Assembly (NCBI RefSeq): GCF_036347055.1 | Contig: NZ_CP108882.1 | Span: 5,002,501 to 5,066,500 of the forward strand | From: Streptomyces sp. NBC_00820 | GTDB taxonomy: Bacteria; Actinomycetota; Actinomycetes; Streptomycetales; Streptomycetaceae | Direction: 5' to 3' | DNA length: 64,000 bases | In this document: positions 1 through 64,000 of the stretch, piece by piece | How the letters are laid out: each line of letters opens with the position of its first letter | Numbering within the stretch: the stretch's first letter is position 1 | Program-made: the position numbers and the translations under genes | Notes under the pieces: model-generated | Told to the model about the DNA's origin: nothing | The model's database searches: none | The model's input: only the letters and a program-made list of their open reading frames with translations

Positions 1-201
1 CACCTTTCCTCGCGCTGTGACGTGTTCTGGGTCGGGAACACCGGACCGCTGGTCCCCGACTACGTGGCTCTCGACCTGTGGAACGGCTGGTCCAAGCCGG
101 TGACCGACCCGCTCGGCTACGTCGGGGGGCTGCATCCCGGCGCGCGCTACGCGCTGGTCTCGAACGTCAACGGCTATGCCGTCATGAAGCGCCAGTCCTG
201 A
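1..201 (+). CDS. C-terminal end of an unidentified protein (5' truncated by window edge)
   Basis: An open frame runs from base 1 to a TGA at 199-201 and encodes 66 residues ending in MKRQS. The visible part has an aromatic-rich stretch (YVALDLWNGW) and no recognisable motif or membrane segment. Codon use is typical of the neighbours, so it is probably the real end of a gene that starts left of the window. I do not recognise the family. Confidence 0.6.
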   Translation, partial: HLSSRCDVFWVGNTGPLVPDYVALDLWNGWSKPVTDPLGYVGGLHPGARYALVSNVNGYAVMKRQS

Positions 202-364
202 AGTGCGCCGGTCCTGACGGCGGAACGGCCGAACGGCGGCGGGGCCGCGGGAAACGGGTGGACGGGCGGGACCGGGCGACGTATGTTGCTGCGTTCGCCG
301 CCGCGCACGTCCGGCTCAGGGGAGAGCCGGCGCGGCTTCATGTCTTCTCCGGGGGAACACCTTC

Positions 365-1192
365 ATGATCTGCGCCCGCTGTGACCACTACGCCGCCGTA
401 CCGGGGAGCGAGCTGTGCGCCCAGTGCGCGCCCGCGTCCGCCGGGGCCGCCGCCGTGCCCGCCCAGCCGTCCGGTACGCAGCCTCTCACCGCACCGCCTT
501 TCACCGCACCGCCGTTCGCCGCGGCGCCCGGTGCCTGGCTGCGCTCGCCGGTCGGGCTCGGCCAGGCCACCGCGGTCCTGCTCGGAGTGGTCGTCGCGGC
601 CGACCTGTTCGCCATCTGGGCCGACCTGACGCAGATCGACGTCACCGGGGATCTGGCCGACGGCGTCACCGGTGCCGCCGTACTCCGCCGGGCCGACCGC
701 GCCGACACCCTCTACAGCGCTTCCGGGGTCGCCCAGACGTGCGCCCTGATCGCGACCATGGTCATGTACCTGTGCTGGTTCTACCGGGTGCGGGTCAACG
801 CCGAGGTGTTCGACGCCTCCGCGCACTCCAAGACGCGCGGCTGGGCGATCGCCGGATGGTTCGTCCCGGTCGTGAACCTGTGGTTCCCGCGCCGGGTCAC
901 CCTCGACGTCTGGGACGCCAGCGCCCCCTCGGGCCGTCGTCCCGGACACGTCCTGGTCAACTCCTGGTGGACGCTGTGGCTCGTCTCCCTGCTCGCCGAC
1001 CGGGCGTCGGCCAGGCAGTACGCCAGTGCCCACGAAGCGGACGAACTGCGGGAGGCCGCACGCCAGATGATGTTCTCCGACATGGCGGACATCGCCGCCG
1101 CGCTGCTCGCCGTGCTCGTCGTCCTCAAGCTGACGCGCATGCAGCACGAGAAGGCCCTCGCCGGTTCCGCGCCCGACCCGGCCGCTGGCTGA
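365..1192 (+). CDS. DUF4328 domain membrane protein with N-terminal zinc-ribbon-like motif
   Basis: 275 residues. The N-terminus has two CxxC-type pairs (CARC near residue 3, CAQC near residue 18), then a Pro/Ala-rich linker. Three to four hydrophobic segments follow: about residues 65-85, 125-145, a WAIAGWFVPVVNLWFP segment near 160-175, and a C-terminal one near 240-258. The NLWFPRR segment and spacing match the DUF4328 family, actinobacterial membrane proteins of unknown function. A GGGGGA ribosome-binding site lies just upstream of the ATG. Function is unknown. The cysteine pairs suggest metal binding, which is inference only. Confidence 0.8.
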   Translation: MICARCDHYAAVPGSELCAQCAPASAGAAAVPAQPSGTQPLTAPPFTAPPFAAAPGAWLRSPVGLGQATAVLLGVVVAADLFAIWADLTQIDVTGDLADGVTGAAVLRRADRADTLYSASGVAQTCALIATMVMYLCWFYRVRVNAEVFDASAHSKTRGWAIAGWFVPVVNLWFPRRVTLDVWDASAPSGRRPGHVLVNSWWTLWLVSLLADRASARQYASAHEADELREAARQMMFSDMADIAAALLAVLVVLKLTRMQHEKALAGSAPDPAAG

Positions 1193-1283
1193 AAACCGGT
1201 TGCTGTGACACTCCCGGCCCGTCGCACGCAGTAAGGGGAAATGCGGGCTCCGTAAAGGCGGCGCCCAGGCGAGGGAGGTTTCC

Positions 1284-1841
1284 ATGAGTCTGGTGGAACT
1301 GATCGCACGGGCCGACGAACGCGGGCTGGCCGCAAGCGGCCTGGCTTGTTCGGATCGGTGTGTGCCCCTGCTCGTCGGCGACGAGGAGGTGCTGCGCCCG
1401 CTGTGGGCGCACCTCGCCGACGGCTCGGACTGGTCCGCGAGCCTGGAGAAGGCGCGCGGGGCCCTGGGCGGGGCGGACCCCGGCGAGGCCGAGGCGGTGC
1501 AGCTCACCCGCGGCATGCTGGACGAGGCCCCGGCCGAGCGCACCCCCGAGGCGCTGCGGGCCTGGGCCGACGCCTGTTCCGTCGCCTCCCTGCGCATCCA
1601 CCGCCTCCTCGACCCCGCCGTCGACGACACCACGCCGGCCGACGACGTCGAGGCCGAGCGGGCGGGCGGCCCGGAGAGCGCGTCCCCGCTGGTCGCCGCC
1701 GACCTGCGCCGCCAGATCCTGGTCCTGGAACTCCTGGCCGAACACGGCGGCCAGGGACTTCGCCGTGCGCTGGACGTGTCGGGGGAGGGCCGGCGGGTGC
1801 TGCGGGCGGTGGTGTCGCGCAGGGAGCGCGGGCGCGTCTGA
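1284..1841 (+). CDS. Conserved actinobacterial hypothetical protein
   Basis: 185 residues, acidic and Ala/Leu-rich, predicted soluble and mainly helical, with no catalytic motif I can name. The start is supported by a GAGGGAGG ribosome-binding site at about 1271-1278, six bases before the ATG. It lies 91 bases after the DUF4328 gene on the same strand, so co-transcription is possible. The C-terminus is basic (RRERGRV). Function is not recognised. Confidence 0.65.
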   Translation: MSLVELIARADERGLAASGLACSDRCVPLLVGDEEVLRPLWAHLADGSDWSASLEKARGALGGADPGEAEAVQLTRGMLDEAPAERTPEALRAWADACSVASLRIHRLLDPAVDDTTPADDVEAERAGGPESASPLVAADLRRQILVLELLAEHGGQGLRRALDVSGEGRRVLRAVVSRRERGRV

Positions 1842-2127
1842 GGAGCCGCGGGCGCGTCCGAGGGGCCTGGGTGCGTCCGAGGAGCCTCGGCTCCCGCCGC
1901 GCCACCCGGCCCGCCCCGCAGGTCCGACGACCGGGCGGTCCCGGGGTCCGGGGGCCCAGGGGGTCGAGGGTCCGGGCGGCGCCCATGTGCGGCCGGTGCC
2001 GTCCAAACCCGGTTTCCTGGGGGAGTCCTGTGACCGTCCTGCGGGGGCGGTGGGGCAGTCCTGCGCCGGTTGGTGAAACGGCCCGGAACCGTGTGACGGA
2101 TGGCCCGTCCGGCCCGCTTTTCCTTAT

Positions 2128-2526
2128 GTGACAGCGCAGTACGTGACAGCACAGACGGAGACCAGGGCGCCCGCCGCGGCGAAGCCCGTGCGGTGGGCCG
2201 CGGACGCGGTGGCGACCATGCGGGAGGGTGCGCGGATGCGGCTCGACTACTCGGCGCAGAGCCTGTGGCGGGTGGACCGGGTGATCGAGGAGATACGACG
2301 CGAGGGGCCACCGTACGAGGCGGTCGAACGCGCACTGCGCGGCTTCGGCGCCTACGCCGGCGAGGTGATCGTCCGCCAGTGCGGCGCCGAGTGGTGGACG
2401 ACCGGCGGTGACCACTGGATCCGCACCCCCGACGGCCGCCTGTGGGACCCCCTCGACGAGGCCCGGCGCTGCTACGGCGGCCACGGCTCGCTGCGCCTGC
2501 TGTGCCGGGACGCCGCCGACGGATGA
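2128..2526 (+). CDS. Small conserved hypothetical protein
   Basis: 132 residues from a GTG at 2128; a second in-frame GTG at 2143 is also possible. The body is rich in Arg, Trp and Tyr (YSAQSLWRVDRVIEEIR, GAEWWTTGGDHWIRTPDGRLWDP) and looks like a compact globular domain. It resembles small Streptomyces proteins of unknown role that contain a WDP segment. No membrane segment or signal peptide is visible. The preceding 286 bases hold only degenerate GC-rich repeats around GCGTCCGAGG. Confidence 0.65.
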   Translation: MTAQYVTAQTETRAPAAAKPVRWAADAVATMREGARMRLDYSAQSLWRVDRVIEEIRREGPPYEAVERALRGFGAYAGEVIVRQCGAEWWTTGGDHWIRTPDGRLWDPLDEARRCYGGHGSLRLLCRDAADG

Positions 2527-2944
2527 AGGGCGGCGGGGGTCCTCGCACACGGGGCGGACCGCGGCGGATCCGAGGCCTCAAGTCGCCGTGTCGGGGCGGT
2601 GGTTCCGGTCGTGCGCGGCCGCACCGCGCCGAGGCGCGCGAGAGGGATTGCGTCGAAGACGCCGTAACCAGCAGTGGAAGAAGGTGACTTGAACGCGCGC
2701 CGGTCGCGTCGGCGGGCTGCTGTGGCAACGGCCGGGGCCGCCACCCCCCACAGGAGAGGCCCCGGCCGTTGCACGGCACGAGCCGCGCGGCGGCCCGTAC
2801 TTCCTACAGCGCCGTGCGTGAGCTTTCTGTCACACCCGGCGTGTCACGAGTTAGTTGCATCTTTTACAGACGTGGACGAGCAGCGGTTTCACGCCGTAAC
2901 GTGCCTTTCGCGCCGACCGAAGACAGGTGCAATAAGGGAGTGCG
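2527..2944. other. Intergenic region upstream of the ECF sigma gene
   Basis: No convincing gene is present in these 418 bases. The stretch holds a strong inverted repeat at 2725-2772. It also has an A/T-richer segment at about 2820-2940 with two TGTCAC direct repeats (about 2828-2833 and 2842-2847), the probable promoter region of the sigma-factor gene that begins at 2945. Confidence 0.5.
2725..2772 (+). terminator. Perfect 15-bp inverted repeat
   Basis: Arms at 2725-2739 and 2758-2772 (GCAACGGCCGGGGCC and its complement) flank an 18-base loop. There is no U-tract, as is usual for Streptomyces terminators. It lies between a hypothetical gene and the next transcription unit. Confidence 0.6.
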
Positions 2945-3607
2945 GTGCTGGGGGACGACGCGGAGCTGACTGCCGCGGTGCGTGCGGCACAGGACGGGGA
3001 CGAGACCGCGTTCCGTACGGTGTACCGCGCGGTGCATCCGCGGCTGCTCGGTTACGTGCGCACGCTGGTCGGTGATCCGGACGCGGAGGACGTCGCGTCC
3101 GAGGCTTGGCTGCAGATCGCGCGGGACCTCGACCGGTTCAGCGGTGACGCCGACCGCTTCCGGGGCTGGGCCGCGCGGATCGCCCGCAACCGCGCCCTGG
3201 ACCACATACGCATGCGGGGCCGTCGCCCCGTGACGGTCGGTGACGAGACCGAACTGACCGGCCGCGCCGCCGAGTCCGACACCGCCGGCGAGGCCATCGA
3301 GGCCCTGAGTACCGGCACCACCCTGTCGCTCATCGCGCGGCTCCCGCAGGACCAGGCCGAGGCGGTCGTGCTGCGCGTGGTGGTCGGCCTGGACGCCAAG
3401 TCCGCCGCGGAGACGCTCGGTAAGCGCGCGGGCGCCGTACGGACGGCCGCGCACCGCGGTCTGAAGCGGCTCGCGGAGCTGCTCGGCGACGATCCGGAAT
3501 CAGCGGGCGCGCTCGAGGCGCTCCCGCCCCAGCGAGAGCCGCGCGGCGGCGCCGTGAGGTCTGCCGGTGTGACGCATACGCGGGCGCGGACGCAGAAGGA
3601 CATGTGA
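2945..3607 (+). CDS. ECF-subfamily RNA polymerase sigma factor
   Basis: 220 residues from a GTG preceded by AAGGGAG. Region 2 is clear at about residues 25-90 (YVRTLVGDPDAEDVASEAWL, then RFRGWAARIARNRALDHIR). Region 4 lies at about 135-185 (LPQDQAEAVVLRVVVGLDAKSAAETLGKRAGAVRTAAHRGL), with a helix-turn-helix pattern. It would direct core RNA polymerase to a stress or envelope regulon. The stop overlaps the start of the next gene by four bases (GTGA), so the downstream membrane protein is translationally coupled and is the likely anti-sigma or effector partner. The target regulon cannot be read from the sequence. Confidence 0.9.
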   Translation: MLGDDAELTAAVRAAQDGDETAFRTVYRAVHPRLLGYVRTLVGDPDAEDVASEAWLQIARDLDRFSGDADRFRGWAARIARNRALDHIRMRGRRPVTVGDETELTGRAAESDTAGEAIEALSTGTTLSLIARLPQDQAEAVVLRVVVGLDAKSAAETLGKRAGAVRTAAHRGLKRLAELLGDDPESAGALEALPPQREPRGGAVRSAGVTHTRARTQKDM

Positions 3608-4722
3608 TGGCCGACGAGCACGACAAGTGGCTGAACCCTGAGACGGCGGAACGCCTGTTGAGCGGTGAGTCGCTGGAAGCCGTCGACGTCACCGCCCGTG
3701 ACCGGGCGGACCGGCTCGCCGAGGCACTCGGCGCGCTCTCCGCGGAGGCGGCACCCGCGACCGGTGAACTCCCCGGTGAGGAAGCCGCGTTGGCCGCGTT
3801 CCGCAAGATCCGCGAGGCGGCCGCCGCCGAACGTACGGCCGCCGCCCTCGGCGAGGGGACCTCGCACGGGCACCCTGGCCTGTCCGCCCCCGGCCTCGAC
3901 GCCGGACTGGTGCGGATCGCTCCCCCCGCCCACGAGCGGGCCCGCATCCGCGGCGGACTCCGTGCCGCCGCGTCCTCGTGCAGGCTCCGCTGGGGCCGTC
4001 CCGTCCGGCTCGTGCTCGCCGCGGCCGTGGCCGCGGGCACGGTGGGCGGGGTCGCCATGGCCGCCGGCGGCGTGCTGCCCTCGCCGTTCCGCCACCAGCG
4101 GCCCGGACCCGGTGCCTCCGTCTCCGCCACCGCGACCCCGGGACAGCCGCTCACCACGCCGTCCCCCCGGTCCTCCCGGGCCGGCGGCTCCGCCACGGGT
4201 ATGCCCGACGCGGGCCCGAGCGGGTCCACCGGCGCAGGCTCCGCCGCCGGGGAGCAGGACACGGAGGCCGGGGGAGCGCCCGGCTCCGGTGCCTCCCCGC
4301 AGTCGTCCCACATGTGGTGGAAGGCGGCCGTCGCGACCTGCCGCGACCTCCGGGACGGCAAGGAACCGGCCGCCCGCCGCAAGCGGGTCCTGGAGGACCT
4401 GGCAGGCGGCTCGGCGCGTGTGAAGGCGTACTGCGGGACCGTTCTGACGACCGGTGCGGGCGGCGCCCGCGGCGGCGAGGACAGGGGCGACGGCAAGGCC
4501 GGCGACGGCGACGGCAGGGGGAGCGGCCGCGGCGACGGCGAGGACAAGGGCGGTGACGACGACGGGCACCGGGACCACCGGCAGCGCCGCCACCACGGCC
4601 ACCGCCGGACCGGGATCGCCACTCCCGTCCCCACGGCCTTCGCGCCCACGCGGCCGGGCCCGGTGCTGAACACCCCGGCCCCCGCCTCGCCCTTGCCGAG
4701 CCCCTCGTACCGCGCCCTGTGA
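3604..4722 (+). CDS. Single-pass membrane protein, candidate anti-sigma partner
   Basis: 372 residues from GTG 3604, or 371 from ATG 3607; it overlaps the ECF sigma stop. A cytoplasmic helical, acidic N-terminal domain (about 1-130) precedes one membrane segment (about 134-156, Ala/Val/Gly-rich). The outer part is low-complexity: Pro/Ser/Thr, then Gly/Asp/Lys repeats, then a His/Arg-rich block near residues 318-335, then a Pro-rich tail. An external segment with an SHMWWKA motif and two cysteines may be a small folded domain. No zinc anti-sigma HxxxCxxC signature is visible, so an anti-sigma role rests on gene coupling and topology. Confidence 0.75.
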   Translation: MMADEHDKWLNPETAERLLSGESLEAVDVTARDRADRLAEALGALSAEAAPATGELPGEEAALAAFRKIREAAAAERTAAALGEGTSHGHPGLSAPGLDAGLVRIAPPAHERARIRGGLRAAASSCRLRWGRPVRLVLAAAVAAGTVGGVAMAAGGVLPSPFRHQRPGPGASVSATATPGQPLTTPSPRSSRAGGSATGMPDAGPSGSTGAGSAAGEQDTEAGGAPGSGASPQSSHMWWKAAVATCRDLRDGKEPAARRKRVLEDLAGGSARVKAYCGTVLTTGAGGARGGEDRGDGKAGDGDGRGSGRGDGEDKGGDDDGHRDHRQRRHHGHRRTGIATPVPTAFAPTRPGPVLNTPAPASPLPSPSYRAL

Positions 4723-5051
4723 GGAGCACGCGACAGTGCCGGTCGGCGCCGGCCGGCACCGGGCGGCGCACCGCGCCCTGAACCTTTGCGCACGCCCCTG
4801 ACCTGCTGTTTTGCCGGGTGCAAAAGTTTTTTCACAGTAGGTGTGACGTTTCTGGAGCCTGTGACGCAGTACTGGGTGAGCCGACTGGTCATCGGCCGTC
4901 GCACTGAGCCGGGGTTCCCCCCGTACCTACGGCTCGTGCACCTGGCGCGGGCGGGACACGTTCCCCCGGTCCCGCCCGCGCCCCGCAATCCCCGGCGCTC
5001 GCCGCACCACGGCAACGGCTCGCCGCCGCACCTCCGCACCTCCGCACCGTC
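4723..5051. other. Convergent intergenic region
   Basis: These 329 bases lie between the ends of two converging genes and contain no supported coding sequence. A hairpin with a T-run sits at 4809-4832. The rest is GC-rich with short CTCCGCAC repeats near 5035. Confidence 0.5.
4809..4832 (+). terminator. Intrinsic terminator (hairpin plus T-run)
   Basis: TTTTGC at 4809-4814 pairs with GCAAAA at 4820-4825 around a CGGGT loop and is followed by six T residues at 4827-4832. This is an unusually canonical layout for Streptomyces. It would end transcription from the sigma/partner operon. Confidence 0.6.
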
Positions 5052-5948
5052 TCACCAGTACACGACGACCTTGTCGCCGGTCCGCACCCGCGCGAACAGC
5101 GCCGAGACCGCCGCCTCGTCCCGCACGTTGACGCAGCCGTGCGAACCGCCCGCGTATCCGCGCGCCGCGAAGTCGTAGGAGTAGTGCACCGCCTGGCCGC
5201 CGCTGAAGAACATCGCGTACGGCATGGGGGAGTGGTAGAGCGTCGACACATGGTGCCGTGACTTCCAGTAGATCTGGAACACACCCTCGCGGGTCGGGGT
5301 GTACTGCGTGCCGAAGCGGACGGACATCGTCGACACGGTCCGCCCGTCGACCATCCAGCGCAGGGTCCGGCTGGTCTTGCTGATGCACAGCACGCGGCCG
5401 GTCAGGCAGCGGGGATCGGGCGCGGCGGCCGGCTGGCCTCCCATCAGGTACAGCTCCCACTGACCCGGCCGGTGGGTCATCGCCAGCAGCCGCTGCCAGG
5501 TGGCCGAGTCCGTCTCACCCGTACGGGGCAGCCCGCGCTTGCCCTGGAAACCCTCGACGGCCCGCTGGGTCAGATCGTCGTACGACCCCGTCGGCCCGTC
5601 GAACAGCCAGTCGAGCTGGCGGAGGCGGGCCTGCAGCTCGCGTACGCCGGTGCCGCTGTCCCCGCGTGACCACAGCACACGGGGCGCCGGCGCGGAGGCC
5701 TGGCCGTCGGCGGCCGTGTCCGGGCCACCGGCCCGCGGGGCCCGGTCCGTCCGGGTGGGACCGGGGTCCGCGCCCCGCGTCGCGCCGGCACCGGCGCTCT
5801 GGCCGGGCGAGCCGGAGGGCAGCTGGATGTGGACGGGGGAACGGTGCTTGCCGTCGTCGGCGTCCGGCGGCTGCACGGTGCAGCCGCCGATCGCGGCGAG
5901 GGCGGCGACCGAGGCGAGTACGGCGGCGGGTCTGGCCGGGATCCTCAT
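5052..5948 (-). CDS. L,D-transpeptidase lipoprotein with peptidoglycan-binding domain
   Basis: 298 residues when started at the ATG at 5948, which gives a proper lipoprotein signal peptide ending in AAIGGC; a longer frame upstream lacks one. A Ser/Gly/Arg-rich linker is followed by a PG_binding_1 domain (GTGVRELQARLRQLDWLFDG) and a C-terminal YkuD domain. The catalytic HxxxxxxxSHGCVNV-type motif is present with its cysteine near residue 272. It should form or attach 3-3 peptidoglycan cross-links outside the membrane. It is transcribed divergently from the mutase gene, with about 80 bases between the starts. Confidence 0.9.
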   Translation of the reverse strand: MRIPARPAAVLASVAALAAIGGCTVQPPDADDGKHRSPVHIQLPSGSPGQSAGAGATRGADPGPTRTDRAPRAGGPDTAADGQASAPAPRVLWSRGDSGTGVRELQARLRQLDWLFDGPTGSYDDLTQRAVEGFQGKRGLPRTGETDSATWQRLLAMTHRPGQWELYLMGGQPAAAPDPRCLTGRVLCISKTSRTLRWMVDGRTVSTMSVRFGTQYTPTREGVFQIYWKSRHHVSTLYHSPMPYAMFFSGGQAVHYSYDFAARGYAGGSHGCVNVRDEAAVSALFARVRTGDKVVVYW

Positions 5949-6028
5949 GCCGGGGATGTTTCCCCGCGTGACCGCCGTCGAACTACGGGGCATGGTGAGG
6001 GTGAGTGAACGTTCCCGCGGAGGCATTC

Positions 6029-7633
6029 ATGGCGCGTGAGGCAGAGACACCCATGCCGCGTGAGTCGGAGTCGGGCCTGCCCGTCGAGCCGGTCTACGGC
6101 CCGGCGGACCTGACCGGCTGGGACCCGGACAGGAAGCTGGGCGAACCGGGCGCGTACCCGTTCACCCGCGGGGTCTACCCGACCATGTACACCGGCCGCC
6201 CCTGGACCATGCGCCAGTACGCCGGTTTCGGTACGGCCGCCGAGTCCAACGCCCGCTACCGGCAGCTGATCGCGCACGGCACCACCGGTCTGTCCGTCGC
6301 CTTCGACCTGCCCACCCAGATGGGCCACGACTCCGACGCGCCCCTCGCGCACGGCGAGGTCGGCAAGGTGGGCGTGGCGATCGACTCGATCGAGGACATG
6401 AGGGTGCTGTTCGACGGCATCCCGCTGGACCGGGTCTCCACGTCGATGACGATCAACGCCCCGGCCGCGCTGCTGCTCCTGCTGTACCAACTGGTCGCGG
6501 AGGAGCAGGGGGTGCTGGCCGACCGGCTCACCGGCACCATCCAGAACGACGTCCTGAAGGAGTACATCGCGCGGGGCACGTACATCTTCCCGCCGGGCCC
6601 CTCGCTGCGCCTGACCGCCGACATCTTCAAGTACTGCACGGCCGAGATCCCGAAGTGGAACACGATCTCGATCTCCGGCTACCACATGGCCGAGGCCGGC
6701 GCCTCGCCCGCGCAGGAGATCGCCTTCACGCTCGCCGACGGCATCGAGTACGTCCGTACGGCGGTCGCGGCGGGCATGGACGTCGACGACTTCGCCCCCC
6801 GGCTGTCCTTCTTCTTCGTGGCCCGTACGACGCTGCTGGAGGAGGTCGCCAAGTTCCGCGCGGCGCGCAGGATCTGGGCGCGGGTGATGCGGGAGGAGTT
6901 CGGGGCGCGGAACCCGAAGTCCTGGATGCTGCGCTTCCACACCCAGACGGCGGGCGTCCAGCTGACCGCGCAGCAGCCGGAGGTGAACCTCGTCCGGGTC
7001 GCCGTACAGGCCCTCGCGGCGGTCCTCGGGGGTACCCAGTCCCTGCACACCAACTCCTTCGACGAGGCGATCGCCCTGCCGACGGACAAGAGCGCCCGGC
7101 TGGCGCTGCGCACCCAGCAGGTGCTCGCGTACGAGACGGACGTGACCGCGACGGTCGACCCCTTCGCGGGCTCCTACGCGATCGAGAGGCTGACCGACGA
7201 GGTCGAGGAGGCGGCGCTGGATCTGATGCGGAGGGTGGAGGACATGGGCGGGGCGGAGGCGGCGATCGGGCAGGGCTTCCAGAAGGCCGAGATCGAACGC
7301 AACGCGTATCGCATCGCGCGGGAGACCGACGCGGGGGAGCGGGTGGTGGTGGGCGTCAACCGCTTCCGGATCGACGCGGAGGAACCGTACGAGCCGCTGC
7401 GCGTCGACCCCGCGATCGAGGCCCGGCAGGCGGAGCGGCTGGCCGCGCTGCGGGCCGGCCGGGACCGGGGGGCGGTGGCCTCGGCCCTGGCCGCGCTGAA
7501 GAAGGCGGCCGCGGGGGAGGACAACGTGCTGTACCCGATGAAGGAGGCGCTGCGGGCACGGGCGACGGTGGGCGAGGTGTGCGGGGCGCTGCGGGAGGTG
7601 TGGGGGAGCCACGTACCGTCGGACGCGTTCTGA
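6029..7633 (+). CDS. Methylmalonyl-CoA mutase family protein, large (catalytic) subunit without B12 domain
   Basis: 534 residues from the ATG at 6029, which follows GGAGG at 6018-6022; an in-frame GTG at 6005 would add eight residues. The whole chain is the acyl-CoA-binding TIM barrel, and the C-terminal cobalamin domain with DxHxxG is absent, as in IcmA-type large subunits. Residues matching Tyr89, Arg207 and His244 of P. shermanii methylmalonyl-CoA mutase are all present ([20 protein letters not shown]; spacing 118 and 37 identical). This favours a carboxylated substrate such as methylmalonyl-CoA over isobutyryl-CoA, which normally has Phe and Gln there. A separate B12-binding small subunit would be needed and is not in the window. 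Confidence 0.9.
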
Positions 7634-7679
7634 ACCGCCGGACCGCTTCGCGTCATACCTCCGTGCGACACTCGATTTC

Positions 7680-8327
7680 ATGTTCGGTGTCATCGATCTC
7701 CCCACCTACCTGGCAGGACTTGTGCTCATCGTCCTGCTGCCCGGCCCCAACTCCCTGTACGTCCTCTCCGTCGCCGCCCGCCGTGGCGTGCGGGCCGGGT
7801 ACACCGCCGCCGCGGGGGTGTGGTGCGGGGACACCGTGCTGATGACGTTGTCCGCCGCCGGGGTGGCCTCCCTGCTCCAGGCGAACGCCGTGCTGTTCGG
7901 GATCGTGAAGTACGCGGGGGCCGGGTATCTGACCTGGCTGGCGATCGGGATGCTGCGGTCCGCCCGGCAGATGTGGCGGACGCGGCGGGAGCAGACCGTG
8001 GAGGACACTTCGCCGGCCGCCGCCGCGGCCGGGGAGCGGCCCTTCCGGAAGGCTCTCGTCGTCAGCCTCTTCAACCCCAAGGCGATCCTGTTCTTCGTCG
8101 CCTTCTTCGTGCAGTTCGTGTCAGAATCCAACCCGGTCATGGGGTTCGTGACTCTAGGCGTACTCGCCCAGGTGGCAAGCGTGTTGTACCTGTCTGCGCT
8201 CATCTTCGGTGGGTCTCGTCTAGCTGCTGCGTTCCGTCGCCGGAGGACGCTCAGCGCAGGGGCCACCTCGGCCGCCGGGGTGCTCTTCCTGGGGTTCGCC
8301 GTCAAGCTGTCTCTGGCAAGCGTATAG
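7680..8327 (+). CDS. leuE: LysE/LeuE-family amino-acid exporter
   Basis: 215 residues with about six membrane helices. The N-terminal signature LVLIVLLPGPNSLYVLSVAARRGVRAGY and the central FNPKAILFFVAFFVQF segment identify the LysE/RhtB superfamily, closest to leucine-efflux LeuE. From about base 8117 the codon use changes: CTA, TCA and TCT codons and lower GC appear, although the protein family continues to its normal end. That pattern suggests the 3' end was supplied by an integrated element that restored the frame. The gene ends 9 bases before the next small phage-like gene. Confidence 0.85.
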   Translation: MFGVIDLPTYLAGLVLIVLLPGPNSLYVLSVAARRGVRAGYTAAAGVWCGDTVLMTLSAAGVASLLQANAVLFGIVKYAGAGYLTWLAIGMLRSARQMWRTRREQTVEDTSPAAAAAGERPFRKALVVSLFNPKAILFFVAFFVQFVSESNPVMGFVTLGVLAQVASVLYLSALIFGGSRLAAAFRRRRTLSAGATSAAGVLFLGFAVKLSLASV

Positions 8328-8336
8328 AGGGTTGCC

Positions 8337-8552
8337 ATGTCTCACCTTGACGATGCTGCGGCCCTGTTCGCCCGCATGAGCCTCCAGGAGCAGCAGGAGG
8401 CACTAGGAGCCCTGGGCCTGCCCGAGAGGCTCCCGAAGGAGTCCGAGGAGCCCCCCAAGGTCACCCCGTTCTCTGCCCTTGCCAGCACACCCAGCAGGCG
8501 GAAGCGGCAGCCAATCACCGTGAAGGCCGTGAGTAGCCCTGAGGCGTCCTGA
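8337..8552 (+). CDS. Small hypothetical protein of mobile-element type
   Basis: 71 residues, starting at an ATG nine bases after the leuE stop with AGAGGG upstream. The N-terminal half is acidic and helical (LDDAAALFARMSLQEQQEALGAL). The tail is basic and Pro/Ser-rich (SRRKRQPITVKAV). Codon use is less GC-biased than in the flanking chromosomal genes. Position and composition suggest a gene carried by the integrated element. No family is recognised. Confidence 0.55.
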   Translation: MSHLDDAAALFARMSLQEQQEALGALGLPERLPKESEEPPKVTPFSALASTPSRRKRQPITVKAVSSPEAS

Positions 8553-8592
8553 GGTCCTCAGGGACCTTGTCGACCCTCTAGGGCCGCCCTAG
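8552..8592 (+). terminator. Two adjacent perfect hairpins
   Basis: AGGTCC (8552-8557) pairs with GGACCT (8562-8567) over a TCAG loop. CTAGGG (8578-8583) pairs with CCCTAG (8587-8592) over CCG. They directly follow the stop of the small gene at 8552, so they probably terminate it. They could also be remains of an element end. Confidence 0.45.
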
Positions 8593-8605
8593 CCTCGGGC
8601 TTTCA

Positions 8606-8712
8606 CGAGCGGGCTTGTGCGGGTCTTGATCAGATAGGTGGAGAGTGCTGCTGAGCTGCAACGATGGGACTTGCCAGGGGTTCTGCCCGCTGCAAGGAAA
8701 GAAGCACTCTCC
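8606..8712 (+). repeat. 107-bp IS1380-type leader, copy 1
   Basis: This sequence recurs at 9169-9275 with the same length and many identities (shared 5' block CGAGCGGGCTTGT, shared core TGCAACGATGGGACT, shared 3' block GAAAGAAGCACTCTCC). In this copy GGAGAGTGCT (8640-8649) is perfectly complementary to AGCACTCTCC (8703-8712). It is followed in frame by a short stretch encoding NERIGPYPPVRA, the usual start of IS1380-family transposases in Streptomyces. This is therefore the left end of a truncated IS1380 element. Confidence 0.65.
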
Positions 8713-8770
8713 AGGTGAACGAGCGCATCGGGCCGTACCCACCTGTCCGAGCCCTTACCGGCGGTGGCGC
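8713..8770 (+). pseudogene. 5' remnant of an IS1380-family transposase
   Basis: Directly after leader copy 1 the sequence encodes QVNERIGPYPPVRALTGG from the GTG at about 8715, which resembles the N-terminus of IS1380-family transposases. Homology is lost after roughly 15-20 codons. The rest of that transposase is missing here. Confidence 0.45.
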
Positions 8771-8834
8771 GGGGTCTCGGAGGCGCCCGCAAAATGGCTG
8801 GTCACGGATGCGGTCTGTGCAGGACCCTGAGCGT

Positions 8835-9155
8835 ATGCCTCGACGTCTCATGTTCGTGCAGTTGAAGACTGGTTACAACACCGACCGCGGACCCTCGTGG
8901 ATCGGGTGGGTGGACTTCTCGAAGACCTGGAGCACTGGGTACTTTCGCGGGAGGACACTGCGCCGGGCAGGGGGGATGTTCGATGCGAACTTCTACGACG
9001 TGCAGACCAACGAGGAGTTCTGGGTCTCCGGGCCGAAGCGGGACCGCACCGACACCCGCTACGGCCCCTCCAACCCTGAAATCGATCCGGAAGCCGTCGA
9101 GACCTATCACGACTTCCTGGAGGGCGCGCCCCTGCCGGGCCGGGAAAACGGCTAA
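8835..9155 (+). CDS. Small conserved Streptomyces hypothetical protein
   Basis: 106 residues from an ATG. The sequence (FVQLKTGYNTDRGPSWIGWVDFS, then FRGRTLRRAGGMFDANFYDV and EEFWVSGPKRDRTDTRY) belongs to a small Streptomyces family that I recall being labelled, without good grounds, as deoxyxylulose-phosphate synthase. No such enzyme motif is present. It looks like a compact beta-rich protein. It is trapped between two IS leader copies in a degraded mobile region, so it may be element cargo or a displaced chromosomal gene. The frame is open back to 8664, which I regard as chance. Confidence 0.6.
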   Translation: MPRRLMFVQLKTGYNTDRGPSWIGWVDFSKTWSTGYFRGRTLRRAGGMFDANFYDVQTNEEFWVSGPKRDRTDTRYGPSNPEIDPEAVETYHDFLEGAPLPGRENG

Positions 9156-9168
9156 CCTCGCGCCCCTG

Positions 9169-9275
9169 CGAGCGGGCTTGTCCGGGTCTTGATCAGATAA
9201 ACGGATAATGCCTCTGACCTGCAACGATGGGACTCGGTGAGGGTCCTGTCAGCTGCAAGGAAAGAAGCACTCTCC
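9169..9275 (+). repeat. 107-bp IS1380-type leader, copy 2
   Basis: Same length as the copy at 8606-8712, with the same outer and core blocks. The left arm is GGATAATGCC instead of GGAGAGTGCT, so the long outer stem is lost. An inner GGAC/GTCC pairing (GGACTCGGTGAGGGTCC) is possible. It is fused directly to internal transposase sequence, indicating an internal deletion of the element. Confidence 0.6.
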
Positions 9276-10260
9276 CCAGGCCGATGCCCCCGACGCGAAC
9301 GGCCAAGTCATCGTGGACATCGACGGCGTGCTGGTCCTGGCGCACTCCGAGAAGCAGGACGCCACCGCGACCTGGAAGCGAACCTTCGGGCACCATCCGC
9401 TGGTCGCGTTCGTCGACCACGGGTCGGCCGGGTCCGGGGAGCCGGTGGCCGCCCTGTTGTGGCCGGGCAACGCAGGCAGCAACACCGCGGCCGACCACAT
9501 CACCACCACCCGGCTGGCCCTGGCCCAGTTGCCCAAGCAGTACCGGCGCGGCCGCCGCACCCTGATCCGCACCGACTCCGCCGGCGGCACCCACGAGTTC
9601 CTGGACTGGCTCACTGCGCGCGGCCGGTGGCTGTCCTACTCGGTCGGTATGACGATCACCGACGCCGTCCACCACGCTGTGCTGCGGGTCCCGGACTCGG
9701 CCTGGACGGCAGCGGTCGAACCTGACTGTCAGCTCCGCGACGGCGCCTGGGTGGCCGAACTGGCCGGGGACCTCCTCAAGGGCTGGCCGTCCGGGATGCG
9801 GTTGATTGTGCGCAAGGAACGTCCCCATCCCGGAGCGCAGTTGAGGTTCACCGACGCCGACGGCATGCGTCTGACCTGTTTCGCCACCAACACCACCGGC
9901 ACCCCGATCGCGGCCTTGGAACTGCGGCACCGCCAGCGCGCCCGCGCCGAGGACCGCATCCGCGCGGCCCGCGACACCGGCCTGCGCAACCTGCCCCTGC
10001 ACCACACTGCCCAGAACCAGGTCTGGCTGGAGATCGTCCAGCTCGCCCTGGACCTGCTGGCATGGATGCCGATGCTCGCCCTGACCGGCACGGCCCGCCG
10101 CTGGGAACCCAAACGCCTACGGCTGCGACTGTTCACCGCCGCAGCCCGCCTGGTCACCACCAGCCGCCGACGCATCCTCCGCCTGGCCCGCCACTGGCCC
10201 TGGACCGACACGATCACCAGCGCCTTCGCCCGGCTCCAAGCCCTGCCGAACCCCAACTGA
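9241..10260 (+). pseudogene. IS1380-family transposase, N-terminally deleted
   Basis: The frame is open from 9241, after a stop at 9238-9240, to the TGA at 10258-10260. It encodes about 320 residues from DANGQVIVDIDGVLVLAHSEK onward, with a first GTG at 9313. DIDGVLVLAHSEK and LIRTDSAGGTHEFLDWL carry two of the DDE acidic positions, and the C-terminal LEIVQLALDLLAWMPMLAL segment is typical of IS1380/DDE_Tnp_1 enzymes. A full protein is about 460 residues, so roughly 150 N-terminal residues, including the DNA-binding region, are gone. The leader is joined straight to codon DAPDAN. It is probably inactive. Confidence 0.8.
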
Positions 10261-10381
10261 ACAGCAACAACGACCCATCCCGACCAGCAGCCGAATGTCC
10301 TCGGAGCCGTGGAACCCGACGCCCACCCGACGCGACAGCCGGGCCATCGGAATTTCGGTTTCACGGACCGCGCCGGTATAG

Positions 10382-11343
10382 CTAACTCCAGTTGTTGTCC
10401 ATCCTGATCAGTCGCTTCTTAACATCGCGCGGAATGATCAACTGCCCCAACAGCTCCCCATCGTCCTGCTTTCCAAGTTCGAAAGTTATTCCGGCGCTCA
10501 GTAGATCCTTTTCCATGGCCTCTACGCCACCAGCCTTCCAATGCTGACTGTAGGTCATGCCGGTGCTTTCGTAGACCCACCTATCCTTTGTGGAATCCGG
10601 GTCGATCTTCATCAAGTCGTTCATGAGGACGTCTAGCGTGGCCTCTGCCTTCTCTCGAATGAACCCGGCTTTATCGAACCTTCCCCCGGACTCCAGCCCA
10701 GACATGTAGTAGGCGATGGACTCTTCCAGTCGCTTCCGCTCACGCCTGTTTTCGTCGCCTCGGGCGTACTCACGGCGGATCACCTCGAAATCCCCCAAGG
10801 CCTCAAAGACGGCCTGTGCAAGAGCCGAGTACACATGCTCAGGGTCCGGTGTCACGAATCCTGGCTTCCGGCAATCGGGGCACCGCAAGCATCGGTACTC
10901 TTTCACTTCGCCGGTAGAAAGTGTCTTGTAGTTGTTCGTTTCGTTAACGTTTCTACCGCATTGGTGTTTCATGACGCCAAGGAACCTAGTGGGGCGACGG
11001 TTCTTCTCATGATGACGCTTGTTCTTCGCGCGGGTGGCAAGTGCTGCTTGTACGCTCTCGAATTCTGTATCAGTCAGGATCGGTTCATCCGTGACCCTGA
11101 TTTCCTGGCCCTGCTTGTCTAGCACCGGCGTAGATTTGTAGGTAGTCGACTTCGTCCCTCCTTCGGTGCGAAGCCCCTTAACGGCAGGGTTCCTGAGAAT
11201 CCTGAGAACCTGCTGTTTGTTCCATTTCCGGTTGCTGTAGGTCGGAACCTTGGCCCTGTCTAGAACCTTGGCAATTCGGTTTGCCGGAACCCCCCGCATT
11301 GCAGCCTGGTGCATGTAGCGCACCGCTCGCGCTTGCTTGGGGT
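10382..11343 (-). pseudogene. Large serine recombinase, C-terminal half
   Basis: The frame reads from about DPKQARAVRYMHQAAMRG at 11343 (first ATG 11323) to a stop at 10382, about 320 residues. It contains the recombinase domain (NRIAKVLDRAKVPTYSNRKWNKQQVLRILRNPAVKGLR), the zinc ribbon (CGRNVN, CLRCPDC) and a coiled-coil C-terminus. These are typical of phage or integrative-element large serine integrases. The N-terminal catalytic resolvase domain with its serine is missing, cut off immediately after the stop codon of a monooxygenase remnant. Codon use is markedly less GC-rich than the neighbours. It is non-functional as an integrase. Confidence 0.85.
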
Positions 11344-11344
11344 C

Positions 11345-11597
11345 TCAGCGGCAGCCGACCCGGGCCAGATAGCCGTCCAGTCCGTCCGCCGTGCCGTGCG
11401 GCGCCCGGTCGCCCGCGCGCACCTCGGCCGGGGCGGTGCGCCGCTCCTCGCTGAGGGACGACTTCGGGTACGCCGGGTCGAGCTGGACCGTCGCCCTGCC
11501 CCGCCGTATCTCCCCGCGGTGGACGCCCGTCGACAGACCCAGCATGGCCGCGGCGTTGGCGCGCCGCTCCTCCTCGTAGGTGTCGAGGCGCGTTACC
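11345..11597 (-). pseudogene. FAD-dependent monooxygenase, C-terminal remnant
   Basis: In the minus frame ending at a TGA at 11345, about 83 codons read RLDTYEEERRANAAAMLGLS, then GVHRGEIRRGRATVQLDPAYPKSSLSEE-like sequence and ERRTAPAEVRAGDRAPHG. This is the C-terminal part of PheA/TfdB-type aromatic hydroxylases (the LLDxYExERR helix and the RAGDRAP turn). The FAD-binding N-terminus is absent because the acyltransferase gene ends at 11624. The remnant has high GC, like the chromosome, and lies against the recombinase fragment. Confidence 0.6.
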
Positions 11598-11623
11598 GGG
11601 TGCGCTGAGGCGGTGTGCGGCCC

Positions 11624-12820
11624 CTACCGCGGTGAGGTCCCCGGTGTGCGGGGCCTCTTCAGCGCCTTCCGCAGGCGTGGTCCGAAAGGTTTCTCCACGA
11701 AGCGGTGCAGCAGCCACGCCAGCACCAGCATGCCCAGGACCGTCACGCCGAGCGTCGGCCACGCGGGCAGGCCGAGCCCCCGGTGCAGCAGCCGGATGGC
11801 GAACCAGCCCAGGTGCTCGTGGACCAGGTAGAACGGGTACGTCAGCGCGCCCGCCGTGACCAGCCACGAGCCGTGCGCGCGGCTGGTCCAGCCCAGCGCC
11901 ACGGCCGCCACGGCGGCGAACGCGAGGGTGACGATCAGCATGACGACGTACGGGTCGCGGACGAGTTCCCCGTGCGCGTGCCACAGTCCGCGCGTGGCGT
12001 TGCTCTGCCCGAGCAGCCAGGAGAAGGCCACGATGCCCCACAGCAGCAGGTCGCCGCCGAAGCGGTGGACGAGATAGAGGGCGAGACCGCCGATGAAGAA
12101 CGGGGCGTAGTCGGGCATGACCAGCTGGTCTGTCAGCGCGTTGCCGGACGTGCGGCAGAGGACCACCGCCAGCGTCCACACACCGCAGAACATCACCACG
12201 CGGCGGTAGGTGACCCCGCGGGCGACGACGAGCAGGGCGAACAGCGCGTAGAAGCGGACCTCCGCCCAGAGCGTCCAGCACACACCCAGCACGCGCGGTA
12301 CGCCCATGGGCTGCTGCAGCATCGTCAGGTTGACCAGGAACTCGTCCGGCCGGACCGCGTGGACGACGACCGGCAGCGCGAGGGACGCGCCGGTGACCAG
12401 GACCAGGGCGGCCCAGTAGGCGGGGTAGAGGCGGGCGACGCGGGAGCGGAAGAAGTCGCCGAGCGTGCGGCCCCAGCTGCTCATGCAGATGACGAAACCG
12501 CTGATGACGAAGAAGAACTGCACGCCCAGGTTGCCGTAGACCGTCACCTGGGACAGGGCCGGGAAGAGGTGGGACGGGGCCTGGTGCCAGGACGCGGAGA
12601 CCGGGCCGCCGCGTCCGGTGTAGTGGTAGAGGCAGACCATCAGCGCGGCCAGCAGACGCAGCCCGTCGAGCGCGTGCAGCCGGCTCCGGCGTCCGTCGGC
12701 GGTGGAGGGACCGGGGCCGGAGGGGCCGGTGGTGGAGCGGCCGGGGGCGGGGCGGGCGGTGGCTCTTTCCGGCGCGGAGGCGGCGGGAGCGGAGGCGGGG
12801 GCATGGGAGGAAGCAGACAT
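11624..12820 (-). CDS. Acyltransferase family 3 (OafA/YrhL-like) membrane protein
   Basis: About 398 residues from the ATG at 12820; an in-frame ATG at 12895 would add 25 residues and neither has a strong ribosome-binding site. After a Pro/Ala/Arg-rich cytoplasmic N-terminus comes LHALDGLRLLAALMVCLYHYTGRG, the classic acyltransferase_3 first helix with its Arg and His. About ten membrane helices follow. The family O-acetylates surface polysaccharides using cytoplasmic acyl-CoA. Its place beside glycopolymer genes suggests it decorates that polymer. The C-terminus ends in RPRTPGTSPR just before the mobile-element scar. Confidence 0.85.
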   Translation of the reverse strand: MSASSHAPASAPAASAPERATARPAPGRSTTGPSGPGPSTADGRRSRLHALDGLRLLAALMVCLYHYTGRGGPVSASWHQAPSHLFPALSQVTVYGNLGVQFFFVISGFVICMSSWGRTLGDFFRSRVARLYPAYWAALVLVTGASLALPVVVHAVRPDEFLVNLTMLQQPMGVPRVLGVCWTLWAEVRFYALFALLVVARGVTYRRVVMFCGVWTLAVVLCRTSGNALTDQLVMPDYAPFFIGGLALYLVHRFGGDLLLWGIVAFSWLLGQSNATRGLWHAHGELVRDPYVVMLIVTLAFAAVAAVALGWTSRAHGSWLVTAGALTYPFYLVHEHLGWFAIRLLHRGLGLPAWPTLGVTVLGMLVLAWLLHRFVEKPFGPRLRKALKRPRTPGTSPR

Positions 12821-13112
12821 GGTGTTCGACTGTTTACCCGACCCGCGCCAATAGCGAGAAACTTTCTGTGAAAATTCCCGACGCACAGGATTCATGTCAC
12901 CGACGCCCGCCGAAAATCACGGGAATCGAGTGGGCAGTGCGCGGATGATTTCCCTGCCTGCCCTTTCCCGTTCACCTTCGCGTCCTTTTCTCTTTCCGTT
13001 GTTCCTCTCGAACGGGCCGGACGGACGGACGGACGGATCGGACCGGATCAGAACCGGACCGGATCGCGCGCCGATCGCCTTTCCCGGAGTGGCCGCTCTC
13101 CACCCGCTGCCG

Positions 13113-14426
13113 CTATCCGCGCGCCGTCCGCTTCATGGTGCGCACCCGCCGCGCCACCCGCCGCACCGTGGCGTTGCGCGGAATGAAGGCGAGCCGGGCC
13201 GGCAGGCCGCCGGGCAGGCCGAGCGCGGTGAGCCGGCGGCGCTTGAAGAAGTGGTCGATGCCGGCCGGGCGGTGGGTGAGGTACTCGGTCGCAGCCTGGC
13301 GCAGCCCGGGGTAGATCTGCGGCTGCATCATGAAGCCGACGGTCTCCACCAGGCCCTTCACGTCGCCGGCCGTCGCCGTCCGGCCGCTCTCCAGGTCGGG
13401 CAGCAGCGCGTCGGCCAGTGTCACCGGGATGCGGTTGCTGTTCTGGTACGGGGTCAGCCGCTCCAGCAGCAGCTCCGTGCCGACCCGCGCGGCGGGCAGC
13501 CCGTAGAAGGTCCTGGCGGTGAACAGCGCGGTGGAGAAGCAGCCGACGACGAGCGCGGGACGGACCCGCTCGTAGAGCACCTCGGCCGGCACGGGCACGT
13601 CGAGGACGGTCAGCTCGACGCCGAGGCGCTCAGCCTCCTCCTCCAGGGCCCGGCCGTAGCGGGCCGGCGCGGTGGGGTGCGGCTTGAAGACCACCCGGCG
13701 GTGCCCCTGGGCGAGGGCTCCCCGCAGCATCCGTATGTGCAGCTCCTCTTCCTCCTCGGGCGTGAGGATGGACAGCGCCGACAGGTACTGGCCGAGCAGC
13801 AGCGCCGCGTCGGCGGGCAGTTCGGGCAGCGTGGGCGCCGTGGCGTCGAGCGTGCCGAGCACCTTCATGAAGGCGTCCGTCGGCACGGTCTGCGGCGCGA
13901 CCCCGAACTCGGTGAGCAGCAGGGGCTTCAGGCCCGGCACCAGGTCCAGGTGGAGCAGGCGGCGCACGCGGGTGCCGACCAGTGGGTCGATCTTGAAGCG
14001 GGTGGGGCCGTAGCTCATCAGCCCGTCCGCGTACACGTTGATGGGCGCGACGGAGAAGATCTGGCTGACGGCGAGGGCCGGGTTGACCTGGATGGACTCC
14101 ACGGCCAGCTCGACGTCGTCGTCGCCGAGGTCCCACAGCAGCCGCAGATGCCGCTCGAACAGCGGGGTGTCGTCGGGCCGCGGGGACCAGCCGCCGGGGT
14201 GGAAGGGCGCGATGGCCTCGTTCCACGACAGCACCTCGTCGAAGCGCTCACGCAGCGGTGCGAAGCCCGGCATCTCGTCGAGGGCGGTGGTGACCTCGGG
14301 GTTGCCCGCGTTGTTGGAGACCAGCAGGATGCGCCGGCCGGCGGGGCGGAAGCAGTCGGCGTCGATGGCCGCGGCGAGCGTGGCGGCTCCGTAGAGCGTG
14401 GAGGCGCAGAAGATCTGGGTGGTCAT
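13113..14426 (-). CDS. Polysialyltransferase-like glycosyltransferase
   Basis: 437 residues, predicted cytoplasmic. It has the two short motifs of bacterial poly- and oligo-sialyltransferases: an HP motif in VVFKPHPTAP (about residues 246-255) and an S motif in LVVGCFSTALFTAR (about 297-310). The N-terminal TQIFCASTLYGAATLAAAI matches the donor-domain start of this group. It probably transfers a nonulosonic acid from its CMP form during wall or capsule polymer synthesis. The ATG overlaps the stop of the upstream GT2 gene by four bases (ATGA), so the two are coupled. The basic C-terminus may help membrane association. Confidence 0.8.
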   Translation of the reverse strand: MTTQIFCASTLYGAATLAAAIDADCFRPAGRRILLVSNNAGNPEVTTALDEMPGFAPLRERFDEVLSWNEAIAPFHPGGWSPRPDDTPLFERHLRLLWDLGDDDVELAVESIQVNPALAVSQIFSVAPINVYADGLMSYGPTRFKIDPLVGTRVRRLLHLDLVPGLKPLLLTEFGVAPQTVPTDAFMKVLGTLDATAPTLPELPADAALLLGQYLSALSILTPEEEEELHIRMLRGALAQGHRRVVFKPHPTAPARYGRALEEEAERLGVELTVLDVPVPAEVLYERVRPALVVGCFSTALFTARTFYGLPAARVGTELLLERLTPYQNSNRIPVTLADALLPDLESGRTATAGDVKGLVETVGFMMQPQIYPGLRQAATEYLTHRPAGIDHFFKRRRLTALGLPGGLPARLAFIPRNATVRRVARRVRTMKRTARG

Positions 14427-15400
14427 GCGGCAGCGTTCTCCGTCACCGGGCGGCGGCGCAGCCGGCGCAGTCGCGAGGCGCGCTCCCAGTCCATCGAGTC
14501 GAGTACGTCGTCGAGAAGGTCCTGCGGCAGCCGCTTGAGGGCCGCCGCGCTCATGGTGCGCAGTCTGCGGGCGACCGCCGGCTCGAACTTCTCGATCGTG
14601 TTGAGGTGGTGGGCGATGATCGCGCAGTACGTGCGTACGGCCTTGGGGAGATAGAGGTCGCCGTCCCGGTCCTGGAGGGTCTCCGCGATCACCTGGTCGA
14701 ACGCCGGAATGAAGTCGAGCTGGCGTACGTCGCCGATCTGCGTCAGGGAAGAGGTGACGCCGCGCCGGTAGAAGATCCCGAGCAGCCGCCCGGCCACGGC
14801 GAAGGACTCCGCCTCGCGGTGCAGGCGCCAGATCCAGGGCCGGTCCTCGGCGGTGTGCAGCTGCTCGGGGAAGTGCAGCAGGCCACGGTCGACGAGCCTG
14901 CGGTGGTAGATGCCCGCCCAGGAGTACGGGTAGTCGACGGGCGTCGAGCGGTTGTCCGGCAGGATCACGTCACGCGGCGACACGACGGTGTCCCGCAGCC
15001 CGTAGGGCACCCGGTGGATGACTCGCTCGGTGCCCGTGCACCGCACGTGGTCGGTCCGCAGGAAGTCGCAGTCCAGCGTCTCGAAGGCGGCCACCAGCTG
15101 CTCGAAGTACCCGGGGGCGACCCAGTCGTCGCCGTCCAGGAACGTCAGGTACTCACCACGGGCGGCGTCGATCCCCGTGTTGCGCGCGGCGGACACCCCG
15201 CTCTCCGTGCGCCGCACGAGTACCGCGCCCGGCAGGTCGGAGGCCGCGCGCTCCAGGATCTCGCGCGTTCCGTCGGTCGAATTGTCGTCGACGAGTATGA
15301 ATTCGAAGTCCTCCCGCGTGTTGGCGCGCAGGCTCTTCAGGGTTTCTGGGGCATATCGCTGCACATTGAAAAATGGCAGGATCACGGAGAGCTTGACCAC
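14423..15400 (-). CDS. Family 2 glycosyltransferase
   Basis: 325 residues from a GTG at 15400, chosen because the Rossmann start VVKLSVILPFFNVQRY follows at once. The GT-A core is clear: FEFILVDDNSTDGTREILER (nucleotide binding), SGVSAARNTGIDAARGEY, and the metal motif FLDGDDW. The family uses NDP-sugars at the cytoplasmic face of the membrane. It is translationally coupled to the polysialyltransferase-like gene. The 198 bases upstream are shared with the divergent glycopolymer operon. The acceptor and sugar cannot be deduced. Confidence 0.9.
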   Translation of the reverse strand: MVKLSVILPFFNVQRYAPETLKSLRANTREDFEFILVDDNSTDGTREILERAASDLPGAVLVRRTESGVSAARNTGIDAARGEYLTFLDGDDWVAPGYFEQLVAAFETLDCDFLRTDHVRCTGTERVIHRVPYGLRDTVVSPRDVILPDNRSTPVDYPYSWAGIYHRRLVDRGLLHFPEQLHTAEDRPWIWRLHREAESFAVAGRLLGIFYRRGVTSSLTQIGDVRQLDFIPAFDQVIAETLQDRDGDLYLPKAVRTYCAIIAHHLNTIEKFEPAVARRLRTMSAAALKRLPQDLLDDVLDSMDWERASRLRRLRRRPVTENAAA

Positions 15401-15598
15401 CCGGTCGACGGTAGGCGCCGGCCCGGCATTCGTCTTGACGGCCGGTGGGATTGCGGGTGAACGACGCGTGGCGGAATGGTGAACCAGGCGGGTTTCCCGG
15501 CCGATCGTGACCCGATTCGCCAATCGGCGGTGTGCTGTTAACCGTTTGTTGCATTCGGGTTGGGCGGTTCCTCGGAATGGCTTCCTAGCGTCCTCGGC
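15401..15598. promoter_or_regulatory. Divergent promoter region of the glycopolymer cluster
   Basis: The 198 bases between the GT2 start and the divergent glycosyltransferase start have an A/T-richer centre (about 15525-15560, containing GTTAACCGTTTGTTGC). No clear operator palindrome is visible. It must hold promoters for both arms of the cluster. Confidence 0.4.
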
Positions 15599-16933
15599 GT
15601 GCCAGCAAGTGCAACGAAGTCCCTGCGAGTCGCCGTCCTCGCGGATTCCGACACCCGGTGGAAGTGGGGCGCGCTCACCGCGCAGCGCCTCGCCCCGGCC
15701 GGTGCCGCGATCCGGCTCGACGGCTACCTTCTGCGGGGACGAGCGACCCCCACCGCCCGCCAGCTGACGGAAGTCGGCGTCCCCGCCGACTCCCTCCGCG
15801 AGGTGACCGGCGTCGAGTTCCTGCGCGCCATGACCGGCGAGCCGTACGACGTCCTCGTCCTCGCGCTCGTCGGCGGCGGTGTGCAGGCGATGCTGCACGG
15901 GCTGCGCCACGCCTGGGGCACCGGGAGGCGTCCCGTGGTCGTCACCGGCTATGTCGGCGTCGTCTACGAGAAGCTCGCCGACGGACTGCTGCTGCGGCAC
16001 GGCGCGGACCTCGTCCTCGCCAACTCCGCCCACGACGCGGACCGGTTCCGGGCCGTGTACGAGGGTGTGGGCGCCGACGCCTCCGCGGTGACCGAGGTCG
16101 CGCTGCCGTTCCTCGGCGGGGAGCCCTACGCCGGCGAACACGAGCCGTCCGCGAAGCAAGGGCACAGGCCCTACACCGTGGTGTTCGCGGCCCAGCCGTC
16201 GGTGCCGGACAGCCGCAAGGACCGCGCCTACCTGCTCGACCGGCTGATCGGGCACGCCCGCAGGCACCCCGAGCGCGAGGTGCTGCTCAAGCTGCGCTCC
16301 AAGCCGGGCGAACACACCACGCACATCGAGGAGTTGCCGTACCAGAAGCTGGTGCAGGGCAGGGAACTCCCCGCCAACTTCCGGCTCGTGTACGGCCACA
16401 TGGGCGAGGTTCTCGACCGTACCGACCTGCTGGTCACGGTCAGCTCCACCGCCGCGCTGGAGGCCCTGCACCGGCGTGTCCCCACGGTCGTACTCACCGA
16501 CCTCGGGGTGCGCGAGGTGCTCGGCAACCACCACTTCACCGGCTCCGGATGCCTCGCCTCCTGGGACCAGCTCGACGCAGGCCACCGCCCGGCGCCGGAC
16601 CCGGAGTGGGTGGCCCGGCAGGGCGTCGCCGCCGAGGGCTCCTACGCGAACGCGTTCGACGCGGCCCGCGAGCGCATCACCGGGCTGCTGGACCGCCCCG
16701 GGGCCCTGCCGCCCCTGAGCCCCTACTACACCCCCGAGACCGCGCCCGGCTATCTGCCCGGCATCCTCGCCCGCCACCACCTCGGCCCCGACGGCGCACC
16801 GCTGCCCGGCGCGCCCGCCGCCGACAAGGAGCCCGGAGCCGTCCGGCAGATCGTGCGCCGCGCCGCGCGCGGCGCCTACCGGCACGGCGTGCAGCGGGTC
16901 GCCCCGGTGATCCGGCGGATGGGAGAGCTGTGA
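15599..16933 (+). CDS. DUF6716-type putative glycosyltransferase
   Basis: 444 residues from a GTG at 15599 (VPASATKSLRVAVLADSDTRWKWG). The chain has two Rossmann-like halves of GT-B style, with KPGEHTTHIEELPYQ and a downstream VTVSSTAALEALHRRVPTVVL donor-site segment comparable to the S motif of sialyltransferase-like enzymes. It is first in a four-gene plus-strand operon with a CMP-sugar synthetase, a NeuB-like synthase and a GT52-like protein. A role in transferring or polymerising a nonulosonic acid is likely. The basic C-terminus (RRAARGAYRHGVQRVAPVIRRMGEL) may bind membrane. Confidence 0.75.
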   Translation: MPASATKSLRVAVLADSDTRWKWGALTAQRLAPAGAAIRLDGYLLRGRATPTARQLTEVGVPADSLREVTGVEFLRAMTGEPYDVLVLALVGGGVQAMLHGLRHAWGTGRRPVVVTGYVGVVYEKLADGLLLRHGADLVLANSAHDADRFRAVYEGVGADASAVTEVALPFLGGEPYAGEHEPSAKQGHRPYTVVFAAQPSVPDSRKDRAYLLDRLIGHARRHPEREVLLKLRSKPGEHTTHIEELPYQKLVQGRELPANFRLVYGHMGEVLDRTDLLVTVSSTAALEALHRRVPTVVLTDLGVREVLGNHHFTGSGCLASWDQLDAGHRPAPDPEWVARQGVAAEGSYANAFDAARERITGLLDRPGALPPLSPYYTPETAPGYLPGILARHHLGPDGAPLPGAPAADKEPGAVRQIVRRAARGAYRHGVQRVAPVIRRMGEL

Positions 16934-16992
16934 GCGACCGCAGCCCACGTCGAGGAAGTCGAGCGCGTCACGTACGCCAAGGAGAGGACCCC

Positions 16993-18237
16993 ATGCCCAA
17001 CCCGGATGCGGCACAAGGCGTTTCGGTACGCCGGGTGCTCGCGGTGATCCCCGCGCGCGGCGGCTCCAAGGGTGTCTCCGCGAAGAACCTCGCCCCCGTC
17101 GGCGGCGTCCCGCTGGTGGCCCGCGCGGTGCGCGAGTGCCGTGCCGCCCGGCTGGTGACCGACGTGGTCGTCTCCACCGACGACCAGGCCATCGCCGCCG
17201 CGGCCCGCCAGGCCGGCGCCGAGGTGGTGCTGCGCCCCGCCGCCATCGCCGGCGACACCGCCACCTCCGAGGCCGCCGTCCTGCACGCCATGGACGCCCA
17301 CGAGGCCCTGCACGGCGCGCCCGTCGACGCGGTGCTCCTGGTGCAGTGCACCAGCCCGTTCGTCGTCCGCGAGGACATCGACGCGGTGGCCGCCGCGGTC
17401 GTCGCGAACGGCGCGGACACCGCGGTGACCGTCGCCCCCTTCCACGGCTTCGTCTGGCGCGACGGCACGGACGGGATCAACACCGGTGAATCCACCGGCG
17501 GTCACGGCGTCAACCACGACAAGTCCTTCCGCCCCCGCCGCCAGGACCGCCCCCAGGACCTGCTGGAGACCGGCGCCGCCTACGCGATGGACGCGGCCGG
17601 TTTCCGCGAGCACCGCCACCGCTTCTTCGGCCACACCGAGCTGGTTCGCACCGACCCGGCCCGCGTGCTGGAGATCGACGACCCGCACGACCTGGCCCGC
17701 GCCCGCGCCCTCGCCCCGCTGTTCGACGCGGCCCGGCCCGGCGCCCTCCCCACCCACGACGACATCGACGCCGTGGTCCTCGACTTCGACGGCACCCAGA
17801 CCGACGACCGGGTGCTGATCGACTCCGACGGACGGGAGTTCGTCTCCGTGCACCGCGGAGACGGGCTCGGCATCGCAGCCCTGCGCAGGAGCGGGCTGAA
17901 GATGCTGATCCTGTCCACGGAACAGAACCCTGTGGTCGCCGCCCGCGCCCGGAAGCTCAAGCTCCCGGTACTGCACGGCATCGACCGCAAGGACCTCGCC
18001 CTCAAGCAGTGGTGCGAGGAACAGGGCATCGCGCCCGAGCGCGTGCTCTACGTCGGCAACGACGTCAACGACCTCCCGTGCTTCGCCCTCGTCGGCTGGC
18101 CCGTGGCGGTCGGAAACGCCCACGACGTCGTACGCGGCGCCGCACGCGCGGTCACCACCCTCCCCGGTGGCGACGGCGCGATCCGAGAGGTCGCCGGGTG
18201 GATCCTCGGCCCCTCTCTCGACTCCCTCACCAAGTAA
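16993..18237 (+). CDS. CMP-nonulosonic acid cytidylyltransferase fused to KdsC-like HAD phosphatase
   Basis: 414 residues from an ATG behind AAGGAGAGG at about 16978-16986. Residues 12-240 are an acylneuraminate cytidylyltransferase (VLAVIPARGGSKGVSAKNL, then LLVQCTSPF and ETGAAYAMD). Residues about 258-410 are a HAD phosphatase with the nucleophile motif DFDGTQTDD (Asp264, Asp266), a KxxL segment and GNDVNDLPCF. The second domain would remove a 9-phosphate and the first would activate the free sugar with CTP. A fused phosphatase implies a phosphorylated synthase product, as in the Kdn route from mannose-6-phosphate. Substrate identity is inferred. Confidence 0.9.
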   Translation: MPNPDAAQGVSVRRVLAVIPARGGSKGVSAKNLAPVGGVPLVARAVRECRAARLVTDVVVSTDDQAIAAAARQAGAEVVLRPAAIAGDTATSEAAVLHAMDAHEALHGAPVDAVLLVQCTSPFVVREDIDAVAAAVVANGADTAVTVAPFHGFVWRDGTDGINTGESTGGHGVNHDKSFRPRRQDRPQDLLETGAAYAMDAAGFREHRHRFFGHTELVRTDPARVLEIDDPHDLARARALAPLFDAARPGALPTHDDIDAVVLDFDGTQTDDRVLIDSDGREFVSVHRGDGLGIAALRRSGLKMLILSTEQNPVVAARARKLKLPVLHGIDRKDLALKQWCEEQGIAPERVLYVGNDVNDLPCFALVGWPVAVGNAHDVVRGAARAVTTLPGGDGAIREVAGWILGPSLDSLTK

Positions 18238-18251
18238 GGAACTTCTCTGCC

Positions 18252-19190
18252 ATGAACACCAACTCCCGCCTGCGTACGTTCGGTTCCCGCCAGGTCGGCC
18301 CGGGCAAGCCCGTCTACATCTGCGGCGAGATCGGCATCAACCACAACGGTGAGCTGGAGAACGCGTTCAAGCTGATCGACGTGGCCGCCGAGGCCGGCTG
18401 CGACGCCGTCAAGTTCCAGAAGCGCACTCCCGAGATCTGCACGCCGCGCGACCAGTGGGACATCGAGCGCGACACCCCCTGGGGCCGGATGACCTACATC
18501 GACTACCGCCACCGCGTGGAGTTCGGTGAGGACGAGTACCGGCAGATCGACGAGTACTGCAAGGAGAAGGGCATCGACTGGTTCGCCTCCCCGTGGGACA
18601 CCGAGGCCGTCGCCTTCCTGGAGAAGTTCGACGTACCCGCCCACAAGGTGGCCTCCGCCTCCCTCACCGACGACGAGCTGCTGCGCGCCCTGCGCGACAC
18701 CGGCCGCAGCGTCATCCTCTCCACCGGCATGTCGACCCCGAAGCAGATCCGCCACGCGGTCGAGGTCCTCGGCAGCGACAACATCCTCATGTGCCACGCC
18801 ACCTCCACCTACCCGGCCAAGGCCGAGGAGCTGAACCTCCGCGCGATCAACACGCTGGAGAAGGAGTTCCCGAACGTCCCGATCGGCTACTCCGGCCACG
18901 AGACCGGCCTGCAGACCACGCTGGCCGCCGTCGCCCTCGGTGCCGCCTTCGTCGAGCGCCACATCACCCTCGACCGCGCCATGTGGGGCTCGGACCAGGC
19001 CGCTTCCGTCGAGCCGCAGGGCCTCGTGCGCCTCGTCCGCGACATCCGCACCATCGAGGCCTCCCTCGGTGACGGCGTCAAGAAGGTCTACGACTCCGAG
19101 CTGGGCCCGATGAAGAAGCTGCGCCGCGTCGCCGGCGTCGTCGCCGAGGCGGAGATCGCGGCGGCGGCGGGCGAGCCGGTCGCCGTCTGA
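18252..19190 (+). CDS. neuB: NeuB-family nonulosonic acid (sialic/Kdn-type) synthase lacking the SAF domain
   Basis: 312 residues. The TIM barrel is complete (YICGEIGINHNGELENAFKLID, DAVKFQKRTPE, MSTPKQIRHAVEVL, IGYSGHETGLQTTLAAVALGA, FVERHITLDRAMWGSDQAAS). The enzyme condenses phosphoenolpyruvate with a mannose-type sugar. Typical NeuB proteins are 335-360 residues with a C-terminal antifreeze/SAF domain that reaches the N-acetyl group in the partner subunit. That domain is missing here. With the HAD fusion next door this fits a Kdn-type (non-amidated) product. It follows the cytidylyltransferase by 14 bases in the same operon. Confidence 0.88.
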   Translation: MNTNSRLRTFGSRQVGPGKPVYICGEIGINHNGELENAFKLIDVAAEAGCDAVKFQKRTPEICTPRDQWDIERDTPWGRMTYIDYRHRVEFGEDEYRQIDEYCKEKGIDWFASPWDTEAVAFLEKFDVPAHKVASASLTDDELLRALRDTGRSVILSTGMSTPKQIRHAVEVLGSDNILMCHATSTYPAKAEELNLRAINTLEKEFPNVPIGYSGHETGLQTTLAAVALGAAFVERHITLDRAMWGSDQAASVEPQGLVRLVRDIRTIEASLGDGVKKVYDSELGPMKKLRRVAGVVAEAEIAAAAGEPVAV

Positions 19191-19237
19191 CCCCGCCCGG
19201 CCTTGTCAGCCCCTGACGACGGGACGGTCGTACGCCG

Positions 19238-20389
19238 ATGAGCCCCCGCGCCGGTCACACCGGCAACCCTGCCCCCACGCTCGCCTTCGTGGAGAGCCCG
19301 GTGCAGCTGCTGAACGTACTGGAGTGGGCGCACCTGCACGGCCTGCGCGGCGCCCCCGCCGAGCCGGGCCGGCCGCTGCCGGCCGCCCAGGCGCCGCGGT
19401 CGCCGGCCGGTGAGCCGCGGCCGGCCGGCGCGGAGCTCACCGTCGTCGTCCTGTCCCCGACCGACCCCATGACCCGGGGCCAGCTGCGCCGCATGGCCGA
19501 CCTGGCCCGGGACGAGGGGTACCGGGTGCGCTGGGAGGAGGCGCGGGGCGGTACGACCGCGCCCTTCCACACCATCGGCGGGCTCGCCGGACCGCTGCGG
19601 CGGGCGGACCGGATCGTCATGGGCGACCCGTTCTCCCGCTACGTGCAGCTCCTCCTCACCATCACCCGCGCCCGCGACCTCGTGGTCGTGGACGACGGCA
19701 CGGCGACCATGGAGTTCGTCGCCCAGCTGGCGCGGGGCGAGCGGCTGGTCCGCTGGCACCGCAAGGGCGGCCGCCCCGGGCCCCGCGACCTGCTCTTCGC
19801 CCCCGTCTCCTCCTCGGCCCGCCGCCGCCTCACCCCGAGCGCGGACCGGCGGGTGGAGGTCTTCTCCTCCATGCCGGTCACGGAGACCCCCGAGGGCGTC
19901 ACCGTCACCGCCAACGACTTCGCCTGGACCCGGGCCCGCTTCGGCCCGCCGCGCATCACCAAGGGCGCCGACATGGTCGGCACCTCGCTGGTCGAGACCG
20001 GTGTGGTGGACGCCGACCGCTATGTGGAGGCCGTCCGCTCGCTGGCCGGGGCCCACGGCGCCACCCGCTACTTCGCCCACCGCCGCGAGCACACCGACAA
20101 GCTGCACCGCCTGGCCGGCGAGACCGGCCTGGAGATCGTCCGCCCCGACCTCCCGCTGGAGCTGATCGCCCGCCGCGGCCCCATCGGCCGCACGGTCCTC
20201 AGCTTCCCCTCGACGGTCGTCCACACCCTCCCGCTGGCGCTGGCCGGCACGGGCGTCCGCGTGGCGGTCTGCGACATCGACCCCGCCTGGCTGACGGAGA
20301 ACGCCTCGCCCCGGGCCCAGGGCTTCCTGTCGGGCGTCACGGGAACGGCCCGCGACGTCCACCGGCTGACGGCGGTGAGCCCTGCCTAG
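19238..20389 (+). CDS. GT52-like (sialyltransferase-type) glycosyltransferase
   Basis: 383 residues. The N-terminal PTLAFVESPVQLLNVLEW is the hallmark of GT52/lipooligosaccharide-sialyltransferase-like proteins. It is followed by a 50-residue Pro/Ala insert and then DLVVVDDGTATMEFV and YFAHRREHTDKLHRL. The C-terminal part (LSFPSTVVHTLPLAL) matches the S-motif region. It closes the four-gene operon and probably uses the CMP-sugar made by the two preceding enzymes. The stop overlaps, tail to tail by four bases (CTAG), with the convergent DUF397 gene. Confidence 0.78.
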   Translation: MSPRAGHTGNPAPTLAFVESPVQLLNVLEWAHLHGLRGAPAEPGRPLPAAQAPRSPAGEPRPAGAELTVVVLSPTDPMTRGQLRRMADLARDEGYRVRWEEARGGTTAPFHTIGGLAGPLRRADRIVMGDPFSRYVQLLLTITRARDLVVVDDGTATMEFVAQLARGERLVRWHRKGGRPGPRDLLFAPVSSSARRRLTPSADRRVEVFSSMPVTETPEGVTVTANDFAWTRARFGPPRITKGADMVGTSLVETGVVDADRYVEAVRSLAGAHGATRYFAHRREHTDKLHRLAGETGLEIVRPDLPLELIARRGPIGRTVLSFPSTVVHTLPLALAGTGVRVAVCDIDPAWLTENASPRAQGFLSGVTGTARDVHRLTAVSPA

Positions 20390-20589
20390 CCGGCGGCTTC
20401 CTTCAGGGTCTCGATGAAGGGGGCGAAGGCCTCGGCCGGGAAGGTGAGGGTGCCTGCGGCGGGGTCTTTGGAGTCGCGGACGGCTATGCGGGTGGGGTGG
20501 GAGGCGATCTCTACGCAGGCGTCTCCGTCGCCGGGCCCGGAGTAGGACGACTTCCGCCAGGTACCGGGGGTGTCCATGGAGTGCTTCAC
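20386..20589 (-). CDS. DUF397 domain small regulatory protein
   Basis: 67 residues from a GTG at 20589 that overlaps the stop of the XRE gene (GTGA). WRKSSYSGPGDGDACVEIAS followed by IAVRDSKDP and a FPAEAFAPFIETL helix is the textbook DUF397 pattern. These proteins sit beside WhiJ-like regulators in Streptomyces and are thought to counteract them. Translational coupling to the XRE gene supports a toxin/antitoxin-like or anti-repressor pairing, but this is inference. Confidence 0.9.
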   Translation of the reverse strand: MKHSMDTPGTWRKSSYSGPGDGDACVEIASHPTRIAVRDSKDPAAGTLTFPAEAFAPFIETLKEAAG

Positions 20590-21428
20590 AGTTCCTTCGC
20601 CAGGGTGTGGATGAAGGTGCGCGAGTGCGCGGGGTCGAGTGATACGGCCTTCACATTATGGAAGAGCGTTCGAAAAGCGCTCAGTTGAGCCTCCGAGTCG
20701 ATGAACGCCGCTCCATGGGGACTGTCGCGCACGACCGTGTCCAGCTTCGGCACGGGACCTCCCGCATACGCCATGGCACTCGCGGCCCCGGCGAATCCCT
20801 CCAGGTGGAACGGGATGACGCGCACGGTGACGTGCTCGGCTTCGGAACGTTCCAGAATGTGGGTGAGTTGCGCCCGTGAGGCGGCGCGATCGCCGACCAT
20901 GATGCGCAGCGCGGCCTCGTGGATGACGACCTCGTACGGGATGTCCGTGACGGCTGTCTGGCGCTGCATCCGATGGCGTACGCGCAACTCGATGTCCTCT
21001 GGCGGGAGTACGGGTACCCGGTAGGCGAAGACCGCGCGTGCGTAGTCCTCGGTCTGCAGAGAACCGGGGACGAAGAGGAACTGCACCTCCCGCAGGAAGG
21101 CGGCGTGGTGCTCCAGTTCGGCGAGGTCGAGGAACGGCTTCGGCAGCTGCCATTGGTACTCCGCCCACCAGCCGTGTGTCCGCTGAGTGGCCATGGCCGC
21201 CAGGGCTGAGATCAACTCCTCGTCGGTGCACATGTAGTGAGTGGCGAGGCGGCGCAGCCGCGCCTCGCTCACTCCGGTGAGTCCGGATTCGATCTGGTTG
21301 ATCTGGACGGAACTCACTCCGAGCAGCTCTGCCGCCTCACGGCCCTTCAGGCCGGCGGCCTCGCGAAGTCTGCGCAGCTCGACGCCCAGACGCAGTTGGC
21401 GTGCCGTCGGTTCGCGCCTCAAACCCAT
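20586..21428 (-). CDS. WhiJ-like XRE/DUF5753 transcriptional regulator
   Basis: 280 residues from the ATG at 21428, preceded by GAGGAG. The N-terminal helix-turn-helix (LRRLREAAGLKGREAAELLGVSSVQINQIESGLTGVS, about residues 16-52) is followed by a DUF5753 domain (LREVQFLFVPGSLQTEDYARAVF, then HEAALRIMVGDRA). This is the WhiJ-type architecture of Streptomyces developmental regulators. It is transcribed divergently from an ATPase and coupled to DUF397, completing the usual three-gene set. The DNA target is probably in the 201-base intergenic region. Confidence 0.9.
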   Translation of the reverse strand: MGLRREPTARQLRLGVELRRLREAAGLKGREAAELLGVSSVQINQIESGLTGVSEARLRRLATHYMCTDEELISALAAMATQRTHGWWAEYQWQLPKPFLDLAELEHHAAFLREVQFLFVPGSLQTEDYARAVFAYRVPVLPPEDIELRVRHRMQRQTAVTDIPYEVVIHEAALRIMVGDRAASRAQLTHILERSEAEHVTVRVIPFHLEGFAGAASAMAYAGGPVPKLDTVVRDSPHGAAFIDSEAQLSAFRTLFHNVKAVSLDPAHSRTFIHTLAKEL

Positions 21429-21629
21429 CAACTGCTCCTCGGTCCAACACGCCTGCGAGCGCGACTCGTTCAGGGGAAGATTACGCGATCCACTTGCTCC
21501 GCCTTTAAATACAGGCCTACCGTAAGTGACGTAGCGACCGCACTGCGGAAGCGCACCGCGCCGTCCTGCCATGACGGCCGCGGCATTGCCACCGCCTGCG
21601 AATCCCCCCAACCCCACGGGAGCTGACGC

Positions 21630-22043
21630 ATGCCCGAAACCTGCGAAACCTGGGACTACACCCTCTACATCCCCAACGACCTCAGAGCGGTCACGGTCTG
21701 CCGCCGCACTCTGCGCCTGATCCTGACGATGCACGGTCTGATCGGCCTGACGGACACCGCCGAACTCCTCGCGACGGAGCTGGTCTCCAACGCCGTACGG
21801 CACACGAAGGGGCCGGCCGCGCTGAGGGTGCGGCGGACGGCGGAGGGGGTGATCTGGATCGGCGCGTGGGACACGGACCCGGGCCCGCCGGAGCCGCCGC
21901 GTCCGCTGGAGCAGGTCACGGACCTGGAGGACGGCCGAGGCCTCGCACTGGTCCGGGCCTGCGCGGACGTGTGGGGCTGGCAGCCCTCGGCCCGCTTCGG
22001 CAACCGGGGCAAGTTCGTGTGGTGCGAACTGGAGGCCGCGTGA
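21630..22043 (+). CDS. RsbW-like ATP-binding regulatory protein (HATPase_c_2)
   Basis: 137 residues with the Bergerat ATP-binding fold: N box ELVSNAVRH (about 52-60), G1 box DTDPGPPE, G2 box GRGLALVRA. It resembles the small ATPases next to WhiJ/DUF397 pairs (AbaA-type clusters). In related systems such proteins act as anti-sigma or switch kinases, but here the partner is not known. The TGA overlaps the ATG of the following chimeric gene (TGATG), so both are likely translated together. Confidence 0.85.
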   Translation: MPETCETWDYTLYIPNDLRAVTVCRRTLRLILTMHGLIGLTDTAELLATELVSNAVRHTKGPAALRVRRTAEGVIWIGAWDTDPGPPEPPRPLEQVTDLEDGRGLALVRACADVWGWQPSARFGNRGKFVWCELEAA

Positions 22044-24280
22044 TGGTCGGCTCCTCGCACGAGGCCCTGCACCGGATCTTCCAGAAGGACCCGGCCCTGC
22101 TGACCCGAGCCTTACAGCGGGTGCTGCGGGTGCCGTTCCCGGAGCCGCGGGAGATCGCGGCCATGAACGTGGACCTCACCGAGATCGAACCGGTCGAGCG
22201 GCGCGTGGACACGCTGCTGCGAGCGGAAACGGACGAGGGGACCTACCTCCTCGTGGTCGAGTCACAGGGCAAGGTGGACGACCGCAAGCGGGGCAGCTGG
22301 CCGTACTACCTCTCCTACCTGTACGAGAAGTACCGCTGCGAACCGGTCCTCATCGTCATCACCCAGAACAGCGCCACGGCCCGCTGGGCCTCGCGCCCCA
22401 TCCGTCTCGGCTTCCGCGAGTGGCACTCGATGACGGTGCGGCCCCTGGTCCTGGGCCCGGAGAACGTCCCGGTGATCGCGGACGAGACGGAGGCCGAGCG
22501 CGACGTCCCCCTGGCGGTGCTCTCGGCGATGACACACGGCCGTGGCCCGCGGGCCACGGCCATACTGAAGCCACTGGCTTCCGCCCTGCGGACCATCGAC
22601 CCCGACAGCGCCGCCGTCCTCGTCCAATTCGTCGACTCCTGCCTGACCGACCCCCAGGCACAGCAGATGTGGAGGGAACTGATGACAGCGATCCAGTACT
22701 TCTGGCGCCACCCCCTCGCCGAACAGGTACGCGAAGAAGGCCGGGAACAGGGCCTGGAGCAGGGCCTGGAGCGAGGCCGCGAAGAGGGCCGTATCGAGGG
22801 TCAGCGCGAGATGGTCCTCCGCGTCCTCGGCGGTGGCGCGGAAGTCGACGGCAAAATCCCGGAGGGCGGAACCATGCCGCCTGGGGCGAGCCCGACGGAC
22901 CCGACGTCGGCGGCGCTTGAGCGATCCGCGGCCAACATCCATCCGAATCCGAACTTCGGCAAGGCGCAAGATCTGGCCAACCGTATCGGTGACGCGTTGC
23001 ACGAAGCCACGGAGGTGGACGCCAAATGGGCGCCGAAACTGCGCGCGCTGAAGGCCGACGATGACTTGGTGGTCTCCAACCGGGACTGGGTCGATGCCCG
23101 GTCCGACATGGATGGCGTCCGCGATGCCGGAAAGAAGTATCTCGATTCCCTGCCGCACCCTCCCAAGGGTGGCAGCCCCAAGGGGAACGCGACCTGGTGG
23201 CAGGGGCTGACCCGGGAACAGCAGGCTGCATGGCTCTCGCTCCAGCCTGACTCCGTTGGCAAACTCGACGGTTTGCCCTCCACCGTTCGAGATGAGGCCA
23301 ATCGCGTCGTGTTCGACGAGACACGGGCCCGACAGCGGTTGGAGTTGGACTCGATACCGAAGCCGCCGGCCAACGAATGGACATGGATCACCGCAGGCGA
23401 GTATCCGGTCAGGGTGCACACGGATGAATGGATGGAGTGGAACAAGAAGTATGGTGATCGGCGCGAATACCTCACCAAATCGCTCCAGGGTATGAGTGCG
23501 ATCCAGAAGCGCTTCGACTCGACGGGCATCAAGGGCCTGCCAGAAGCGTACCTGCTGGGATTTAATACCGAAGGGGACGGTCGTGCGATCGTCGCCAACG
23601 GAAATCCGGACACTGCGGATCATCAGGCAGTCTATGTTCCGGGTACGGAGTCGGACCTGAGCAGTATGGGCGGCAGTATCGACCGAATGACCAAGGTTTG
23701 GCGCGCGGCCCACGACCAAGCCGACGGGAAGTCCGTTTCCACGATCAGTTGGCTCGGATATGACGCACCCGACGACGTCTACAAGGATGCACCTTTTGAG
23801 CATTACGCATACGATGGTGCGCCGCAGTTCAACAGGTTCCTGGACGGACTCGAAGCGTCACATTCCGGAGATTCGGAACCGCACCGTACGGTGATCGGAC
23901 ATTCGTACGGGACAACTCTTGTTGGTGCCGCGGCTCAGACGGGGACTCTCAACGCCGACGATGTGGTCTTCGCGGGAAGTCCTGGCGTCAAGGTGTCCGG
24001 CGCCGACGAGATGGATGTTCCCAAGGGGCATGTCTGGAACGAGGAGGCTGATGGGGACGTGGTCCCTGACATCGGCCGCTGGGGCCATGGGGGTGACGGC
24101 TTCGTCATCCCCAGCGACCCCGAATTCGGAGCCAACGAGATGACCACGGACACCGAAGGACACAGTGGTTACTGGGATGACGGTTCCACGAGCCTGAAGA
24201 ATCAGGCCATGGTGGTGGTGGGCAAGGGCGATGACGTGGCGTTGAAACCGCCGCCCGACGCCTGGGCACATGCGAGGTAG
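22043..24280 (+). CDS. Chimeric protein: Rpn/PD-(D/E)XK nuclease-like domain fused to DUF1023 alpha/beta hydrolase
   Basis: 745 residues, one uninterrupted frame. Residues 1-265 match Streptomyces Rpn/YhgA-like proteins: a PD-(D/E)XK core with Asp55 and the ExQ motif at 73-75 (LLVVESQGKVDDRKRGSW), ending in a charged EQGLEQGLERGREEGR coiled segment. From about residue 275 the sequence becomes an unrelated secreted-effector-like DUF1023 hydrolase: a Trp-rich helical region, VYVPGTESDLSSMGGSIDR, and GHSYGTTLVG with nucleophile near Ser621, ending in a GHSGYWDDG His motif. GC content and codon use drop at the switch (about base 22860). I infer fusion by deletion or insertion. Each half alone would be a normal family member except for a missing end. 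Confidence 0.8.
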   Translation: MVGSSHEALHRIFQKDPALLTRALQRVLRVPFPEPREIAAMNVDLTEIEPVERRVDTLLRAETDEGTYLLVVESQGKVDDRKRGSWPYYLSYLYEKYRCEPVLIVITQNSATARWASRPIRLGFREWHSMTVRPLVLGPENVPVIADETEAERDVPLAVLSAMTHGRGPRATAILKPLASALRTIDPDSAAVLVQFVDSCLTDPQAQQMWRELMTAIQYFWRHPLAEQVREEGREQGLEQGLERGREEGRIEGQREMVLRVLGGGAEVDGKIPEGGTMPPGASPTDPTSAALERSAANIHPNPNFGKAQDLANRIGDALHEATEVDAKWAPKLRALKADDDLVVSNRDWVDARSDMDGVRDAGKKYLDSLPHPPKGGSPKGNATWWQGLTREQQAAWLSLQPDSVGKLDGLPSTVRDEANRVVFDETRARQRLELDSIPKPPANEWTWITAGEYPVRVHTDEWMEWNKKYGDRREYLTKSLQGMSAIQKRFDSTGIKGLPEAYLLGFNTEGDGRAIVANGNPDTADHQAVYVPGTESDLSSMGGSIDRMTKVWRAAHDQADGKSVSTISWLGYDAPDDVYKDAPFEHYAYDGAPQFNRFLDGLEASHSGDSEPHRTVIGHSYGTTLVGAAAQTGTLNADDVVFAGSPGVKVSGADEMDVPKGHVWNEEADGDVVPDIGRWGHGGDGFVIPSDPEFGANEMTTDTEGHSGYWDDGSTSLKNQAMVVVGKGDDVALKPPPDAWAHAR

Positions 24281-24306
24281 GTCCGACATGAATAGGGCGC
24301 GATGAC

Positions 24307-24843
24307 ATGAAAACCAAATCGGGCGCCTCCGCCCTCGCGATTTTGCTCACCCTCGCTACGCTCACTGGATGCGGCATGACTGACTCTGAGAAGTCTTCCG
24401 AAAAGAAACCGCTCGCCGGCACGAGTACCTCGCGTGATGTTTCCGATGCGGTCGAGAAGGTGTCCAGTGGCATCTACGACCTGATCGGGGTTCAGGGGAA
24501 AGCGTCCGACAGTCGCCCGGGAGTTGATCAATGTTCGGGCAGGAGTCGGGAAAAGTACTTTCGGATCTTTCATCCGTGGAGCTTCTATCCCGCCTCGGCG
24601 GGAGATCTCGACGAAGCGATGAAGCGACTCAAGGAGGAGTTGCCGAAGAACGGATGGAAGATCGTTGAGTACGGTCCGGACACCAGCAGGAACAAGAACA
24701 TCAACCTGACTGCCGACAACGACGAGAAGAAGGTGGGCGTGAACATCGTTCAAATGTCGAAGAACGACCCGCCGAAGCTGAGCCTGATGGTCGTGTCGGG
24801 GTGTTACGAAGTCCCGGACGGCCAAGAGGTCGAGCACTTCTAG
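24307..24843 (+). CDS. Small lipoprotein linked to the DUF1023 gene
   Basis: 178 residues with a lipoprotein signal peptide (MKTKSGASALAILLTLATLTGC, lipobox LTGC). The mature part is charged and soluble with two further cysteines, and has an amphipathic DLDEAMKRLKEELPKNGWKIVEYG segment typical of small streptomycete lipoproteins of unknown role. It follows the chimeric gene by 26 bases and shares its lower GC content. Such lipoproteins commonly accompany DUF1023 hydrolases. The specific function is unknown. Confidence 0.75.
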   Translation: MKTKSGASALAILLTLATLTGCGMTDSEKSSEKKPLAGTSTSRDVSDAVEKVSSGIYDLIGVQGKASDSRPGVDQCSGRSREKYFRIFHPWSFYPASAGDLDEAMKRLKEELPKNGWKIVEYGPDTSRNKNINLTADNDEKKVGVNIVQMSKNDPPKLSLMVVSGCYEVPDGQEVEHF

Positions 24844-24909
24844 GCCGGGCCGTGGCCGACGGGCCGCGCCCACCAGCACGGGGCCCGATCGCAGCGAATT
24901 CGTTCGCTG

Positions 24910-25566
24910 TCACTCCGGCTTCCTGGCCAGTACGAACGCCCGTGGCCGGGACTCCTCGCCCTCCGGTTCGCGGTACACCCTGGCCACCGGCCGCAGGCCC
25001 GCCTTCGTGAGGAGGGCGGTCATCTGGTCCGGGGTGCGCATGTAGTAGTCGAGGTCGATCTCGTGGCCGAAGCGTTCGGCGAGGTGGAGGTGGGCCGTGT
25101 CGGGGCCGGACTGGAAGGCGAGGAGGACGGGGGCGCCGGGGACCAGGGTGCGGTGGAACTCGGCGAAGGCCTCGGGCAGCCGGTCGTCGGGGACGTGGAT
25201 CGTGGAGTAGAGGGCGAGGATGCCGCCCAGGGTGGCGTCCGCCAGGTCCAGGGACGTCATCGAGCCCACGTGGAAGCGCAGCCCGGGGTGCGCCTCGCGG
25301 GCCAGGGTCACCATGGCGGGGGAGAGGTCGACCCCGAAGGCCGGGACGCCGAGCTCGCGCAGGCGGGCGGTGACGTAGCCGGGCCCGCTGCCGAGGTCGG
25401 CCACGGGGGCGGTGCTGTTCGCCGTGACCAGCTCGGCGAAGGCGTTGATCAGCGTGCGGTCCAGGGGATGGACGAGGCCGCTCGGGTGGCTTGCCGTGTA
25501 CTCCTTGGCGATCGCGTCGTAGGAGGAGCGGGTGGTCTGCAGGAATGCCGCGTTCGTGTCGCTCAC
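24910..25566 (-). CDS. Class I SAM-dependent methyltransferase
   Basis: 218 residues from a GTG at 25566. Motif I is VADLGSGPGYVTARLRELG, with an acidic motif II (FGVDLSPAMVTLAREAHPG) and a motif near ILALYSTIHVP. The N-terminus (AAFLQTTRSSYDAIAKEYTASHP) is typical of small-molecule methyltransferases. No accessory domain identifies the substrate. It ends near the lipoprotein gene, tail to tail, and is divergent from the amidohydrolase gene with 270 bases between them. Confidence 0.85.
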   Translation of the reverse strand: MSDTNAAFLQTTRSSYDAIAKEYTASHPSGLVHPLDRTLINAFAELVTANSTAPVADLGSGPGYVTARLRELGVPAFGVDLSPAMVTLAREAHPGLRFHVGSMTSLDLADATLGGILALYSTIHVPDDRLPEAFAEFHRTLVPGAPVLLAFQSGPDTAHLHLAERFGHEIDLDYYMRTPDQMTALLTKAGLRPVARVYREPEGEESRPRAFVLARKPE

Positions 25567-25835
25567 GCCGCCGCACCCTACCGGCGGGGAGCGGCCCGCA
25601 GGGGCCCTGCGCGGACGGCCGACGGGACCCGGTCCGTGGGCGGCCGGCGGCATCCGGTCCGTGGACACGCCGAGCGGGAGGCGGGGAGGCGTGGTATCCG
25701 TGGAGGGAGAAAGAAGGGTTTTACCCATCAGAGTCCACCGCCATGCGTCCGACGGTCAGATTTTCTTCCCCTAACGGGCTGAACTTTTGTTGATCGAGGG
25801 TCAGTTGACCGGTCGGGCGTCCTACCCTTCAGAGG

Positions 25836-27074
25836 GTGAACCAAGTGATGTCCCGAGAGACCGAGGCCGACCTCCCCGGGGACGTGCTCCCCGGCGTGCT
25901 CAGCGAGTCCCTGCACGCCGAACTCGTCGCGTTCCGCCGCGATCTGCACATGCACCCCGAGCTGGGCAACCAGGAGTTCCGTACGACCGCCGCGATCAAG
26001 GAGCGGCTGGAGCGGGCCGGGCTGCGCCCCCGTGTCCTGGCCACCGGAACCGGGCTCGTCTGCGACATCGGGCTCGCCGAGGGCGAGCGGCCGTCCGTAC
26101 CGCTGCTGGCCCTGCGGGCCGACATCGACGGCCTGCCCATCCCGGACACCAAGAGCGACTGCCCCTACCGGTCGACCGTGCCCGACCGCGCCCACGCCTG
26201 CGGCCACGACGTGCACACCAGCGTGGTGCTCGGTGCCGGTCTGGTCCTCGCGGCCCTGCACGAGAAGGGGCTGCTGCCCCGGCCGGTGCGGCTGCTCTTC
26301 CAGCCCGCCGAGGAGGTGCTGCCCGGCGGTGCCCTGGTCGCCATCGGGGACGGCGTGCTCGACGGGGTCGGCCGTATCCTCGCCGTGCACTGCGACCCCA
26401 GGGTCGACGCCGGCCGGATCGGGCTGCGGCACGGCCCCATCACCAGCGCCTGCGACCTCCTGGAGGTCGCCCTCGCCGGGCCCGGCGGCCACACCGCCCG
26501 CCCCCACCTCACCACCGACCTGGTCACCGCCGCGGCCCGCGTGGCCACCGACGTGCCCGCGCTGATCGCCCGGCGCGTGGACACCCGGGGCGGGCTCGCC
26601 CTGACCTGGGGCCGGATCGAGTCGGGCCACGCCCCGAACGTCGTCCCGCAGCACGCCGAACTGTCCGGCACCGTCCGCTGCCTGGACCTGGACGCCTGGC
26701 GCGAGGCGCCCGACGTCGTGCACGCGGCCGTCGACGAGGTCGCCACGCTGCACCGGGCCAAGTCGGAGATCACCTACGTGCGGGGCGTGCCGCCCGTCGT
26801 CAACGACCGAGAGTCCACCGATCTGCTGCGCAGGGCGATGACCGCCCGCCGGGGCGCGGACTCCGTCGAGGGCACCGAGCAGAGCCTGGGCGGCGAGGAC
26901 TTCTCCTGGTACCTGGAACACGTGTCCGGGGCCATGGCCCGCCTCGGGGTGCGCAGGCCCGGTGAGCGCACGGTGCGCGACCTGCACCAGGGCGACTTCG
27001 ACGCCGACGAGCACGCCATCACGGTCGGCGTGGAACTGTTCACGGCGGCGGCACTGCTGGACGACCTCGGCTAG
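25836..27074 (+). CDS. M20-family amidohydrolase/peptidase
   Basis: 412 residues from GTG 25836, or 408 from the ATG at 25848, which has AGAGGG at better spacing. Zinc-site motifs of the M20D amidohydrolases are present: RRDLHMHPELGNQEF near the start, HACGHDVHTSVVLGAG, FQPAEEVLPGGALV, the GPGGHTARPH lid region and a C-terminal GGEDFSWYLEHV. Relatives hydrolyse N-acyl amino acids or peptides. It precedes the nucleoside-import locus but is separated by 450 bases and lacks its operator, so it is probably independent. Confidence 0.88.
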   Translation: MNQVMSRETEADLPGDVLPGVLSESLHAELVAFRRDLHMHPELGNQEFRTTAAIKERLERAGLRPRVLATGTGLVCDIGLAEGERPSVPLLALRADIDGLPIPDTKSDCPYRSTVPDRAHACGHDVHTSVVLGAGLVLAALHEKGLLPRPVRLLFQPAEEVLPGGALVAIGDGVLDGVGRILAVHCDPRVDAGRIGLRHGPITSACDLLEVALAGPGGHTARPHLTTDLVTAAARVATDVPALIARRVDTRGGLALTWGRIESGHAPNVVPQHAELSGTVRCLDLDAWREAPDVVHAAVDEVATLHRAKSEITYVRGVPPVVNDRESTDLLRRAMTARRGADSVEGTEQSLGGEDFSWYLEHVSGAMARLGVRRPGERTVRDLHQGDFDADEHAITVGVELFTAAALLDDLG

Positions 27075-27524
27075 ACCCCCCGGGCCTCCCCCTCCGGTCC
27101 TCCCCCTCCGGGCCTCCCCCTCCGGCCCCCGGGCCGGGCCTGCTCCGACCGGCGCATCCGCGAGTCCGGCGGCGACAGGCGGAAGCGGTCGCCGGGGGCC
27201 GCCGTCGATTTCCAGCCGCCCCGGCCCTCCGGCCGGCGCGCCGCCGAGCGGTGTCGAGAGGCGCCGAGAGGCATGCGGGCAGCGGGAGTCGGCGACCGAC
27301 GCCCCGTAACCTGCCACGTTCCGTGTGCCTTTGCCGCACTTGTCACCCCCGTCCGCCGCGGCCAGCGCGTGAACGGGGTCCGGCGGCGGCACGGTTCGAT
27401 AACGGCCAGCCGAAACCCCGTTCCCCTGCCCTTCTACGCGCGTTACTGTGCGCCGGAATCGCTGCGGTAACGGCGAGTTGGGGATGCGGACCGGTGACGG
27501 TGCCGTGGGGATGGAGGGTTTGCT
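27075..27524. other. 450-base intergenic region upstream of bmpA1
   Basis: No gene is supported here. It begins with three imperfect copies of GGGCCTCCCCCTCCG (about 27082-27130) and GC-rich hairpin-forming sequence. The distal part (about 27300-27480) is the likely promoter region of the BMP lipoprotein gene and holds the palindrome at 27433-27446. Confidence 0.5.
27433..27446. promoter_or_regulatory. Nucleoside-regulon operator, site 1 (bmpA1)
   Basis: TCTACGCGCGTTAC, a near-palindrome matching the consensus TCTACGCGCGTAGA seen at six places. It is 78 bases before the GTG start of the first BMP lipoprotein gene. The sequence is identical to site 2. Confidence 0.75.
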
Positions 27525-28604
27525 GTGCGTCTGATCTCTTCGAGGACGAGTTTGTCCCGGGTCGCGGTGGCCGCGACCGTCGTCGCGCTCGCCGCGACCG
27601 GTTGCGGAGGCTCCAGCAAGGACGCCGCGAAGGACTCCGGCAAGTCCGCCAAGTCCGGGACGTACTCCGGCAAGGGCATCGGCCTCGCGTACGACATCGG
27701 CGGCAAGGGCGACCAGTCCTTCAACGACGCCGCGTACGCCGGTCTCCAGAAGGCCGAGACGGAGTTCAAGATCGGCGCCCGCGACATCGAGCCGCAGGAC
27801 GGCGAGTCCAGCGCCGACAAGGTGCAGCGCCTGGAGCAGCTCGCGCAGGCGGGCTACAACCCGGTCATCGGCGTCGGCTTCGTCTACGCGGACGCGGTCA
27901 AGGACGTCGCCGCGAAGTTCCCGAAGACCACCTTCGGCATCATCGACGACGAGCAGAACAAGGCGCCGAACGTCGCCGACATGGTCTTCCACGAGGAGCA
28001 GGCCTCCTACCTGGCGGGCGTCGCCGCGGCCAAGGCCACCAAGAAGCACCACATCGGCTTCATCGGCGGCGTGAACATCCCGCTGATCCACAAGTTCGAG
28101 GCGGGCTTCGTCCAGGGCGCGCAGTCGATCGACCCGAAGATCAAGATCGAGAAGCAGTACCTGACCCAGACGCCCCAGGAGGGCGGCTTCGCCAGCCCGG
28201 ACAAGGGCAAGGACGCGGCCAGCGGCCAGATCGACGCGGGCGCCGACGTCCTGTACCACGCGGCCGGCCTGTCCGGTCAGGGCGTGATCTCCGAGGCCGC
28301 GTCCAAGAAGGTGTGGGTCATCGGTGTCGACTCCGACCAGTACGCGCAGTCCTCGCTCTCCGCGTACAAGGACTACATCCTGGGCTCGGCGCTGAAGAAC
28401 GTCGGCGGCGCGGTCTACGACCTGGTGAAGTCGGTGTACGAGGGCAAGCCCAAGACCGGTGTGGTGCGCGGCGGCCTGGACAACGACGGCGTCGGCTTCG
28501 CGGACAGCAACCCGAAGTACAAGGCGATGAAGGACGTCGTCGACGCGGTCGACAAGGCCAAGCAGGACATCGTCTCCGGCAAGGTGACCGTCAACATCAA
28601 GTGA
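27525..28604 (+). CDS. bmpA: BMP-family nucleoside-binding lipoprotein 1
   Basis: 359 residues from a GTG with GGAGGG at 27513-27518. The signal peptide ends with the lipobox AATGC. The mature protein is the BMP/PnrA fold: GIGLAYDIGGKGDQSFNDAAYAGLQKAE, VIGVGFVYADAV, GIIDDEQNKAPNVADMVFHEEQASYLAGVAA and HIGFIGGVNIPLIHKFEAGFVQGA. Such proteins bind purine and related nucleosides and feed the ABC importer encoded downstream. It is a tandem paralogue of the next gene. A perfect 22-bp terminator follows, so it is expressed as its own unit. Confidence 0.93.
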   Translation: MRLISSRTSLSRVAVAATVVALAATGCGGSSKDAAKDSGKSAKSGTYSGKGIGLAYDIGGKGDQSFNDAAYAGLQKAETEFKIGARDIEPQDGESSADKVQRLEQLAQAGYNPVIGVGFVYADAVKDVAAKFPKTTFGIIDDEQNKAPNVADMVFHEEQASYLAGVAAAKATKKHHIGFIGGVNIPLIHKFEAGFVQGAQSIDPKIKIEKQYLTQTPQEGGFASPDKGKDAASGQIDAGADVLYHAAGLSGQGVISEAASKKVWVIGVDSDQYAQSSLSAYKDYILGSALKNVGGAVYDLVKSVYEGKPKTGVVRGGLDNDGVGFADSNPKYKAMKDVVDAVDKAKQDIVSGKVTVNIK

Positions 28605-28621
28605 TCTTCTGAGTTCGGCCA

Positions 28622-28668
28622 CACAGAGCCGCGGGGGTGAAGTGCGACTTCACCCCCGCGGCTCTGTG
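28622..28668 (+). terminator. Perfect 22-bp inverted repeat terminator
   Basis: Arms at 28622-28643 and 28647-28668 are exactly complementary around a GCG loop. It follows the first BMP gene stop by 17 bases. It is one of the strongest hairpins in the window and should isolate the two BMP transcripts. Confidence 0.85.
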
Positions 28669-28772
28669 CGGCCGCGAGGAGGGCCGGGAGCGCCTCCCGG
28701 CTCCCCAGCCGCCCCCCGGGGTGTGCGGGCGCCAGGAGCGCAAATTACTGTTGCCATCCGCGGGGCCTCCCT

Positions 28773-28817
28773 CCTGGTGACAAGTCCGCGGCCACCTGGT
28801 GACAAGTCCGCGGCCAC
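28773..28817 (+). repeat. 22-bp direct tandem repeat upstream of bmpA2
   Basis: CCTGGTGACAAGTCCGCGG with its flanking CAC occurs twice in succession with a 22-base period, about 40 bases upstream of the operator palindrome. Two helical turns of spacing would put any bound protein on the same DNA face. It could also be a recent slippage duplication. Confidence 0.7.
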
Positions 28818-28857
28818 AGGTCGATAACGGACCGGACAGATGGGGTTTTCCGGAACG

Positions 28858-28871
28858 TCTACGCGCGTTAC
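28858..28871. promoter_or_regulatory. Nucleoside-regulon operator, site 2 (bmpA2)
   Basis: TCTACGCGCGTTAC, identical to site 1, lying 53 bases before the ATG of the second BMP lipoprotein gene. Confidence 0.75.
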
Positions 28872-28924
28872 GCTGCCGCGGAACCAGCGCCTGGTTGGGC
28901 GCGTGCACAAAGGAGTCCAGTTCC

Positions 28925-29968
28925 ATGCGTCGGGTGTACCGAATAGCGGTTGCGGGCGTTGCGACCGCTACCCTTGCCGTTGCCGTGACCGCCTGTGGCG
29001 GTTCGTCCACCAGCGCCTCCGGCGGTAGCGCGTCCCAGGGCATCGGCCTGGCCTACGACGTCGGCGGCAAGGGCGACCAGTCCTTCAACGACGCCGCGTA
29101 CGCGGGTCTCCAGAAGGCCGACAGCACGTTCAAGTACAAGAGCCGTGACGTCGAGCCGCAGGACGGCGAGTCGGACGCCGACAAGGTGCAGCGTCTGGAG
29201 CAGCTCGCCAAGTCCGGCTACAACCCGGTGATCGGTGTCGGCTTCGTCTACGCGAGTGCCGTCAAGGAGGTCGCGGCGAAGTACCCGAAGATCACCTTCG
29301 GCATCATCGACGACGAGCAGGACAAGGCCGCGAACGTGGCCGACATGGTCTTCCACGAGGAGCAGGCCTCCTACCTGGCGGGCGTCGCCGCGGCCAAGGC
29401 CACGAAGAAGAACCACATCGGCTTCATCGGCGGCGTGGACAACCCCCTCATCCACAAGTTCGAGGCCGGTTACGTCCAGGGCGCGCAGTCGATCAACCCG
29501 AAGATCAAGATCGAGAAGCAGTTCCTGACGCAGACCGCGCAGGAGGGTGGCTTCTCCAGCCCGGACAAGGGCAAGGACGCCGCCGAGGGCCAGATCGACT
29601 CGGGCGCCGACGTGGTCTACGCCGCCGCCGGCCTGTCGGGCCAGGGCGTCATCCAGGCCGCCGCCGCGCACAAGGTGTGGGCCATCGGCGTCGACTCCGA
29701 CCAGTACAAGCAGGCCGCGCTGGCCCAGTACAAGGACTCGATCCTGACCTCGGCCACCAAGGACGTCGCCGGCGCGGTCTTCAACCTCGCCAAGTCGGTG
29801 CACGACAAGAAGCCGGCCACCGGTGTCGTCCGCGCCAGCCTCGCCACCGGCGGTGTCGGCCTCGCCGACTCCAACCCGGCCTTCAAGAACAACGCCGGCA
29901 TCCAGGCCGCGCTGAAGAAGGCCGAGGCGGCCATCAAGGACGGCTCGGTCGTCGTCAAGACCTCCTGA
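28925..29968 (+). CDS. BMP-family nucleoside-binding lipoprotein 2
   Basis: 347 residues from an ATG preceded by AAAGGAG. It has a lipoprotein signal with lipobox VTAC, then the same BMP domain as the upstream paralogue, with very high identity across the ligand-binding core (GIGLAYDVGGKGDQSFNDAA, GFIGGVDNPLIHKFEAGYV, GVGLADSNPAF near the end). Differences concentrate in the linker and C-terminal third, so specificity may differ. It should deliver nucleosides to the ATPase/permease complex encoded after the next terminator. Confidence 0.92.
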   Translation: MRRVYRIAVAGVATATLAVAVTACGGSSTSASGGSASQGIGLAYDVGGKGDQSFNDAAYAGLQKADSTFKYKSRDVEPQDGESDADKVQRLEQLAKSGYNPVIGVGFVYASAVKEVAAKYPKITFGIIDDEQDKAANVADMVFHEEQASYLAGVAAAKATKKNHIGFIGGVDNPLIHKFEAGYVQGAQSINPKIKIEKQFLTQTAQEGGFSSPDKGKDAAEGQIDSGADVVYAAAGLSGQGVIQAAAAHKVWAIGVDSDQYKQAALAQYKDSILTSATKDVAGAVFNLAKSVHDKKPATGVVRASLATGGVGLADSNPAFKNNAGIQAALKKAEAAIKDGSVVVKTS

Positions 29969-30063
29969 CCGAGGTCGGGATTCCGGCCAAGGTCAAGGTG
30001 TCATAACCAGACGTCGAAACCATGGCCAACGGCAGCGCTGCAATGGCAGCGTGAGAGGCCACG

Positions 30064-30102
30064 GAACGGGGTGCGGGGAAGATCGACCCCCGCGCCCCGT
30101 TC
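30064..30102 (+). terminator. Terminator hairpin after bmpA2
   Basis: Arms at 30064-30078 and 30088-30102 (GAACGGGGTGCGGGG against CCCCGCGCCCCGTTC) pair with one G-T wobble around a 9-base loop. It separates the lipoprotein gene from the transporter operon. Confidence 0.7.
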
Positions 30103-30165
30103 GCGCGACACAACGCTCGGCGCAGATCGATCTTGATCCGGCCGGGCATTATTTGAAGCAGGGGC

Positions 30166-30179
30166 GCTACGCGCATAGA
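30166..30179. promoter_or_regulatory. Nucleoside-regulon operator, site 3 (ABC transporter operon)
   Basis: GCTACGCGCATAGA matches the shared palindrome at 12 of 14 positions. It lies 28 bases before the probable translation start at 30208, so a bound repressor would overlap the promoter or leader. Confidence 0.7.
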
Positions 30180-30193
30180 TAGGCCCCTTTTCC

Positions 30194-30210
30194 AAGGAGA
30201 GTGCGCCATC
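30194..30210 (+). promoter_or_regulatory. Ribosome-binding site followed by a non-canonical ATC codon
   Basis: AAGGAG at 30194-30199 is spaced 8 bases from ATC at 30208-30210. That codon opens a frame reading IDASSSPPLTAHPTAVELAG into the ABC ATPase. A normal start would be expected exactly here. The next canonical start (GTG 30253) has no ribosome-binding site. Confidence 0.55.
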
Positions 30211-30252
30211 GACGCGTCCAGTAGCCCTCCGCTCACCGCACACCCGACCGCG

Positions 30253-31824
30253 GTGGAGCTCGCGGGTATCACCAAGCGGTTCCCCGGTGTCGTCGCCAAC
30301 CACGACATCCACCTCACCGTCCGCACCGGCACCGTGCACGCCCTCGTCGGCGAGAACGGCGCCGGCAAGTCCACGCTGATGAAGATCCTCTACGGCATGC
30401 AGAAGCCGGACGAGGGCACGATCACCGTCGCCGGCGAGCAGGTCACCTTCTCGACGCCCGGCGACGCCATCGCGCGCGGCATCGGCATGGTCCACCAGCA
30501 CTTCATGCTCGCCGACAACCTCACGGTCCTGGAGAACGTGGTGCTGGGCAGCGAGAAGCTGCACGGCATCGGTGGCGCGGCCCGCAAGAAGATCCGCGAG
30601 ATATCCGACCGGTACGGGCTGAACGTACGCCCCGACGACCTGGTCGAGAACCTCGGTGTGGCCGAGCGCCAGCGCGTCGAGATCCTCAAGGTCCTCTTCC
30701 GCGGCGCCCGCACCCTCATCCTCGACGAGCCGACCGCCGTGCTCGTGCCGCAGGAGGTCGACGCGCTCTTCGACAACCTGCGCGAGCTGAAGGCCGAGGG
30801 CCTGTCGGTCATCTTCATCTCCCACAAGCTGGGCGAGGTCCTCTCGGTCGCCGACGACATCACCGTCATCCGCCGCGGTACGACGGTCGGTACGGCCGTA
30901 CCCGCCGAGACCACCCCGCGCCAGCTCGCCGAGATGATGGTCGGCAGCGAGCTGCCCACCCCGGAGACCGCCGAGTCCACCGTGACGGACCGGGCCGTGA
31001 TCGAGGTCAGGGACCTGACCGTGTACGCCGGAGGCGCCACGGCCCAGACGGGCGGCGAGGCCAAGCGCGTCCTGGACGACGTCACCTTCACCATCCACGC
31101 CGGCGAGGTCATGGGCATCGCGGGCGTCGAGGGCAACGGCCAGACCGAGCTGATCGATGCGCTGATCGGCCTCAAGCACGCCGACTCCGGCGCCATCCAC
31201 TTCCTGGGCGAGGACATCACCCCCTGGCCCACCCGCAAGCGCCGCGAGCAGGGCGTCGGCTACATCCCCGAGGACCGCCACCGCCAGGGCCTGCTCCTGG
31301 AGGCCCCCCTCTGGGAGAACCGCATCCTCGGCCACGTCACCGAGCAGCCCAACGCCAAGGGCTTCTGGCTGAACCCGAAGGGCGCCCAGGAGGACACCCG
31401 CCGGATCGTCGCCGAGTACGACGTCCGCACCCCCGGCATCGACGTCACCGCCGCCTCCCTGTCCGGCGGCAACCAGCAGAAGCTGATCTTCGGCCGGGAG
31501 ATGAGCCACCACCCGAAGTTCCTGATCGCCGCCCACCCCACCCGCGGTGTGGACGTCGGCGCGCAGGCGCAGATCTGGGACCGCATCCGCGAGGCCCGCC
31601 GCGAGGGCCTGGCCGTGCTGCTGATCTCGGCCGACCTGGACGAGCTGATCGGCCTGTCGGACACCCTGCGCGTGATCTACGACGGCAGGCTGGTCGCCGA
31701 CGCCGATCCCGCCACCATCACCCCGGAGGAGCTCGGGTCGGCCATGACCGGTGCCGCGTCCGGTCACCTGGAGCACGTAGAAGAGAGCGCGGCGCTGGCC
31801 GCCCAGGAGGACGAGGCCCGATGA
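30253..31824 (+). CDS. Nucleoside ABC importer, duplicated ATPase subunit
   Basis: 523 residues from the conventional GTG at 30253; translation more likely begins at an ATC at 30208, adding 15 residues. There are two ABC modules, as in sugar and nucleoside importers of the MglA/NupO type. Module 1 has Walker A GENGAGKST and Walker B TLILDEPTAVL. Module 2 has a degenerate Walker A (GVEGNGQTEL), a clear signature LSGGNQQK and AAHPTRGVDVGAQ. It energises uptake with the two downstream permeases and the BMP lipoproteins. The stop overlaps the next ATG by four bases. Confidence 0.93.
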   Translation: MELAGITKRFPGVVANHDIHLTVRTGTVHALVGENGAGKSTLMKILYGMQKPDEGTITVAGEQVTFSTPGDAIARGIGMVHQHFMLADNLTVLENVVLGSEKLHGIGGAARKKIREISDRYGLNVRPDDLVENLGVAERQRVEILKVLFRGARTLILDEPTAVLVPQEVDALFDNLRELKAEGLSVIFISHKLGEVLSVADDITVIRRGTTVGTAVPAETTPRQLAEMMVGSELPTPETAESTVTDRAVIEVRDLTVYAGGATAQTGGEAKRVLDDVTFTIHAGEVMGIAGVEGNGQTELIDALIGLKHADSGAIHFLGEDITPWPTRKRREQGVGYIPEDRHRQGLLLEAPLWENRILGHVTEQPNAKGFWLNPKGAQEDTRRIVAEYDVRTPGIDVTAASLSGGNQQKLIFGREMSHHPKFLIAAHPTRGVDVGAQAQIWDRIREARREGLAVLLISADLDELIGLSDTLRVIYDGRLVADADPATITPEELGSAMTGAASGHLEHVEESAALAAQEDEAR

Positions 31825-32948
31825 AGAAGTTCGACAAGGAGCGCGTGCTCCTCGCGGTGGCCGGCCCGGTCATCGCGCTCGTCGCGGCGATCGCACTGAC
31901 CTCGGTCGTGCTGCTCGCCTCGGGCAAGAACCCGTTCGAGCCCTACCAGCTGATGCTGCAGCAGGCCGCGTTCTCGGACGTCCAGGTGCTGATCGTCAAC
32001 CAGGCGTCGATGTACTACCTGGCTGCGATCGCCGTCGCCATCGGCTTCCGGATGAACCTGTTCAACATCGGCGTCGACGGCCAGTACCGCCTCGGCGCGA
32101 CGATGGTCGCCGTGGTCGGCGCGCACCTGGCGCTCCCCGCCGTGCTGCAGATCCCCGTACTGCTGCTCGTCGGCGCGCTCACCGGTGCCCTCTGGTCCGG
32201 TGTCGCGGGCGTCCTGAAGGTCACCCGCGGCGTCAGCGAGGTCGTCGCGACGATCATGCTGAACGCGATCGCCGCCAGCCTCATCGGCTACCTGACCGCC
32301 TCCAACGTCTGGGGCGTGCAGGTCGGCAACAACAGCACCACCGGCATCATGAAGAAGTCCGGCTGGGTCCCCGGCATCGACCTGGGCCCGGAGATCGGCG
32401 AGATCTACGGCCTCGTCTTCCTCGCCGTCCTCATGGGCGTCGGCTACTGGATCGTCCTCAACCGCACCCGCTTCGGCTTCGACCTGCGCGCCACCGGCGA
32501 GTCGGAGTCCGCCGCCGCGGCCTCCGGCGTCGACGCCAAGCGCATGGTGCTCACCGCCATGCTGATCTCCGGAGCCATCGCGGGCGTCTCCGGCCTGCCG
32601 CTCCTGCTGGGCGACGCGCACACCTACAGCCTGAGCTTCCCGGCGGGCCTCGGCTACACCGCCATCGGCATCGCCCTGCTCGGCCGCAACAACCCCGGCG
32701 GCATCGCCGTCGCCGCGCTGCTGTGGGCCTTCCTCGACAAGGCGTCTCCGGCCCTCGACTACGCGACCCCGGTGGCGTACGACAAGGAGATCGCCACGAT
32801 CATGCAGGGCCTGATCGTCTTCGCGGTCGTCATCTCGTACGCGGCCGTACGCCAGTGGGGCCTGCGCCGCCAGCAGAAGCGGGTCGGTGCGGAACTCGCC
32901 GCCGAGGCCGCCAACAACGCCACGAAGAAGGAGGTGGCGGCCGCATGA
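31821..32948 (+). CDS. Nucleoside ABC importer permease 1
   Basis: 375 residues with about nine membrane helices of the BPD_transp_2 family (NupP/YufP-like). Typical segments are MYYLAAIAVAIGFRMNLFNIGVDGQYRLGA and the coupling region GESESAAAASGVDAKRMVL. It overlaps the ATPase gene (ATGA) and is followed by a second permease with a four-base overlap, giving a tightly coupled operon. The C-terminus is basic and cytoplasmic. Confidence 0.92.
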   Translation: MKKFDKERVLLAVAGPVIALVAAIALTSVVLLASGKNPFEPYQLMLQQAAFSDVQVLIVNQASMYYLAAIAVAIGFRMNLFNIGVDGQYRLGATMVAVVGAHLALPAVLQIPVLLLVGALTGALWSGVAGVLKVTRGVSEVVATIMLNAIAASLIGYLTASNVWGVQVGNNSTTGIMKKSGWVPGIDLGPEIGEIYGLVFLAVLMGVGYWIVLNRTRFGFDLRATGESESAAAASGVDAKRMVLTAMLISGAIAGVSGLPLLLGDAHTYSLSFPAGLGYTAIGIALLGRNNPGGIAVAALLWAFLDKASPALDYATPVAYDKEIATIMQGLIVFAVVISYAAVRQWGLRRQQKRVGAELAAEAANNATKKEVAAA

Positions 32949-34207
32949 CCACCGCGACCGTCGCGAAGCCGCAGACGCAGGCGCCCGCCAAGGGCGGCCG
33001 CCGTCTCACCCTCCCGGTACTCCTGCTGATCGTCGCGGGCGTGCTGATCCTCACCTCGGCCGTCCGCCTGATCAGCGGTGCCGACGGCATCACCTCGACC
33101 GGCCAGATGTCCACCGCCCTGCGCCTCGCCGTGCCGATCGGCCTCGCGGGCCTCGGCGGCCTGTGGGCCGAGCGGGCCGGCGTCGTCAACATCGGCCTCG
33201 AAGGCATGATGATCCTGGGCACCTGGTTCGGCGCCTGGGCGGGCTACCAGTGGGGCCCGTGGGCCGGTATCGCCTTCGGTATCCTCGGCGGCGTCCTCGG
33301 CGCCGTGCTGCACGCCATCGCCACCGTGACCTTCAACGTCAACCACATCGTCTCCGGTGTGGCCCTCAACATCCTGGCGCTGGGCACCACCCGCTACCTG
33401 TCGAAGTTCACCTTCGCCGACGCCCCGGGGGGCTCCACCAAGCAGTCCCCGCCGATCGACTCGCTGGGCACCTTCGACATCCCGGGCCTGTCGCACTGGC
33501 TGGACACGCTCAACGAGAAGCACTGGTTCCTGGTCTCGGACATCGCCGGCCTGCTCGGCGGCCTGGTCACCGACCTGTCCCCGCTGACCGTGATCGCCGT
33601 GGCCCTCGTCCCCGCCAGCTGGTGGGTGCTGTGGCGCACGGCCTTCGGCCTGCGGCTGCGCTCCTGCGGCGAGAACCCGGTGGCCGCCGAGTCCCTCGGC
33701 GTCAACGTGTACAAGTACAAGTACCTCGCCGTGATCATCTCGGGCGGCTTCGCCGGTCTGGGCGGCGCGTTCCTGTCGATCGTCGCCTCCAACGTGTACC
33801 TCGACGGCCAGACGGCCGGCCGCGGCTACATCGGTCTCGCCGCGATGATCTTCGGCAACTGGATGCCGGGCGGCCTCGCCCTCGGCGCGGGCCTGTTCGG
33901 CTACACCGACAGCCTCAACCTGCGCGGCGGCGGCACCAACGTCCACGCGCTGATCCTGCTCCTCGCGGTCCTGCTGGTGTTCGGCGTGGTCTACCTCGCG
34001 TGGAAGAAGCGCGTGGTCTCCGCGGCGGTCACCGCCGCGGTCGCGGCCCTGATGTTCGTCTGGTACCTGACCACCGACGAGGTCCCGCAGCAGCTCGTGA
34101 GCGCCACGCCGTACATCGTGACGCTGCTCGTCCTGTCGTTCTCCGCGCAGCGGCTGCGGATGCCGAAGGCGGACGGCCTGCCCTACCGGAAGGGACAGGG
34201 CAAGTGA
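32945..34207 (+). CDS. Nucleoside ABC importer permease 2
   Basis: 420 residues from the ATG at 32945. It is also of the BPD_transp_2 family (NupQ/YufQ-like): GLGGLWAERAGVVNIGLEGMMILGTWFGA, VNHIVSGVALNILALGTTRYL, and coupling helix GENPVAAESLGVNVYKYKYL. A C-terminal extra helix pair (AAVTAAVAALMFVWYL, YIVTLLVLSF) is longer than in the Bacillus relative. It forms the membrane channel with permease 1. Its stop overlaps the GTG of the cytidine deaminase gene. Confidence 0.92.
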   Translation: MTTATVAKPQTQAPAKGGRRLTLPVLLLIVAGVLILTSAVRLISGADGITSTGQMSTALRLAVPIGLAGLGGLWAERAGVVNIGLEGMMILGTWFGAWAGYQWGPWAGIAFGILGGVLGAVLHAIATVTFNVNHIVSGVALNILALGTTRYLSKFTFADAPGGSTKQSPPIDSLGTFDIPGLSHWLDTLNEKHWFLVSDIAGLLGGLVTDLSPLTVIAVALVPASWWVLWRTAFGLRLRSCGENPVAAESLGVNVYKYKYLAVIISGGFAGLGGAFLSIVASNVYLDGQTAGRGYIGLAAMIFGNWMPGGLALGAGLFGYTDSLNLRGGGTNVHALILLLAVLLVFGVVYLAWKKRVVSAAVTAAVAALMFVWYLTTDEVPQQLVSATPYIVTLLVLSFSAQRLRMPKADGLPYRKGQGK

Positions 34208-34617
34208 CCGCCTCCGACGCGGGCTGCGCGGCCTTCGACTGGGACGGCCTGCGGGAGATCGCGCGGGACGCCATGTCCCACGCGTACGCCCCCTACTCCG
34301 GCTACCCGGTGGGCGCCGCGGCCCTCGTCGACGACGGCCGGACGGTCTCCGGCTGCAACGTCGAGAACGCCTCCTACGGTCTCGGCCTGTGCGCCGAGTG
34401 CGGTCTGGTCTCCCAGCTGCAGACCACCGGGGGCGGCCGGCTGACGCACTTCACCTGCGTCGACGGCCGGGGTGAGATCCTGGTCCCGTGCGGCCGCTGC
34501 CGCCAGCTGCTGTACGAGTTCGGCGGGCCCGCCCTGCTGCTGGAAACTCCCGAGGGCGTCCTGGCGCTCTCCGAGATGCTGCCCCAGGCCTTCGGGCCCG
34601 AGCATCTCACCAAGTAA
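34204..34617 (+). CDS. cdd: Cytidine deaminase
   Basis: 137 residues from a GTG coupled to the permease stop. Zinc and catalytic residues are Cys63, Glu65, Cys96 and Cys99 (GLCAECG and PCGRCRQ). The substrate-binding NVENASYG is intact, and length matches tetrameric Cdd. It converts (deoxy)cytidine to (deoxy)uridine in the cytoplasm. Co-transcription with the importer means imported cytidine is deaminated at once, feeding the pyrimidine phosphorylase next door. Confidence 0.95.
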   Translation: MTASDAGCAAFDWDGLREIARDAMSHAYAPYSGYPVGAAALVDDGRTVSGCNVENASYGLGLCAECGLVSQLQTTGGGRLTHFTCVDGRGEILVPCGRCRQLLYEFGGPALLLETPEGVLALSEMLPQAFGPEHLTK

Positions 34618-34621
34618 CTCA

Positions 34622-34660
34622 CCGTACGGCCCCCCTGACCCGATCAGGGGGGCCGTACGG
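34622..34660 (+). terminator. Perfect 17-bp inverted repeat between cdd and deoA
   Basis: Arms at 34622-34638 and 34644-34660 pair completely around a 5-base loop. It lies 5 bases after the cdd stop and 26 before deoA. deoA has no operator of its own, so the hairpin may lower rather than abolish read-through. Confidence 0.7.
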
Positions 34661-34685
34661 CTTCGCACAACCCGGAAGGAAAGCC

Positions 34686-35969
<1,284 letters not shown>

Positions 35970-35992
35970 TCAGGGGACTTCTTCGTTCGAGT

Positions 35993-36025
35993 GAACGGGA
36001 CCGGTGGACCCCCCCGGTCCCGTTC
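35993..36025 (+). terminator. Terminator hairpin after deoA
   Basis: GAACGGGACCGG (35993-36004) pairs with CCGGTCCCGTTC (36014-36025), loop of nine bases. It ends the importer/cdd/deoA transcription unit. Confidence 0.75.
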
Positions 36026-36063
36026 GTCATGCTGGGATCGGTGACGCACCGATCGGAGACCCC

Positions 36064-36648
36064 ATGAGCGGACTCACCGTGAGCCAGGACCCCGACCGGA
36101 CCTGGGACGACCTCGTCCGGTTCTGGGAGGAGACGGACTGGCCCGAGGGCAGCAAGGTGGAGATCATCGAGGGGATCATCACCGTGTCGCCTTCACCCGC
36201 GTACCGCCACAACGTCATCGCGGCACGCATCCAGCGTCGCCTCTACTCTGTGATTCCCGAAGACTGGGAGGTATTCCAGACCCTGTCCGTCGCCGTACCC
36301 TCCCGTCTGGGCATGTTCATCCCCGACCTGGTCGTGACGCCGGTACTGGAACGCCCCGAGGCCGACTCGCACATCCCGGCCGCCCTCGCCGAACTCGTGG
36401 TCGAGGTGACCTCCAGATCCAACGCCCGGCACGATCGCGTCAGCAAGCCCGCCGCGTACGCCAGCGCAGGAATTCCGCTCTACCTGCTCGTGGACCGCTG
36501 GGCCCCGGGTGGCCCCACTGTGACGCTCTACGGTGAGCCGAAGGGCGACGTCTACCGGGTGCTGAGCGCCGCGAAGTTCGGCGACGTCATCAACCTTCCC
36601 GAGCCGTTCGGTGTCTCGGTCGACACCGGCGAGTTCCCCGTCGACTGA
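36064..36648 (+). CDS. Uma2-family (DUF820) putative endonuclease
   Basis: 194 residues from an ATG. The PD-(D/E)XK-type core is visible: GSKVEIIEGIITVSPSPAYRHN, FIPDLVVTPV (active-site Asp), ELVVEVTSRSNARHDRVSKPAAYASAG (Glu and Lys), and LYLLVDRW. Streptomyces have many Uma2 paralogues whose role is uncertain. There is no partner gene next to it, and it lies after the nucleoside operon's terminator. Confidence 0.85.
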   Translation: MSGLTVSQDPDRTWDDLVRFWEETDWPEGSKVEIIEGIITVSPSPAYRHNVIAARIQRRLYSVIPEDWEVFQTLSVAVPSRLGMFIPDLVVTPVLERPEADSHIPAALAELVVEVTSRSNARHDRVSKPAAYASAGIPLYLLVDRWAPGGPTVTLYGEPKGDVYRVLSAAKFGDVINLPEPFGVSVDTGEFPVD

Positions 36649-36655
36649 CCCCGGG

Positions 36656-37576
36656 TCAGCCCAGGACCGCCGCCACCCCCACCAGCACCGGCACGGACAC
36701 GACCGTCGACAGCAGGATCGACTCGCGGGCCAGGGTCTCGGCGACGCCGTAGCGGCTGGCGTAGGTGAAGAGGTTCTGGGCGGCGGGAAGGGCGGAGGTG
36801 ACCACCACGTCCAGCAGCGGGGCGCCGTGCAGGCCGAAGACGCAGCGGGCCAGCAGCCATGCCACCAGCGGCTGGCCCACCGACTTCAACGCCACCGACA
36901 GCAGGACCGGTTCACGGTCGCGCCCCCGGCCGGGGGCCGCGCTGCCGCGCAGGGACATCCCGAACGTGAGCAGGGCCGCCGGGACGGACATGCCGCCGAT
37001 CAGGGTGAGGGGGTTCAGCAGCGGCCCGGGGATCCGCCAGCCGGCCGCCGACACCACCACCCCGCACAGCGAGGCCACCGCGATCGGGTTGCGCAGCGGT
37101 GTCAGCAGGCGCTGCCACGGGGTTCCCTTCTCGCCCGTGCCCGACAGGTCCAGGACCGTCAGGGCGACCGGGGTGACCAGGACGACCTGGAACAGCAGCA
37201 CCGGGGCCACCAGGGACGCGTCGCCCAGTACGTACGCCGCGATCGGGATCCCGAGGTTTCCCGAGTTGACGTAACCGGAGCACAGGGCGCCGATCGTCGT
37301 ACGGCCCGTGCCCCACCGCCGCACCACGCTGACCAGGACGAAGAGTCCCGCGACCGCCGCCGTGCTCAGCGCCGTCACCAGCAGCCGGGCCGAGAACAGC
37401 ACCGACAGGTCCGCCTTCGCCAGCATCGTGAAGAGCAGCGCCGGGCCCGCCACCGAGAACGCCAGCCTCGTCAGCACCTCGGCGCCCTGCTCGCCGAGCG
37501 ACCCGCGCCGCCCGAGCAGATACCCCACCCCGATGACGACGGCGATCACCGCGAACCCGCTCAGTACCCCCTGCAC
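36656..37576 (-). CDS. AEC (auxin efflux carrier) family transporter
   Basis: 306 residues from a GTG at 37576, chosen because the first helix (GVLSGFAVIAVVIGVGYLLGRRG) starts there. There are about ten membrane segments, with the family motif GYVNSGNLGIPIAAYVLGD in the middle and LKSVGQPLVAWLLAR and TSALPAAQNLFTYA near the end. Bacterial AEC proteins export organic acids or amino-acid derivatives. The substrate is unknown. It converges with the Uma2 gene, with 7 bases between stops. Confidence 0.88.
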   Translation of the reverse strand: MQGVLSGFAVIAVVIGVGYLLGRRGSLGEQGAEVLTRLAFSVAGPALLFTMLAKADLSVLFSARLLVTALSTAAVAGLFVLVSVVRRWGTGRTTIGALCSGYVNSGNLGIPIAAYVLGDASLVAPVLLFQVVLVTPVALTVLDLSGTGEKGTPWQRLLTPLRNPIAVASLCGVVVSAAGWRIPGPLLNPLTLIGGMSVPAALLTFGMSLRGSAAPGRGRDREPVLLSVALKSVGQPLVAWLLARCVFGLHGAPLLDVVVTSALPAAQNLFTYASRYGVAETLARESILLSTVVSVPVLVGVAAVLG

Positions 37577-37644
37577 AGGGCCCAACCCTCGCCGGGAGTG
37601 GGGGAGCCGGTCAATGTGATCTCCGTCGGGAGCGGCGCGCCGCG

Positions 37645-38031
37645 ATGAGTTCCGCGCGTCCCGGCCGTCTACCGCACGTGGACGCCGACACACCCGCCGT
37701 GCTCATGCTGGCCGGCCCCGTCACCCGGGACGAGGTGACGGGGCTGTGCGACGACGTGCGGGCGCTGCTGGAGGTCAGCGGGGCCGGGATCGTCGTGTGC
37801 GACGTGGGCGGCCTCGGACCGCCGGGGCTTGGGGCCGTCGAACTGCTGGCCCGGCTGAAGCTGGCCGCCCGCCGGGCCGGCGGCGGGATACGGCTGCGGG
37901 GGCCGGACCCCGCACTGCTTGCCCTTCTCGATCTCGTCGGACTACCCGTCGAGGTGGAGGGGCAGCCCGAACAGCGGGAACAGGCGCTGGGTGTCGAGGA
38001 AGAAGTGGAACCCGGTCAGGCGCCCGTCTGA
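37645..38031 (+). CDS. STAS-domain protein
   Basis: 128 residues. The fold (AVLMLAGPVTRDEVTGLCDDVRALL, IVVCDVGGLGPPGLGAVELLARLKLAARRAGGGIRLRGPDPALLALLDLVGL) is a STAS domain of the anti-sigma-antagonist type. The usual phosphorylated Ser/Thr is replaced by PGLGAVE, so classical switching is doubtful. The last 90 bases overlap the end of the convergent sigma-factor gene. The Gln/Glu-rich tail (GQPEQREQALGVEEEVEPG) is encoded opposite that gene. Confidence 0.75.
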   Translation: MSSARPGRLPHVDADTPAVLMLAGPVTRDEVTGLCDDVRALLEVSGAGIVVCDVGGLGPPGLGAVELLARLKLAARRAGGGIRLRGPDPALLALLDLVGLPVEVEGQPEQREQALGVEEEVEPGQAPV

Positions 38032-38928
38032 GATCTCCAGGGCCTGGATCGACCACGGCGACAGGCCGCCCTTCTCCGGGTCCGGCTTGTAGTGGGCGAA
38101 GCCCGGCAGGCCGTTCACCTCCACCGGCAGCAGGCGCGAGCCCGCGCACTCGTGGCCGATCGACATCATGAAGCCCGTGATGTCGGCGGCGCCGGTCAGC
38201 CACATCTCGAACGGCGGCATCGTCATGATGGCGTCCTCGTGCAGCAACGCCGTCAGCGCCGTCATGTCGTACCCCTCGAACGCCGCCACATAGCGTTCCA
38301 GCAGCTTGCGTTGCTCCTCGTCCAGCGGGTCGGACACCGCCGCCCGCGCGCCCTTGTCGTCCCGCTCGGCGAGCGTGGCCCGGGCCCGCTGGAGCGCGCT
38401 GTTGACCGAGGCGACCGAGGTGTCCAGCAGCTCCGCGACCTCGCTCGCCTTCCAGGCCAGCACCTCGCGCAGGATCAGCACCACCCGCTGCTTGGGCGGC
38501 AGCTGCTGCAGCGCGGCCATGAACGCCAGCCGCACCGACTCCTTGGCCACCGCAGCCTCCGCCGGGTCGCCGAGCGCCGGCAGCACACGGGCGTCCGGCA
38601 TCGGCTCCAGCCATGTGTCCTCCGGACGCGGCGACAGCGCGTACTGGGCCAGCGGCGTGGCCTGCGACAGGTCCACCGGCCGCGCCCGCTTGCTGCCCGC
38701 CGACAGCATGTCCAGGCACACGTTCGTCGCGATCCGGTACAGCCAGGAGCGCAGGCTGGAGCGGCCCTCGAACTTCTCGTAGCTCCGCCAGGCCCGCACC
38801 AGGGTGTCCTGCACCGCGTCCTCGGCCTCGAACGAGGAGCCGAGCATGCGGTAGCAGTACCCGGTCAGTTCGGTCCGGTACTTCTCCAGTACGACGTCCA
38901 GGTCCGCCGTCGCCGTGCCGTTGCCCAT
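37942..38928 (-). CDS. ECF sigma factor with C-terminal SnoaL-like domain (TIGR02960 type)
   Basis: 328 residues. Region 2 (YRTELTGYCYRMLGSSFEAEDAVQDTLVRAWRSYEKFEG, SLRSWLYRIATNVCLDML) and region 4 (LPPKQRVVLILREVLAWKASEVAELLDTSVASVNSALQRAR) are complete. The last 120 residues form a SnoaL_2-like domain (LLERYVAAFEGYDMTALTALLHEDAIMTMPP). In related ECF groups the fused SnoaL domain replaces a separate anti-sigma and controls activity. No anti-sigma gene is adjacent. Its 3' end overlaps the STAS gene on the other strand. Confidence 0.92.
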   Translation of the reverse strand: MGNGTATADLDVVLEKYRTELTGYCYRMLGSSFEAEDAVQDTLVRAWRSYEKFEGRSSLRSWLYRIATNVCLDMLSAGSKRARPVDLSQATPLAQYALSPRPEDTWLEPMPDARVLPALGDPAEAAVAKESVRLAFMAALQQLPPKQRVVLILREVLAWKASEVAELLDTSVASVNSALQRARATLAERDDKGARAAVSDPLDEEQRKLLERYVAAFEGYDMTALTALLHEDAIMTMPPFEMWLTGAADITGFMMSIGHECAGSRLLPVEVNGLPGFAHYKPDPEKGGLSPWSIQALEISDGRLTGFHFFLDTQRLFPLFGLPLHLDG

Positions 38929-39036
38929 CGTCCACCCACCCCTGTGGCCGTTCCGTAAGCGCTCCGTCGCGCCCCAGCACCCCGGAAGCTACCGCAGCCC
39001 ACCGGCCGTGGCCCCCGGAGTGCGAAAAAGCCGAAC

Positions 39037-40185
39037 TCAGACCAGTTGTTTCACCGACATGAGCAGATGCCGGTGCGCATCGGCACCCGCACCCCCGCCG
39101 AGCAGCACCCGCTGCCCCGCTCCCAGCAGCTCCATCCGCAGCCCGGCCCCCTCGAAGGAGTTCAGCGCGTCGAGCAGATACGCCGGGTTGAAGGCCACCG
39201 TGACGTCCCCGGCGCCGCGCAGCACCGCCGGCAGCCGCTGCGCCGCCACGTCGTCCCCGTCCCCGGCCCGCACCAGCAGCGAGCCGTCACCCGCCGAGAA
39301 CTCCAGCCGTACCGGGCTGTTCGCCTCCGCCACGACCGCCACCCTGCGCACGGCCTCCGTCAGTGCCTCGCACTCCACCTCGGCGACCGCCGCCCCGGTC
39401 AGCTCGAAGAGCGACCCGTATCCCGGCAGCCGTCCTTCCAGCCGCCGCAGCACCGTCCGCGTCCGCCCGCCCGTGAAGCCGACCGTGCCCGCCCCGCCCC
39501 GGGGTGTCCCCCCGGCGGGTTCGAGCCCGATGCTTACGGTCCCGCAGCGGGCCAGCGACCGCGCCACCTCCAGCAGCCGCCGCGCGGGCAGCAGCACCTC
39601 CACCGGCGCGTCCGTCGCCGCGTCCACCGACGCTTCGGGCTTCCACTCCAGGTGCCGCACCGCGTAGCGGTAGCGGTCGGACGCCGAGAGGATCATCTCC
39701 GTGCCGGCCAGGCGCAGCTGGATCCCGGTGAGGGCCGGCAGCGTGTCGTCCCGGCCGGCCGCCACGGCCACCTGTCCGACGGCCGCGGCGAACGCCGCCG
39801 CGTCCACCACGCCGTACCCCGGGGGTGCCTCGGGCAGCGCCGGATACTCCTCGTACGGCAGTGTCGACAGCCCGAACCGGGTGCCTCCCGCCTCCACCGT
39901 GAACCGCGAGCCCTCCAGCACACAGTTCACCGGACCCTCGGGCAGCACCCGGCAGATGTCCAGCAGCCGGCGCCCCAGGACCAGGACCCGGCCGGGCACC
40001 GCCACCTCCGCGTCGGTCTCGACCCGGGCCGCCGTCTCGAAGTCGAACCCCGCCACCGCGAGCCGCCCGTCCCCGGCCGTCAGCACCAGCCCGCCCAGCA
40101 CGGGCAGCGGCGAGCGCCCCGGCAGCGCCCGCGCCGCCCACGCCACCGCCTCCGCGAGATCCCCGCGCGCGATCCGGAACTCCAT
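39037..40185 (-). CDS. DnaN-like DNA polymerase III beta clamp paralogue
   Basis: 382 residues from an ATG. The three-domain clamp fold is recognisable: MEFRIARGDLAEAVAWAARALPGRSPLPVLGGLVL (domain 1), TLPALTGIQLRLAGTEMILSASDRYRYAVRHLEW (domain 2), and VAFNPAYLLDALNSFEG (domain 3). The main replicative dnaN of Streptomyces sits beside dnaA, which is not here, so this is an accessory clamp. It ends with LLMSVKQLV rather than the MPMR(L)-type C-terminus of replicative clamps. It may serve repair polymerases or be non-replicative; the sequence cannot decide. Confidence 0.88.
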   Translation of the reverse strand: MEFRIARGDLAEAVAWAARALPGRSPLPVLGGLVLTAGDGRLAVAGFDFETAARVETDAEVAVPGRVLVLGRRLLDICRVLPEGPVNCVLEGSRFTVEAGGTRFGLSTLPYEEYPALPEAPPGYGVVDAAAFAAAVGQVAVAAGRDDTLPALTGIQLRLAGTEMILSASDRYRYAVRHLEWKPEASVDAATDAPVEVLLPARRLLEVARSLARCGTVSIGLEPAGGTPRGGAGTVGFTGGRTRTVLRRLEGRLPGYGSLFELTGAAVAEVECEALTEAVRRVAVVAEANSPVRLEFSAGDGSLLVRAGDGDDVAAQRLPAVLRGAGDVTVAFNPAYLLDALNSFEGAGLRMELLGAGQRVLLGGGAGADAHRHLLMSVKQLV

Positions 40186-40301
40186 GACGACAAACCCCCT
40201 GCTCGACCGTCCAGTTGACCGGCGGACACTATCCGCGGCCACTGACAACGGGCCTTGAGCAGGGGGTTTGCGGTGAGCGGGAGGGTGGGGGAGAGGGTGG
40301 G

Positions 40302-41777
40302 TCAGTGGGCGGGGGCCGGGGCCGGGGCGCGGCGGGTGGCGATCCGGGCCGCGCGGGAGCCGAGCACCGTGAGGGTGACGACGCCGAGGATCGCGAGGAC
40401 GCCGACGCCGACCGTGCCGGTCCAGCCGTTCGCGTGGAAGGCCATCGCGCCCACCGTGCTGCCGACGCTGGAGCCGATGTAGTAGGCGGACTGGTAGAGG
40501 GCCGAGGCCTGGGCCCGGCCGTGGACCGCCGTCTTGCTGACCGCCGAGGAGGCGACCGCGTGGCCCGCGAAGAAACCGGCCGTGATCAGCACCAGGCCCA
40601 GCAGGACCAGCGGGAGGGAGTCGGCCAGGGAGACCAGCAGGCCCGTGGCCGTCATACCGCCGGCCAGGTACAGCGCGCCCCGGCGGCCGAGCCGGCCCAC
40701 CAGACGGCCGGCCGTGGAGGCGGACACCGTACCGACCAGGTACACCAGGAAGATCGAGCCGACGATGCCCTGCGGGAGCGAGAAGGGCCCTTCCGTGAGG
40801 CGGTAGCCGATGACCGTGTACACGCCGCCGAACACCGTCATGAAGAGGGCGCCGATCGCGTACAGGCGGCGCAGCAGCGGGTCGGCGAGGTGGCCGCGGA
40901 CCGTGCGGGCCAGGACGCGGGGGCGCAGCGAGCCCGGCGCGAAGTGCTTCGGCGCCGGCAGCAGCAGCCGGAACGCCACCGCGCAGGCCACCGCGATCAC
41001 GCCGATGACACCGACCGAGACCCGCCAGCCCCACTCCTGTGCGACCCAGCCGGTGATCACCCGGCCGCTCATCCCGCCGACGCTGTTGCCCGCCACGAAC
41101 AGGCCGATCGCCGTGACCAGCGCCTTCGGCCGGACCTCCTCGGCCAGATAGGCCGTCGCCGAGGCCGGCAGGCCGGCCAGCGCCGCGCCCTGCACCGCCC
41201 GCAGCACCACCAGCGTGCCGATCGACGGCGCGAACGGCACCAGCAGGCCGACGCCCACCGCGACCGCCAGCGAGGCCGTCATCACCGTACGGCGGCCGAA
41301 GCGCTCGGACAGGGCGCTCATCGGCAGCACGAACAGCGCCAGACCGCCGGTCGCGGCCGCCACCGTCCAGCTCGCCTCGCTCGCCGGCACTCCGAACTCC
41401 CCGGAGATCAACGGCAGCAGGGCCTGGGTGGAGTACAGGAGCGCGAAGGTCGCGACACCGGCGAGGAAGAGGGCGAAGCTCATCCGGCGGTAGCCGGGGC
41501 CGCCCGGGGTCATCCGGGAGTCGGCGGAGGAAGGTGCCGAGGAAGCCGAGGAAGCCGAGGGAGCCGAGGGAGCCGAGGAAACGGGGGAAGCCGAGGAAAC
41601 GGGGGAAGCCGAGGAAGCGGGGGAGACCTCGGTGAGCGAGGAGACGCGGGAGACGGCGGGGGCGGGGCCGCGGGAGGCGCGGGTGGCGCGGGTGGCGCGG
41701 GAGCCGTGCGAGTCGTGCGTGGGGACGGACAGGACGGCGCCCACCTGCGTGGACGCCCCGGTACTGGCGGGAGACAT
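40302..41777 (-). CDS. MFS transporter with long low-complexity N-terminus
   Basis: 491 residues with twelve predicted membrane helices. The MFS signature is ALSERFGRRTVMTASL, and the second half has GRLVGRLGRRGALYL. It resembles YnfM-type drug or metabolite exporters. Residues 1-95 are a hydrophilic Ser/Ala/Pro segment encoded by repeated GCCGAGGAA/GGGGGA units (plus-strand 41529-41620), which is unusual for MFS proteins. An internal start at about residue 88 would give a standard-length protein. It is divergent from a LysR regulator that probably controls it. Confidence 0.9.
   Translation of the reverse strand: MSPASTGASTQVGAVLSVPTHDSHGSRATRATRASRGPAPAVSRVSSLTEVSPASSASPVSSASPVSSAPSAPSASSASSAPSSADSRMTPGGPGYRRMSFALFLAGVATFALLYSTQALLPLISGEFGVPASEASWTVAAATGGLALFVLPMSALSERFGRRTVMTASLAVAVGVGLLVPFAPSIGTLVVLRAVQGAALAGLPASATAYLAEEVRPKALVTAIGLFVAGNSVGGMSGRVITGWVAQEWGWRVSVGVIGVIAVACAVAFRLLLPAPKHFAPGSLRPRVLARTVRGHLADPLLRRLYAIGALFMTVFGGVYTVIGYRLTEGPFSLPQGIVGSIFLVYLVGTVSASTAGRLVGRLGRRGALYLAGGMTATGLLVSLADSLPLVLLGLVLITAGFFAGHAVASSAVSKTAVHGRAQASALYQSAYYIGSSVGSTVGAMAFHANGWTGTVGVGVLAILGVVTLTVLGSRAARIATRRAPAPAPAH
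41529..41620 (-). repeat. Imperfect short repeats encoding the Ser/Ala-rich MFS N-terminus
   Basis: Plus-strand units AGCCGAGGA and ACGGGGGA alternate about ten times, coding for SSASPVSSASPVSSAPSAPSA on the minus strand. Repeat-length variation between strains would be expected. Confidence 0.6.
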
Positions 41778-41819
41778 GCTTCGACGCTACGTACGCCCAC
41801 GCTGATCCGTCCAATGCAT

Positions 41820-41839
41820 GGAACGTCCATAATCGTTCC
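41820..41839. promoter_or_regulatory. Inverted repeat in the MFS/LysR intergenic region
   Basis: GGAACG (41820-41825) and CGTTCC (41834-41839) are separated by eight bases and lie immediately before the LysR ATG at 41841. The location fits an autoregulatory LysR-type site controlling both genes. Confidence 0.5.
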
Positions 41840-41840
41840 C

Positions 41841-42791
41841 ATGGTGCATCAGCAGAGGTCACAGGCGCGGCTGTCACCGTCCGGTGACACAGAAGACATG
41901 GCGCTCTCGCTCGCGCCCCGCCTCGCCTACTTCGCGGGAGTGGCCCGCACGGAGCACGTCACCCGGGCCGCGCACGAGATGAACGTGCCCCAGTCGACCC
42001 TCTCGCGCGCGATGGCCCGCCTGGAGCAGGACCTGGGCGTCGACCTCTTCGCCCGCCACGGCCGCACGGTCTCTCTCACCCCCGCCGGGCGTACCTTCCT
42101 CGCCTCCGTGGAGCGCGCCCTCGCCGAGATCGAGCGGGCCGCCGAGGAGGTGCGCGCCGACGCCGACCCGGCCACCGGCAAGGTCGCCTTCGGCTTTCTG
42201 CACACCATGGGCCCCGAGACCGTACCGGGACTCCTGCACGCCTTCCGCGCCGATCACCCGCGCATCCGCTTCAGCCTCGTGCAGAACTACGGCGAGGCGA
42301 TGCTGGAGCGGCTGCGGGCGGGCGAGCTGGACCTGTGTCTGACCTCTCCCGTCCCCGACGCCCCCGACCTGGTGGCCCGCCGTCTCGACGAGCAGAAGCT
42401 CCGTCTCGTCGTGCCCGCCGACCACCCCCTCGCCGGCCGCCGCCGCATCCGCCTGGCCGAGGCAGCCGACGAAACCTTCGTCACCCTGGAGCCCGGCTAC
42501 GGCCTGCGCCGCATCACCGACGACCTGTGCAGCCAGGCGGGCTTCCGCCCGAGGGTCGCCTTCGAGGGCGAGGAGACGGAGACCCTGCGGGGCCTGGTGG
42601 CGGCGGGCCTGGGCGTGGCCCTGCTGCCCCCGCCGACCGTCGCGCGCCCGGGGGTGGTGGAACTGACGGTCACGGCCCCGCGGGCGGTCCGCGAGATCGG
42701 CGTGGCATGGCTGGCCGACCGCCCGGACACCCCGCCGGTGGCGGCCTTCAAGAAGTTCCTGCTGTCGAGGAGGGGAAACCTGCTCCCCTGA
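41841..42791 (+). CDS. LysR-family transcriptional regulator
   Basis: 316 residues from the ATG at 41841. The winged helix-turn-helix is classic ([60 protein letters not shown]). The effector domain is of the periplasmic-binding type ([51 protein letters not shown]). It is divergent from the MFS exporter gene, whose expression it most likely controls in response to an unknown ligand. Confidence 0.92.
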
Positions 42792-42828
42792 GGGGCGCCG
42801 CGCGGCCGCCCGCTCCCCGCGGACCGGG

Positions 42829-43593
42829 TCAGACCCGGCGCAGGGACTTCCCGAATCCCGAGGCCAGCGGCATCCGCAGCCCTATGGGCGGCGGCGCGGC
42901 CAGCGCGTCCCCCACGGGCCGGGACACCACGCTGCCGAACAGCGCGCCCATCACGAAGTCCACGGCCAGGCTCAGGACTTCGTCCCGGTGCTGGTGCAAC
43001 CCGTGCCCGTCGGAGTGGACTTCGAAGCGGCACACCTCACGGTTCACCTTCTTCGCGCGGGCGGCCAGCCGGAAGGACAGCTCGGGGTCGGCGCGTTCGT
43101 CGTTCGTGCCGTGCACGATCAGCACGCGGCGCCCGACCAGCTGCTTGACCGGTTCGGCGGCAGCGGCGACGTCCTCCTCGGGCAGCCAGGGGGCCAGTGC
43201 GACAACGGAGTTGACCGCCTCGTGGCCGCCGGCGCGCAGCGCGGCCCGCCCGCCCATGTCCAGCCCGACGAGGCACACGGGAACATCGCCGTACCGCCGT
43301 ACGACCTCGTCGGCGGCCCAGGTCGCGTCCCCCGCCAGATGGGCCTCGGCGCCGTTCCAGCCCCGGTAGCGGTAGTGGACGGTGTGGACGGCCAGCCCCT
43401 CCGCCCGGCCCGCGCGAGCGAACCTGCGGCCGAGGGCGCGGACGAGGGCCGGTGTCAGCAGCGGGGACGGTCTGCGGGCCGAGGTCTCCTCGCCGCCGGG
43501 GAGCAGCAGCACCGCTCCGCTCACCGCCCCCGCACCGGGGCCGACCGCCTTGCCCAGCCCGGCCGTTCGGACCGGTGTCGCTTGCTGTCGCAT
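42829..43593 (-). CDS. Alpha/beta hydrolase with Asp at the nucleophile position
   Basis: 254 residues, related to dienelactone-hydrolase-like folds: [20 protein letters not shown] near the start, [30 protein letters not shown], the nucleophile elbow [15 protein letters not shown], then [17 protein letters not shown] and [12 protein letters not shown] with a candidate His. The elbow has Asp112 where most family members have Ser. No signal peptide is evident. It is transcribed away from the adenosine deaminase gene. The substrate is unknown. Confidence 0.8.
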
Positions 43594-43696
43594 GACAGAA
43601 CAGTGTCAGAAGGGGCGGTGATCGAAACCCGTCCAGGCGGTCACCGTTGGGTATCGACGGCCAACGCGCCCCCGTGTCGTGGCGAACGGCGGGATC

Positions 43697-43710
43697 TCTA
43701 CGCGCGTAGG
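43697..43710. promoter_or_regulatory. Nucleoside-regulon operator, site 4 (adenosine deaminase)
   Basis: TCTACGCGCGTAGG, 13 of 14 matches to the shared palindrome. It lies only 15 bases before the adenosine deaminase ATG, so binding would block initiation or the leader. Confidence 0.8.
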
Positions 43711-43725
43711 CGCTACAGTGCCGAA

Positions 43726-44913
43726 ATGACGAGCCAGACCGCACCGACCGGGACCGTCCCGACGAATGCCGCGGCGACCGTTCCCACGCCGGACCAGATC
43801 CGCCGGGCGCCCAAAGTTCTGCTGCACGATCATCTCGACGGCGGGCTGCGCCCCGGTACCGTCGCCGAACTGGCCCGGGAGAGCGGGTACTCGGGGCTTC
43901 CCGAGACCGACCCCGACAAGCTGGGCCTGTGGTTCCAGGAGGCCGCCGACTCCGGTTCGCTGGAACGCTATCTGGAGACCTTCGCGCACACCGTCGCCGT
44001 GATGCAGACCCGCGAGGCGCTGGTGAGGGTCGCCCGCGAGTGTGCCGAGGACCTCGCCGAGGACGGGGTCGTCTACGCCGAGGTGCGGTACGCGCCCGAA
44101 CAGCATCTCGAGGGCGGGCTGAGCCTGGAAGAGGTCGTCGAGGCGGTCAACGAGGGGTTCCGGCAGGGGGAGCGGCTCGCCCGGGAGGGCGGCCGGCGCA
44201 TCCGGGTCGGCGCGCTCCTGACCGCCATGCGGCACGCGGCCCGCTCCCTGGAGATCGCCGAACTCGCCAACCGCCACCGGGACTCGGGTGTCGTCGGCTT
44301 CGACATCGCCGGCGCCGAGGCCGGCCACCCGCCCACCCGGCACCTGGACGCCTTCGAGTACCTCAAGCGGGAGAACAACCACTTCACCATCCACGCCGGC
44401 GAGGCGTTCGGGCTGCCGTCCATCTGGCAGGCGCTCCAGTGGTGCGGCGCCGACCGGCTCGGGCACGGGGTGCGGATCATCGACGACATCGAGGTCGACG
44501 AGGACGGTTCGGTCCGGCTCGGGCGGCTGGCGTCGTACGTCCGGGACAAGCGCATCCCGCTGGAGCTGTGCCCGAGCTCCAATCTGCAGACCGGGGCGGT
44601 GACGTCGTACGCCGGGCATCCGATCGGGCTGCTGCGGCGGCTGCATTTCCGGGTGACGGTCAACACGGACAACAGGCTGATGTCGCACACGAGCATGAGC
44701 CAGGAATTCGAGCATCTCGTCGACGCGTTCGCTTATACGCTCGACGACCTGCAGTGGTTCTCCGTCAATGCGATGAAATCAGCGTTCATTCCTTTCGATG
44801 AACGACTCGCGATGATCAATGACGTCATCAAGCCCGGATATGCCGAGCTGAAATCCGAATGGCTGTTCCGGCAGACCGCCTCCACCAGCGGTTCTTCCGA
44901 AACGGCGGGGTAG
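43726..44913 (+). CDS. add: Adenosine deaminase
   Basis: 395 residues from the ATG at 43726. Catalytic and zinc motifs are complete: HDHLDG (His34, His36), [19 protein letters not shown] and [11 protein letters not shown] with the zinc Asp. It converts (deoxy)adenosine to (deoxy)inosine, the substrate of the purine phosphorylase encoded at 58.3-59.1 kb. It is longer than E. coli Add (333 residues) because of N- and C-terminal extensions. The last 150 bases are less GC-rich. Confidence 0.95.
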
Positions 44914-45062
44914 GGGCGGCGCGTTCGGGGTGCGGAATGCGGACAGGCTTTCACGGGTCGTCCGCATTTCGGTGTTTGCGGCGGGCGGCTCGGCATGTTT
45001 ACGGTCGTGGACCGCTCAGATCCTCCGCGATCGCTGTCTCCGTTTCCAAGGACGCATTTATC

Positions 45063-45389
45063 ATGAAGCAGTCTGCTGCCAAGACCCTCGGTGTCGCCGC
45101 CCTCGGTGCCGCTTTCGCCGCCGTCGGCGCGGGCGCGGCCCACGCGGCCCCGGCCGTCCCGGATGCCACGACCGCCCTGGACTCCGTCGCCCAGACCCTG
45201 CCGGGCGCCGGCGAGGCCCTCACCCAGGGGCAGGGCGCCCTCGGTGCCGGGGTGGCCGCCGCTCAGCCGGCCGTCCAGAAGGTTCTGGCCCAGGGCCCGA
45301 CCGCGCCGGTCGCCGGGCTGCTCGGCGGTCTGCCGCTGAAGGGCCTGCCCACGCACGGCGTGCCGGTGAACGGGATCCCGCTCGGCTGA
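45063..45389 (+). CDS. Small secreted protein, Ala/Gly/Pro-rich
   Basis: 108 residues. There is a clear Sec signal peptide (AKTLGVAALGAAFAAVGAGAAHA, cleavage after AHA). The mature part is Ala/Gly/Pro/Val-rich with TTALDSVAQTLPGAGEALTQ and LLGGLPLKGLPTHGVPVNG. It resembles another small secreted protein at 51452-51871, both ending in a short Gly/Pro/Leu tail. The function is unknown; small hydrophobic secreted proteins of this kind occur at Streptomyces surfaces. Confidence 0.75.
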   Translation: MKQSAAKTLGVAALGAAFAAVGAGAAHAAPAVPDATTALDSVAQTLPGAGEALTQGQGALGAGVAAAQPAVQKVLAQGPTAPVAGLLGGLPLKGLPTHGVPVNGIPLG

Positions 45390-45543
45390 CGTCGCCGCAC
45401 GGATCGACGCCGCGGGGGCGCACCCGGACGCCCCGGGAGCGCCCCGGCGGCGTCTCGCGCGCCGACCGCCGGCCACGCCGGTCGTCTCGCGCGCCGGCCG
45501 TCGGGCGCGCCAGTTGCCTTGCCGGGCACGCCGGCCGTCGGGC

Positions 45544-45747
45544 TCACCGGGCGGCGGCGCGCACCTTGTCCTCGGACGGCAGCACGATCCACAGCGCGAG
45601 GTAGAGCAGGAACTGGGGTCCGGGGAGCAGGCAGGAGAGCAGGAATATCACCCGCATCGTCGTGGCGGAGACGCCGCAGCGGCGGGCCAGCGCGGCGCAC
45701 ACTCCGCCGATCATGCGGCCGTGGGTGGGGCGGGCAAGGGCGGTCAT
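45544..45747 (-). CDS. PspC-domain small membrane protein
   Basis: 67 residues from an ATG preceded by [62 protein letters not shown] is a complete PspC domain with one or two membrane passes. PspC proteins are linked to envelope stress sensing, but in actinobacteria such stand-alone forms are uncharacterised. The gene lies 96 bases downstream (in its direction) of a VanZ-like gene's end. Confidence 0.85.
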   Translation of the reverse strand: MTALARPTHGRMIGGVCAALARRCGVSATTMRVIFLLSCLLPGPQFLLYLALWIVLPSEDKVRAAAR

Positions 45748-45842
45748 GGTCGCTCCTCCGTGGTCGCCGGCTCCTTCGTGAAGTGAGCCGGGCTGTTGTC
45801 TCTCTCCCACGGTACGGAGACGAAGGGGGACGAAGCGTCGCT

Positions 45843-46406
45843 CTACGGGGCGATCCCGACCCTGGGAATCGTCGGGGTACGCCCCTGAGACAGCTCCTCC
45901 TGAACGCCGGCCGTCTGCCCGGCCGCGCCATGACACCGCGCCCCGCGCCGCCGCAGCCACGCCCGCCCCGCCGGTACGACGGCCAGGTGGGCCAGCGCCA
46001 CGCCCACGGTGTTCAGCAGCAGCGAGTCCACGTCCACGACCCGGCCGGGTACCCCGGTCTGCAGCAGGGCGATGCCCAGCGAGATCAGGGCGCCCGCCGC
46101 CACCGTACGCGTCAGGGACGCGAGCGGGGACACGGCGAGCCTGCCGTCGGCCATCGGCAGCAGCACGCCCAGCGGCGCGAGCAGCGCCAGCCCCTCACCG
46201 AGGGGGCGCACCGCCGCCGGCCAGCCCAGCGCCAGATCGGCGCGGACACCGGCCAGCGGACGCAGGTTGGCGGGCATCACCCAGGGGACGTCCAGAGGCC
46301 GCAGCATCAGCCATGCGACGAGCCCGAGATGGGCGACGAGGAGGACACCCCCGGTCACACGGATGCGGATCGCGGCGCTGCCGCCGATGGAGCCTTGATG
46401 CTGCAC
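45843..46406 (-). CDS. VanZ-family membrane protein
   Basis: 187 residues from a GTG at 46406. There are four to five hydrophobic segments and the VanZ-like core PLDVPWVMPANLRPLAGVRADLALGW, then LGEGLALLAPLGVLLPM and DVDSLLLNTVGVALAHLAV. VanZ proteins are small membrane proteins associated with glycopeptide (teicoplanin) tolerance and envelope stress. Here no van cluster is present, so a resistance role is not implied. Confidence 0.82.
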   Translation of the reverse strand: MQHQGSIGGSAAIRIRVTGGVLLVAHLGLVAWLMLRPLDVPWVMPANLRPLAGVRADLALGWPAAVRPLGEGLALLAPLGVLLPMADGRLAVSPLASLTRTVAAGALISLGIALLQTGVPGRVVDVDSLLLNTVGVALAHLAVVPAGRAWLRRRGARCHGAAGQTAGVQEELSQGRTPTIPRVGIAP

Positions 46407-46498
46407 GCCCCCCAAGACGCGCCCCCGTGCGCGATCGGTTCCGCGACACCCACCCCGCGGCCCGTGAGGCGTCCGCCACACCACCGGACCGCGCCCGT

Positions 46499-47110
46499 TC
46501 AGCCCGCCGTGACCTCGCTGGAGGGCGGCTCCGAGTTGCCGGGGCGGTCGCGGACGTCGACGGTGCACTCGTAGCGGCGCAGGGGGGCGGTGCCCGGGCC
46601 GCCGAGGACGACCGAGCCGTCGCCGTCGGCGGCGGCCGAGTCGGAGAGGGTGCAGACGGTCTGGGCGAGCGCGTAGGAGCTGAGGCGGCCGGGGGCGGTG
46701 CCGAGGCGCAGCGCCTCCTCCGGGTCCTTGGGGCCGGGGCCGGCCACGGTCAGGCCGCCCGGCACGTACGTCAGATAGCCCGCCGCCCGTTCCGCGGCCG
46801 GCGGGGACGCGGCGAGCTGGTCCAGCAGCCCCTGCGCGACCATGACCCGGCGCTTCGCGTCCGGGGTGCCCTCCGGGACGCGCACGGTCCGGTCGACGGT
46901 GACCAGGGACGAGCCGCACAGCAGGAAGACCTGCACGGGCACCCCGTGCGAGGACTGCGTGGCGGCGTCGGGCCCGGCCAGCGAGCACGGCACCCGCGAC
47001 GGCGCGCCGCCGAAGTCCGTCGGTACCTCGGTGGCCTGGATGCCGCAGCCGGCGAGCAGCGCGCCCAGGAGGGGCAGCGCCAGCAGGCGCCGTACGGTCC
47101 GTGCGGTCAT
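46499..47110 (-). CDS. AfsQ-linked lipoprotein
   Basis: 203 residues with the lipobox LLAGC near residue 22 and a mature extracytoplasmic domain (PVQVFLLCGSSLVTVDRTVRVPEGTPDAKRRVMVAQGLLDQLAASPP) of GerMN-like character. The ATG overlaps the stop of the sensor-kinase gene (ATGA), so the three genes afsQ1-afsQ2-lipoprotein form one operon. It may sense or modulate the kinase at the membrane surface, as proposed for lipoproteins next to histidine kinases. That role is inference. Confidence 0.88.
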   Translation of the reverse strand: MTARTVRRLLALPLLGALLAGCGIQATEVPTDFGGAPSRVPCSLAGPDAATQSSHGVPVQVFLLCGSSLVTVDRTVRVPEGTPDAKRRVMVAQGLLDQLAASPPAAERAAGYLTYVPGGLTVAGPGPKDPEEALRLGTAPGRLSSYALAQTVCTLSDSAAADGDGSVVLGGPGTAPLRRYECTVDVRDRPGNSEPPSSEVTAG

Positions 47111-48705
47111 GACCTCTCCGCCCCCCTGCCGGTGTCCCCGGCCGGGCCGGGCGTGCCGTCCTTGGCCTCGTCCTCCTCCGTCGGCCGTGAGGCGTCGCGT
47201 GGCAGCCGGAACGTGAACACCGCCCCGCCGTCGGGGGAGTTGGCCGCGGTGATCGTGCCGCCGTGGATGTGGGCGTTCTCCATCGCGATGGACAGGCCCA
47301 GGCCGCTGCCCTCGGAGCGCGGCCGGGAGGCGCTGGCCTTGTAGAAGCGGTCGAAGACGTGCGGCAGGACGTCCTCGGGGATGCCCGGCCCGTGGTCGCG
47401 CACCGCGATGACGAGATCGTCGTCGCCGTCGTCGATGCGGACCGACACCCGGACCGGGGAGCCGCCGTGCTTGAGCGCGTTGCCGATCAGGTTGGCGAGG
47501 ATGACGTCCAGGCGACGCGGGTCGAGCAGGACGTGGATGCCGCGTTCGGCGTCCAGGTCGACGGCGTCCAGCCAGGCACGGGCGTCGATGCAGGCGGTGA
47601 TCTGGTCGGCGATGTCGACGTCGTCCAGGACCAGGCGGGCGGTGCCCGCGTCGAAGCGGGTGACCTCCATCAGGTTCTCGACCAGGTCGTTCAGCCGCCG
47701 CGTCTCGCTGACCACCAGCCGGACGGCCGGCTCGATCATCGGGTCGATGCTCCCCGACTCGAACTCCAGCTCCTCCTCCAGCACCTCCGTCACGGCGGTG
47801 ATGGCGGTCAGCGGAGTGCGCAGCTCGTGCGACATGTCGGCGACGAACCGGCGCGAGGACTCGTCACGGGCGGCCATGTCGGCGACCCGCTTCTCCAGCG
47901 CAGCCGCCGCGTTGTTGAACGTCCGTGACAGATCGGCGAGTTCATCGGTCCCCGACACTCTCAGCCGGGTGTCCAGCCTGCCCTCGCCGAGCCGCCGGGC
48001 GGCCACCCCGAGCCGGTGCACCGGCTTCAGCACGGTCGTGGCGGCGGCCTGTGCGAGCAGCGCGGAGCCGATCAGCGCGAGGCCGGTGGCGATCCCCAGC
48101 GACCAGGCCAGCGAGTTGAGGTCCTTCGCCTCCGGCTCCAGGGACTTCGCCATGTAGCCGGTCGGGCCGCCCCCGATCACCTTGGTGCCGGCCACCAGGT
48201 ACGGCGTCCCGTGGTCGGTGACCCGCTGCCAGTACAGGTGGTACGGCGCCTTGTTGTCGCCGGCCACCTTCTGCCGCTTGTCCACCGCGGTGCGCAGCGA
48301 CCTGGGCACGTCCTGCAGCGAGAAGCCGTTCAGGCCGCCCGAATTGCCGTACACCGTCTTGCCGTTCGTGTCCTGCGCGACCAGCAGCACGCTGAAGCGC
48401 TGGCTGCTGCCCGCCATCTGCCCGGCCGTGCGCTGCAGTTCGTCCTGCGTGGGGTGTGCCGGCAGCGCGCCCGCGCGGTTCTGCATCTCCTGCTGGAAGT
48501 CGCGCAGCACCGCGTCCTGGGCGCGGGTGAGCACCGCCTCCCGGTTCAGCCAGTAGGCGATGCCCGAAGCCGAGACGGCCGCGGTCAGCGCGACCAGCCC
48601 GAAGACGACGACGAGCCGCAGCCTGAGGCTGGTGAACCTGAGCCGCGAAAGACTTCCCCTGTGCCCCGCGGCCCAGCCGCGCAGCCCCCCCTGTGTATCG
48701 GTCAC
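47107..48705 (-). CDS. afsQ2: Two-component sensor histidine kinase AfsQ2
   Basis: 532 residues from a GTG that overlaps the response-regulator stop (GTGA). First membrane helix at about 30-51, an extracytoplasmic sensor of about 150 residues, a second helix at about 200-222, then HAMP (LGEGRLDTRLRVSGTDELADL). The phospho-acceptor is His293 in MSHELRTPLTAIT, followed by N box NLIGNALKHGG, DHGPGIP and GSGLGLSIAMENAH. Length and operon match AfsQ2, which with AfsQ1 controls antibiotic production and nitrogen-linked genes in Streptomyces. Confidence 0.93.
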   Translation of the reverse strand: MTDTQGGLRGWAAGHRGSLSRLRFTSLRLRLVVVFGLVALTAAVSASGIAYWLNREAVLTRAQDAVLRDFQQEMQNRAGALPAHPTQDELQRTAGQMAGSSQRFSVLLVAQDTNGKTVYGNSGGLNGFSLQDVPRSLRTAVDKRQKVAGDNKAPYHLYWQRVTDHGTPYLVAGTKVIGGGPTGYMAKSLEPEAKDLNSLAWSLGIATGLALIGSALLAQAAATTVLKPVHRLGVAARRLGEGRLDTRLRVSGTDELADLSRTFNNAAAALEKRVADMAARDESSRRFVADMSHELRTPLTAITAVTEVLEEELEFESGSIDPMIEPAVRLVVSETRRLNDLVENLMEVTRFDAGTARLVLDDVDIADQITACIDARAWLDAVDLDAERGIHVLLDPRRLDVILANLIGNALKHGGSPVRVSVRIDDGDDDLVIAVRDHGPGIPEDVLPHVFDRFYKASASRPRSEGSGLGLSIAMENAHIHGGTITAANSPDGGAVFTFRLPRDASRPTEEDEAKDGTPGPAGDTGRGAERS

Positions 48706-49379
48706 TGAGGGGCGTCCAGGCGGTAGCCGACACCACGGACGGTACGGATCAGGGTCGGGGACGAGGGCACGTCCTCCACCTTGGCCCGCAGCCGCTGCAC
48801 ACACGCGTCCACCAGGCGGGAGTCGCCCAGGTAGTCGTGCTCCCACACCAGCCGCAGCAGTTGCTGCCGCGACAGCGCCTGACCGGGCCGCCGGCTCAGC
48901 TCCAGCAGCAGCCGCAGCTCGGTCGGCGTCAGCTGGAGGTCCTCGCCGTTCTTCGTGACGGTCATCGCGGACCGGTCGATGACCAGGCTGCCGAAGGTCG
49001 CCGAGTCGCTGGACTCACGCTCCCCGCGGCGCAGCACGGCCCGGATCCGGGCGTCCAGCACCCGGCCCTGCACCGGCTTGACGACATAGTCGTCGGCGCC
49101 GGACTCCAGGCCCACGACCACGTCGATGTCGTCGCTGCGCGCGGTCAGCAGGATGATCGGCAACTGGTCGGTGCGCCGGATGCGCCGGCACACCTCGAAC
49201 CCGTCGATGCCGGGCAGCATCACGTCCAGCACGATCAGGTCCGGCCGCTGTTCACGCAGCAGCTTCAGACCGTCCTCGCCGCTGGCAGCGGTGGCCACCC
49301 GGTGTCCCTGGCGCGTCAGGGACAGCTCCAGGGCCGTTCGGATGGCGTCGTCGTCCTCGATCAGCAACAGGGAAGGCAC
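48702..49379 (-). CDS. afsQ1: Two-component response regulator AfsQ1
   Basis: 225 residues from the GTG at 49379 (VPSLLLIEDDDAIRTALEL), the length known for AfsQ1. The receiver has the phospho-acceptor Asp52 (LIVLDVMLPG) and switch residues in ILLTARSDD and VVKPVQ. The OmpR-type winged helix is at about 125-222 (LQLTPTELRLLLELSRRPGQALSR, RLRAKVEDVP, RTVRGVGYRLDAP). It is transcribed divergently from sigQ and probably regulates that promoter through the direct-repeat box at 49507-49522. Confidence 0.95.
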   Translation of the reverse strand: MPSLLLIEDDDAIRTALELSLTRQGHRVATAASGEDGLKLLREQRPDLIVLDVMLPGIDGFEVCRRIRRTDQLPIILLTARSDDIDVVVGLESGADDYVVKPVQGRVLDARIRAVLRRGERESSDSATFGSLVIDRSAMTVTKNGEDLQLTPTELRLLLELSRRPGQALSRQQLLRLVWEHDYLGDSRLVDACVQRLRAKVEDVPSSPTLIRTVRGVGYRLDAPQ

Positions 49380-49506
49380 GGCCACATTCTTGCCCATGCG
49401 ACCGCTCCCGTACGACCGTGGCGCAGATACCCGCACACCGTCCGCACCTGTGCGCGTGGTGACGGGACGAGGACGCGGCCTTGGGGTGTGACGGTTCCCG
49501 GCCCCT

Positions 49507-49522
49507 GTGACAGGTCTGTGAC
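49507..49522 (+). promoter_or_regulatory. AfsQ1 box
   Basis: GTGAC-AGGTCT-GTGAC fits the published AfsQ1 recognition pattern GTnAC-n6-GTnAC exactly. It lies between afsQ1 (start 49379) and sigQ (start about 49630). A further GTGAC at 49487-49491 lies upstream. Confidence 0.8.
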
Positions 49523-49629
49523 AGTCGGCTGACACGTCCATGAAGGTCGATCGGCAAGCTTTTCAGCACGGACGGGGGAGCGACACCGAACTGTCCGGGT
49601 CACCGGAAGTCCACGACGGGGAGCGCGAG

Positions 49630-50382
49630 ATGAACACGCTGCACAGCAAGAGCGGCTTGAGCACCAGCGCAGTGGCCACGCGTCTGCACGACGTGTGCCG
49701 GGGGCCGGAGAAGTCCGGCGGGGCGAGCATGCGGGGGTGCGCTCGCGTCGCCGGGCGTCAGCACACCGGGTTCATGACGGTGGTTGACGCGCACACGGGG
49801 GAAACACACGGGGGAACCGCGTACAGGGAGGACTCGGGGGAGAAGCAGCGCACCTCGCTGACCGAGGCGGAGTTCACCGCCTACGTCCAGGAGCGCCGCG
49901 CCTCCCTGTACGCGACCGCCTACCACCTGACCGGTGACCGCTTCGAGGCCGAGGACCTGCTGCAGAGCGCGCTGTTCTCGACGTACCGGGCGTGGGAGCG
50001 GATCAGTGACAAGGCGGCGGTCGGCGGCTACCTGCGCCGCACCATGACCAACCTGCACATCAGCGCCTGGCGGCGCCGCAAGCTCAACGAGTACCCGACC
50101 GAGGAACTGCCGGAGACGCCCGGCGAGACGGACGCGATGCGTGGCACCGAGCTGCGCGCGGTCCTGTGGCAGGCGCTCGCCCGGCTGCCCGAGACCCAGC
50201 GCACCATGCTGGTCCTGCGCTACTACGAGGGCCGCACGGACCCGGAGATCGCGGACATACTCGGCATCAGCGTCGGCACGGTCAAGTCCAGCATCTGGCG
50301 CTCGCTGCGCCGGCTGCGCGACGACGAGGTTCTCAGCTTCGGCCGGGACGAGCAGCACGCCTTCGGCGAGCTGGTCGCCTGA
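49630..50382 (+). CDS. sigQ: SigE-family RNA polymerase sigma factor SigQ
   Basis: 250 residues from the ATG at 49630 (MNTLHSKSGLS), which follows GGGGAG; the frame is open further upstream. Region 2 (FTAYVQERRASLYATAYHLTGDRFEAEDLLQSALFSTYRAWERI) and region 4 (LPETQRTMLVLRYYEGRTDPEIADILGISVGTVKSSIWRSLRRL) are complete. The position opposite afsQ1 identifies it as SigQ, reported to act antagonistically to AfsQ1 in antibiotic control. The first ~80 residues are poorly conserved, so a later start is possible. Confidence 0.9.
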   Translation: MNTLHSKSGLSTSAVATRLHDVCRGPEKSGGASMRGCARVAGRQHTGFMTVVDAHTGETHGGTAYREDSGEKQRTSLTEAEFTAYVQERRASLYATAYHLTGDRFEAEDLLQSALFSTYRAWERISDKAAVGGYLRRTMTNLHISAWRRRKLNEYPTEELPETPGETDAMRGTELRAVLWQALARLPETQRTMLVLRYYEGRTDPEIADILGISVGTVKSSIWRSLRRLRDDEVLSFGRDEQHAFGELVA

Positions 50383-50397
50383 GACCGGGGCGGTAGA

Positions 50398-50560
50398 GGT
50401 CCGGGGGGACCACGGGGGAAGCACGGGGGAGCCACGCGGGACCACTGGGGGGTGGGCCCGCGGGGGAAACGGGGGAGTACTGGGGGGAACGGGGGAAGCA
50501 CGGGGGAACGGGGGAGCTCGGGGGAGCACCGGGAAGCGGGACTGGGGGGCCGGGGGGTCC
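50398..50560 (+). repeat. G-tract array (ACGGGGGA-type units)
   Basis: More than a dozen runs of four to six G occur at roughly 10-base intervals on the plus strand, often as ACGGGGGAA or GGGGGAGC units. The array could form several G-quadruplexes in the displaced strand or in the sigQ 3' RNA. Confidence 0.7.
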
Positions 50561-50585
50561 ATCCAGTCCCGCTTCGCGCGTTCGC

Positions 50586-50641
50586 GTGCCTGCGTGCCTG
50601 CGTGCCTGCGTGCCTGCGTGCCTGCGTGCCTGCGTGCCTGC
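50586..50641 (+). repeat. 8-bp tandem repeat, seven copies of GTGCCTGC
   Basis: Seven exact consecutive units of GTGCCTGC, then a degenerate unit GTGTTTGG. It lies in non-coding DNA between convergent genes and is a likely variable microsatellite. Confidence 0.85.
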
Positions 50642-50688
50642 GTGTTTGGGTGTCCGCGAGTCCTACGGCTCCCGCACCCGCACGGCGC

Positions 50689-51324
50689 TCACGCCGCCGT
50701 CTGCTGCCGCGTCCCGGGCCAGGTCTCGGCCGACGCGAGCCGGCTCAGCGCCTCTTCCCGGCCGCAGGGGTGTGCGCCCAGGGAGACCTGGCGGTCCACG
50801 ATCGCGCGCTCGGCGCGCATGAGCCGCCAGCCGCGCCGCAGCAGGAACGGCACCGACTTGCGGCCCTCCTTCAGATCGCGCAGGAAGCGCCTGCGGAAGG
50901 TGGTGACCGGGCCGCGGGACAGACACAGCGCGTCCGCGAGGAGACCCCGCTCGCGGCAGCGCTCCACGATCTCCGCGGCGAAGATGCCCTCCGCGATGAA
51001 CAGCGACGAGTCGCCGATGTGTAGCGCCTCCTCGCCGGTGCGGGCGCTCAGCGCGATGTCGTACACCGGCACGGGGGTCGAGCGCGTGGCGCACAGCCGG
51101 GCGATGGCCTCGACGGCGACGTCCGCGTCCCACGACAGCGGGTGGTCCCAGTCGGTGTGGGAACTCCCGTCCATCAGTGGCAGCGTCGGGTCGTCGCCCT
51201 CCTTGTAGAAGTCGTCCAGGCGCAGTACGGGAAGCCCGGAACGGGCGGCGACGAGTGACTTGCCCGAGCCCGAGGGGCCGCACAGCAGCACGACACGGGC
51301 GAGGAACGGCGGATGAAGGCTCAC
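50689..51324 (-). CDS. Uridine kinase-like P-loop kinase
   Basis: 211 residues from a GTG at 51324. Walker A is GPSGSGKSLVAAR, followed by LDDFYKEGDDPTLP with the DDFYK substrate loop of uridine kinases, WDHPLSWD, and YDIALSARTGEEAL. It probably phosphorylates uridine or cytidine and would salvage what is not phosphorolysed. It lies inside the nucleoside-salvage neighbourhood but has no copy of the shared operator. The frame is open for 25 codons upstream, without a better start. Confidence 0.85.
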   Translation of the reverse strand: MSLHPPFLARVVLLCGPSGSGKSLVAARSGLPVLRLDDFYKEGDDPTLPLMDGSSHTDWDHPLSWDADVAVEAIARLCATRSTPVPVYDIALSARTGEEALHIGDSSLFIAEGIFAAEIVERCRERGLLADALCLSRGPVTTFRRRFLRDLKEGRKSVPFLLRRGWRLMRAERAIVDRQVSLGAHPCGREEALSRLASAETWPGTRQQTAA

Positions 51325-51451
51325 GGAACACCAGTTTGACGCATGCCGAGCCTCCTGCCGACCCCGCGGGTCGGCTTTGGAGCGCGCGTCACACCTCAAC
51401 TACCCTACGTGTCGACCTCATTACCCTGCGCACCAGAAGGCGGCACCAGCG

Positions 51452-51871
51452 ATGGCCCGACACACTTCCTCCCCGCACCCCGCCGCGCAGCGCGCCCTGA
51501 TCGCCGTCGCGACCGCAGGAGCGGCGCTGGTGGGAGGCGCGGCGACGGCGCACGCGGCCACCCCCGTCGTGGACATGCCGTGGCGGCCCACCTCGCTCGG
51601 CGACATCGACCCGCAGGCCGGCCTGACCGTCCTCACCGGCACGGTCGGCTACGTCACCGGCCCGGTCGCCGGCCTCAAGCCCAACCCCCTCGCGGGGACG
51701 GGAGTGGACCCGCTGGACAACGGGCTGGGCACCCAGGTGGCCGACTTCAAGCCGGTCGCCACCACGGCCCTGACCGCCCCGGTCGCGCAGGCGCGGTCGC
51801 TCGGGAGCATCCCGGTCCTCGGGCAGGCCATGGGCCTGCTCGGCGCGGGACGGACCGCCCCGCTGGGCTGA
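51452..51871 (+). CDS. Small secreted protein
   Basis: 139 residues. The Sec signal peptide (RALIAVATAGAALVGGAATAHA) cleaves after AHA. The mature chain has TVLTGTVGYVTGPVAGLKPNPLAG, LTAPVAQARSLGSIPVLGQAMGLLGAGRTAPLG and no cysteines. It is similar in build to the protein at 45063-45389, so the two may be distant paralogues. Function unknown. A strong hairpin follows at 51894-51935. Confidence 0.78.
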   Translation: MARHTSSPHPAAQRALIAVATAGAALVGGAATAHAATPVVDMPWRPTSLGDIDPQAGLTVLTGTVGYVTGPVAGLKPNPLAGTGVDPLDNGLGTQVADFKPVATTALTAPVAQARSLGSIPVLGQAMGLLGAGRTAPLG

Positions 51872-51893
51872 CCGGACCGGCTCCCGGTACGCG

Positions 51894-51935
51894 GAGAGCC
51901 GCGCCGCCCCCGGACGGAGGGGAGGCGCGGCTCTC
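51894..51935 (+). terminator. Terminator hairpin
   Basis: GAGAGCCGCGCC (51894-51905) pairs with GGCGCGGCTCTC (51924-51935) around an 18-base loop, after the small secreted-protein gene. Confidence 0.7.
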
Positions 51936-52054
51936 GGTCCGCGGCGGCCGTCGGGCCGCCGGTGCGGGCGTGCCCGCCGTCAATACGGCCGGGCCGCCCG
52001 TACGCCCAGATCGTCAGTGCGACCGGGCCGTCGGGCCGTCAGGCCGTCATGCGG

Positions 52055-52960
52055 TCAGTACGACGACCCCGACGCGCCCAGCGAACCCGTCGGGTGCCAG
52101 ACCGTCTTGGTCTCCAGGAACGCCGTCATCCGGTCGATCCCGGGAGTCGCGGAGTAATCCACAGCCTGTGGACGCAGGACGCGCTTCAGGTTGTCCGCAG
52201 CCGCGATCTCCAGCTCCTTCGCCAGCACCTCGTCGGCGCCCGCGAGGTCGATCGCGTTGACGTCCTGGTGCGCGGCCAGCGGCGCGGCGATCTCCGCCGT
52301 ACGGCCGGACAGGATGTTGACGACACCGCCCGGGACGTCGGAGGTGGCCAGCACCTCGCCCAGGGACAGGGCGGGCAGCGGGGCCTTCTCGGAAGCGATC
52401 ACGACCGCGGTGTTGCCGGTGGCGATCACCGGGGCGAGCACCGAGACCAGGCCCAGGAACGACGACTCCTGCGGGGCGACGACGGTGACCACACCGGTCG
52501 GCTCCGGGGAGGAGAGGTTGAAGAACGGGCCCGCGACCGGGTTGCCGCCGCCGACCACCTGGGCGATCTTGTCGGTCCAGCCCGCGTACCAGACCCAGCG
52601 GTCGATGGTCGCGTCCACGACCGCGGTCGCCTTCGCCTTCGTCAGGCCCTCGGCCTCGGCGACCTCGCGGACGAACTGCTCCTTGCGGCCCTCCAGCATC
52701 TCCGCGACGCGGTAGAGGATCTGACCGCGGTTGTACGCGGTCGCGCCCGCCCAGCCGCCGAACGCCTTGCGCGCTGCCACGACGGCGTCACGGGCGTCCT
52801 TGCGGGACGAGAGGGGCGCGTTCGCCAGCCAGTTGTTCTTGGAGTCGGTCACCTCGTACACCCGGCCGCTCTCGGAACGCGGGAACTTCCCGCCGACGTA
52901 CAGCTTGTAGGTCTTGAAGACCGACAGCCGGGGCTCGGTCTTTTCGGTCTTCTCAGACAT
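52055..52960 (-). CDS. Truncated aldehyde dehydrogenase-like protein without catalytic half
   Basis: 301 residues from an ATG that overlaps the upstream dehydrogenase by eight bases. It aligns with the N-terminal NAD-binding and oligomerisation region of ALDHs (YKLYVGGKFPRSESGRVYEV, GVVTVVAPQESSFLGLVSVLAPVIATGNTAVV, DVPGGVVNILSGRTAEIAAPLAAHQDVNAIDLAG). It then skips the catalytic domain: neither ELGGK nor the GQxC cysteine is present. Eukaryotic and some bacterial ALDH16 enzymes carry just such a degenerate second ALDH copy fused to an active one. Here the two are separate coupled genes, so it is probably a structural partner. Confidence 0.85.
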   Translation of the reverse strand: MSEKTEKTEPRLSVFKTYKLYVGGKFPRSESGRVYEVTDSKNNWLANAPLSSRKDARDAVVAARKAFGGWAGATAYNRGQILYRVAEMLEGRKEQFVREVAEAEGLTKAKATAVVDATIDRWVWYAGWTDKIAQVVGGGNPVAGPFFNLSSPEPTGVVTVVAPQESSFLGLVSVLAPVIATGNTAVVIASEKAPLPALSLGEVLATSDVPGGVVNILSGRTAEIAAPLAAHQDVNAIDLAGADEVLAKELEIAAADNLKRVLRPQAVDYSATPGIDRMTAFLETKTVWHPTGSLGASGSSY

Positions 52961-54404
52961 CGAGGTACGCCTCCAGGCCGTGGCGACCGCCCTCGCGGCC
53001 GAAGCCCGACTCCTTGTAACCGCCGAACGGCGAGGTCGGGTCGAACTTGTTGAACGTGTTGGACCAGACGACACCGGCGCGCAGCTTGTTGGCGACGGCC
53101 AGGATCCGGGAGCCCTTCTCGGTCCAGATGCCCGCCGAGAGGCCGTACTGCGTGTTGTTCGCCTTGGCGACCGCCTCGTCGGGCGTGCGGAAGGAGAGCA
53201 CCGACAGCACCGGGCCGAAGATCTCGTCACGGGCGATGGTGTGCGCCTGGGTGACGCCGGTGAACAGCGTCGGGGCGAACCAGTAGCCGGAGGAGGGGAG
53301 TTCGCAGGCCGGCGACCAGCGCTCGGCGCCCTCGGCCTCGCCCTTGTCCGCGAGCGCGGTGATCCGGGCCAGCTGCTCGGCGGAGTTGATCGCGCCGATG
53401 TCGGTGTTCTTGTCCAGCGGGTCGCCCAGGCGCAGCGTCGACAGGCGGCGCTTGAGGGAGTCCAGCAGCTCGTCCTGGATCGACTCCTGGACCAGCAGGC
53501 GGGAACCGGCGCAGCAGACCTGGCCCTGGTTGAAGAAGATGCCGGTGACGATGCCCTCGACGGCCTGGTCGATCGGGGCGTCGTCGAAGACGATGTTCGC
53601 GCCCTTGCCGCCCAGTTCGAGGGTGAGCTTCTTGCGCGTGCCGGCGACCGTGCGGGCGATCTCCTTGCCCACGGCGGTGGAGCCGGTGAACGCCACCTTG
53701 TTCACGTCCGGGTGCGCGACCAGCGCGGCACCCGCGTCGCCGTAGCCCGGAAGGATGTTGACGACACCCTTGGGCAGGCCCGCCTGGCGGCAGATGTCGG
53801 CGAAGAAGAGGGCGGAGAGGGGGGTCGTCTCGGCGGGCTTGAGGACGACCGTGTTGCCGGTCGCCAGCGCCGGGGCGATCTTCCACGCCAGCATCAGCAG
53901 CGGGAAGTTCCACGGGATGACCTGGCCGGCCACGCCCAGCGGACGCGGGGCGGCGCCGTAGCCGGCGTGGTCGAGCTTGTCGGCCCAGCCCGCGTAGTAG
54001 AAGAAGTGCGCGGCGACGAGCGGGAGGTCCGCGTCGCGGGTCTCCTTGATCGGCTTGCCGTTGTCCAGCGTCTCCAGGACGGCCAGCTCACGGCTGCGCT
54101 CCTGGATGATGCGGGCGATGCGGAACAGGTACTTGGCGCGCTCGGAGCCGGGCAGCGCCGACCACTTCTCGAACGCCTTGCGGGCGGCCTTGACCGCGCG
54201 GTCGACGTCGGCCTCGCCGGCCTGGGCGATCTCCGACAGCACTTCCTCGGTGCTCGGGGAGACCGTCTTGAAGACCTTGCCGTCGGCCGCCTCGGTGAAC
54301 TCACCGTCGATGAACAGGCCGTAGGAAGGCGCGATGTCGACGACGGAGCGGGACTCGGGCGCCGGCGCGTACTCGAAAAGGGATGACGTGTTGTCCATGT
54401 TCAT
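52953..54404 (-). CDS. NAD(P)-dependent aldehyde dehydrogenase
   Basis: 483 residues. All ALDH landmarks are present: PWNFPLLMLAWKIAPALATGNTVVLKPAE, GSTAVGKEIAR, catalytic Glu in LELGGK, catalytic Cys in FFNQGQVCCAGSR, and EIFGPVLSV. It follows deoC by five bases. The most economical role is oxidation of the acetaldehyde released by deoxyribose-phosphate aldolase. It is coupled to a truncated ALDH-like partner. Confidence 0.92.
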   Translation of the reverse strand: MNMDNTSSLFEYAPAPESRSVVDIAPSYGLFIDGEFTEAADGKVFKTVSPSTEEVLSEIAQAGEADVDRAVKAARKAFEKWSALPGSERAKYLFRIARIIQERSRELAVLETLDNGKPIKETRDADLPLVAAHFFYYAGWADKLDHAGYGAAPRPLGVAGQVIPWNFPLLMLAWKIAPALATGNTVVLKPAETTPLSALFFADICRQAGLPKGVVNILPGYGDAGAALVAHPDVNKVAFTGSTAVGKEIARTVAGTRKKLTLELGGKGANIVFDDAPIDQAVEGIVTGIFFNQGQVCCAGSRLLVQESIQDELLDSLKRRLSTLRLGDPLDKNTDIGAINSAEQLARITALADKGEAEGAERWSPACELPSSGYWFAPTLFTGVTQAHTIARDEIFGPVLSVLSFRTPDEAVAKANNTQYGLSAGIWTEKGSRILAVANKLRAGVVWSNTFNKFDPTSPFGGYKESGFGREGGRHGLEAYLDV

Positions 54405-54409
54405 GGGTC

Positions 54410-55369
54410 TCAGTCCACCGTCACGTAGTCAGGGCCGGAGTAACGGCCGGTGGCCAGCTTCTGCCGCTGCATCAGCAGGTCGTTGAGGAGCGAGGAGGCG
54501 CCGAAGCGGAACCAGTGGTTGTCCAGCCAGTCCTCGCCCGCGGTCTCGTTGACCAGGACCAGGAACTTGATCGCGTCCTTGGTGGTGCGGATGCCGCCGG
54601 CCGGCTTCACGCCGATCTGGACGCCGGTCTGGGCGCGGAAGTCGCGCACCGCCTCCAGCATCAGCAGGGTGTTGGCGGGCGTGGCGTTGACCGCGACCTT
54701 GCCGGTGGACGTCTTGATGAAGTCGGCCCCGGCCAGCATGCCCAGCCAGCTCGCCCGGCGGATGTTGTCGTACGTCGACAGCTCGCCGGTCTCGAAGATG
54801 ACCTTCAGCCGGGCGCTCGTCCCGCAGGCCTCCTTCACGGCGGTGATCTCGTCGTACACCTTCATGAAGTGGCCGGAGAGGAACGCGCCGCGGTCGATGA
54901 CCATGTCGATCTCGTCGGCACCCGCGGAGACGGCGTCGCGCACGTCGGCCAGCTTGACGTCGAGGGCGGCGCGGCCGGCCGGGAAGGCGGTGGCGACCGA
55001 GGCGACCTTCACGCCGGAGCCGGCGACGGCTTCCTTGGCGGCGGCCACCATGTCGGGGTAGACGCAGACGGCGGCGGTCGTCGGGGTCGTCCGGTCCGTC
55101 GGGTCCGGGTGGACCGCCTTGGCGCCGAGCGCCCGGACCTTGCCCGGGGTGTCCGCGCCTTCCAGCGTCGTCAGGTCGACCATCGAGATGGCGAGGTCGA
55201 TGGCGTACGCCTTCGCGGTGGTCTTGATGGAACGGGTACCAAGAGACGCGGCTCGCGACTCCAGGCCGACCGCGTCGACGCCGGGCAGCCCGTGGAGGAA
55301 GCGGCGCAGCGTGCTGTCGGACCCGGTGACGTCAGCGAGAGCGTGTGCTGTGGGTGCAGAGGTGGGCAT
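54410..55369 (-). CDS. deoC: Deoxyribose-phosphate aldolase
   Basis: 319 residues from the ATG at 55369. The DeoC barrel has the Schiff-base Lys219 in GADFIKTSTGKVAVNAT, the second active-site Lys in VKPAGGIRT, and KVIFETGEL. It cleaves 2-deoxyribose-5-phosphate to glyceraldehyde-3-phosphate and acetaldehyde. It is longer than E. coli DeoC (259), with an N-terminal extension typical of actinobacteria. It is the first gene of an operon with two ALDH genes, and a regulon operator lies 18 bases upstream. Confidence 0.95.
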   Translation of the reverse strand: MPTSAPTAHALADVTGSDSTLRRFLHGLPGVDAVGLESRAASLGTRSIKTTAKAYAIDLAISMVDLTTLEGADTPGKVRALGAKAVHPDPTDRTTPTTAAVCVYPDMVAAAKEAVAGSGVKVASVATAFPAGRAALDVKLADVRDAVSAGADEIDMVIDRGAFLSGHFMKVYDEITAVKEACGTSARLKVIFETGELSTYDNIRRASWLGMLAGADFIKTSTGKVAVNATPANTLLMLEAVRDFRAQTGVQIGVKPAGGIRTTKDAIKFLVLVNETAGEDWLDNHWFRFGASSLLNDLLMQRQKLATGRYSGPDYVTVD

Positions 55370-55387
55370 GGTCACCAGACGAGCATA

Positions 55388-55401
55388 TCTACGCGCGTAG
55401 C
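55388..55401. promoter_or_regulatory. Nucleoside-regulon operator, site 5 (deoC operon)
   Basis: TCTACGCGCGTAGC, 13 of 14 matches to the palindrome, 18 bases upstream of the deoC ATG on the minus strand. Confidence 0.8.
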
Positions 55402-55562
55402 GGCTGTATACCCCCGGGGGTTCGTTCCGGCCCGGATCACAGTCCGGGGCACAGTCCGGATCACAGCCCGGAAACCAGCCCGGATCACAGACCAGATCAC
55501 AGATGAGACCCGGTATCGGGCCGGGCCCGGGAGGTCGCGGCGGTGTCGTGCACAATCGGGGC

Positions 55563-56258
55563 ATGACGACCCCGGACCACAAGTCACCCGCGCCGCAGCC
55601 CACGGTGCCCCTCGCCAAGGACCGGATCTACCGCTCGCCCCTGGCGCTCGTGGGCGGCGTGCTGCTGCTGGTGCTCGTGGCGTGGCTCGGCGTCGACGCG
55701 CTGCTCCGCGGCCACGGGCACACCCCCTGGCTGGCGCTCGCCGGGATGATCCTGGCCTTCCCGCTGGTCGGCGCCTTCACCCTCCGCCCGGCCGTCTTCG
55801 TGAACGAGGACCGGCTGCGGGTCCGCAACCCCTTCCGGGTCGTCACCCTGCCCTGGGGCGAGGTCGCCGCCCTGCGCTCCGGCTACTCCAACGAGGCCGT
55901 CGCCAAGTCCGGCACCAAGTACCAGCTGTGGGCCATCCCCGTCTCGCTGCGCGCCCGGAAGAAGGCGACCCGCAACCAGGCCCGCGCCGCGGCCGAGGCA
56001 GCCCGGGGCGGCCGTGGCCGCGGCGGGCGGTTCGGCGGTGGGGGCGGGAGCCTCGGCGCGTTCGGCGGCGGTGCCACGACGGCCGTCCCCGCCCGCGCGG
56101 AGACCGACAAGATCATGGACGACCTGCGGGAGACCCTGGAGCGCCGCGGCGAGGAGACGCCGGCCCAGGGCGAGGTCGTGGTCCGCTGGGCTTACGAGGT
56201 CATGGCGCCGGCGCTCGCGGGTGCGGTGCTGCTGGCGGTGCTGCTGGCGACCGGCTGA
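55563..56258 (+). CDS. PH-domain (bPH) membrane protein
   Basis: 231 residues. Two N-terminal membrane helices (about 27-48 and 58-76) precede a bacterial pleckstrin-homology-like domain (RLRVRNPFRVVTLPWGEVAALRSGYSNEAVAKSGTKYQLWAIP). Then come an Arg/Gly-rich low-complexity linker (GGRGRGGRFGGGGG) and a C-terminal hydrophobic segment. Actinobacterial proteins of this layout are uncharacterised. It is divergent from deoC. A strong bidirectional terminator follows. Confidence 0.8.
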   Translation: MTTPDHKSPAPQPTVPLAKDRIYRSPLALVGGVLLLVLVAWLGVDALLRGHGHTPWLALAGMILAFPLVGAFTLRPAVFVNEDRLRVRNPFRVVTLPWGEVAALRSGYSNEAVAKSGTKYQLWAIPVSLRARKKATRNQARAAAEAARGGRGRGGRFGGGGGSLGAFGGGATTAVPARAETDKIMDDLRETLERRGEETPAQGEVVVRWAYEVMAPALAGAVLLAVLLATG

Positions 56259-56301
56259 GCCCGGATGGCGGCCGGCCGCGCCCGGACCGCCGCTACGACG
56301 A

Positions 56302-56339
56302 CGAAACGGGGTGCCCCCGGCAGGGGGCACCCCGTTTCG
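56302..56339. terminator. Bidirectional terminator between convergent genes
   Basis: Perfect 17-bp arms at 56302-56318 and 56323-56339 around a GGCA loop, with AAA/TTT inside the stem. It is placed between the stops of the PH-domain gene and the phosphomutase gene. Confidence 0.85.
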
Positions 56340-56352
56340 CGTCCGTGCGGGT

Positions 56353-57999
56353 TCAGATGCCGGCCGCCGCCGACAGGTCACGCTTGACGCCCGCGAGCAG
56401 CTCGGCCGCGCGGGCGCGCGCGGCCGGCAGGCCGGCGTGCGTCGCGACCGGTACGACGACCTCCAGGTAGCACTTCAGCTTGGGCTCGGTGCCGCTGGGG
56501 CGCACGATGACGCGGGCGCCGTCGAGGGTGTAGCGCAGCCCGTCCGTGGGCGGGAGCCGGTCCGTGCCCAGGGTGAGGTCCTCGGCCCGGGTGATGGCGA
56601 GGCCCGCCAGCTCGGTCGGCGGCCGCTCGCGCAGGCGGCGCATCGCGTCGGAGATGACGGAGAGGTCCTCGACGCGCACCGAGAGCTGGTCGGTGGCGTG
56701 CAGCCCGTGTTCCACGGCCAGGTCGTCGAGGAGGTCGAGCAGCGTGCGGCCCTCCTCCTTGAGGACCGAGGCCAGTTCGGTGATCAGGAGCGCGGCGGTG
56801 ATGCCGTCCTTGTCACGCACGCCGTCCGGGTCGACGCAGTAGCCGAGGGCCTCCTCGTAGCCGAAGCGCAGGCCCTCGACGCGGGCGATCCACTTGAAGC
56901 CGGTCAGCGTCTCCTCGTACGGCTGGCCCGCCTTCGCGGCGATCCGGCCGAGCAGGGAGGAGGAGACGATCGACTCCGCGAAGGTGCCGGTGGCCCCGCG
57001 CCGGACCAGGTGGGCGGCGAGCAGCGCGCCGACCTCGTCGCCGCGCAGCATGCGCCAGTCCCCGCCGTCCTTGACGGCCACCGCGCAGCGGTCCGCGTCG
57101 GGGTCGTTGGCGATGACGAGGTCCGGGTCGCTCGCGCGGGCCCGGGCGAACGCCAGGTCCATCGCGCCCGGCTCCTCCGGGTTGGGGAAGGCGACCGTCG
57201 GGAAGTCCGGGTCCGGCTCGGCCTGTTCGGCGACCAGGACCGGCTCGGGGAAGCCGGCGCGGGCGAACGCGGCGAGCAGGACGTCCTTGCCGACGCCGTG
57301 CATCGCCGTGTAGACCGTGCGGGCCGTGCGCGGGGAGCCCGCGTCCAGTACGGCGTCCGTACGGGCCAGGTAGGCGTCCAGGACCGCGTCGTCGAGGATC
57401 TCCCAGCCCGCGTCCGGGCGCGGTACGTCGTGCAGCGAGGCGATCGCGTCGATCTCGGCGGCGATCTCCGCGTCGGCGGGCGGCACGATCTGGGAGCCGT
57501 CGCCGAGGTAGACCTTGTAGCCGTTGTCCCGGGGCGGGTTGTGGCTGGCCGTGACCTCCACGCCCGCGACCGCGCCCAGGTGCCGTATGGCGAAGGCCAG
57601 GACGGGGGTGGGCAGGGGGCGCGGCAGCACGACGGCACGCAGGCCGGCGCCGGTCATCACGGCGGCGGTGTCCCGGGCGAAGTCGGCGGACTTGTGGCGG
57701 GCGTCGTAGCCGATGGCGACGATACCGGCGTCGTCGCCCCCGTGGGGGGTGCCGTTCTTCTTCAGGTACGCGGCGAGGCCCGCGGCGGCGCGGATGACGA
57801 CGGAGCGGTTCATGCGCATCGGTCCGGCGCCGAGTTCGCCCCGCAGACCGGCGGTGCCGAACTGGAGGGTGCCGCCGAAGCGGGCGGAGAGCTCCGCGAC
57901 GTCGCCGGCCTCGATCAGCTTGGCCAGTTCGTCACGGGTCTCCTGGTCCGGGTCCTCCGCGAGCCACGCGTCGGCCTCGGCGATGAGATCGTCGTACAC
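56353..57999 (-). CDS. Phosphoglucomutase/phosphomannomutase-family phosphohexo(pento)mutase
   Basis: 548 residues from a GTG at 57999, behind AGGAGAGG. It has the active-site phosphoserine loop TASHNPPRDNGYKVY, the metal site DPDADR, the sugar-binding GYEEALGY and the C-terminal phosphate loop RPSGTEPKLKCY. The group includes enzymes acting on ribose-1-phosphate/deoxyribose-1-phosphate. Its position just downstream of purine nucleoside phosphorylase suggests it makes (deoxy)ribose-5-phosphate for DeoC. That preference is inferred from context. Confidence 0.9.
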   Translation of the reverse strand: MYDDLIAEADAWLAEDPDQETRDELAKLIEAGDVAELSARFGGTLQFGTAGLRGELGAGPMRMNRSVVIRAAAGLAAYLKKNGTPHGGDDAGIVAIGYDARHKSADFARDTAAVMTGAGLRAVVLPRPLPTPVLAFAIRHLGAVAGVEVTASHNPPRDNGYKVYLGDGSQIVPPADAEIAAEIDAIASLHDVPRPDAGWEILDDAVLDAYLARTDAVLDAGSPRTARTVYTAMHGVGKDVLLAAFARAGFPEPVLVAEQAEPDPDFPTVAFPNPEEPGAMDLAFARARASDPDLVIANDPDADRCAVAVKDGGDWRMLRGDEVGALLAAHLVRRGATGTFAESIVSSSLLGRIAAKAGQPYEETLTGFKWIARVEGLRFGYEEALGYCVDPDGVRDKDGITAALLITELASVLKEEGRTLLDLLDDLAVEHGLHATDQLSVRVEDLSVISDAMRRLRERPPTELAGLAITRAEDLTLGTDRLPPTDGLRYTLDGARVIVRPSGTEPKLKCYLEVVVPVATHAGLPAARARAAELLAGVKRDLSAAAGI

Positions 58000-58035
58000 C
58001 TTGGGATCAACCTCTCCTGTGTCTGCCTGGTCCCG

Positions 58036-58054
58036 CTGGGGGCTCCGCCCCCAG
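58036..58054 (-). promoter_or_regulatory. Hairpin between purine phosphorylase and phosphomutase genes
   Basis: CTGGGGGC-TCC-GCCCCCAG forms an 8-bp stem 37 bases upstream of the phosphomutase start, in the middle of a presumed two-gene operon. It may attenuate or process the transcript. A 19-bp direct repeat follows nearby at 58189-58226. Confidence 0.4.
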
Positions 58055-58188
58055 GTCCCCGTTTTCCCGCCCGTCCGGCCGGGAACCGGACGGCCGGCCC
58101 GGCGCCCACGTGCCGACACCGCCCGCCCGCGGCCGTGTGCGGGGCCGCCAAGGCGTCTGAGCCTCACGCCGGGCGGTCCCGCGTCCGC

Positions 58189-58226
58189 GTCGTACCGGGC
58201 GGGTCGTGTCGTACCGGGCGGGTCGT
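58189..58226. repeat. 19-bp tandem direct repeat
   Basis: GTCGTACCGGGCGGGTCGT occurs twice in succession (58189-58207 and 58208-58226) in the 266-base gap between the phosphorylase and phosphomutase genes. Confidence 0.75.
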
Positions 58227-58265
58227 GTCGCGTCGCGGCGCGGCACGTTCTCGTCCGGGAGTCGC

Positions 58266-59090
58266 TTACAGCCGGCCCAGTACCTGGGTCAGCAGCTGGC
58301 CCATGCGGGCTGCCGAGTCGCGGCCCGCCTGCAGGACCTCCTCGTGGTTGAGGGGCTCGCCCGTCATGCCCGCGGCGAGGTTGGTGACCAGGGAGATGCC
58401 CAGCACCTCGGCGCCCGCCTCACGCGCGGCGATGGCCTCGAGGACCGTGGACATGCCGACGAGGTCCGCGCCGATGACGCGGGCCATGCGGATCTCGGCC
58501 GGGGTCTCGTAGTGCGGGCCGGGGAACTGCGCGTAGACGCCCTCCTCCAGGGAGGGGTCGATCTCCTTGCACAGGGCGCGCAGCCGCGGGGAGTACAGGT
58601 CCGTCAGGTCGACGAAGTTGGCGCCGACGATCGGGGAGGTGGCCGTCAGGTTCAGGTGATCGCTGATCAGCACCGGCTGGCCGGGGCGCATGCCCTCGCG
58701 CAGACCGCCGCAGCCGTTGGTGAGCACGATGGTCTTGCAGCCGGCGGCGACGGCCGTACGGACGCCGTGCGCGACGGCGGCCACCCCGCGGCCCTCGTAG
58801 TAGTGCGTGCGGCCGAGGAAGACCAGCGCGCGCTTGTCACCGAAGGAGTACGAGCGGATCTTTCCGCCGTGCCCCTCGACCGCCGGCGGCGGGAAGCCGG
58901 GCAGCTCGGTGACCTGGAACTCGGCGTCGGGCGCGCCCAGGGCGTCGACGGCCGGAGCCCAGCCGGAGCCCATCACGAGGGCGACGTCGTGGGTCTCGGC
59001 GCCCGTGAGCTCGCGCAGGCGCGCGGCGGCGGCGTCGGCGGCCGCATAGGGGTCGCCCTGGATGTCGTCCGGAAGGAGAGATGCGTTCAC
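58266..59090 (-). CDS. punA: Purine nucleoside phosphorylase (trimeric type)
   Basis: 274 residues from a GTG at 59090. The trimeric PNP/MTAP signature is clear: [12 protein letters not shown], the substrate segment [53 protein letters not shown], and [15 protein letters not shown]. It phosphorolyses (deoxy)inosine and (deoxy)guanosine, taking the product of adenosine deaminase. The downstream phosphomutase then acts on the sugar phosphate. A regulon operator lies 24 bases upstream. Confidence 0.95.
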
Positions 59091-59114
59091 GTCGACGAGG
59101 GTAGCCGGTCTTCG

Positions 59115-59128
59115 CCTACGCGCGTAGA
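59115..59128. promoter_or_regulatory. Nucleoside-regulon operator, site 6 (purine phosphorylase operon)
   Basis: CCTACGCGCGTAGA, 13 of 14 matches to the palindrome, 24 bases upstream of the phosphorylase start on the minus strand. Confidence 0.8.
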
Positions 59129-59197
59129 TGACAGAGCCCATGGGTTTGCGATCGTTGTCATGCGGTTTCTGGCAGGCGGTGGGCAAAGGGCCGCCGG

Positions 59198-59635
59198 TCA
59201 GCAGGGGCGTTTGCGGAGTTCCATCACATAGTCGTGGGGCGCCCCCGCGGACTCGGCCGCGTCCGCGATCTCTCCGAGGTAGCGGGCCGAGGGCAGGCCG
59301 CCCTCGTAGCCGTTGAGGACGTACGCCCAGGCCGGCTCCTCGCCGTCCAGCGTGTGCGCGCGCACCCGCACGCGCCGGTAGATGCCGAGGCCGACGCCCT
59401 CCCACCGGTCCAGCGACTCCTCGTCCGCCGGCGTGAGGTCGTACAGACCGACGAAGACCTGCGCCCCGGGCCCCTCGACGAGTGTCGCCAGCGCGCCCTC
59501 CCAGCCCAGCTGCTCGCCCCCGAAGGTCAGCCGCCAGCCGTTCAGCCAGCCGATGGCGCGCAGCGGGGAATGCGGGGCGCGGCGGGACATCAGCCGCGCG
59601 TCGAGGTTGCCGGCGTACGCGGCATAGAGCGACAT
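59198..59635 (-). CDS. Gamma-glutamylcyclotransferase (GGCT/AIG2)-like protein
   Basis: 145 residues from an [38 protein letters not shown] matches the YG(S/N)L substrate loop of the GGCT-like fold. [31 protein letters not shown] holds the conserved acidic region, and [19 protein letters not shown] the C-terminal part. It may act on gamma-glutamyl dipeptides or related amines. The canonical YGSN is YAGN here. It is divergent from the quinone-reductase gene with about 106 bases between starts. Confidence 0.82.
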
Positions 59636-59741
59636 GGGGGAGAGGGTACGGCAGTGGGAACTCCCGTATCCCACGCCTCAGAGGTCTCTTCCTCCCCATG
59701 GCCGTGCCCCCGGGGAGTGACCCGTTCGAGGGTGCGGGACA

Positions 59742-61190
59742 ATGGGGGACGTGACTCGGATCGTGATCATCGGTGGCGGACCCGGCGGATACGAGGCGGC
59801 CCTCACGGCCGCCCAGCTCGGCGCGGAGGTGACCGTCGTGGACTGCGACGGTCTGGGCGGGGCGTCGGTGCTGACCGACTGCGTGCCGTCGAAGACCCTC
59901 ATCGCCACGGCCGAGGTGATGACCACCTTCGACTCCTCCTACGAGGAACTGGGCATCATCGTCGCCGACGACACCCCGCACGTCGAACAGGCGGCCCGGG
60001 TGGTCGGCGTGGACCTCGGCAAGGTCAACCGCCGTGTGAAGCGCCTCGCGCTCGCCCAGTCGCACGACATCACCGCCTCCGTGACGCGGGCCGGCGCCCG
60101 GGTCATGCGCGGCCGCGGCCGGCTGGAGGGCATGCAGGCCCTCGACGGCTCCCGCAAGGTCGTCGTCACGGCCGCCGACGGCACCGAGGAGACCCTCGTC
60201 GCCGACGCCGTCCTCATCGCCACCGGCGGTCACCCGCGCGAGGTGCCCGACGCCCAGCCCGACGGTGAGCGCATCCTGAACTGGACGCAGGTCTACGACC
60301 TCACCGAGCTGCCGGAAGAGCTGATCGTGGTCGGCTCCGGCGTCACCGGCGCCGAGTTCGCCGGCGCCTACCAGGCGCTCGGCTCCAAGGTCACCCTGGT
60401 CTCCTCCCGCGACCGCGTGCTGCCGGGCGAGGACCCCGACGCCGCCGCCGTCCTGGAGGACGTCTTCCGGCGCCGCGGCATGAACGTCATGGCCCGCTCC
60501 CGCGCCCAGTCCGCCAAGCGGGTCGGCGACCGCGTCGAGGTCACCCTCGCCGACGGCCGCGTGATCAGTGGCAGCCACTGCCTCATGGCCGTCGGTGCCA
60601 TCCCGAACAGCGCGGGGCTGGGGCTGGAGGAGGCCGGCGTCAGGCTGAAGGAGTCCGGGCACATCTGGACCGACCGGGTGTCGCGCACCAGCGCCCCCGG
60701 CGTCTACGCGGCCGGCGACGTCACCGGTGTCTTCGCCCTCGCCTCCGTGGCCGCGATGCAGGGGCGCATCGCGATGTACCACTTCCTCGGCGACACGGTG
60801 AGCCCGCTCAACCTCAAGACCGTCTCCTCGAACGTCTTCACCGACCCCGAGATCGCCACCGTCGGCTACACGCAGGCGGACGTCGACGCGGGCAAGATCG
60901 AGGCGCGGGCCGTGAAGCTGCCGCTGCTGCGCAACCCGCGCGCGAAGATGCAGGGCATCCGGGACGGCTTCGTGAAGATCTTCTGCCGTCCGGGCACCGG
61001 GATCGTCGTCGGCGGCGTGGTCGTCGCGCCGCGGGCGTCGGAACTCATCCACCCCATCTCGATCGCCGTCGACAACAACCTGACGGTCGAACAGATCGCG
61101 AACGCGTTCACGGTCTACCCGTCCCTCTCGGGGTCGATCGCCGAGGTGGCGCGCCAGCTGCACGGGCGCAAGGCGAGCGCGGAGGCCTGA
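59742..61190 (+). CDS. LpdA-type NAD(P)H quinone reductase (flavoprotein)
   Basis: 482 residues from ATG 59742, or GTG 59751. It has the pyridine-nucleotide disulphide oxidoreductase fold: FAD motif [19 protein letters not shown](P) motif [18 protein letters not shown], and [21 protein letters not shown]. The redox disulphide is incomplete: [13 protein letters not shown] has Ser42 where dihydrolipoamide dehydrogenase has its first Cys, leaving only Cys47. The same loss is known for mycobacterial LpdA (Rv3303c), which reduces quinones. So it is not a lipoamide dehydrogenase. Confidence 0.9.
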
Positions 61191-61366
61191 CGGCGGGCCT
61201 GCGCGGACACGGACTCCCCGTCGGTCACGGGGAGTTGTCGCGCATGCGTGCGGCATAGGCGGGTGGGTTAACTCCTATACCACCCCGCACCCGCCCTTGC
61301 GAACAACTTCTGTTATTCGGCGCAAACTGCTGAAAGCAGACGGTCGTTGGGGTTACTGTCAGTTTC

Positions 61367-62314
61367 GTGTTCGCTGCAGAACGTCGCCAATTGATCCTCG
61401 AAATGGTGCGAGCGAACGGGGCCGTGTCGCTCCGTGAACTCGCCCGCGTCGTCCAGACCTCCGAAGTGACCGTGCGGCGCGATGTGCGCGCACTGGAGGC
61501 AGAAGGACTCCTCGACCGCCGGCACGGCGGTGCGGTACTGCCGGGCGGATTCACGCGGGAGTCCGGCTTTCCGCAGAAGTCCCATCTCGCGACCGCGGAG
61601 AAGACGGCCATCGCCGACCTCGCCGCGGGCCTCGTCGAAGAGGGCGAGGCCATCGTGGTCGGGGCGGGTACGACCACGCAGGAGCTGGCCCGCCGGCTCG
61701 CGCGGGTACCCGGTCTGACCGTCGTCACCAACTCCCTCCTGGTCGCCCAGGCGCTCGCCCACGCCAACCGCGTGGAGGTCGTGATGACCGGCGGTACGCT
61801 GCGCGGCTCCAACTACGCGCTGGTCGGCTCCGGTGCCGAGCAGTCCCTGCAGGGGCTGAGGGTCTCGAAGGCCTTCCTCTCCGGCAGTGGCCTGACCGCC
61901 GAGCGCGGCCTGTCCACGTCCAACATGCTGTCGGCGTCCGTCGACCGCGCCCTCGTCCAGGCCGCCGCGGAGGTCGTGGTCCTCGCCGACCACACCAAGC
62001 TCGGCACCGACACGATGTTCCAGACGGTGCCGACCGACGTCATCACCCGCCTGGTCACCGACGAGCCGCCCGCGCACGACGACCGTGCCGCCACCGAGCT
62101 GCAGGCGCTCGCCGACCAGGGCGTGCAGATCGCTGTCGCGGGGGCCTCGGGAAACCACTCGGCGGGTGAGCAGGGGCCCGCGGCGCGTCAGCGGGGGGTG
62201 CCCGGGCCCCGGCGGAGTCAGCTGCCCGGGGCCGGGCTGCGGTCGGCCTCCGTACTGGGGGAGCAGCCCGCGGGCACCGAACGGGGGCGCGTCGCGGATC
62301 TGCGGCGCCGTTAG
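61367..62314 (+). CDS. DeoR-family transcriptional regulator
   Basis: 315 residues from a GTG. The N-terminal winged helix is canonical (ERRQLILEMVRANGAVSLRELARVVQTSEVTVRRDVRALEAEGLLDRRHGGAVL). The sensor domain has the sugar-phosphate-binding pattern VVGAGTTTQELARRL and VMTGGTLRGSNYALVG, then VVVLADHTKLGTDT. DeoR-type regulators usually sense phosphorylated sugars. The last 55 residues are a low-complexity Gly/Pro/Arg tail. It is near the nucleoside genes, but its own promoter lacks the shared palindrome. Whether it controls the regulon is open. Confidence 0.9.
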   Translation: MFAAERRQLILEMVRANGAVSLRELARVVQTSEVTVRRDVRALEAEGLLDRRHGGAVLPGGFTRESGFPQKSHLATAEKTAIADLAAGLVEEGEAIVVGAGTTTQELARRLARVPGLTVVTNSLLVAQALAHANRVEVVMTGGTLRGSNYALVGSGAEQSLQGLRVSKAFLSGSGLTAERGLSTSNMLSASVDRALVQAAAEVVVLADHTKLGTDTMFQTVPTDVITRLVTDEPPAHDDRAATELQALADQGVQIAVAGASGNHSAGEQGPAARQRGVPGPRRSQLPGAGLRSASVLGEQPAGTERGRVADLRRR

Positions 62315-62558
62315 CTCTCCGGGTCCGGTGGGTTCGTGGACCGTGCGTGGGCGGTGCCCCGGATGTCGTGCGGCCGCGGGTGCGCCGTGGCTGGTCGCGC
62401 AGTTCCCCGCGCCCCTTGAGGTGGGTGCCGTTCGGCCGGGTTCGGGGCCAGTGGGGTGGTCCCGTGCTTCTCGGTCCGGCCGATGTCAGGCGCGCCAAAA
62501 AGCGCGACGCCCAGCAGACCGGATAACCGGTCCACCGGGCGTCACCTGAGTGCGGGCG

Positions 62559-64000
62559 TCAGTCCTTGATCTCGCAGATCGCGGCGCCGGACGTGATGGA
62601 GGCGCCGACCTCGGCACCCAGGCCCTTGATGGTGCCCGCCTTGTGGGCGTTGAGGGGCTGCTCCATCTTCATGGCCTCCAGGACGACGACCAGGTCGCCC
62701 TCCTTGACCTCCTGGCCCTCCTCGACCGCCACCTTCACGATGGTGCCCTGCATGGGCGAGGCGAGGGTGTCGCCGGAGGCGACGGGGCCGGACTTCTTGG
62801 CGGCGCGGCGCTTCGGCTTGGCGCCGGCGGCGAGGCCGGTGCGGGCCAGGGACATGCCCAGCGACGACGGGAGGGAGACCTCCAGGCGCTTGCCGCCGAC
62901 CTCGACGACGACGGTCTCACGGCCGCCGGTGTCCTCGTCCGCCTCGACGTCGGCGGGGGCGGTGAAGGGCTTGATGTCGTTGACGAACTCGGTCTCGATC
63001 CAGCGGGTGTGGACCGTGAACGGGTCGGCGGAGCCGGTCAGCTCGGGGGCGAACGCCGGGTCCCGGACGACCACGCGGTGGAACGGGACGGCGGTGGCCA
63101 TGCCCTCGACCTGGAACTCGTCCAGGGCGCGCGCGGCCCGCTCCAGGGCCTCCTTGCGGGTGCGGCCGGTGACGATCAGCTTGGCGAGCAGGGAGTCCCA
63201 GGCCGGGCCGATGACCGAGCCGGACTCCACGCCCGCGTCCAGCCGGACACCGGGGCCCGACGGCGCGTCGAAGCGGGTGACCGTACCGGGAGCCGGGAGG
63301 AAGCCGCGGCCCGGGTCCTCGCCGTTGATGCGGAACTCGAAGGAGTGGCCGCGCAGCTCCGGGTCGCCGTAGCCCAGCTCCTCGCCGTCGGCGATACGGA
63401 ACATCTCGCGGACCAGGTCGATGCCGGCGACCTCCTCGGTCACCGGGTGCTCGACCTGGAGGCGGGTGTTGACCTCCAGGAAGGAGATCGTGCCGTCCTG
63501 GCCGACCAGGAACTCACAGGTGCCGGCGCCCTCGTAGGCGGCCTCCTTGAGGATGGCCTTGGAGGCGCGGTACAGCTCGGCGACCTGCTCGTCCGACAGG
63601 AACGGCGCGGGCGCCTCCTCGACGAGCTTCTGGTGGCGGCGCTGGAGCGAGCAGTCACGGGTGGAGACGACGACCACGTTGCCGTGCTTGTCGGCCAGGC
63701 ACTGCGTCTCCACGTGGCGCGGCCGGTCGAGGTAGCGCTCGACGAAGCACTCGCCGCGGCCGAAGGCGGCGACGGCCTCGCGGACGGCGGAGTCGTACAG
63801 CTCCGGGACCTCTTCGAGGGTGCGGGCGACCTTCAGGCCGCGCCCGCCACCGCCGAAGGCGGCCTTGATCGCGATCGGCAGGCCGTGCTCCTCGGCGAAG
63901 GCCACGACCTCGTCGGCGCCGGACACCGGGTCGGACGTGCCGGCGACCAGCGGCGCGCCGGCGCGCTGGGCGATGTGCCGGGCGGCGACCTTGTCACCGA
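62559..64000 (-). CDS. accA2: Acetyl/propionyl-CoA carboxylase alpha subunit (biotin carboxylase-BCCP), 5' part beyond the window
   Basis: About 480 C-terminal residues are present; the N-terminal ~110 lie beyond base 64000. The biotin-carboxylase domain starts in view at [21 protein letters not shown] and continues with [15 protein letters not shown] (ATP grasp), [35 protein letters not shown] and [13 protein letters not shown]. The C-terminal biotinyl domain has the biotinylation Lys in [11 protein letters not shown]. This is the AccA2/AccA3 layout that serves acetyl- and propionyl-CoA carboxylases, supplying malonyl- and methylmalonyl-CoA. Confidence 0.93.

Follow-up and report, generated by a model that had tools for sequence, protein, structure and literature searches.

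Palindromic sites upstream of nucleoside-salvage genes in Streptomyces sp. NBC_00820 and a candidate LacI-family regulator encoded outside the locus

Nucleoside genes and palindromic sites in the window

The analyzed window, i.e., the whole stretch of 64,000 nucleotides from Streptomyces sp. NBC_00820, contains several nucleoside import and catabolism genes, which were assigned by a Pfam search covering 19 window ORFs. On the plus strand, two genes encode PnrA-like nucleoside-type binding lipoproteins, bmp1 (27525..28604; Bmp, 4e-58) and bmp2 (28925..29968; Bmp, 1.6e-53), and are followed by the ATPase (30208..31824; ABC_tran) and permease (31821..32948; BPD_transp_2) of an ABC importer. The probable start of the ATPase, judged from its context, is ATC at 30208, the first in-frame GTG lying at 30253. 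Further along come a cytidine deaminase domain inside the ORF at 32887-34617 (dCMP_cyt_deam_1), a pyrimidine nucleoside phosphorylase (ORF extent 34488..35969; PYNP_C, Glycos_transf_3) and the adenosine deaminase gene add (43726..44913; A_deaminase, 6.9e-105). The minus strand carries the deoxyribose-phosphate aldolase gene deoC (54410..55375; DeoC, 7.3e-24), which starts at GTG 55375 or ATG 55369 as read from the sequence and is followed by an aldehyde dehydrogenase gene (52953..54404; Aldedh), and the purine nucleoside phosphorylase gene punA (58266..59090; PNP_UDP_1, 9.7e-43; GTG start) with a downstream phosphomutase (ORF extent 56353..58167; PGM_PMM I-IV).

According to the original prediction, six similar palindromes precede these genes, and a direct mismatch scan of the window recovered all six, at 27433, 28858, 30166, 43697, 55388, and 59115. 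An asymmetric variant, TCTACGCGCGTTAC, is found on the plus strand upstream of both bmp1 (27433..27446) and bmp2 (28858..28871), with three mismatches to the palindrome TCTACGCGCGTAGA in each case. The plus-strand site of the ABC importer operon, GCTACGCGCATAGA (30166..30179), has two mismatches, and a relative (G009) has GCTACGCGCGTAGA at the equivalent position. The remaining three sites have a single mismatch each: TCTACGCGCGTAGG upstream of add (43697..43710, plus strand), GCTACGCGCGTAGA upstream of deoC-aldh (55388..55401, read on the minus strand) and TCTACGCGCGTAGG upstream of punA-phosphomutase (59115..59128, read on the minus strand), the latter two with the exact 12-mer core. The only further window match at up to three mismatches is TCGACGGGCGTCGA at 14934; the resulting total of seven compares with 2.71 +/- 1.46 in shuffled sequences and was reached by none of 100 shuffles. 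In the add, deoC, and punA promoters, which look leaderless, the site is followed closely by a -10-like box, exemplified by TACAGT located 6 bp upstream of the add ATG.

The window also encodes a DeoR-family protein (61367..62314, plus strand; DeoRC, HTH_DeoR), the sole sugar-phosphate-type regulator among the 19 ORFs. It lies close to punA and the nucleoside cluster, and the E. coli deo repressor DeoR controls deoC-deoA-deoB-deoD, so that its targets likewise include deoC and a purine nucleoside phosphorylase. We nevertheless rejected this protein as the regulator, a very improbable reading, because its own promoter lacks the site, as had been predicted, with six mismatches in the best match. 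Moreover, in NCBIfam it comes closest to AgaR, without reaching the cut-off of that model, and it scores 74.8 against the DeoR cut-off of 244; the half-sites of the E. coli DeoR operator have the form TGTTAGAATTCTAACA, whose order differs from that of the window operator; and a regulator from this other protein family would leave unexplained the cross-phylum match between operator and LacI-type helix described below.

Abundance and conservation of the site

The exact 12-mer core CTACGCGCGTAG has three copies in the 8.1 Mb genome, all inside the window, compared with one for the reversed control. The perfect 14-mer does not occur in the genome, and at up to two mismatches it has 24 matches vs. 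two for the control. By contrast, the 12-mer at up to one mismatch is hardly enriched (27 vs. 22), so that lone imperfect sites need conservation before they can be believed, and we dropped them as evidence. The context of these 12-mer matches was read for all except those at 5273782 and 5403019. In the 12-mer and 14-mer scans alike, sites within coding regions or next to genes of unrelated function (L049, L050, L051, L052, L055, L059, L060, L174, L177) were treated as chance occurrences, and candidate sites were noted near genes for a lipase (L043), an M23 peptidase (L047), a lysozyme and a MarR-type protein (L056), a DUF3103 protein (L176), and an enoyl-CoA-hydratase-type protein (L178).

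The exact core is present in 120 of 121 Streptomycetaceae genomes, whereas the 14-mer at up to one mismatch was found in none of 16 genomes from other families. Whether the site is missing before the orthologous genes of relatives was examined for add, Bmp, the NCS2 purine permease, and purSQL, and the outcome leaves the regulon standing. All 19 add orthologs have the site at up to two mismatches, vs. neither of two scored paralogs; in one genome (G056), TCTACGCGCGTAGG lies 239 bp upstream of the add match. Among 20 genomes searched for Bmp, four had no match, and the remaining 16, from 14 genera, yielded 17 loci that all have TCTACGCGCGTTA[AC] upstream of the Bmp gene; for this reason, the three-mismatch sites of bmp1 and bmp2 are real rather than defective. 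The site precedes 14 of 17 best NCS2 permease matches, vs. none of 13 scored paralogs (those of 18 paralog matches that had loci); the best matches without a site, in G083, G041, and G044, may themselves be paralogs. For purSQL, the site was found in 13 of 20 genomes and was absent at up to three mismatches in five. Taken together, none of the 15 scored add and NCS2 paralogs carries the site. Three loci at contig ends (L280, L315, L335) were read in register, L280 with the site and L315 without it. The site is also kept upstream of a CN-hydrolase gene, an oligopeptide ABC permease gene, and secreted nuclease-type genes, although these loci, like those of a second add, were fetched for carrying the site and constitute a biased sample.

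These comparisons support the proposal that one operator defines a nucleoside-salvage regulon, which is kept across the Streptomycetaceae, but do not bear out its confinement to nucleoside genes within 32 kb, since the permease and purSQL also retain the site. The idea that the palindromes reflect chance or a general feature of high-GC Streptomyces promoters, which could draw on the weak enrichment of the 12-mer, has a negligible probability given the excess of the 14-mer, the near-universal core, and the ortholog-paralog contrast for add and NCS2; for the add and Bmp sites, it is refuted by the ortholog tests. As a separate observation, the deviation from the perfect palindrome is conserved in a form specific to each promoter: ..TAGG for add, ..[GAC]AGA for the permease, and ..TTA[AC] for Bmp.

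A candidate LacI-family regulator and its relatives

The genome encodes 17 LacI-family genes, among which only L092 (protein P0001, 341 aa; G000:C1:3909223-3910245), approximately 1.1 Mb from the window, has the site at up to three mismatches within its 3.1 kb locus. This site, TCCATCCGCGTAGA, begins 22 bp upstream of the GTG start. Since the genome-wide promoter scan covered the LacI genes only, a regulator from another family (GntR, TetR, or MarR) might bind the site and make the LacI link indirect; for instance, the L056 site at 5439375, GCTACGCACGTAGA, lies 94 bp upstream of a gene whose MarR type was read from the sequence. However, that site has two mismatches and also lies 25 bp upstream of the secreted lysozyme-type gene, and a regulator of another family would give no reason for finding this operator in the lacI loci of enterobacteria, leaving this reading unlikely.

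The half-site CGCGTAGACT occurs in 38 of the 49 orphan lacI promoters read (50 loci, of which L140 was unread; L149 is a second copy, not an ortholog), and 37 of 41 lacI orthologs on named contigs score at least 10 of 12 positions, vs. 30 of 1520 shuffled promoters. The half-site overlaps exactly with a TAGACT-type -10 box; L142-L147 have lost it, and add retains its operator in all four tested of these six genomes; by itself, autoregulation constitutes weak evidence for L092. The LacI gene is present in all 61 Streptomycetaceae genomes drawn, at 66% identity or more, while a class-wide draw gave relatives at E 1e-60 in eight of 137 genomes outside the genus, none above 46%. The phylogenetic range of the operator resembles that of this gene.

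L092 possesses an N-terminal LacI-type HTH domain (PF00356; 56.5 bits, cut-off 27), and the structural model of its close ortholog L213 (mean pLDDT 87.2) has the LacI fold with a PBP-like C-terminal sensor domain, its top Foldseek matches being DNA complexes of CcpA, RbsR, and PurR (TM about 0.8). The target promoters carry a palindrome with the central CG expected of LacI-family operators, presumably bound by P0001. At a ligand-pocket position that aligns with the Arg of PurR RLAGF, P0001 and 14 orphan-clade rows of alignment A2 have His, and the 32 other rows have Arg, so that the ligand specificity of the orphan clade may have changed. In the tree, 15 orphan rows form one group (support 95/93) that leaves out L163 and L216, whose DHV or DHI matches fall in another part of the protein. 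Second proteins with the same helix occur in some Streptomycetaceae (L170, L201, L233, L234) and lack a site within 300 bp of the genes encoding them; these proteins could share the sites.

Relatives with the VVSYVxN helix carry TCWACNCGNGTWGA sites and are in many cases encoded next to genes of the rbs type or for nucleoside hydrolases. In the enterobacteria, 13 of 13 loci have the operator, 1.5-1.9 kb upstream of lacI; 12 of these operators have the form TCTACGCG[CGA]GTAGA and one is a single base off, and seven loci contain the perfect 14-mer. This motif gave 16 matches in 16 scanned loci, compared with two for its reverse and 0-4 for 60 permuted palindromes. In Yersinia aldovae, the only annotated locus of the 13, the operator heads an operon encoding an MFS transporter, LacI, and a nucleoside hydrolase. 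The Kibdelosporangium lacI promoter has the exact TCTACGCGCGTAGA. Across 92 scanned loci, the half-site varies with residue X of S-X-[AS]VVSY: Pro or Glu goes with [TG]CAAC-type half-sites, and Ala, Val, Ser, Thr, or Met with at least one half-site that is TCTAC or TCTAT. Four of the 92, L166 (near an adenosine deaminase) and the Chloroflexota loci L194, L211, and L249, yielded no VVSY helix and weigh neither way. An earlier 80-locus scan gave no helix for L188, L194, L211, and L249; L181 duplicates L161, L184 duplicates L167, and L197 is from the genome of L145. Weighing against the assignment to L092, a site lies no more than 300 bp from the gene in only four of 12 non-orphan relatives with Thr and in 13 of 17 with Pro or Glu. 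The clade helix has Tyr in place of the His of PurR and RbsR and the Arg of CcpA, plus one extra residue after it, which fits an operator departing from the usual LacI half-sites.

The original suggestion that the sites resemble LacI-type operators is thus supported by the promoter site of one LacI gene and by the same-helix relatives; where the regulator had been left unassigned, comparison between genomes singles out an orphan protein of the LacI family. We consider it highly probable that the sites are operators of a single LacI-family repressor, L092/P0001, encoded outside the window; the most likely function of this predicted regulator is repression of nucleoside and purine acquisition.

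Proposed regulatory logic and comparison with known systems

We infer binding, repression, a ligand, and the sign of its effect as follows. A dimer of the repressor is expected on the TCTACGC and GCGTAGA half-sites, where, given the adjacent -10-like box, it should block RNA polymerase until a change in ligand releases it. The predicted Streptomycetaceae targets comprise nucleoside import (Bmp, ABC) and catabolism (add, punA, deoC), nucleobase uptake (NCS2 permease), and de novo purine synthesis (purSQL); some secreted nuclease-type enzymes are probably under the same repressor, and weak self-control might occur via the half-site overlapping the -10 box of lacI.

The best NCBIfam match of L092 by E-value is the ribose operon repressor RbsR of the LacI family (1.9e-53); a solved structure of RbsR on DNA, 9ny8, ranks second among the Foldseek matches, and L092 relatives occur in rbs-type operons. 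However, L092 scores 181.9 bits against the RbsR equivalog cut-off of 382 (NF047341) and, unlike RbsR, is an orphan with scattered targets, another recognition helix, and His for the pocket Arg. Two further LacI-family regulators of nucleoside uptake and catabolism genes, CytR of E. coli, which works with CRP, and UriR of Corynebacterium, share this target type, but L092 falls short of both equivalogs (161.3 bits vs. 436 for NF008269 and 115.5 vs. 550 for NF051853).

E. coli PurR resembles the candidate in its fold (1qpz, the fifth Foldseek match), its central-CG palindrome, and a regulon that joins purine synthesis with a purine permease. The scores differ (169 bits vs. the NF007979 cut-off of 501), as do the helix (TTTVSH vs. 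TAVVSY in the L092 clade), the residue before LAGF in the ligand pocket (Arg vs. His in P0001), and the E. coli PurR operator ACGCAAACGTTTGCGT; the L092 regulon additionally includes nucleoside catabolism and Bmp import. The co-occurrence of purSQL with nucleoside catabolism suits a simple inducer logic poorly. As a possible though tentative variant, compatible with the favored explanation, the same LacI protein may follow a PurR-like logic with a purine co-repressor, whereby purine shortage would derepress uptake, salvage, and purSQL together. The conserved purSQL and permease sites and the closeness of the model to the PurR-hypoxanthine-DNA complex agree with this variant, and the His substitution would allow for a different ligand; on the other hand, an inducer is suggested by the relatives, which act as local regulators next to genes for ribose use and nucleoside hydrolases. 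In addition, the functions of deoC-aldh and the CN-hydrolase are catabolic, and the position that has changed is an Arg in PurR, so that a PurR-like pocket is not retained there.

Returning to the LacI-family repressor as such, its history may be outlined in terms that we put somewhat short of even: an ancient subfamily (S-X-AVVSYVxN with the extra residue) would have retained an almost unchanged operator, TCTACGCGCGTAGA, in both Actinomycetota and Enterobacterales, mostly governing one adjacent ribose or nucleoside-hydrolase operon, and in the Streptomycetaceae would have lost this operon, exchanged the pocket Arg for His, and come to repress nucleic-acid scavenging and purine supply throughout the genome. 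Given that no perfect 14-mer occurs here while seven of 13 enterobacterial loci have one, selection may have favored imperfect operators as a means of derepressing the genes in a graded order.

The six near-identical sites support the view of the nucleoside-salvage genes as one putatively co-regulated set, and the comparison across genera and phyla points to an unlinked LacI-type protein as their most likely reader and to probable further targets among the purine genes. In Streptomyces, where development and antibiotic production are linked to nucleotide pools, this work provides a specific candidate regulator of nucleoside and purine supply. It also yields a protein-DNA recognition pair, in which the helix S-X-AVVSY goes with half-sites of the TCTACGC or TCAAC type, and this pair has apparently been kept across two phyla.

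Nucleoside-salvage sites in the window and beyond

The six copies of the 14-bp palindrome start at positions 27433, 28858, 30166, 43697, 55388 and 59115 of the window, where the original prediction had placed them, and Pfam confirms that the genes 3' of them encode nucleoside importers and catabolic enzymes. At up to three mismatches the window contains seven matches, as compared with 2.71 ± 1.46 in 100 shuffles, whose counts all stayed below seven. In the host genome (8,106,388 bases in a single contig, with the window at C1:5002501–5066500), the exact core CTACGCGCGTAG occurs three times, always inside the window, and the 14-mer at up to two mismatches 24 times versus twice for the motif read backwards. 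A less favourable count comes from the 12-mer with one mismatch allowed (27 versus 22 for the control), thus single imperfect sites carry little weight unless they are conserved.

The predicted nucleoside regulon spread over 32 kb held for its nucleoside genes and not for its confinement, since the same genome carries further sites before genes encoding an NCS2 permease (Xan_ur_permease), purSQL (assigned by reading the sequence), a CN-hydrolase whose TIGR03381 match is under the cut-off, a permease of OppC type and a member of the exo/endonuclease-phosphatase family that looks secreted, and another just within the start of a gene whose secreted-looking product has a GmrSD_C domain. Loci with genes of these types, selected for carrying the site, were found in five relatives (G013, G009, G007, G018 and G022); a second adenosine-deaminase-type gene of G007 (L075) was selected likewise. 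The form TCTACGCGCGT[CG]GA lies 9 bp inside the gene start in four genomes (L044:2500, L061:2001, L066:2001, L074:2001); all four products look secreted, with GmrSD_C shown for L044, and this position may reflect either a constraint on the coding sequence or an operator placed shortly after the start codon. One more candidate copy (L056:2500, G000:C1:5439375) is flanked by a gene for a secreted lysozyme-type protein and one for a regulator of MarR type.

Allowing up to one mismatch, we counted 5–13 copies of the 14-mer per genome in 25 congeneric genomes (control, 0–2) and no copy in 16 genomes from other families. The exact core is present in 120 of 121 family genomes, with 1–6 copies apiece (control, 0–3). 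A protein-based search of 20 genomes, representing 17 genera, supplied the orthologs, whose upstream DNA we then scored blind to the motif; three cut loci were re-read and the counts corrected accordingly. Loss of the site before orthologs, named beforehand as evidence against the regulon, was not the pattern observed: the site is retained at up to two mismatches in 19/19 best matches of add (0/2 paralogs), in 17/17 Bmp loci from 16 genomes with a match, all as TCTACGCGCGTTA[AC], and at one mismatch in 14 of 17 NCS2 permease genes, each the best match of its genome (0/13 of the paralogs scored). For purSQL it is found in 13/20 genomes at up to two mismatches and 15/20 at up to three, being missing in G041, G044, G048, G049 and G057. 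Shuffled upstream DNA yields a match at up to three mismatches in about 0.6–1.9% of trials.

An orphan LacI-family candidate regulator

A PF00356 search of the host genome revealed 17 LacI genes, and among their 3.1 kb loci only L092, about 1.1 Mb from the window, has the site at up to three mismatches (TCCATCCGCGTAGA, starting 22 bp before the GTG). Orthologs of its product, P0001, the proposed regulator, were found in 61/61 family genomes; among 148 genomes drawn from across the class, the gene is present in 11/11 of the genus, and 8 of 137 genomes outside it encode a relative with 42–46% identity. The sequence CGCGTAGACT, a half-site fused with the −10 box, is kept in 38 of 49 ortholog promoters read; six promoters (L142–L147) have also lost the CGCG part.

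The profile of this candidate regulator is alignable to CcpA, RbsR and PurR, whose DNA-bound structures are also nearest to the AlphaFold model of an ortholog (mean pLDDT 87.2). Compared with PurR, the clade recognition helix has V for T, Y for H and one extra residue after the helix, and the orphan clade has His in place of the Arg preceding LAGF. The orphan proteins cluster together on the phylogenetic tree (support 95/93), the enterobacterial proteins are nested in actinobacterial sequences beside Kibdelosporangium (99/94), and a row named Saccharothrix sp. ST-888 is placed among Streptomycetaceae. Some Streptomycetaceae encode a second same-helix protein (L170, L201, L233, L234), whose gene has no operator within 300 bp at any of these four loci. 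The first three have Arg in the pocket; the L170 protein (G092) is 63% identical to P0001, and its gene adjoins a secreted exo/endonuclease-like gene.

Putative operators near LacI relatives

The helix ..SxAVVSYVxN..G is common to the relatives. At L160–L164 and L167–L169, reading of the neighboring sequences assigned genes of ribose-uptake-type, ribokinase, RbsD-like or nucleoside hydrolase functions next to the relative. These operon-linked relatives favor an inducer logic, with ribose, a nucleoside or a product as the ligand, which we consider somewhat more probable; a PurR-like co-repressor logic, favored by the membership of purSQL and the permease, is a substantial possibility.

A genome-contig scan gave 80 named loci, the best 80 of 545, with the helix read in 76; among these, 50 promoters match at least 10 of the 12 positions of TCWACNCGNGTWGA, versus 30 of 1520 shuffles. 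In all 13 enterobacterial loci the site lies 1.5–1.9 kb upstream of lacI rather than adjoining it, and in Yersinia aldovae, the one annotated of the thirteen, it heads an operon of an MFS transporter (Sugar_tr), lacI and IU_nuc_hydro. The scan that yielded these sites covered 16 loci and gave 16 matches, versus two for the backwards motif and 0–4 for 60 permuted palindromes. Two operator types separate by helix residue X (S-X-[AS]VVSY): P or E there goes with [TG]CAAC-type half-sites (site in 13/17 loci, repeats counted, one being TCACC), whereas for any other residue at least one of the two sides is TCTAC or TCTAT; our interpretation is that the helix recognizes the differing base.

Promoter layout and operator imperfection

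Read by eye, the sites of add, deoC and punA lie 5' of a TACAGT, TATGCT or TACCCT box located 6–7 bp before the start codon, which by sequence is the layout of leaderless promoters, and a repressor at such a site would cover promoter DNA. The gene for the ABC importer ATPase has an apparent ATC start (window 30194–30253, GGAGAGTGCGCCATC) with a Shine-Dalgarno sequence 8 nt off. In 18 loci scanned (L277 being the window itself) the gene was found in 13, and 12 of these have ATC, once ATT, at the equal place (L272 differs), making it a candidate conserved non-AUG start.

The perfect 14-mer has no copy in the host genome; among all loci fetched it occurs only in Kibdelosporangium and seven of the 13 enterobacterial loci. 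The add, permease and Bmp sites each retain their own deviation from the palindrome across genera. Such promoter-specific operator deviations could set a graded order of derepression.
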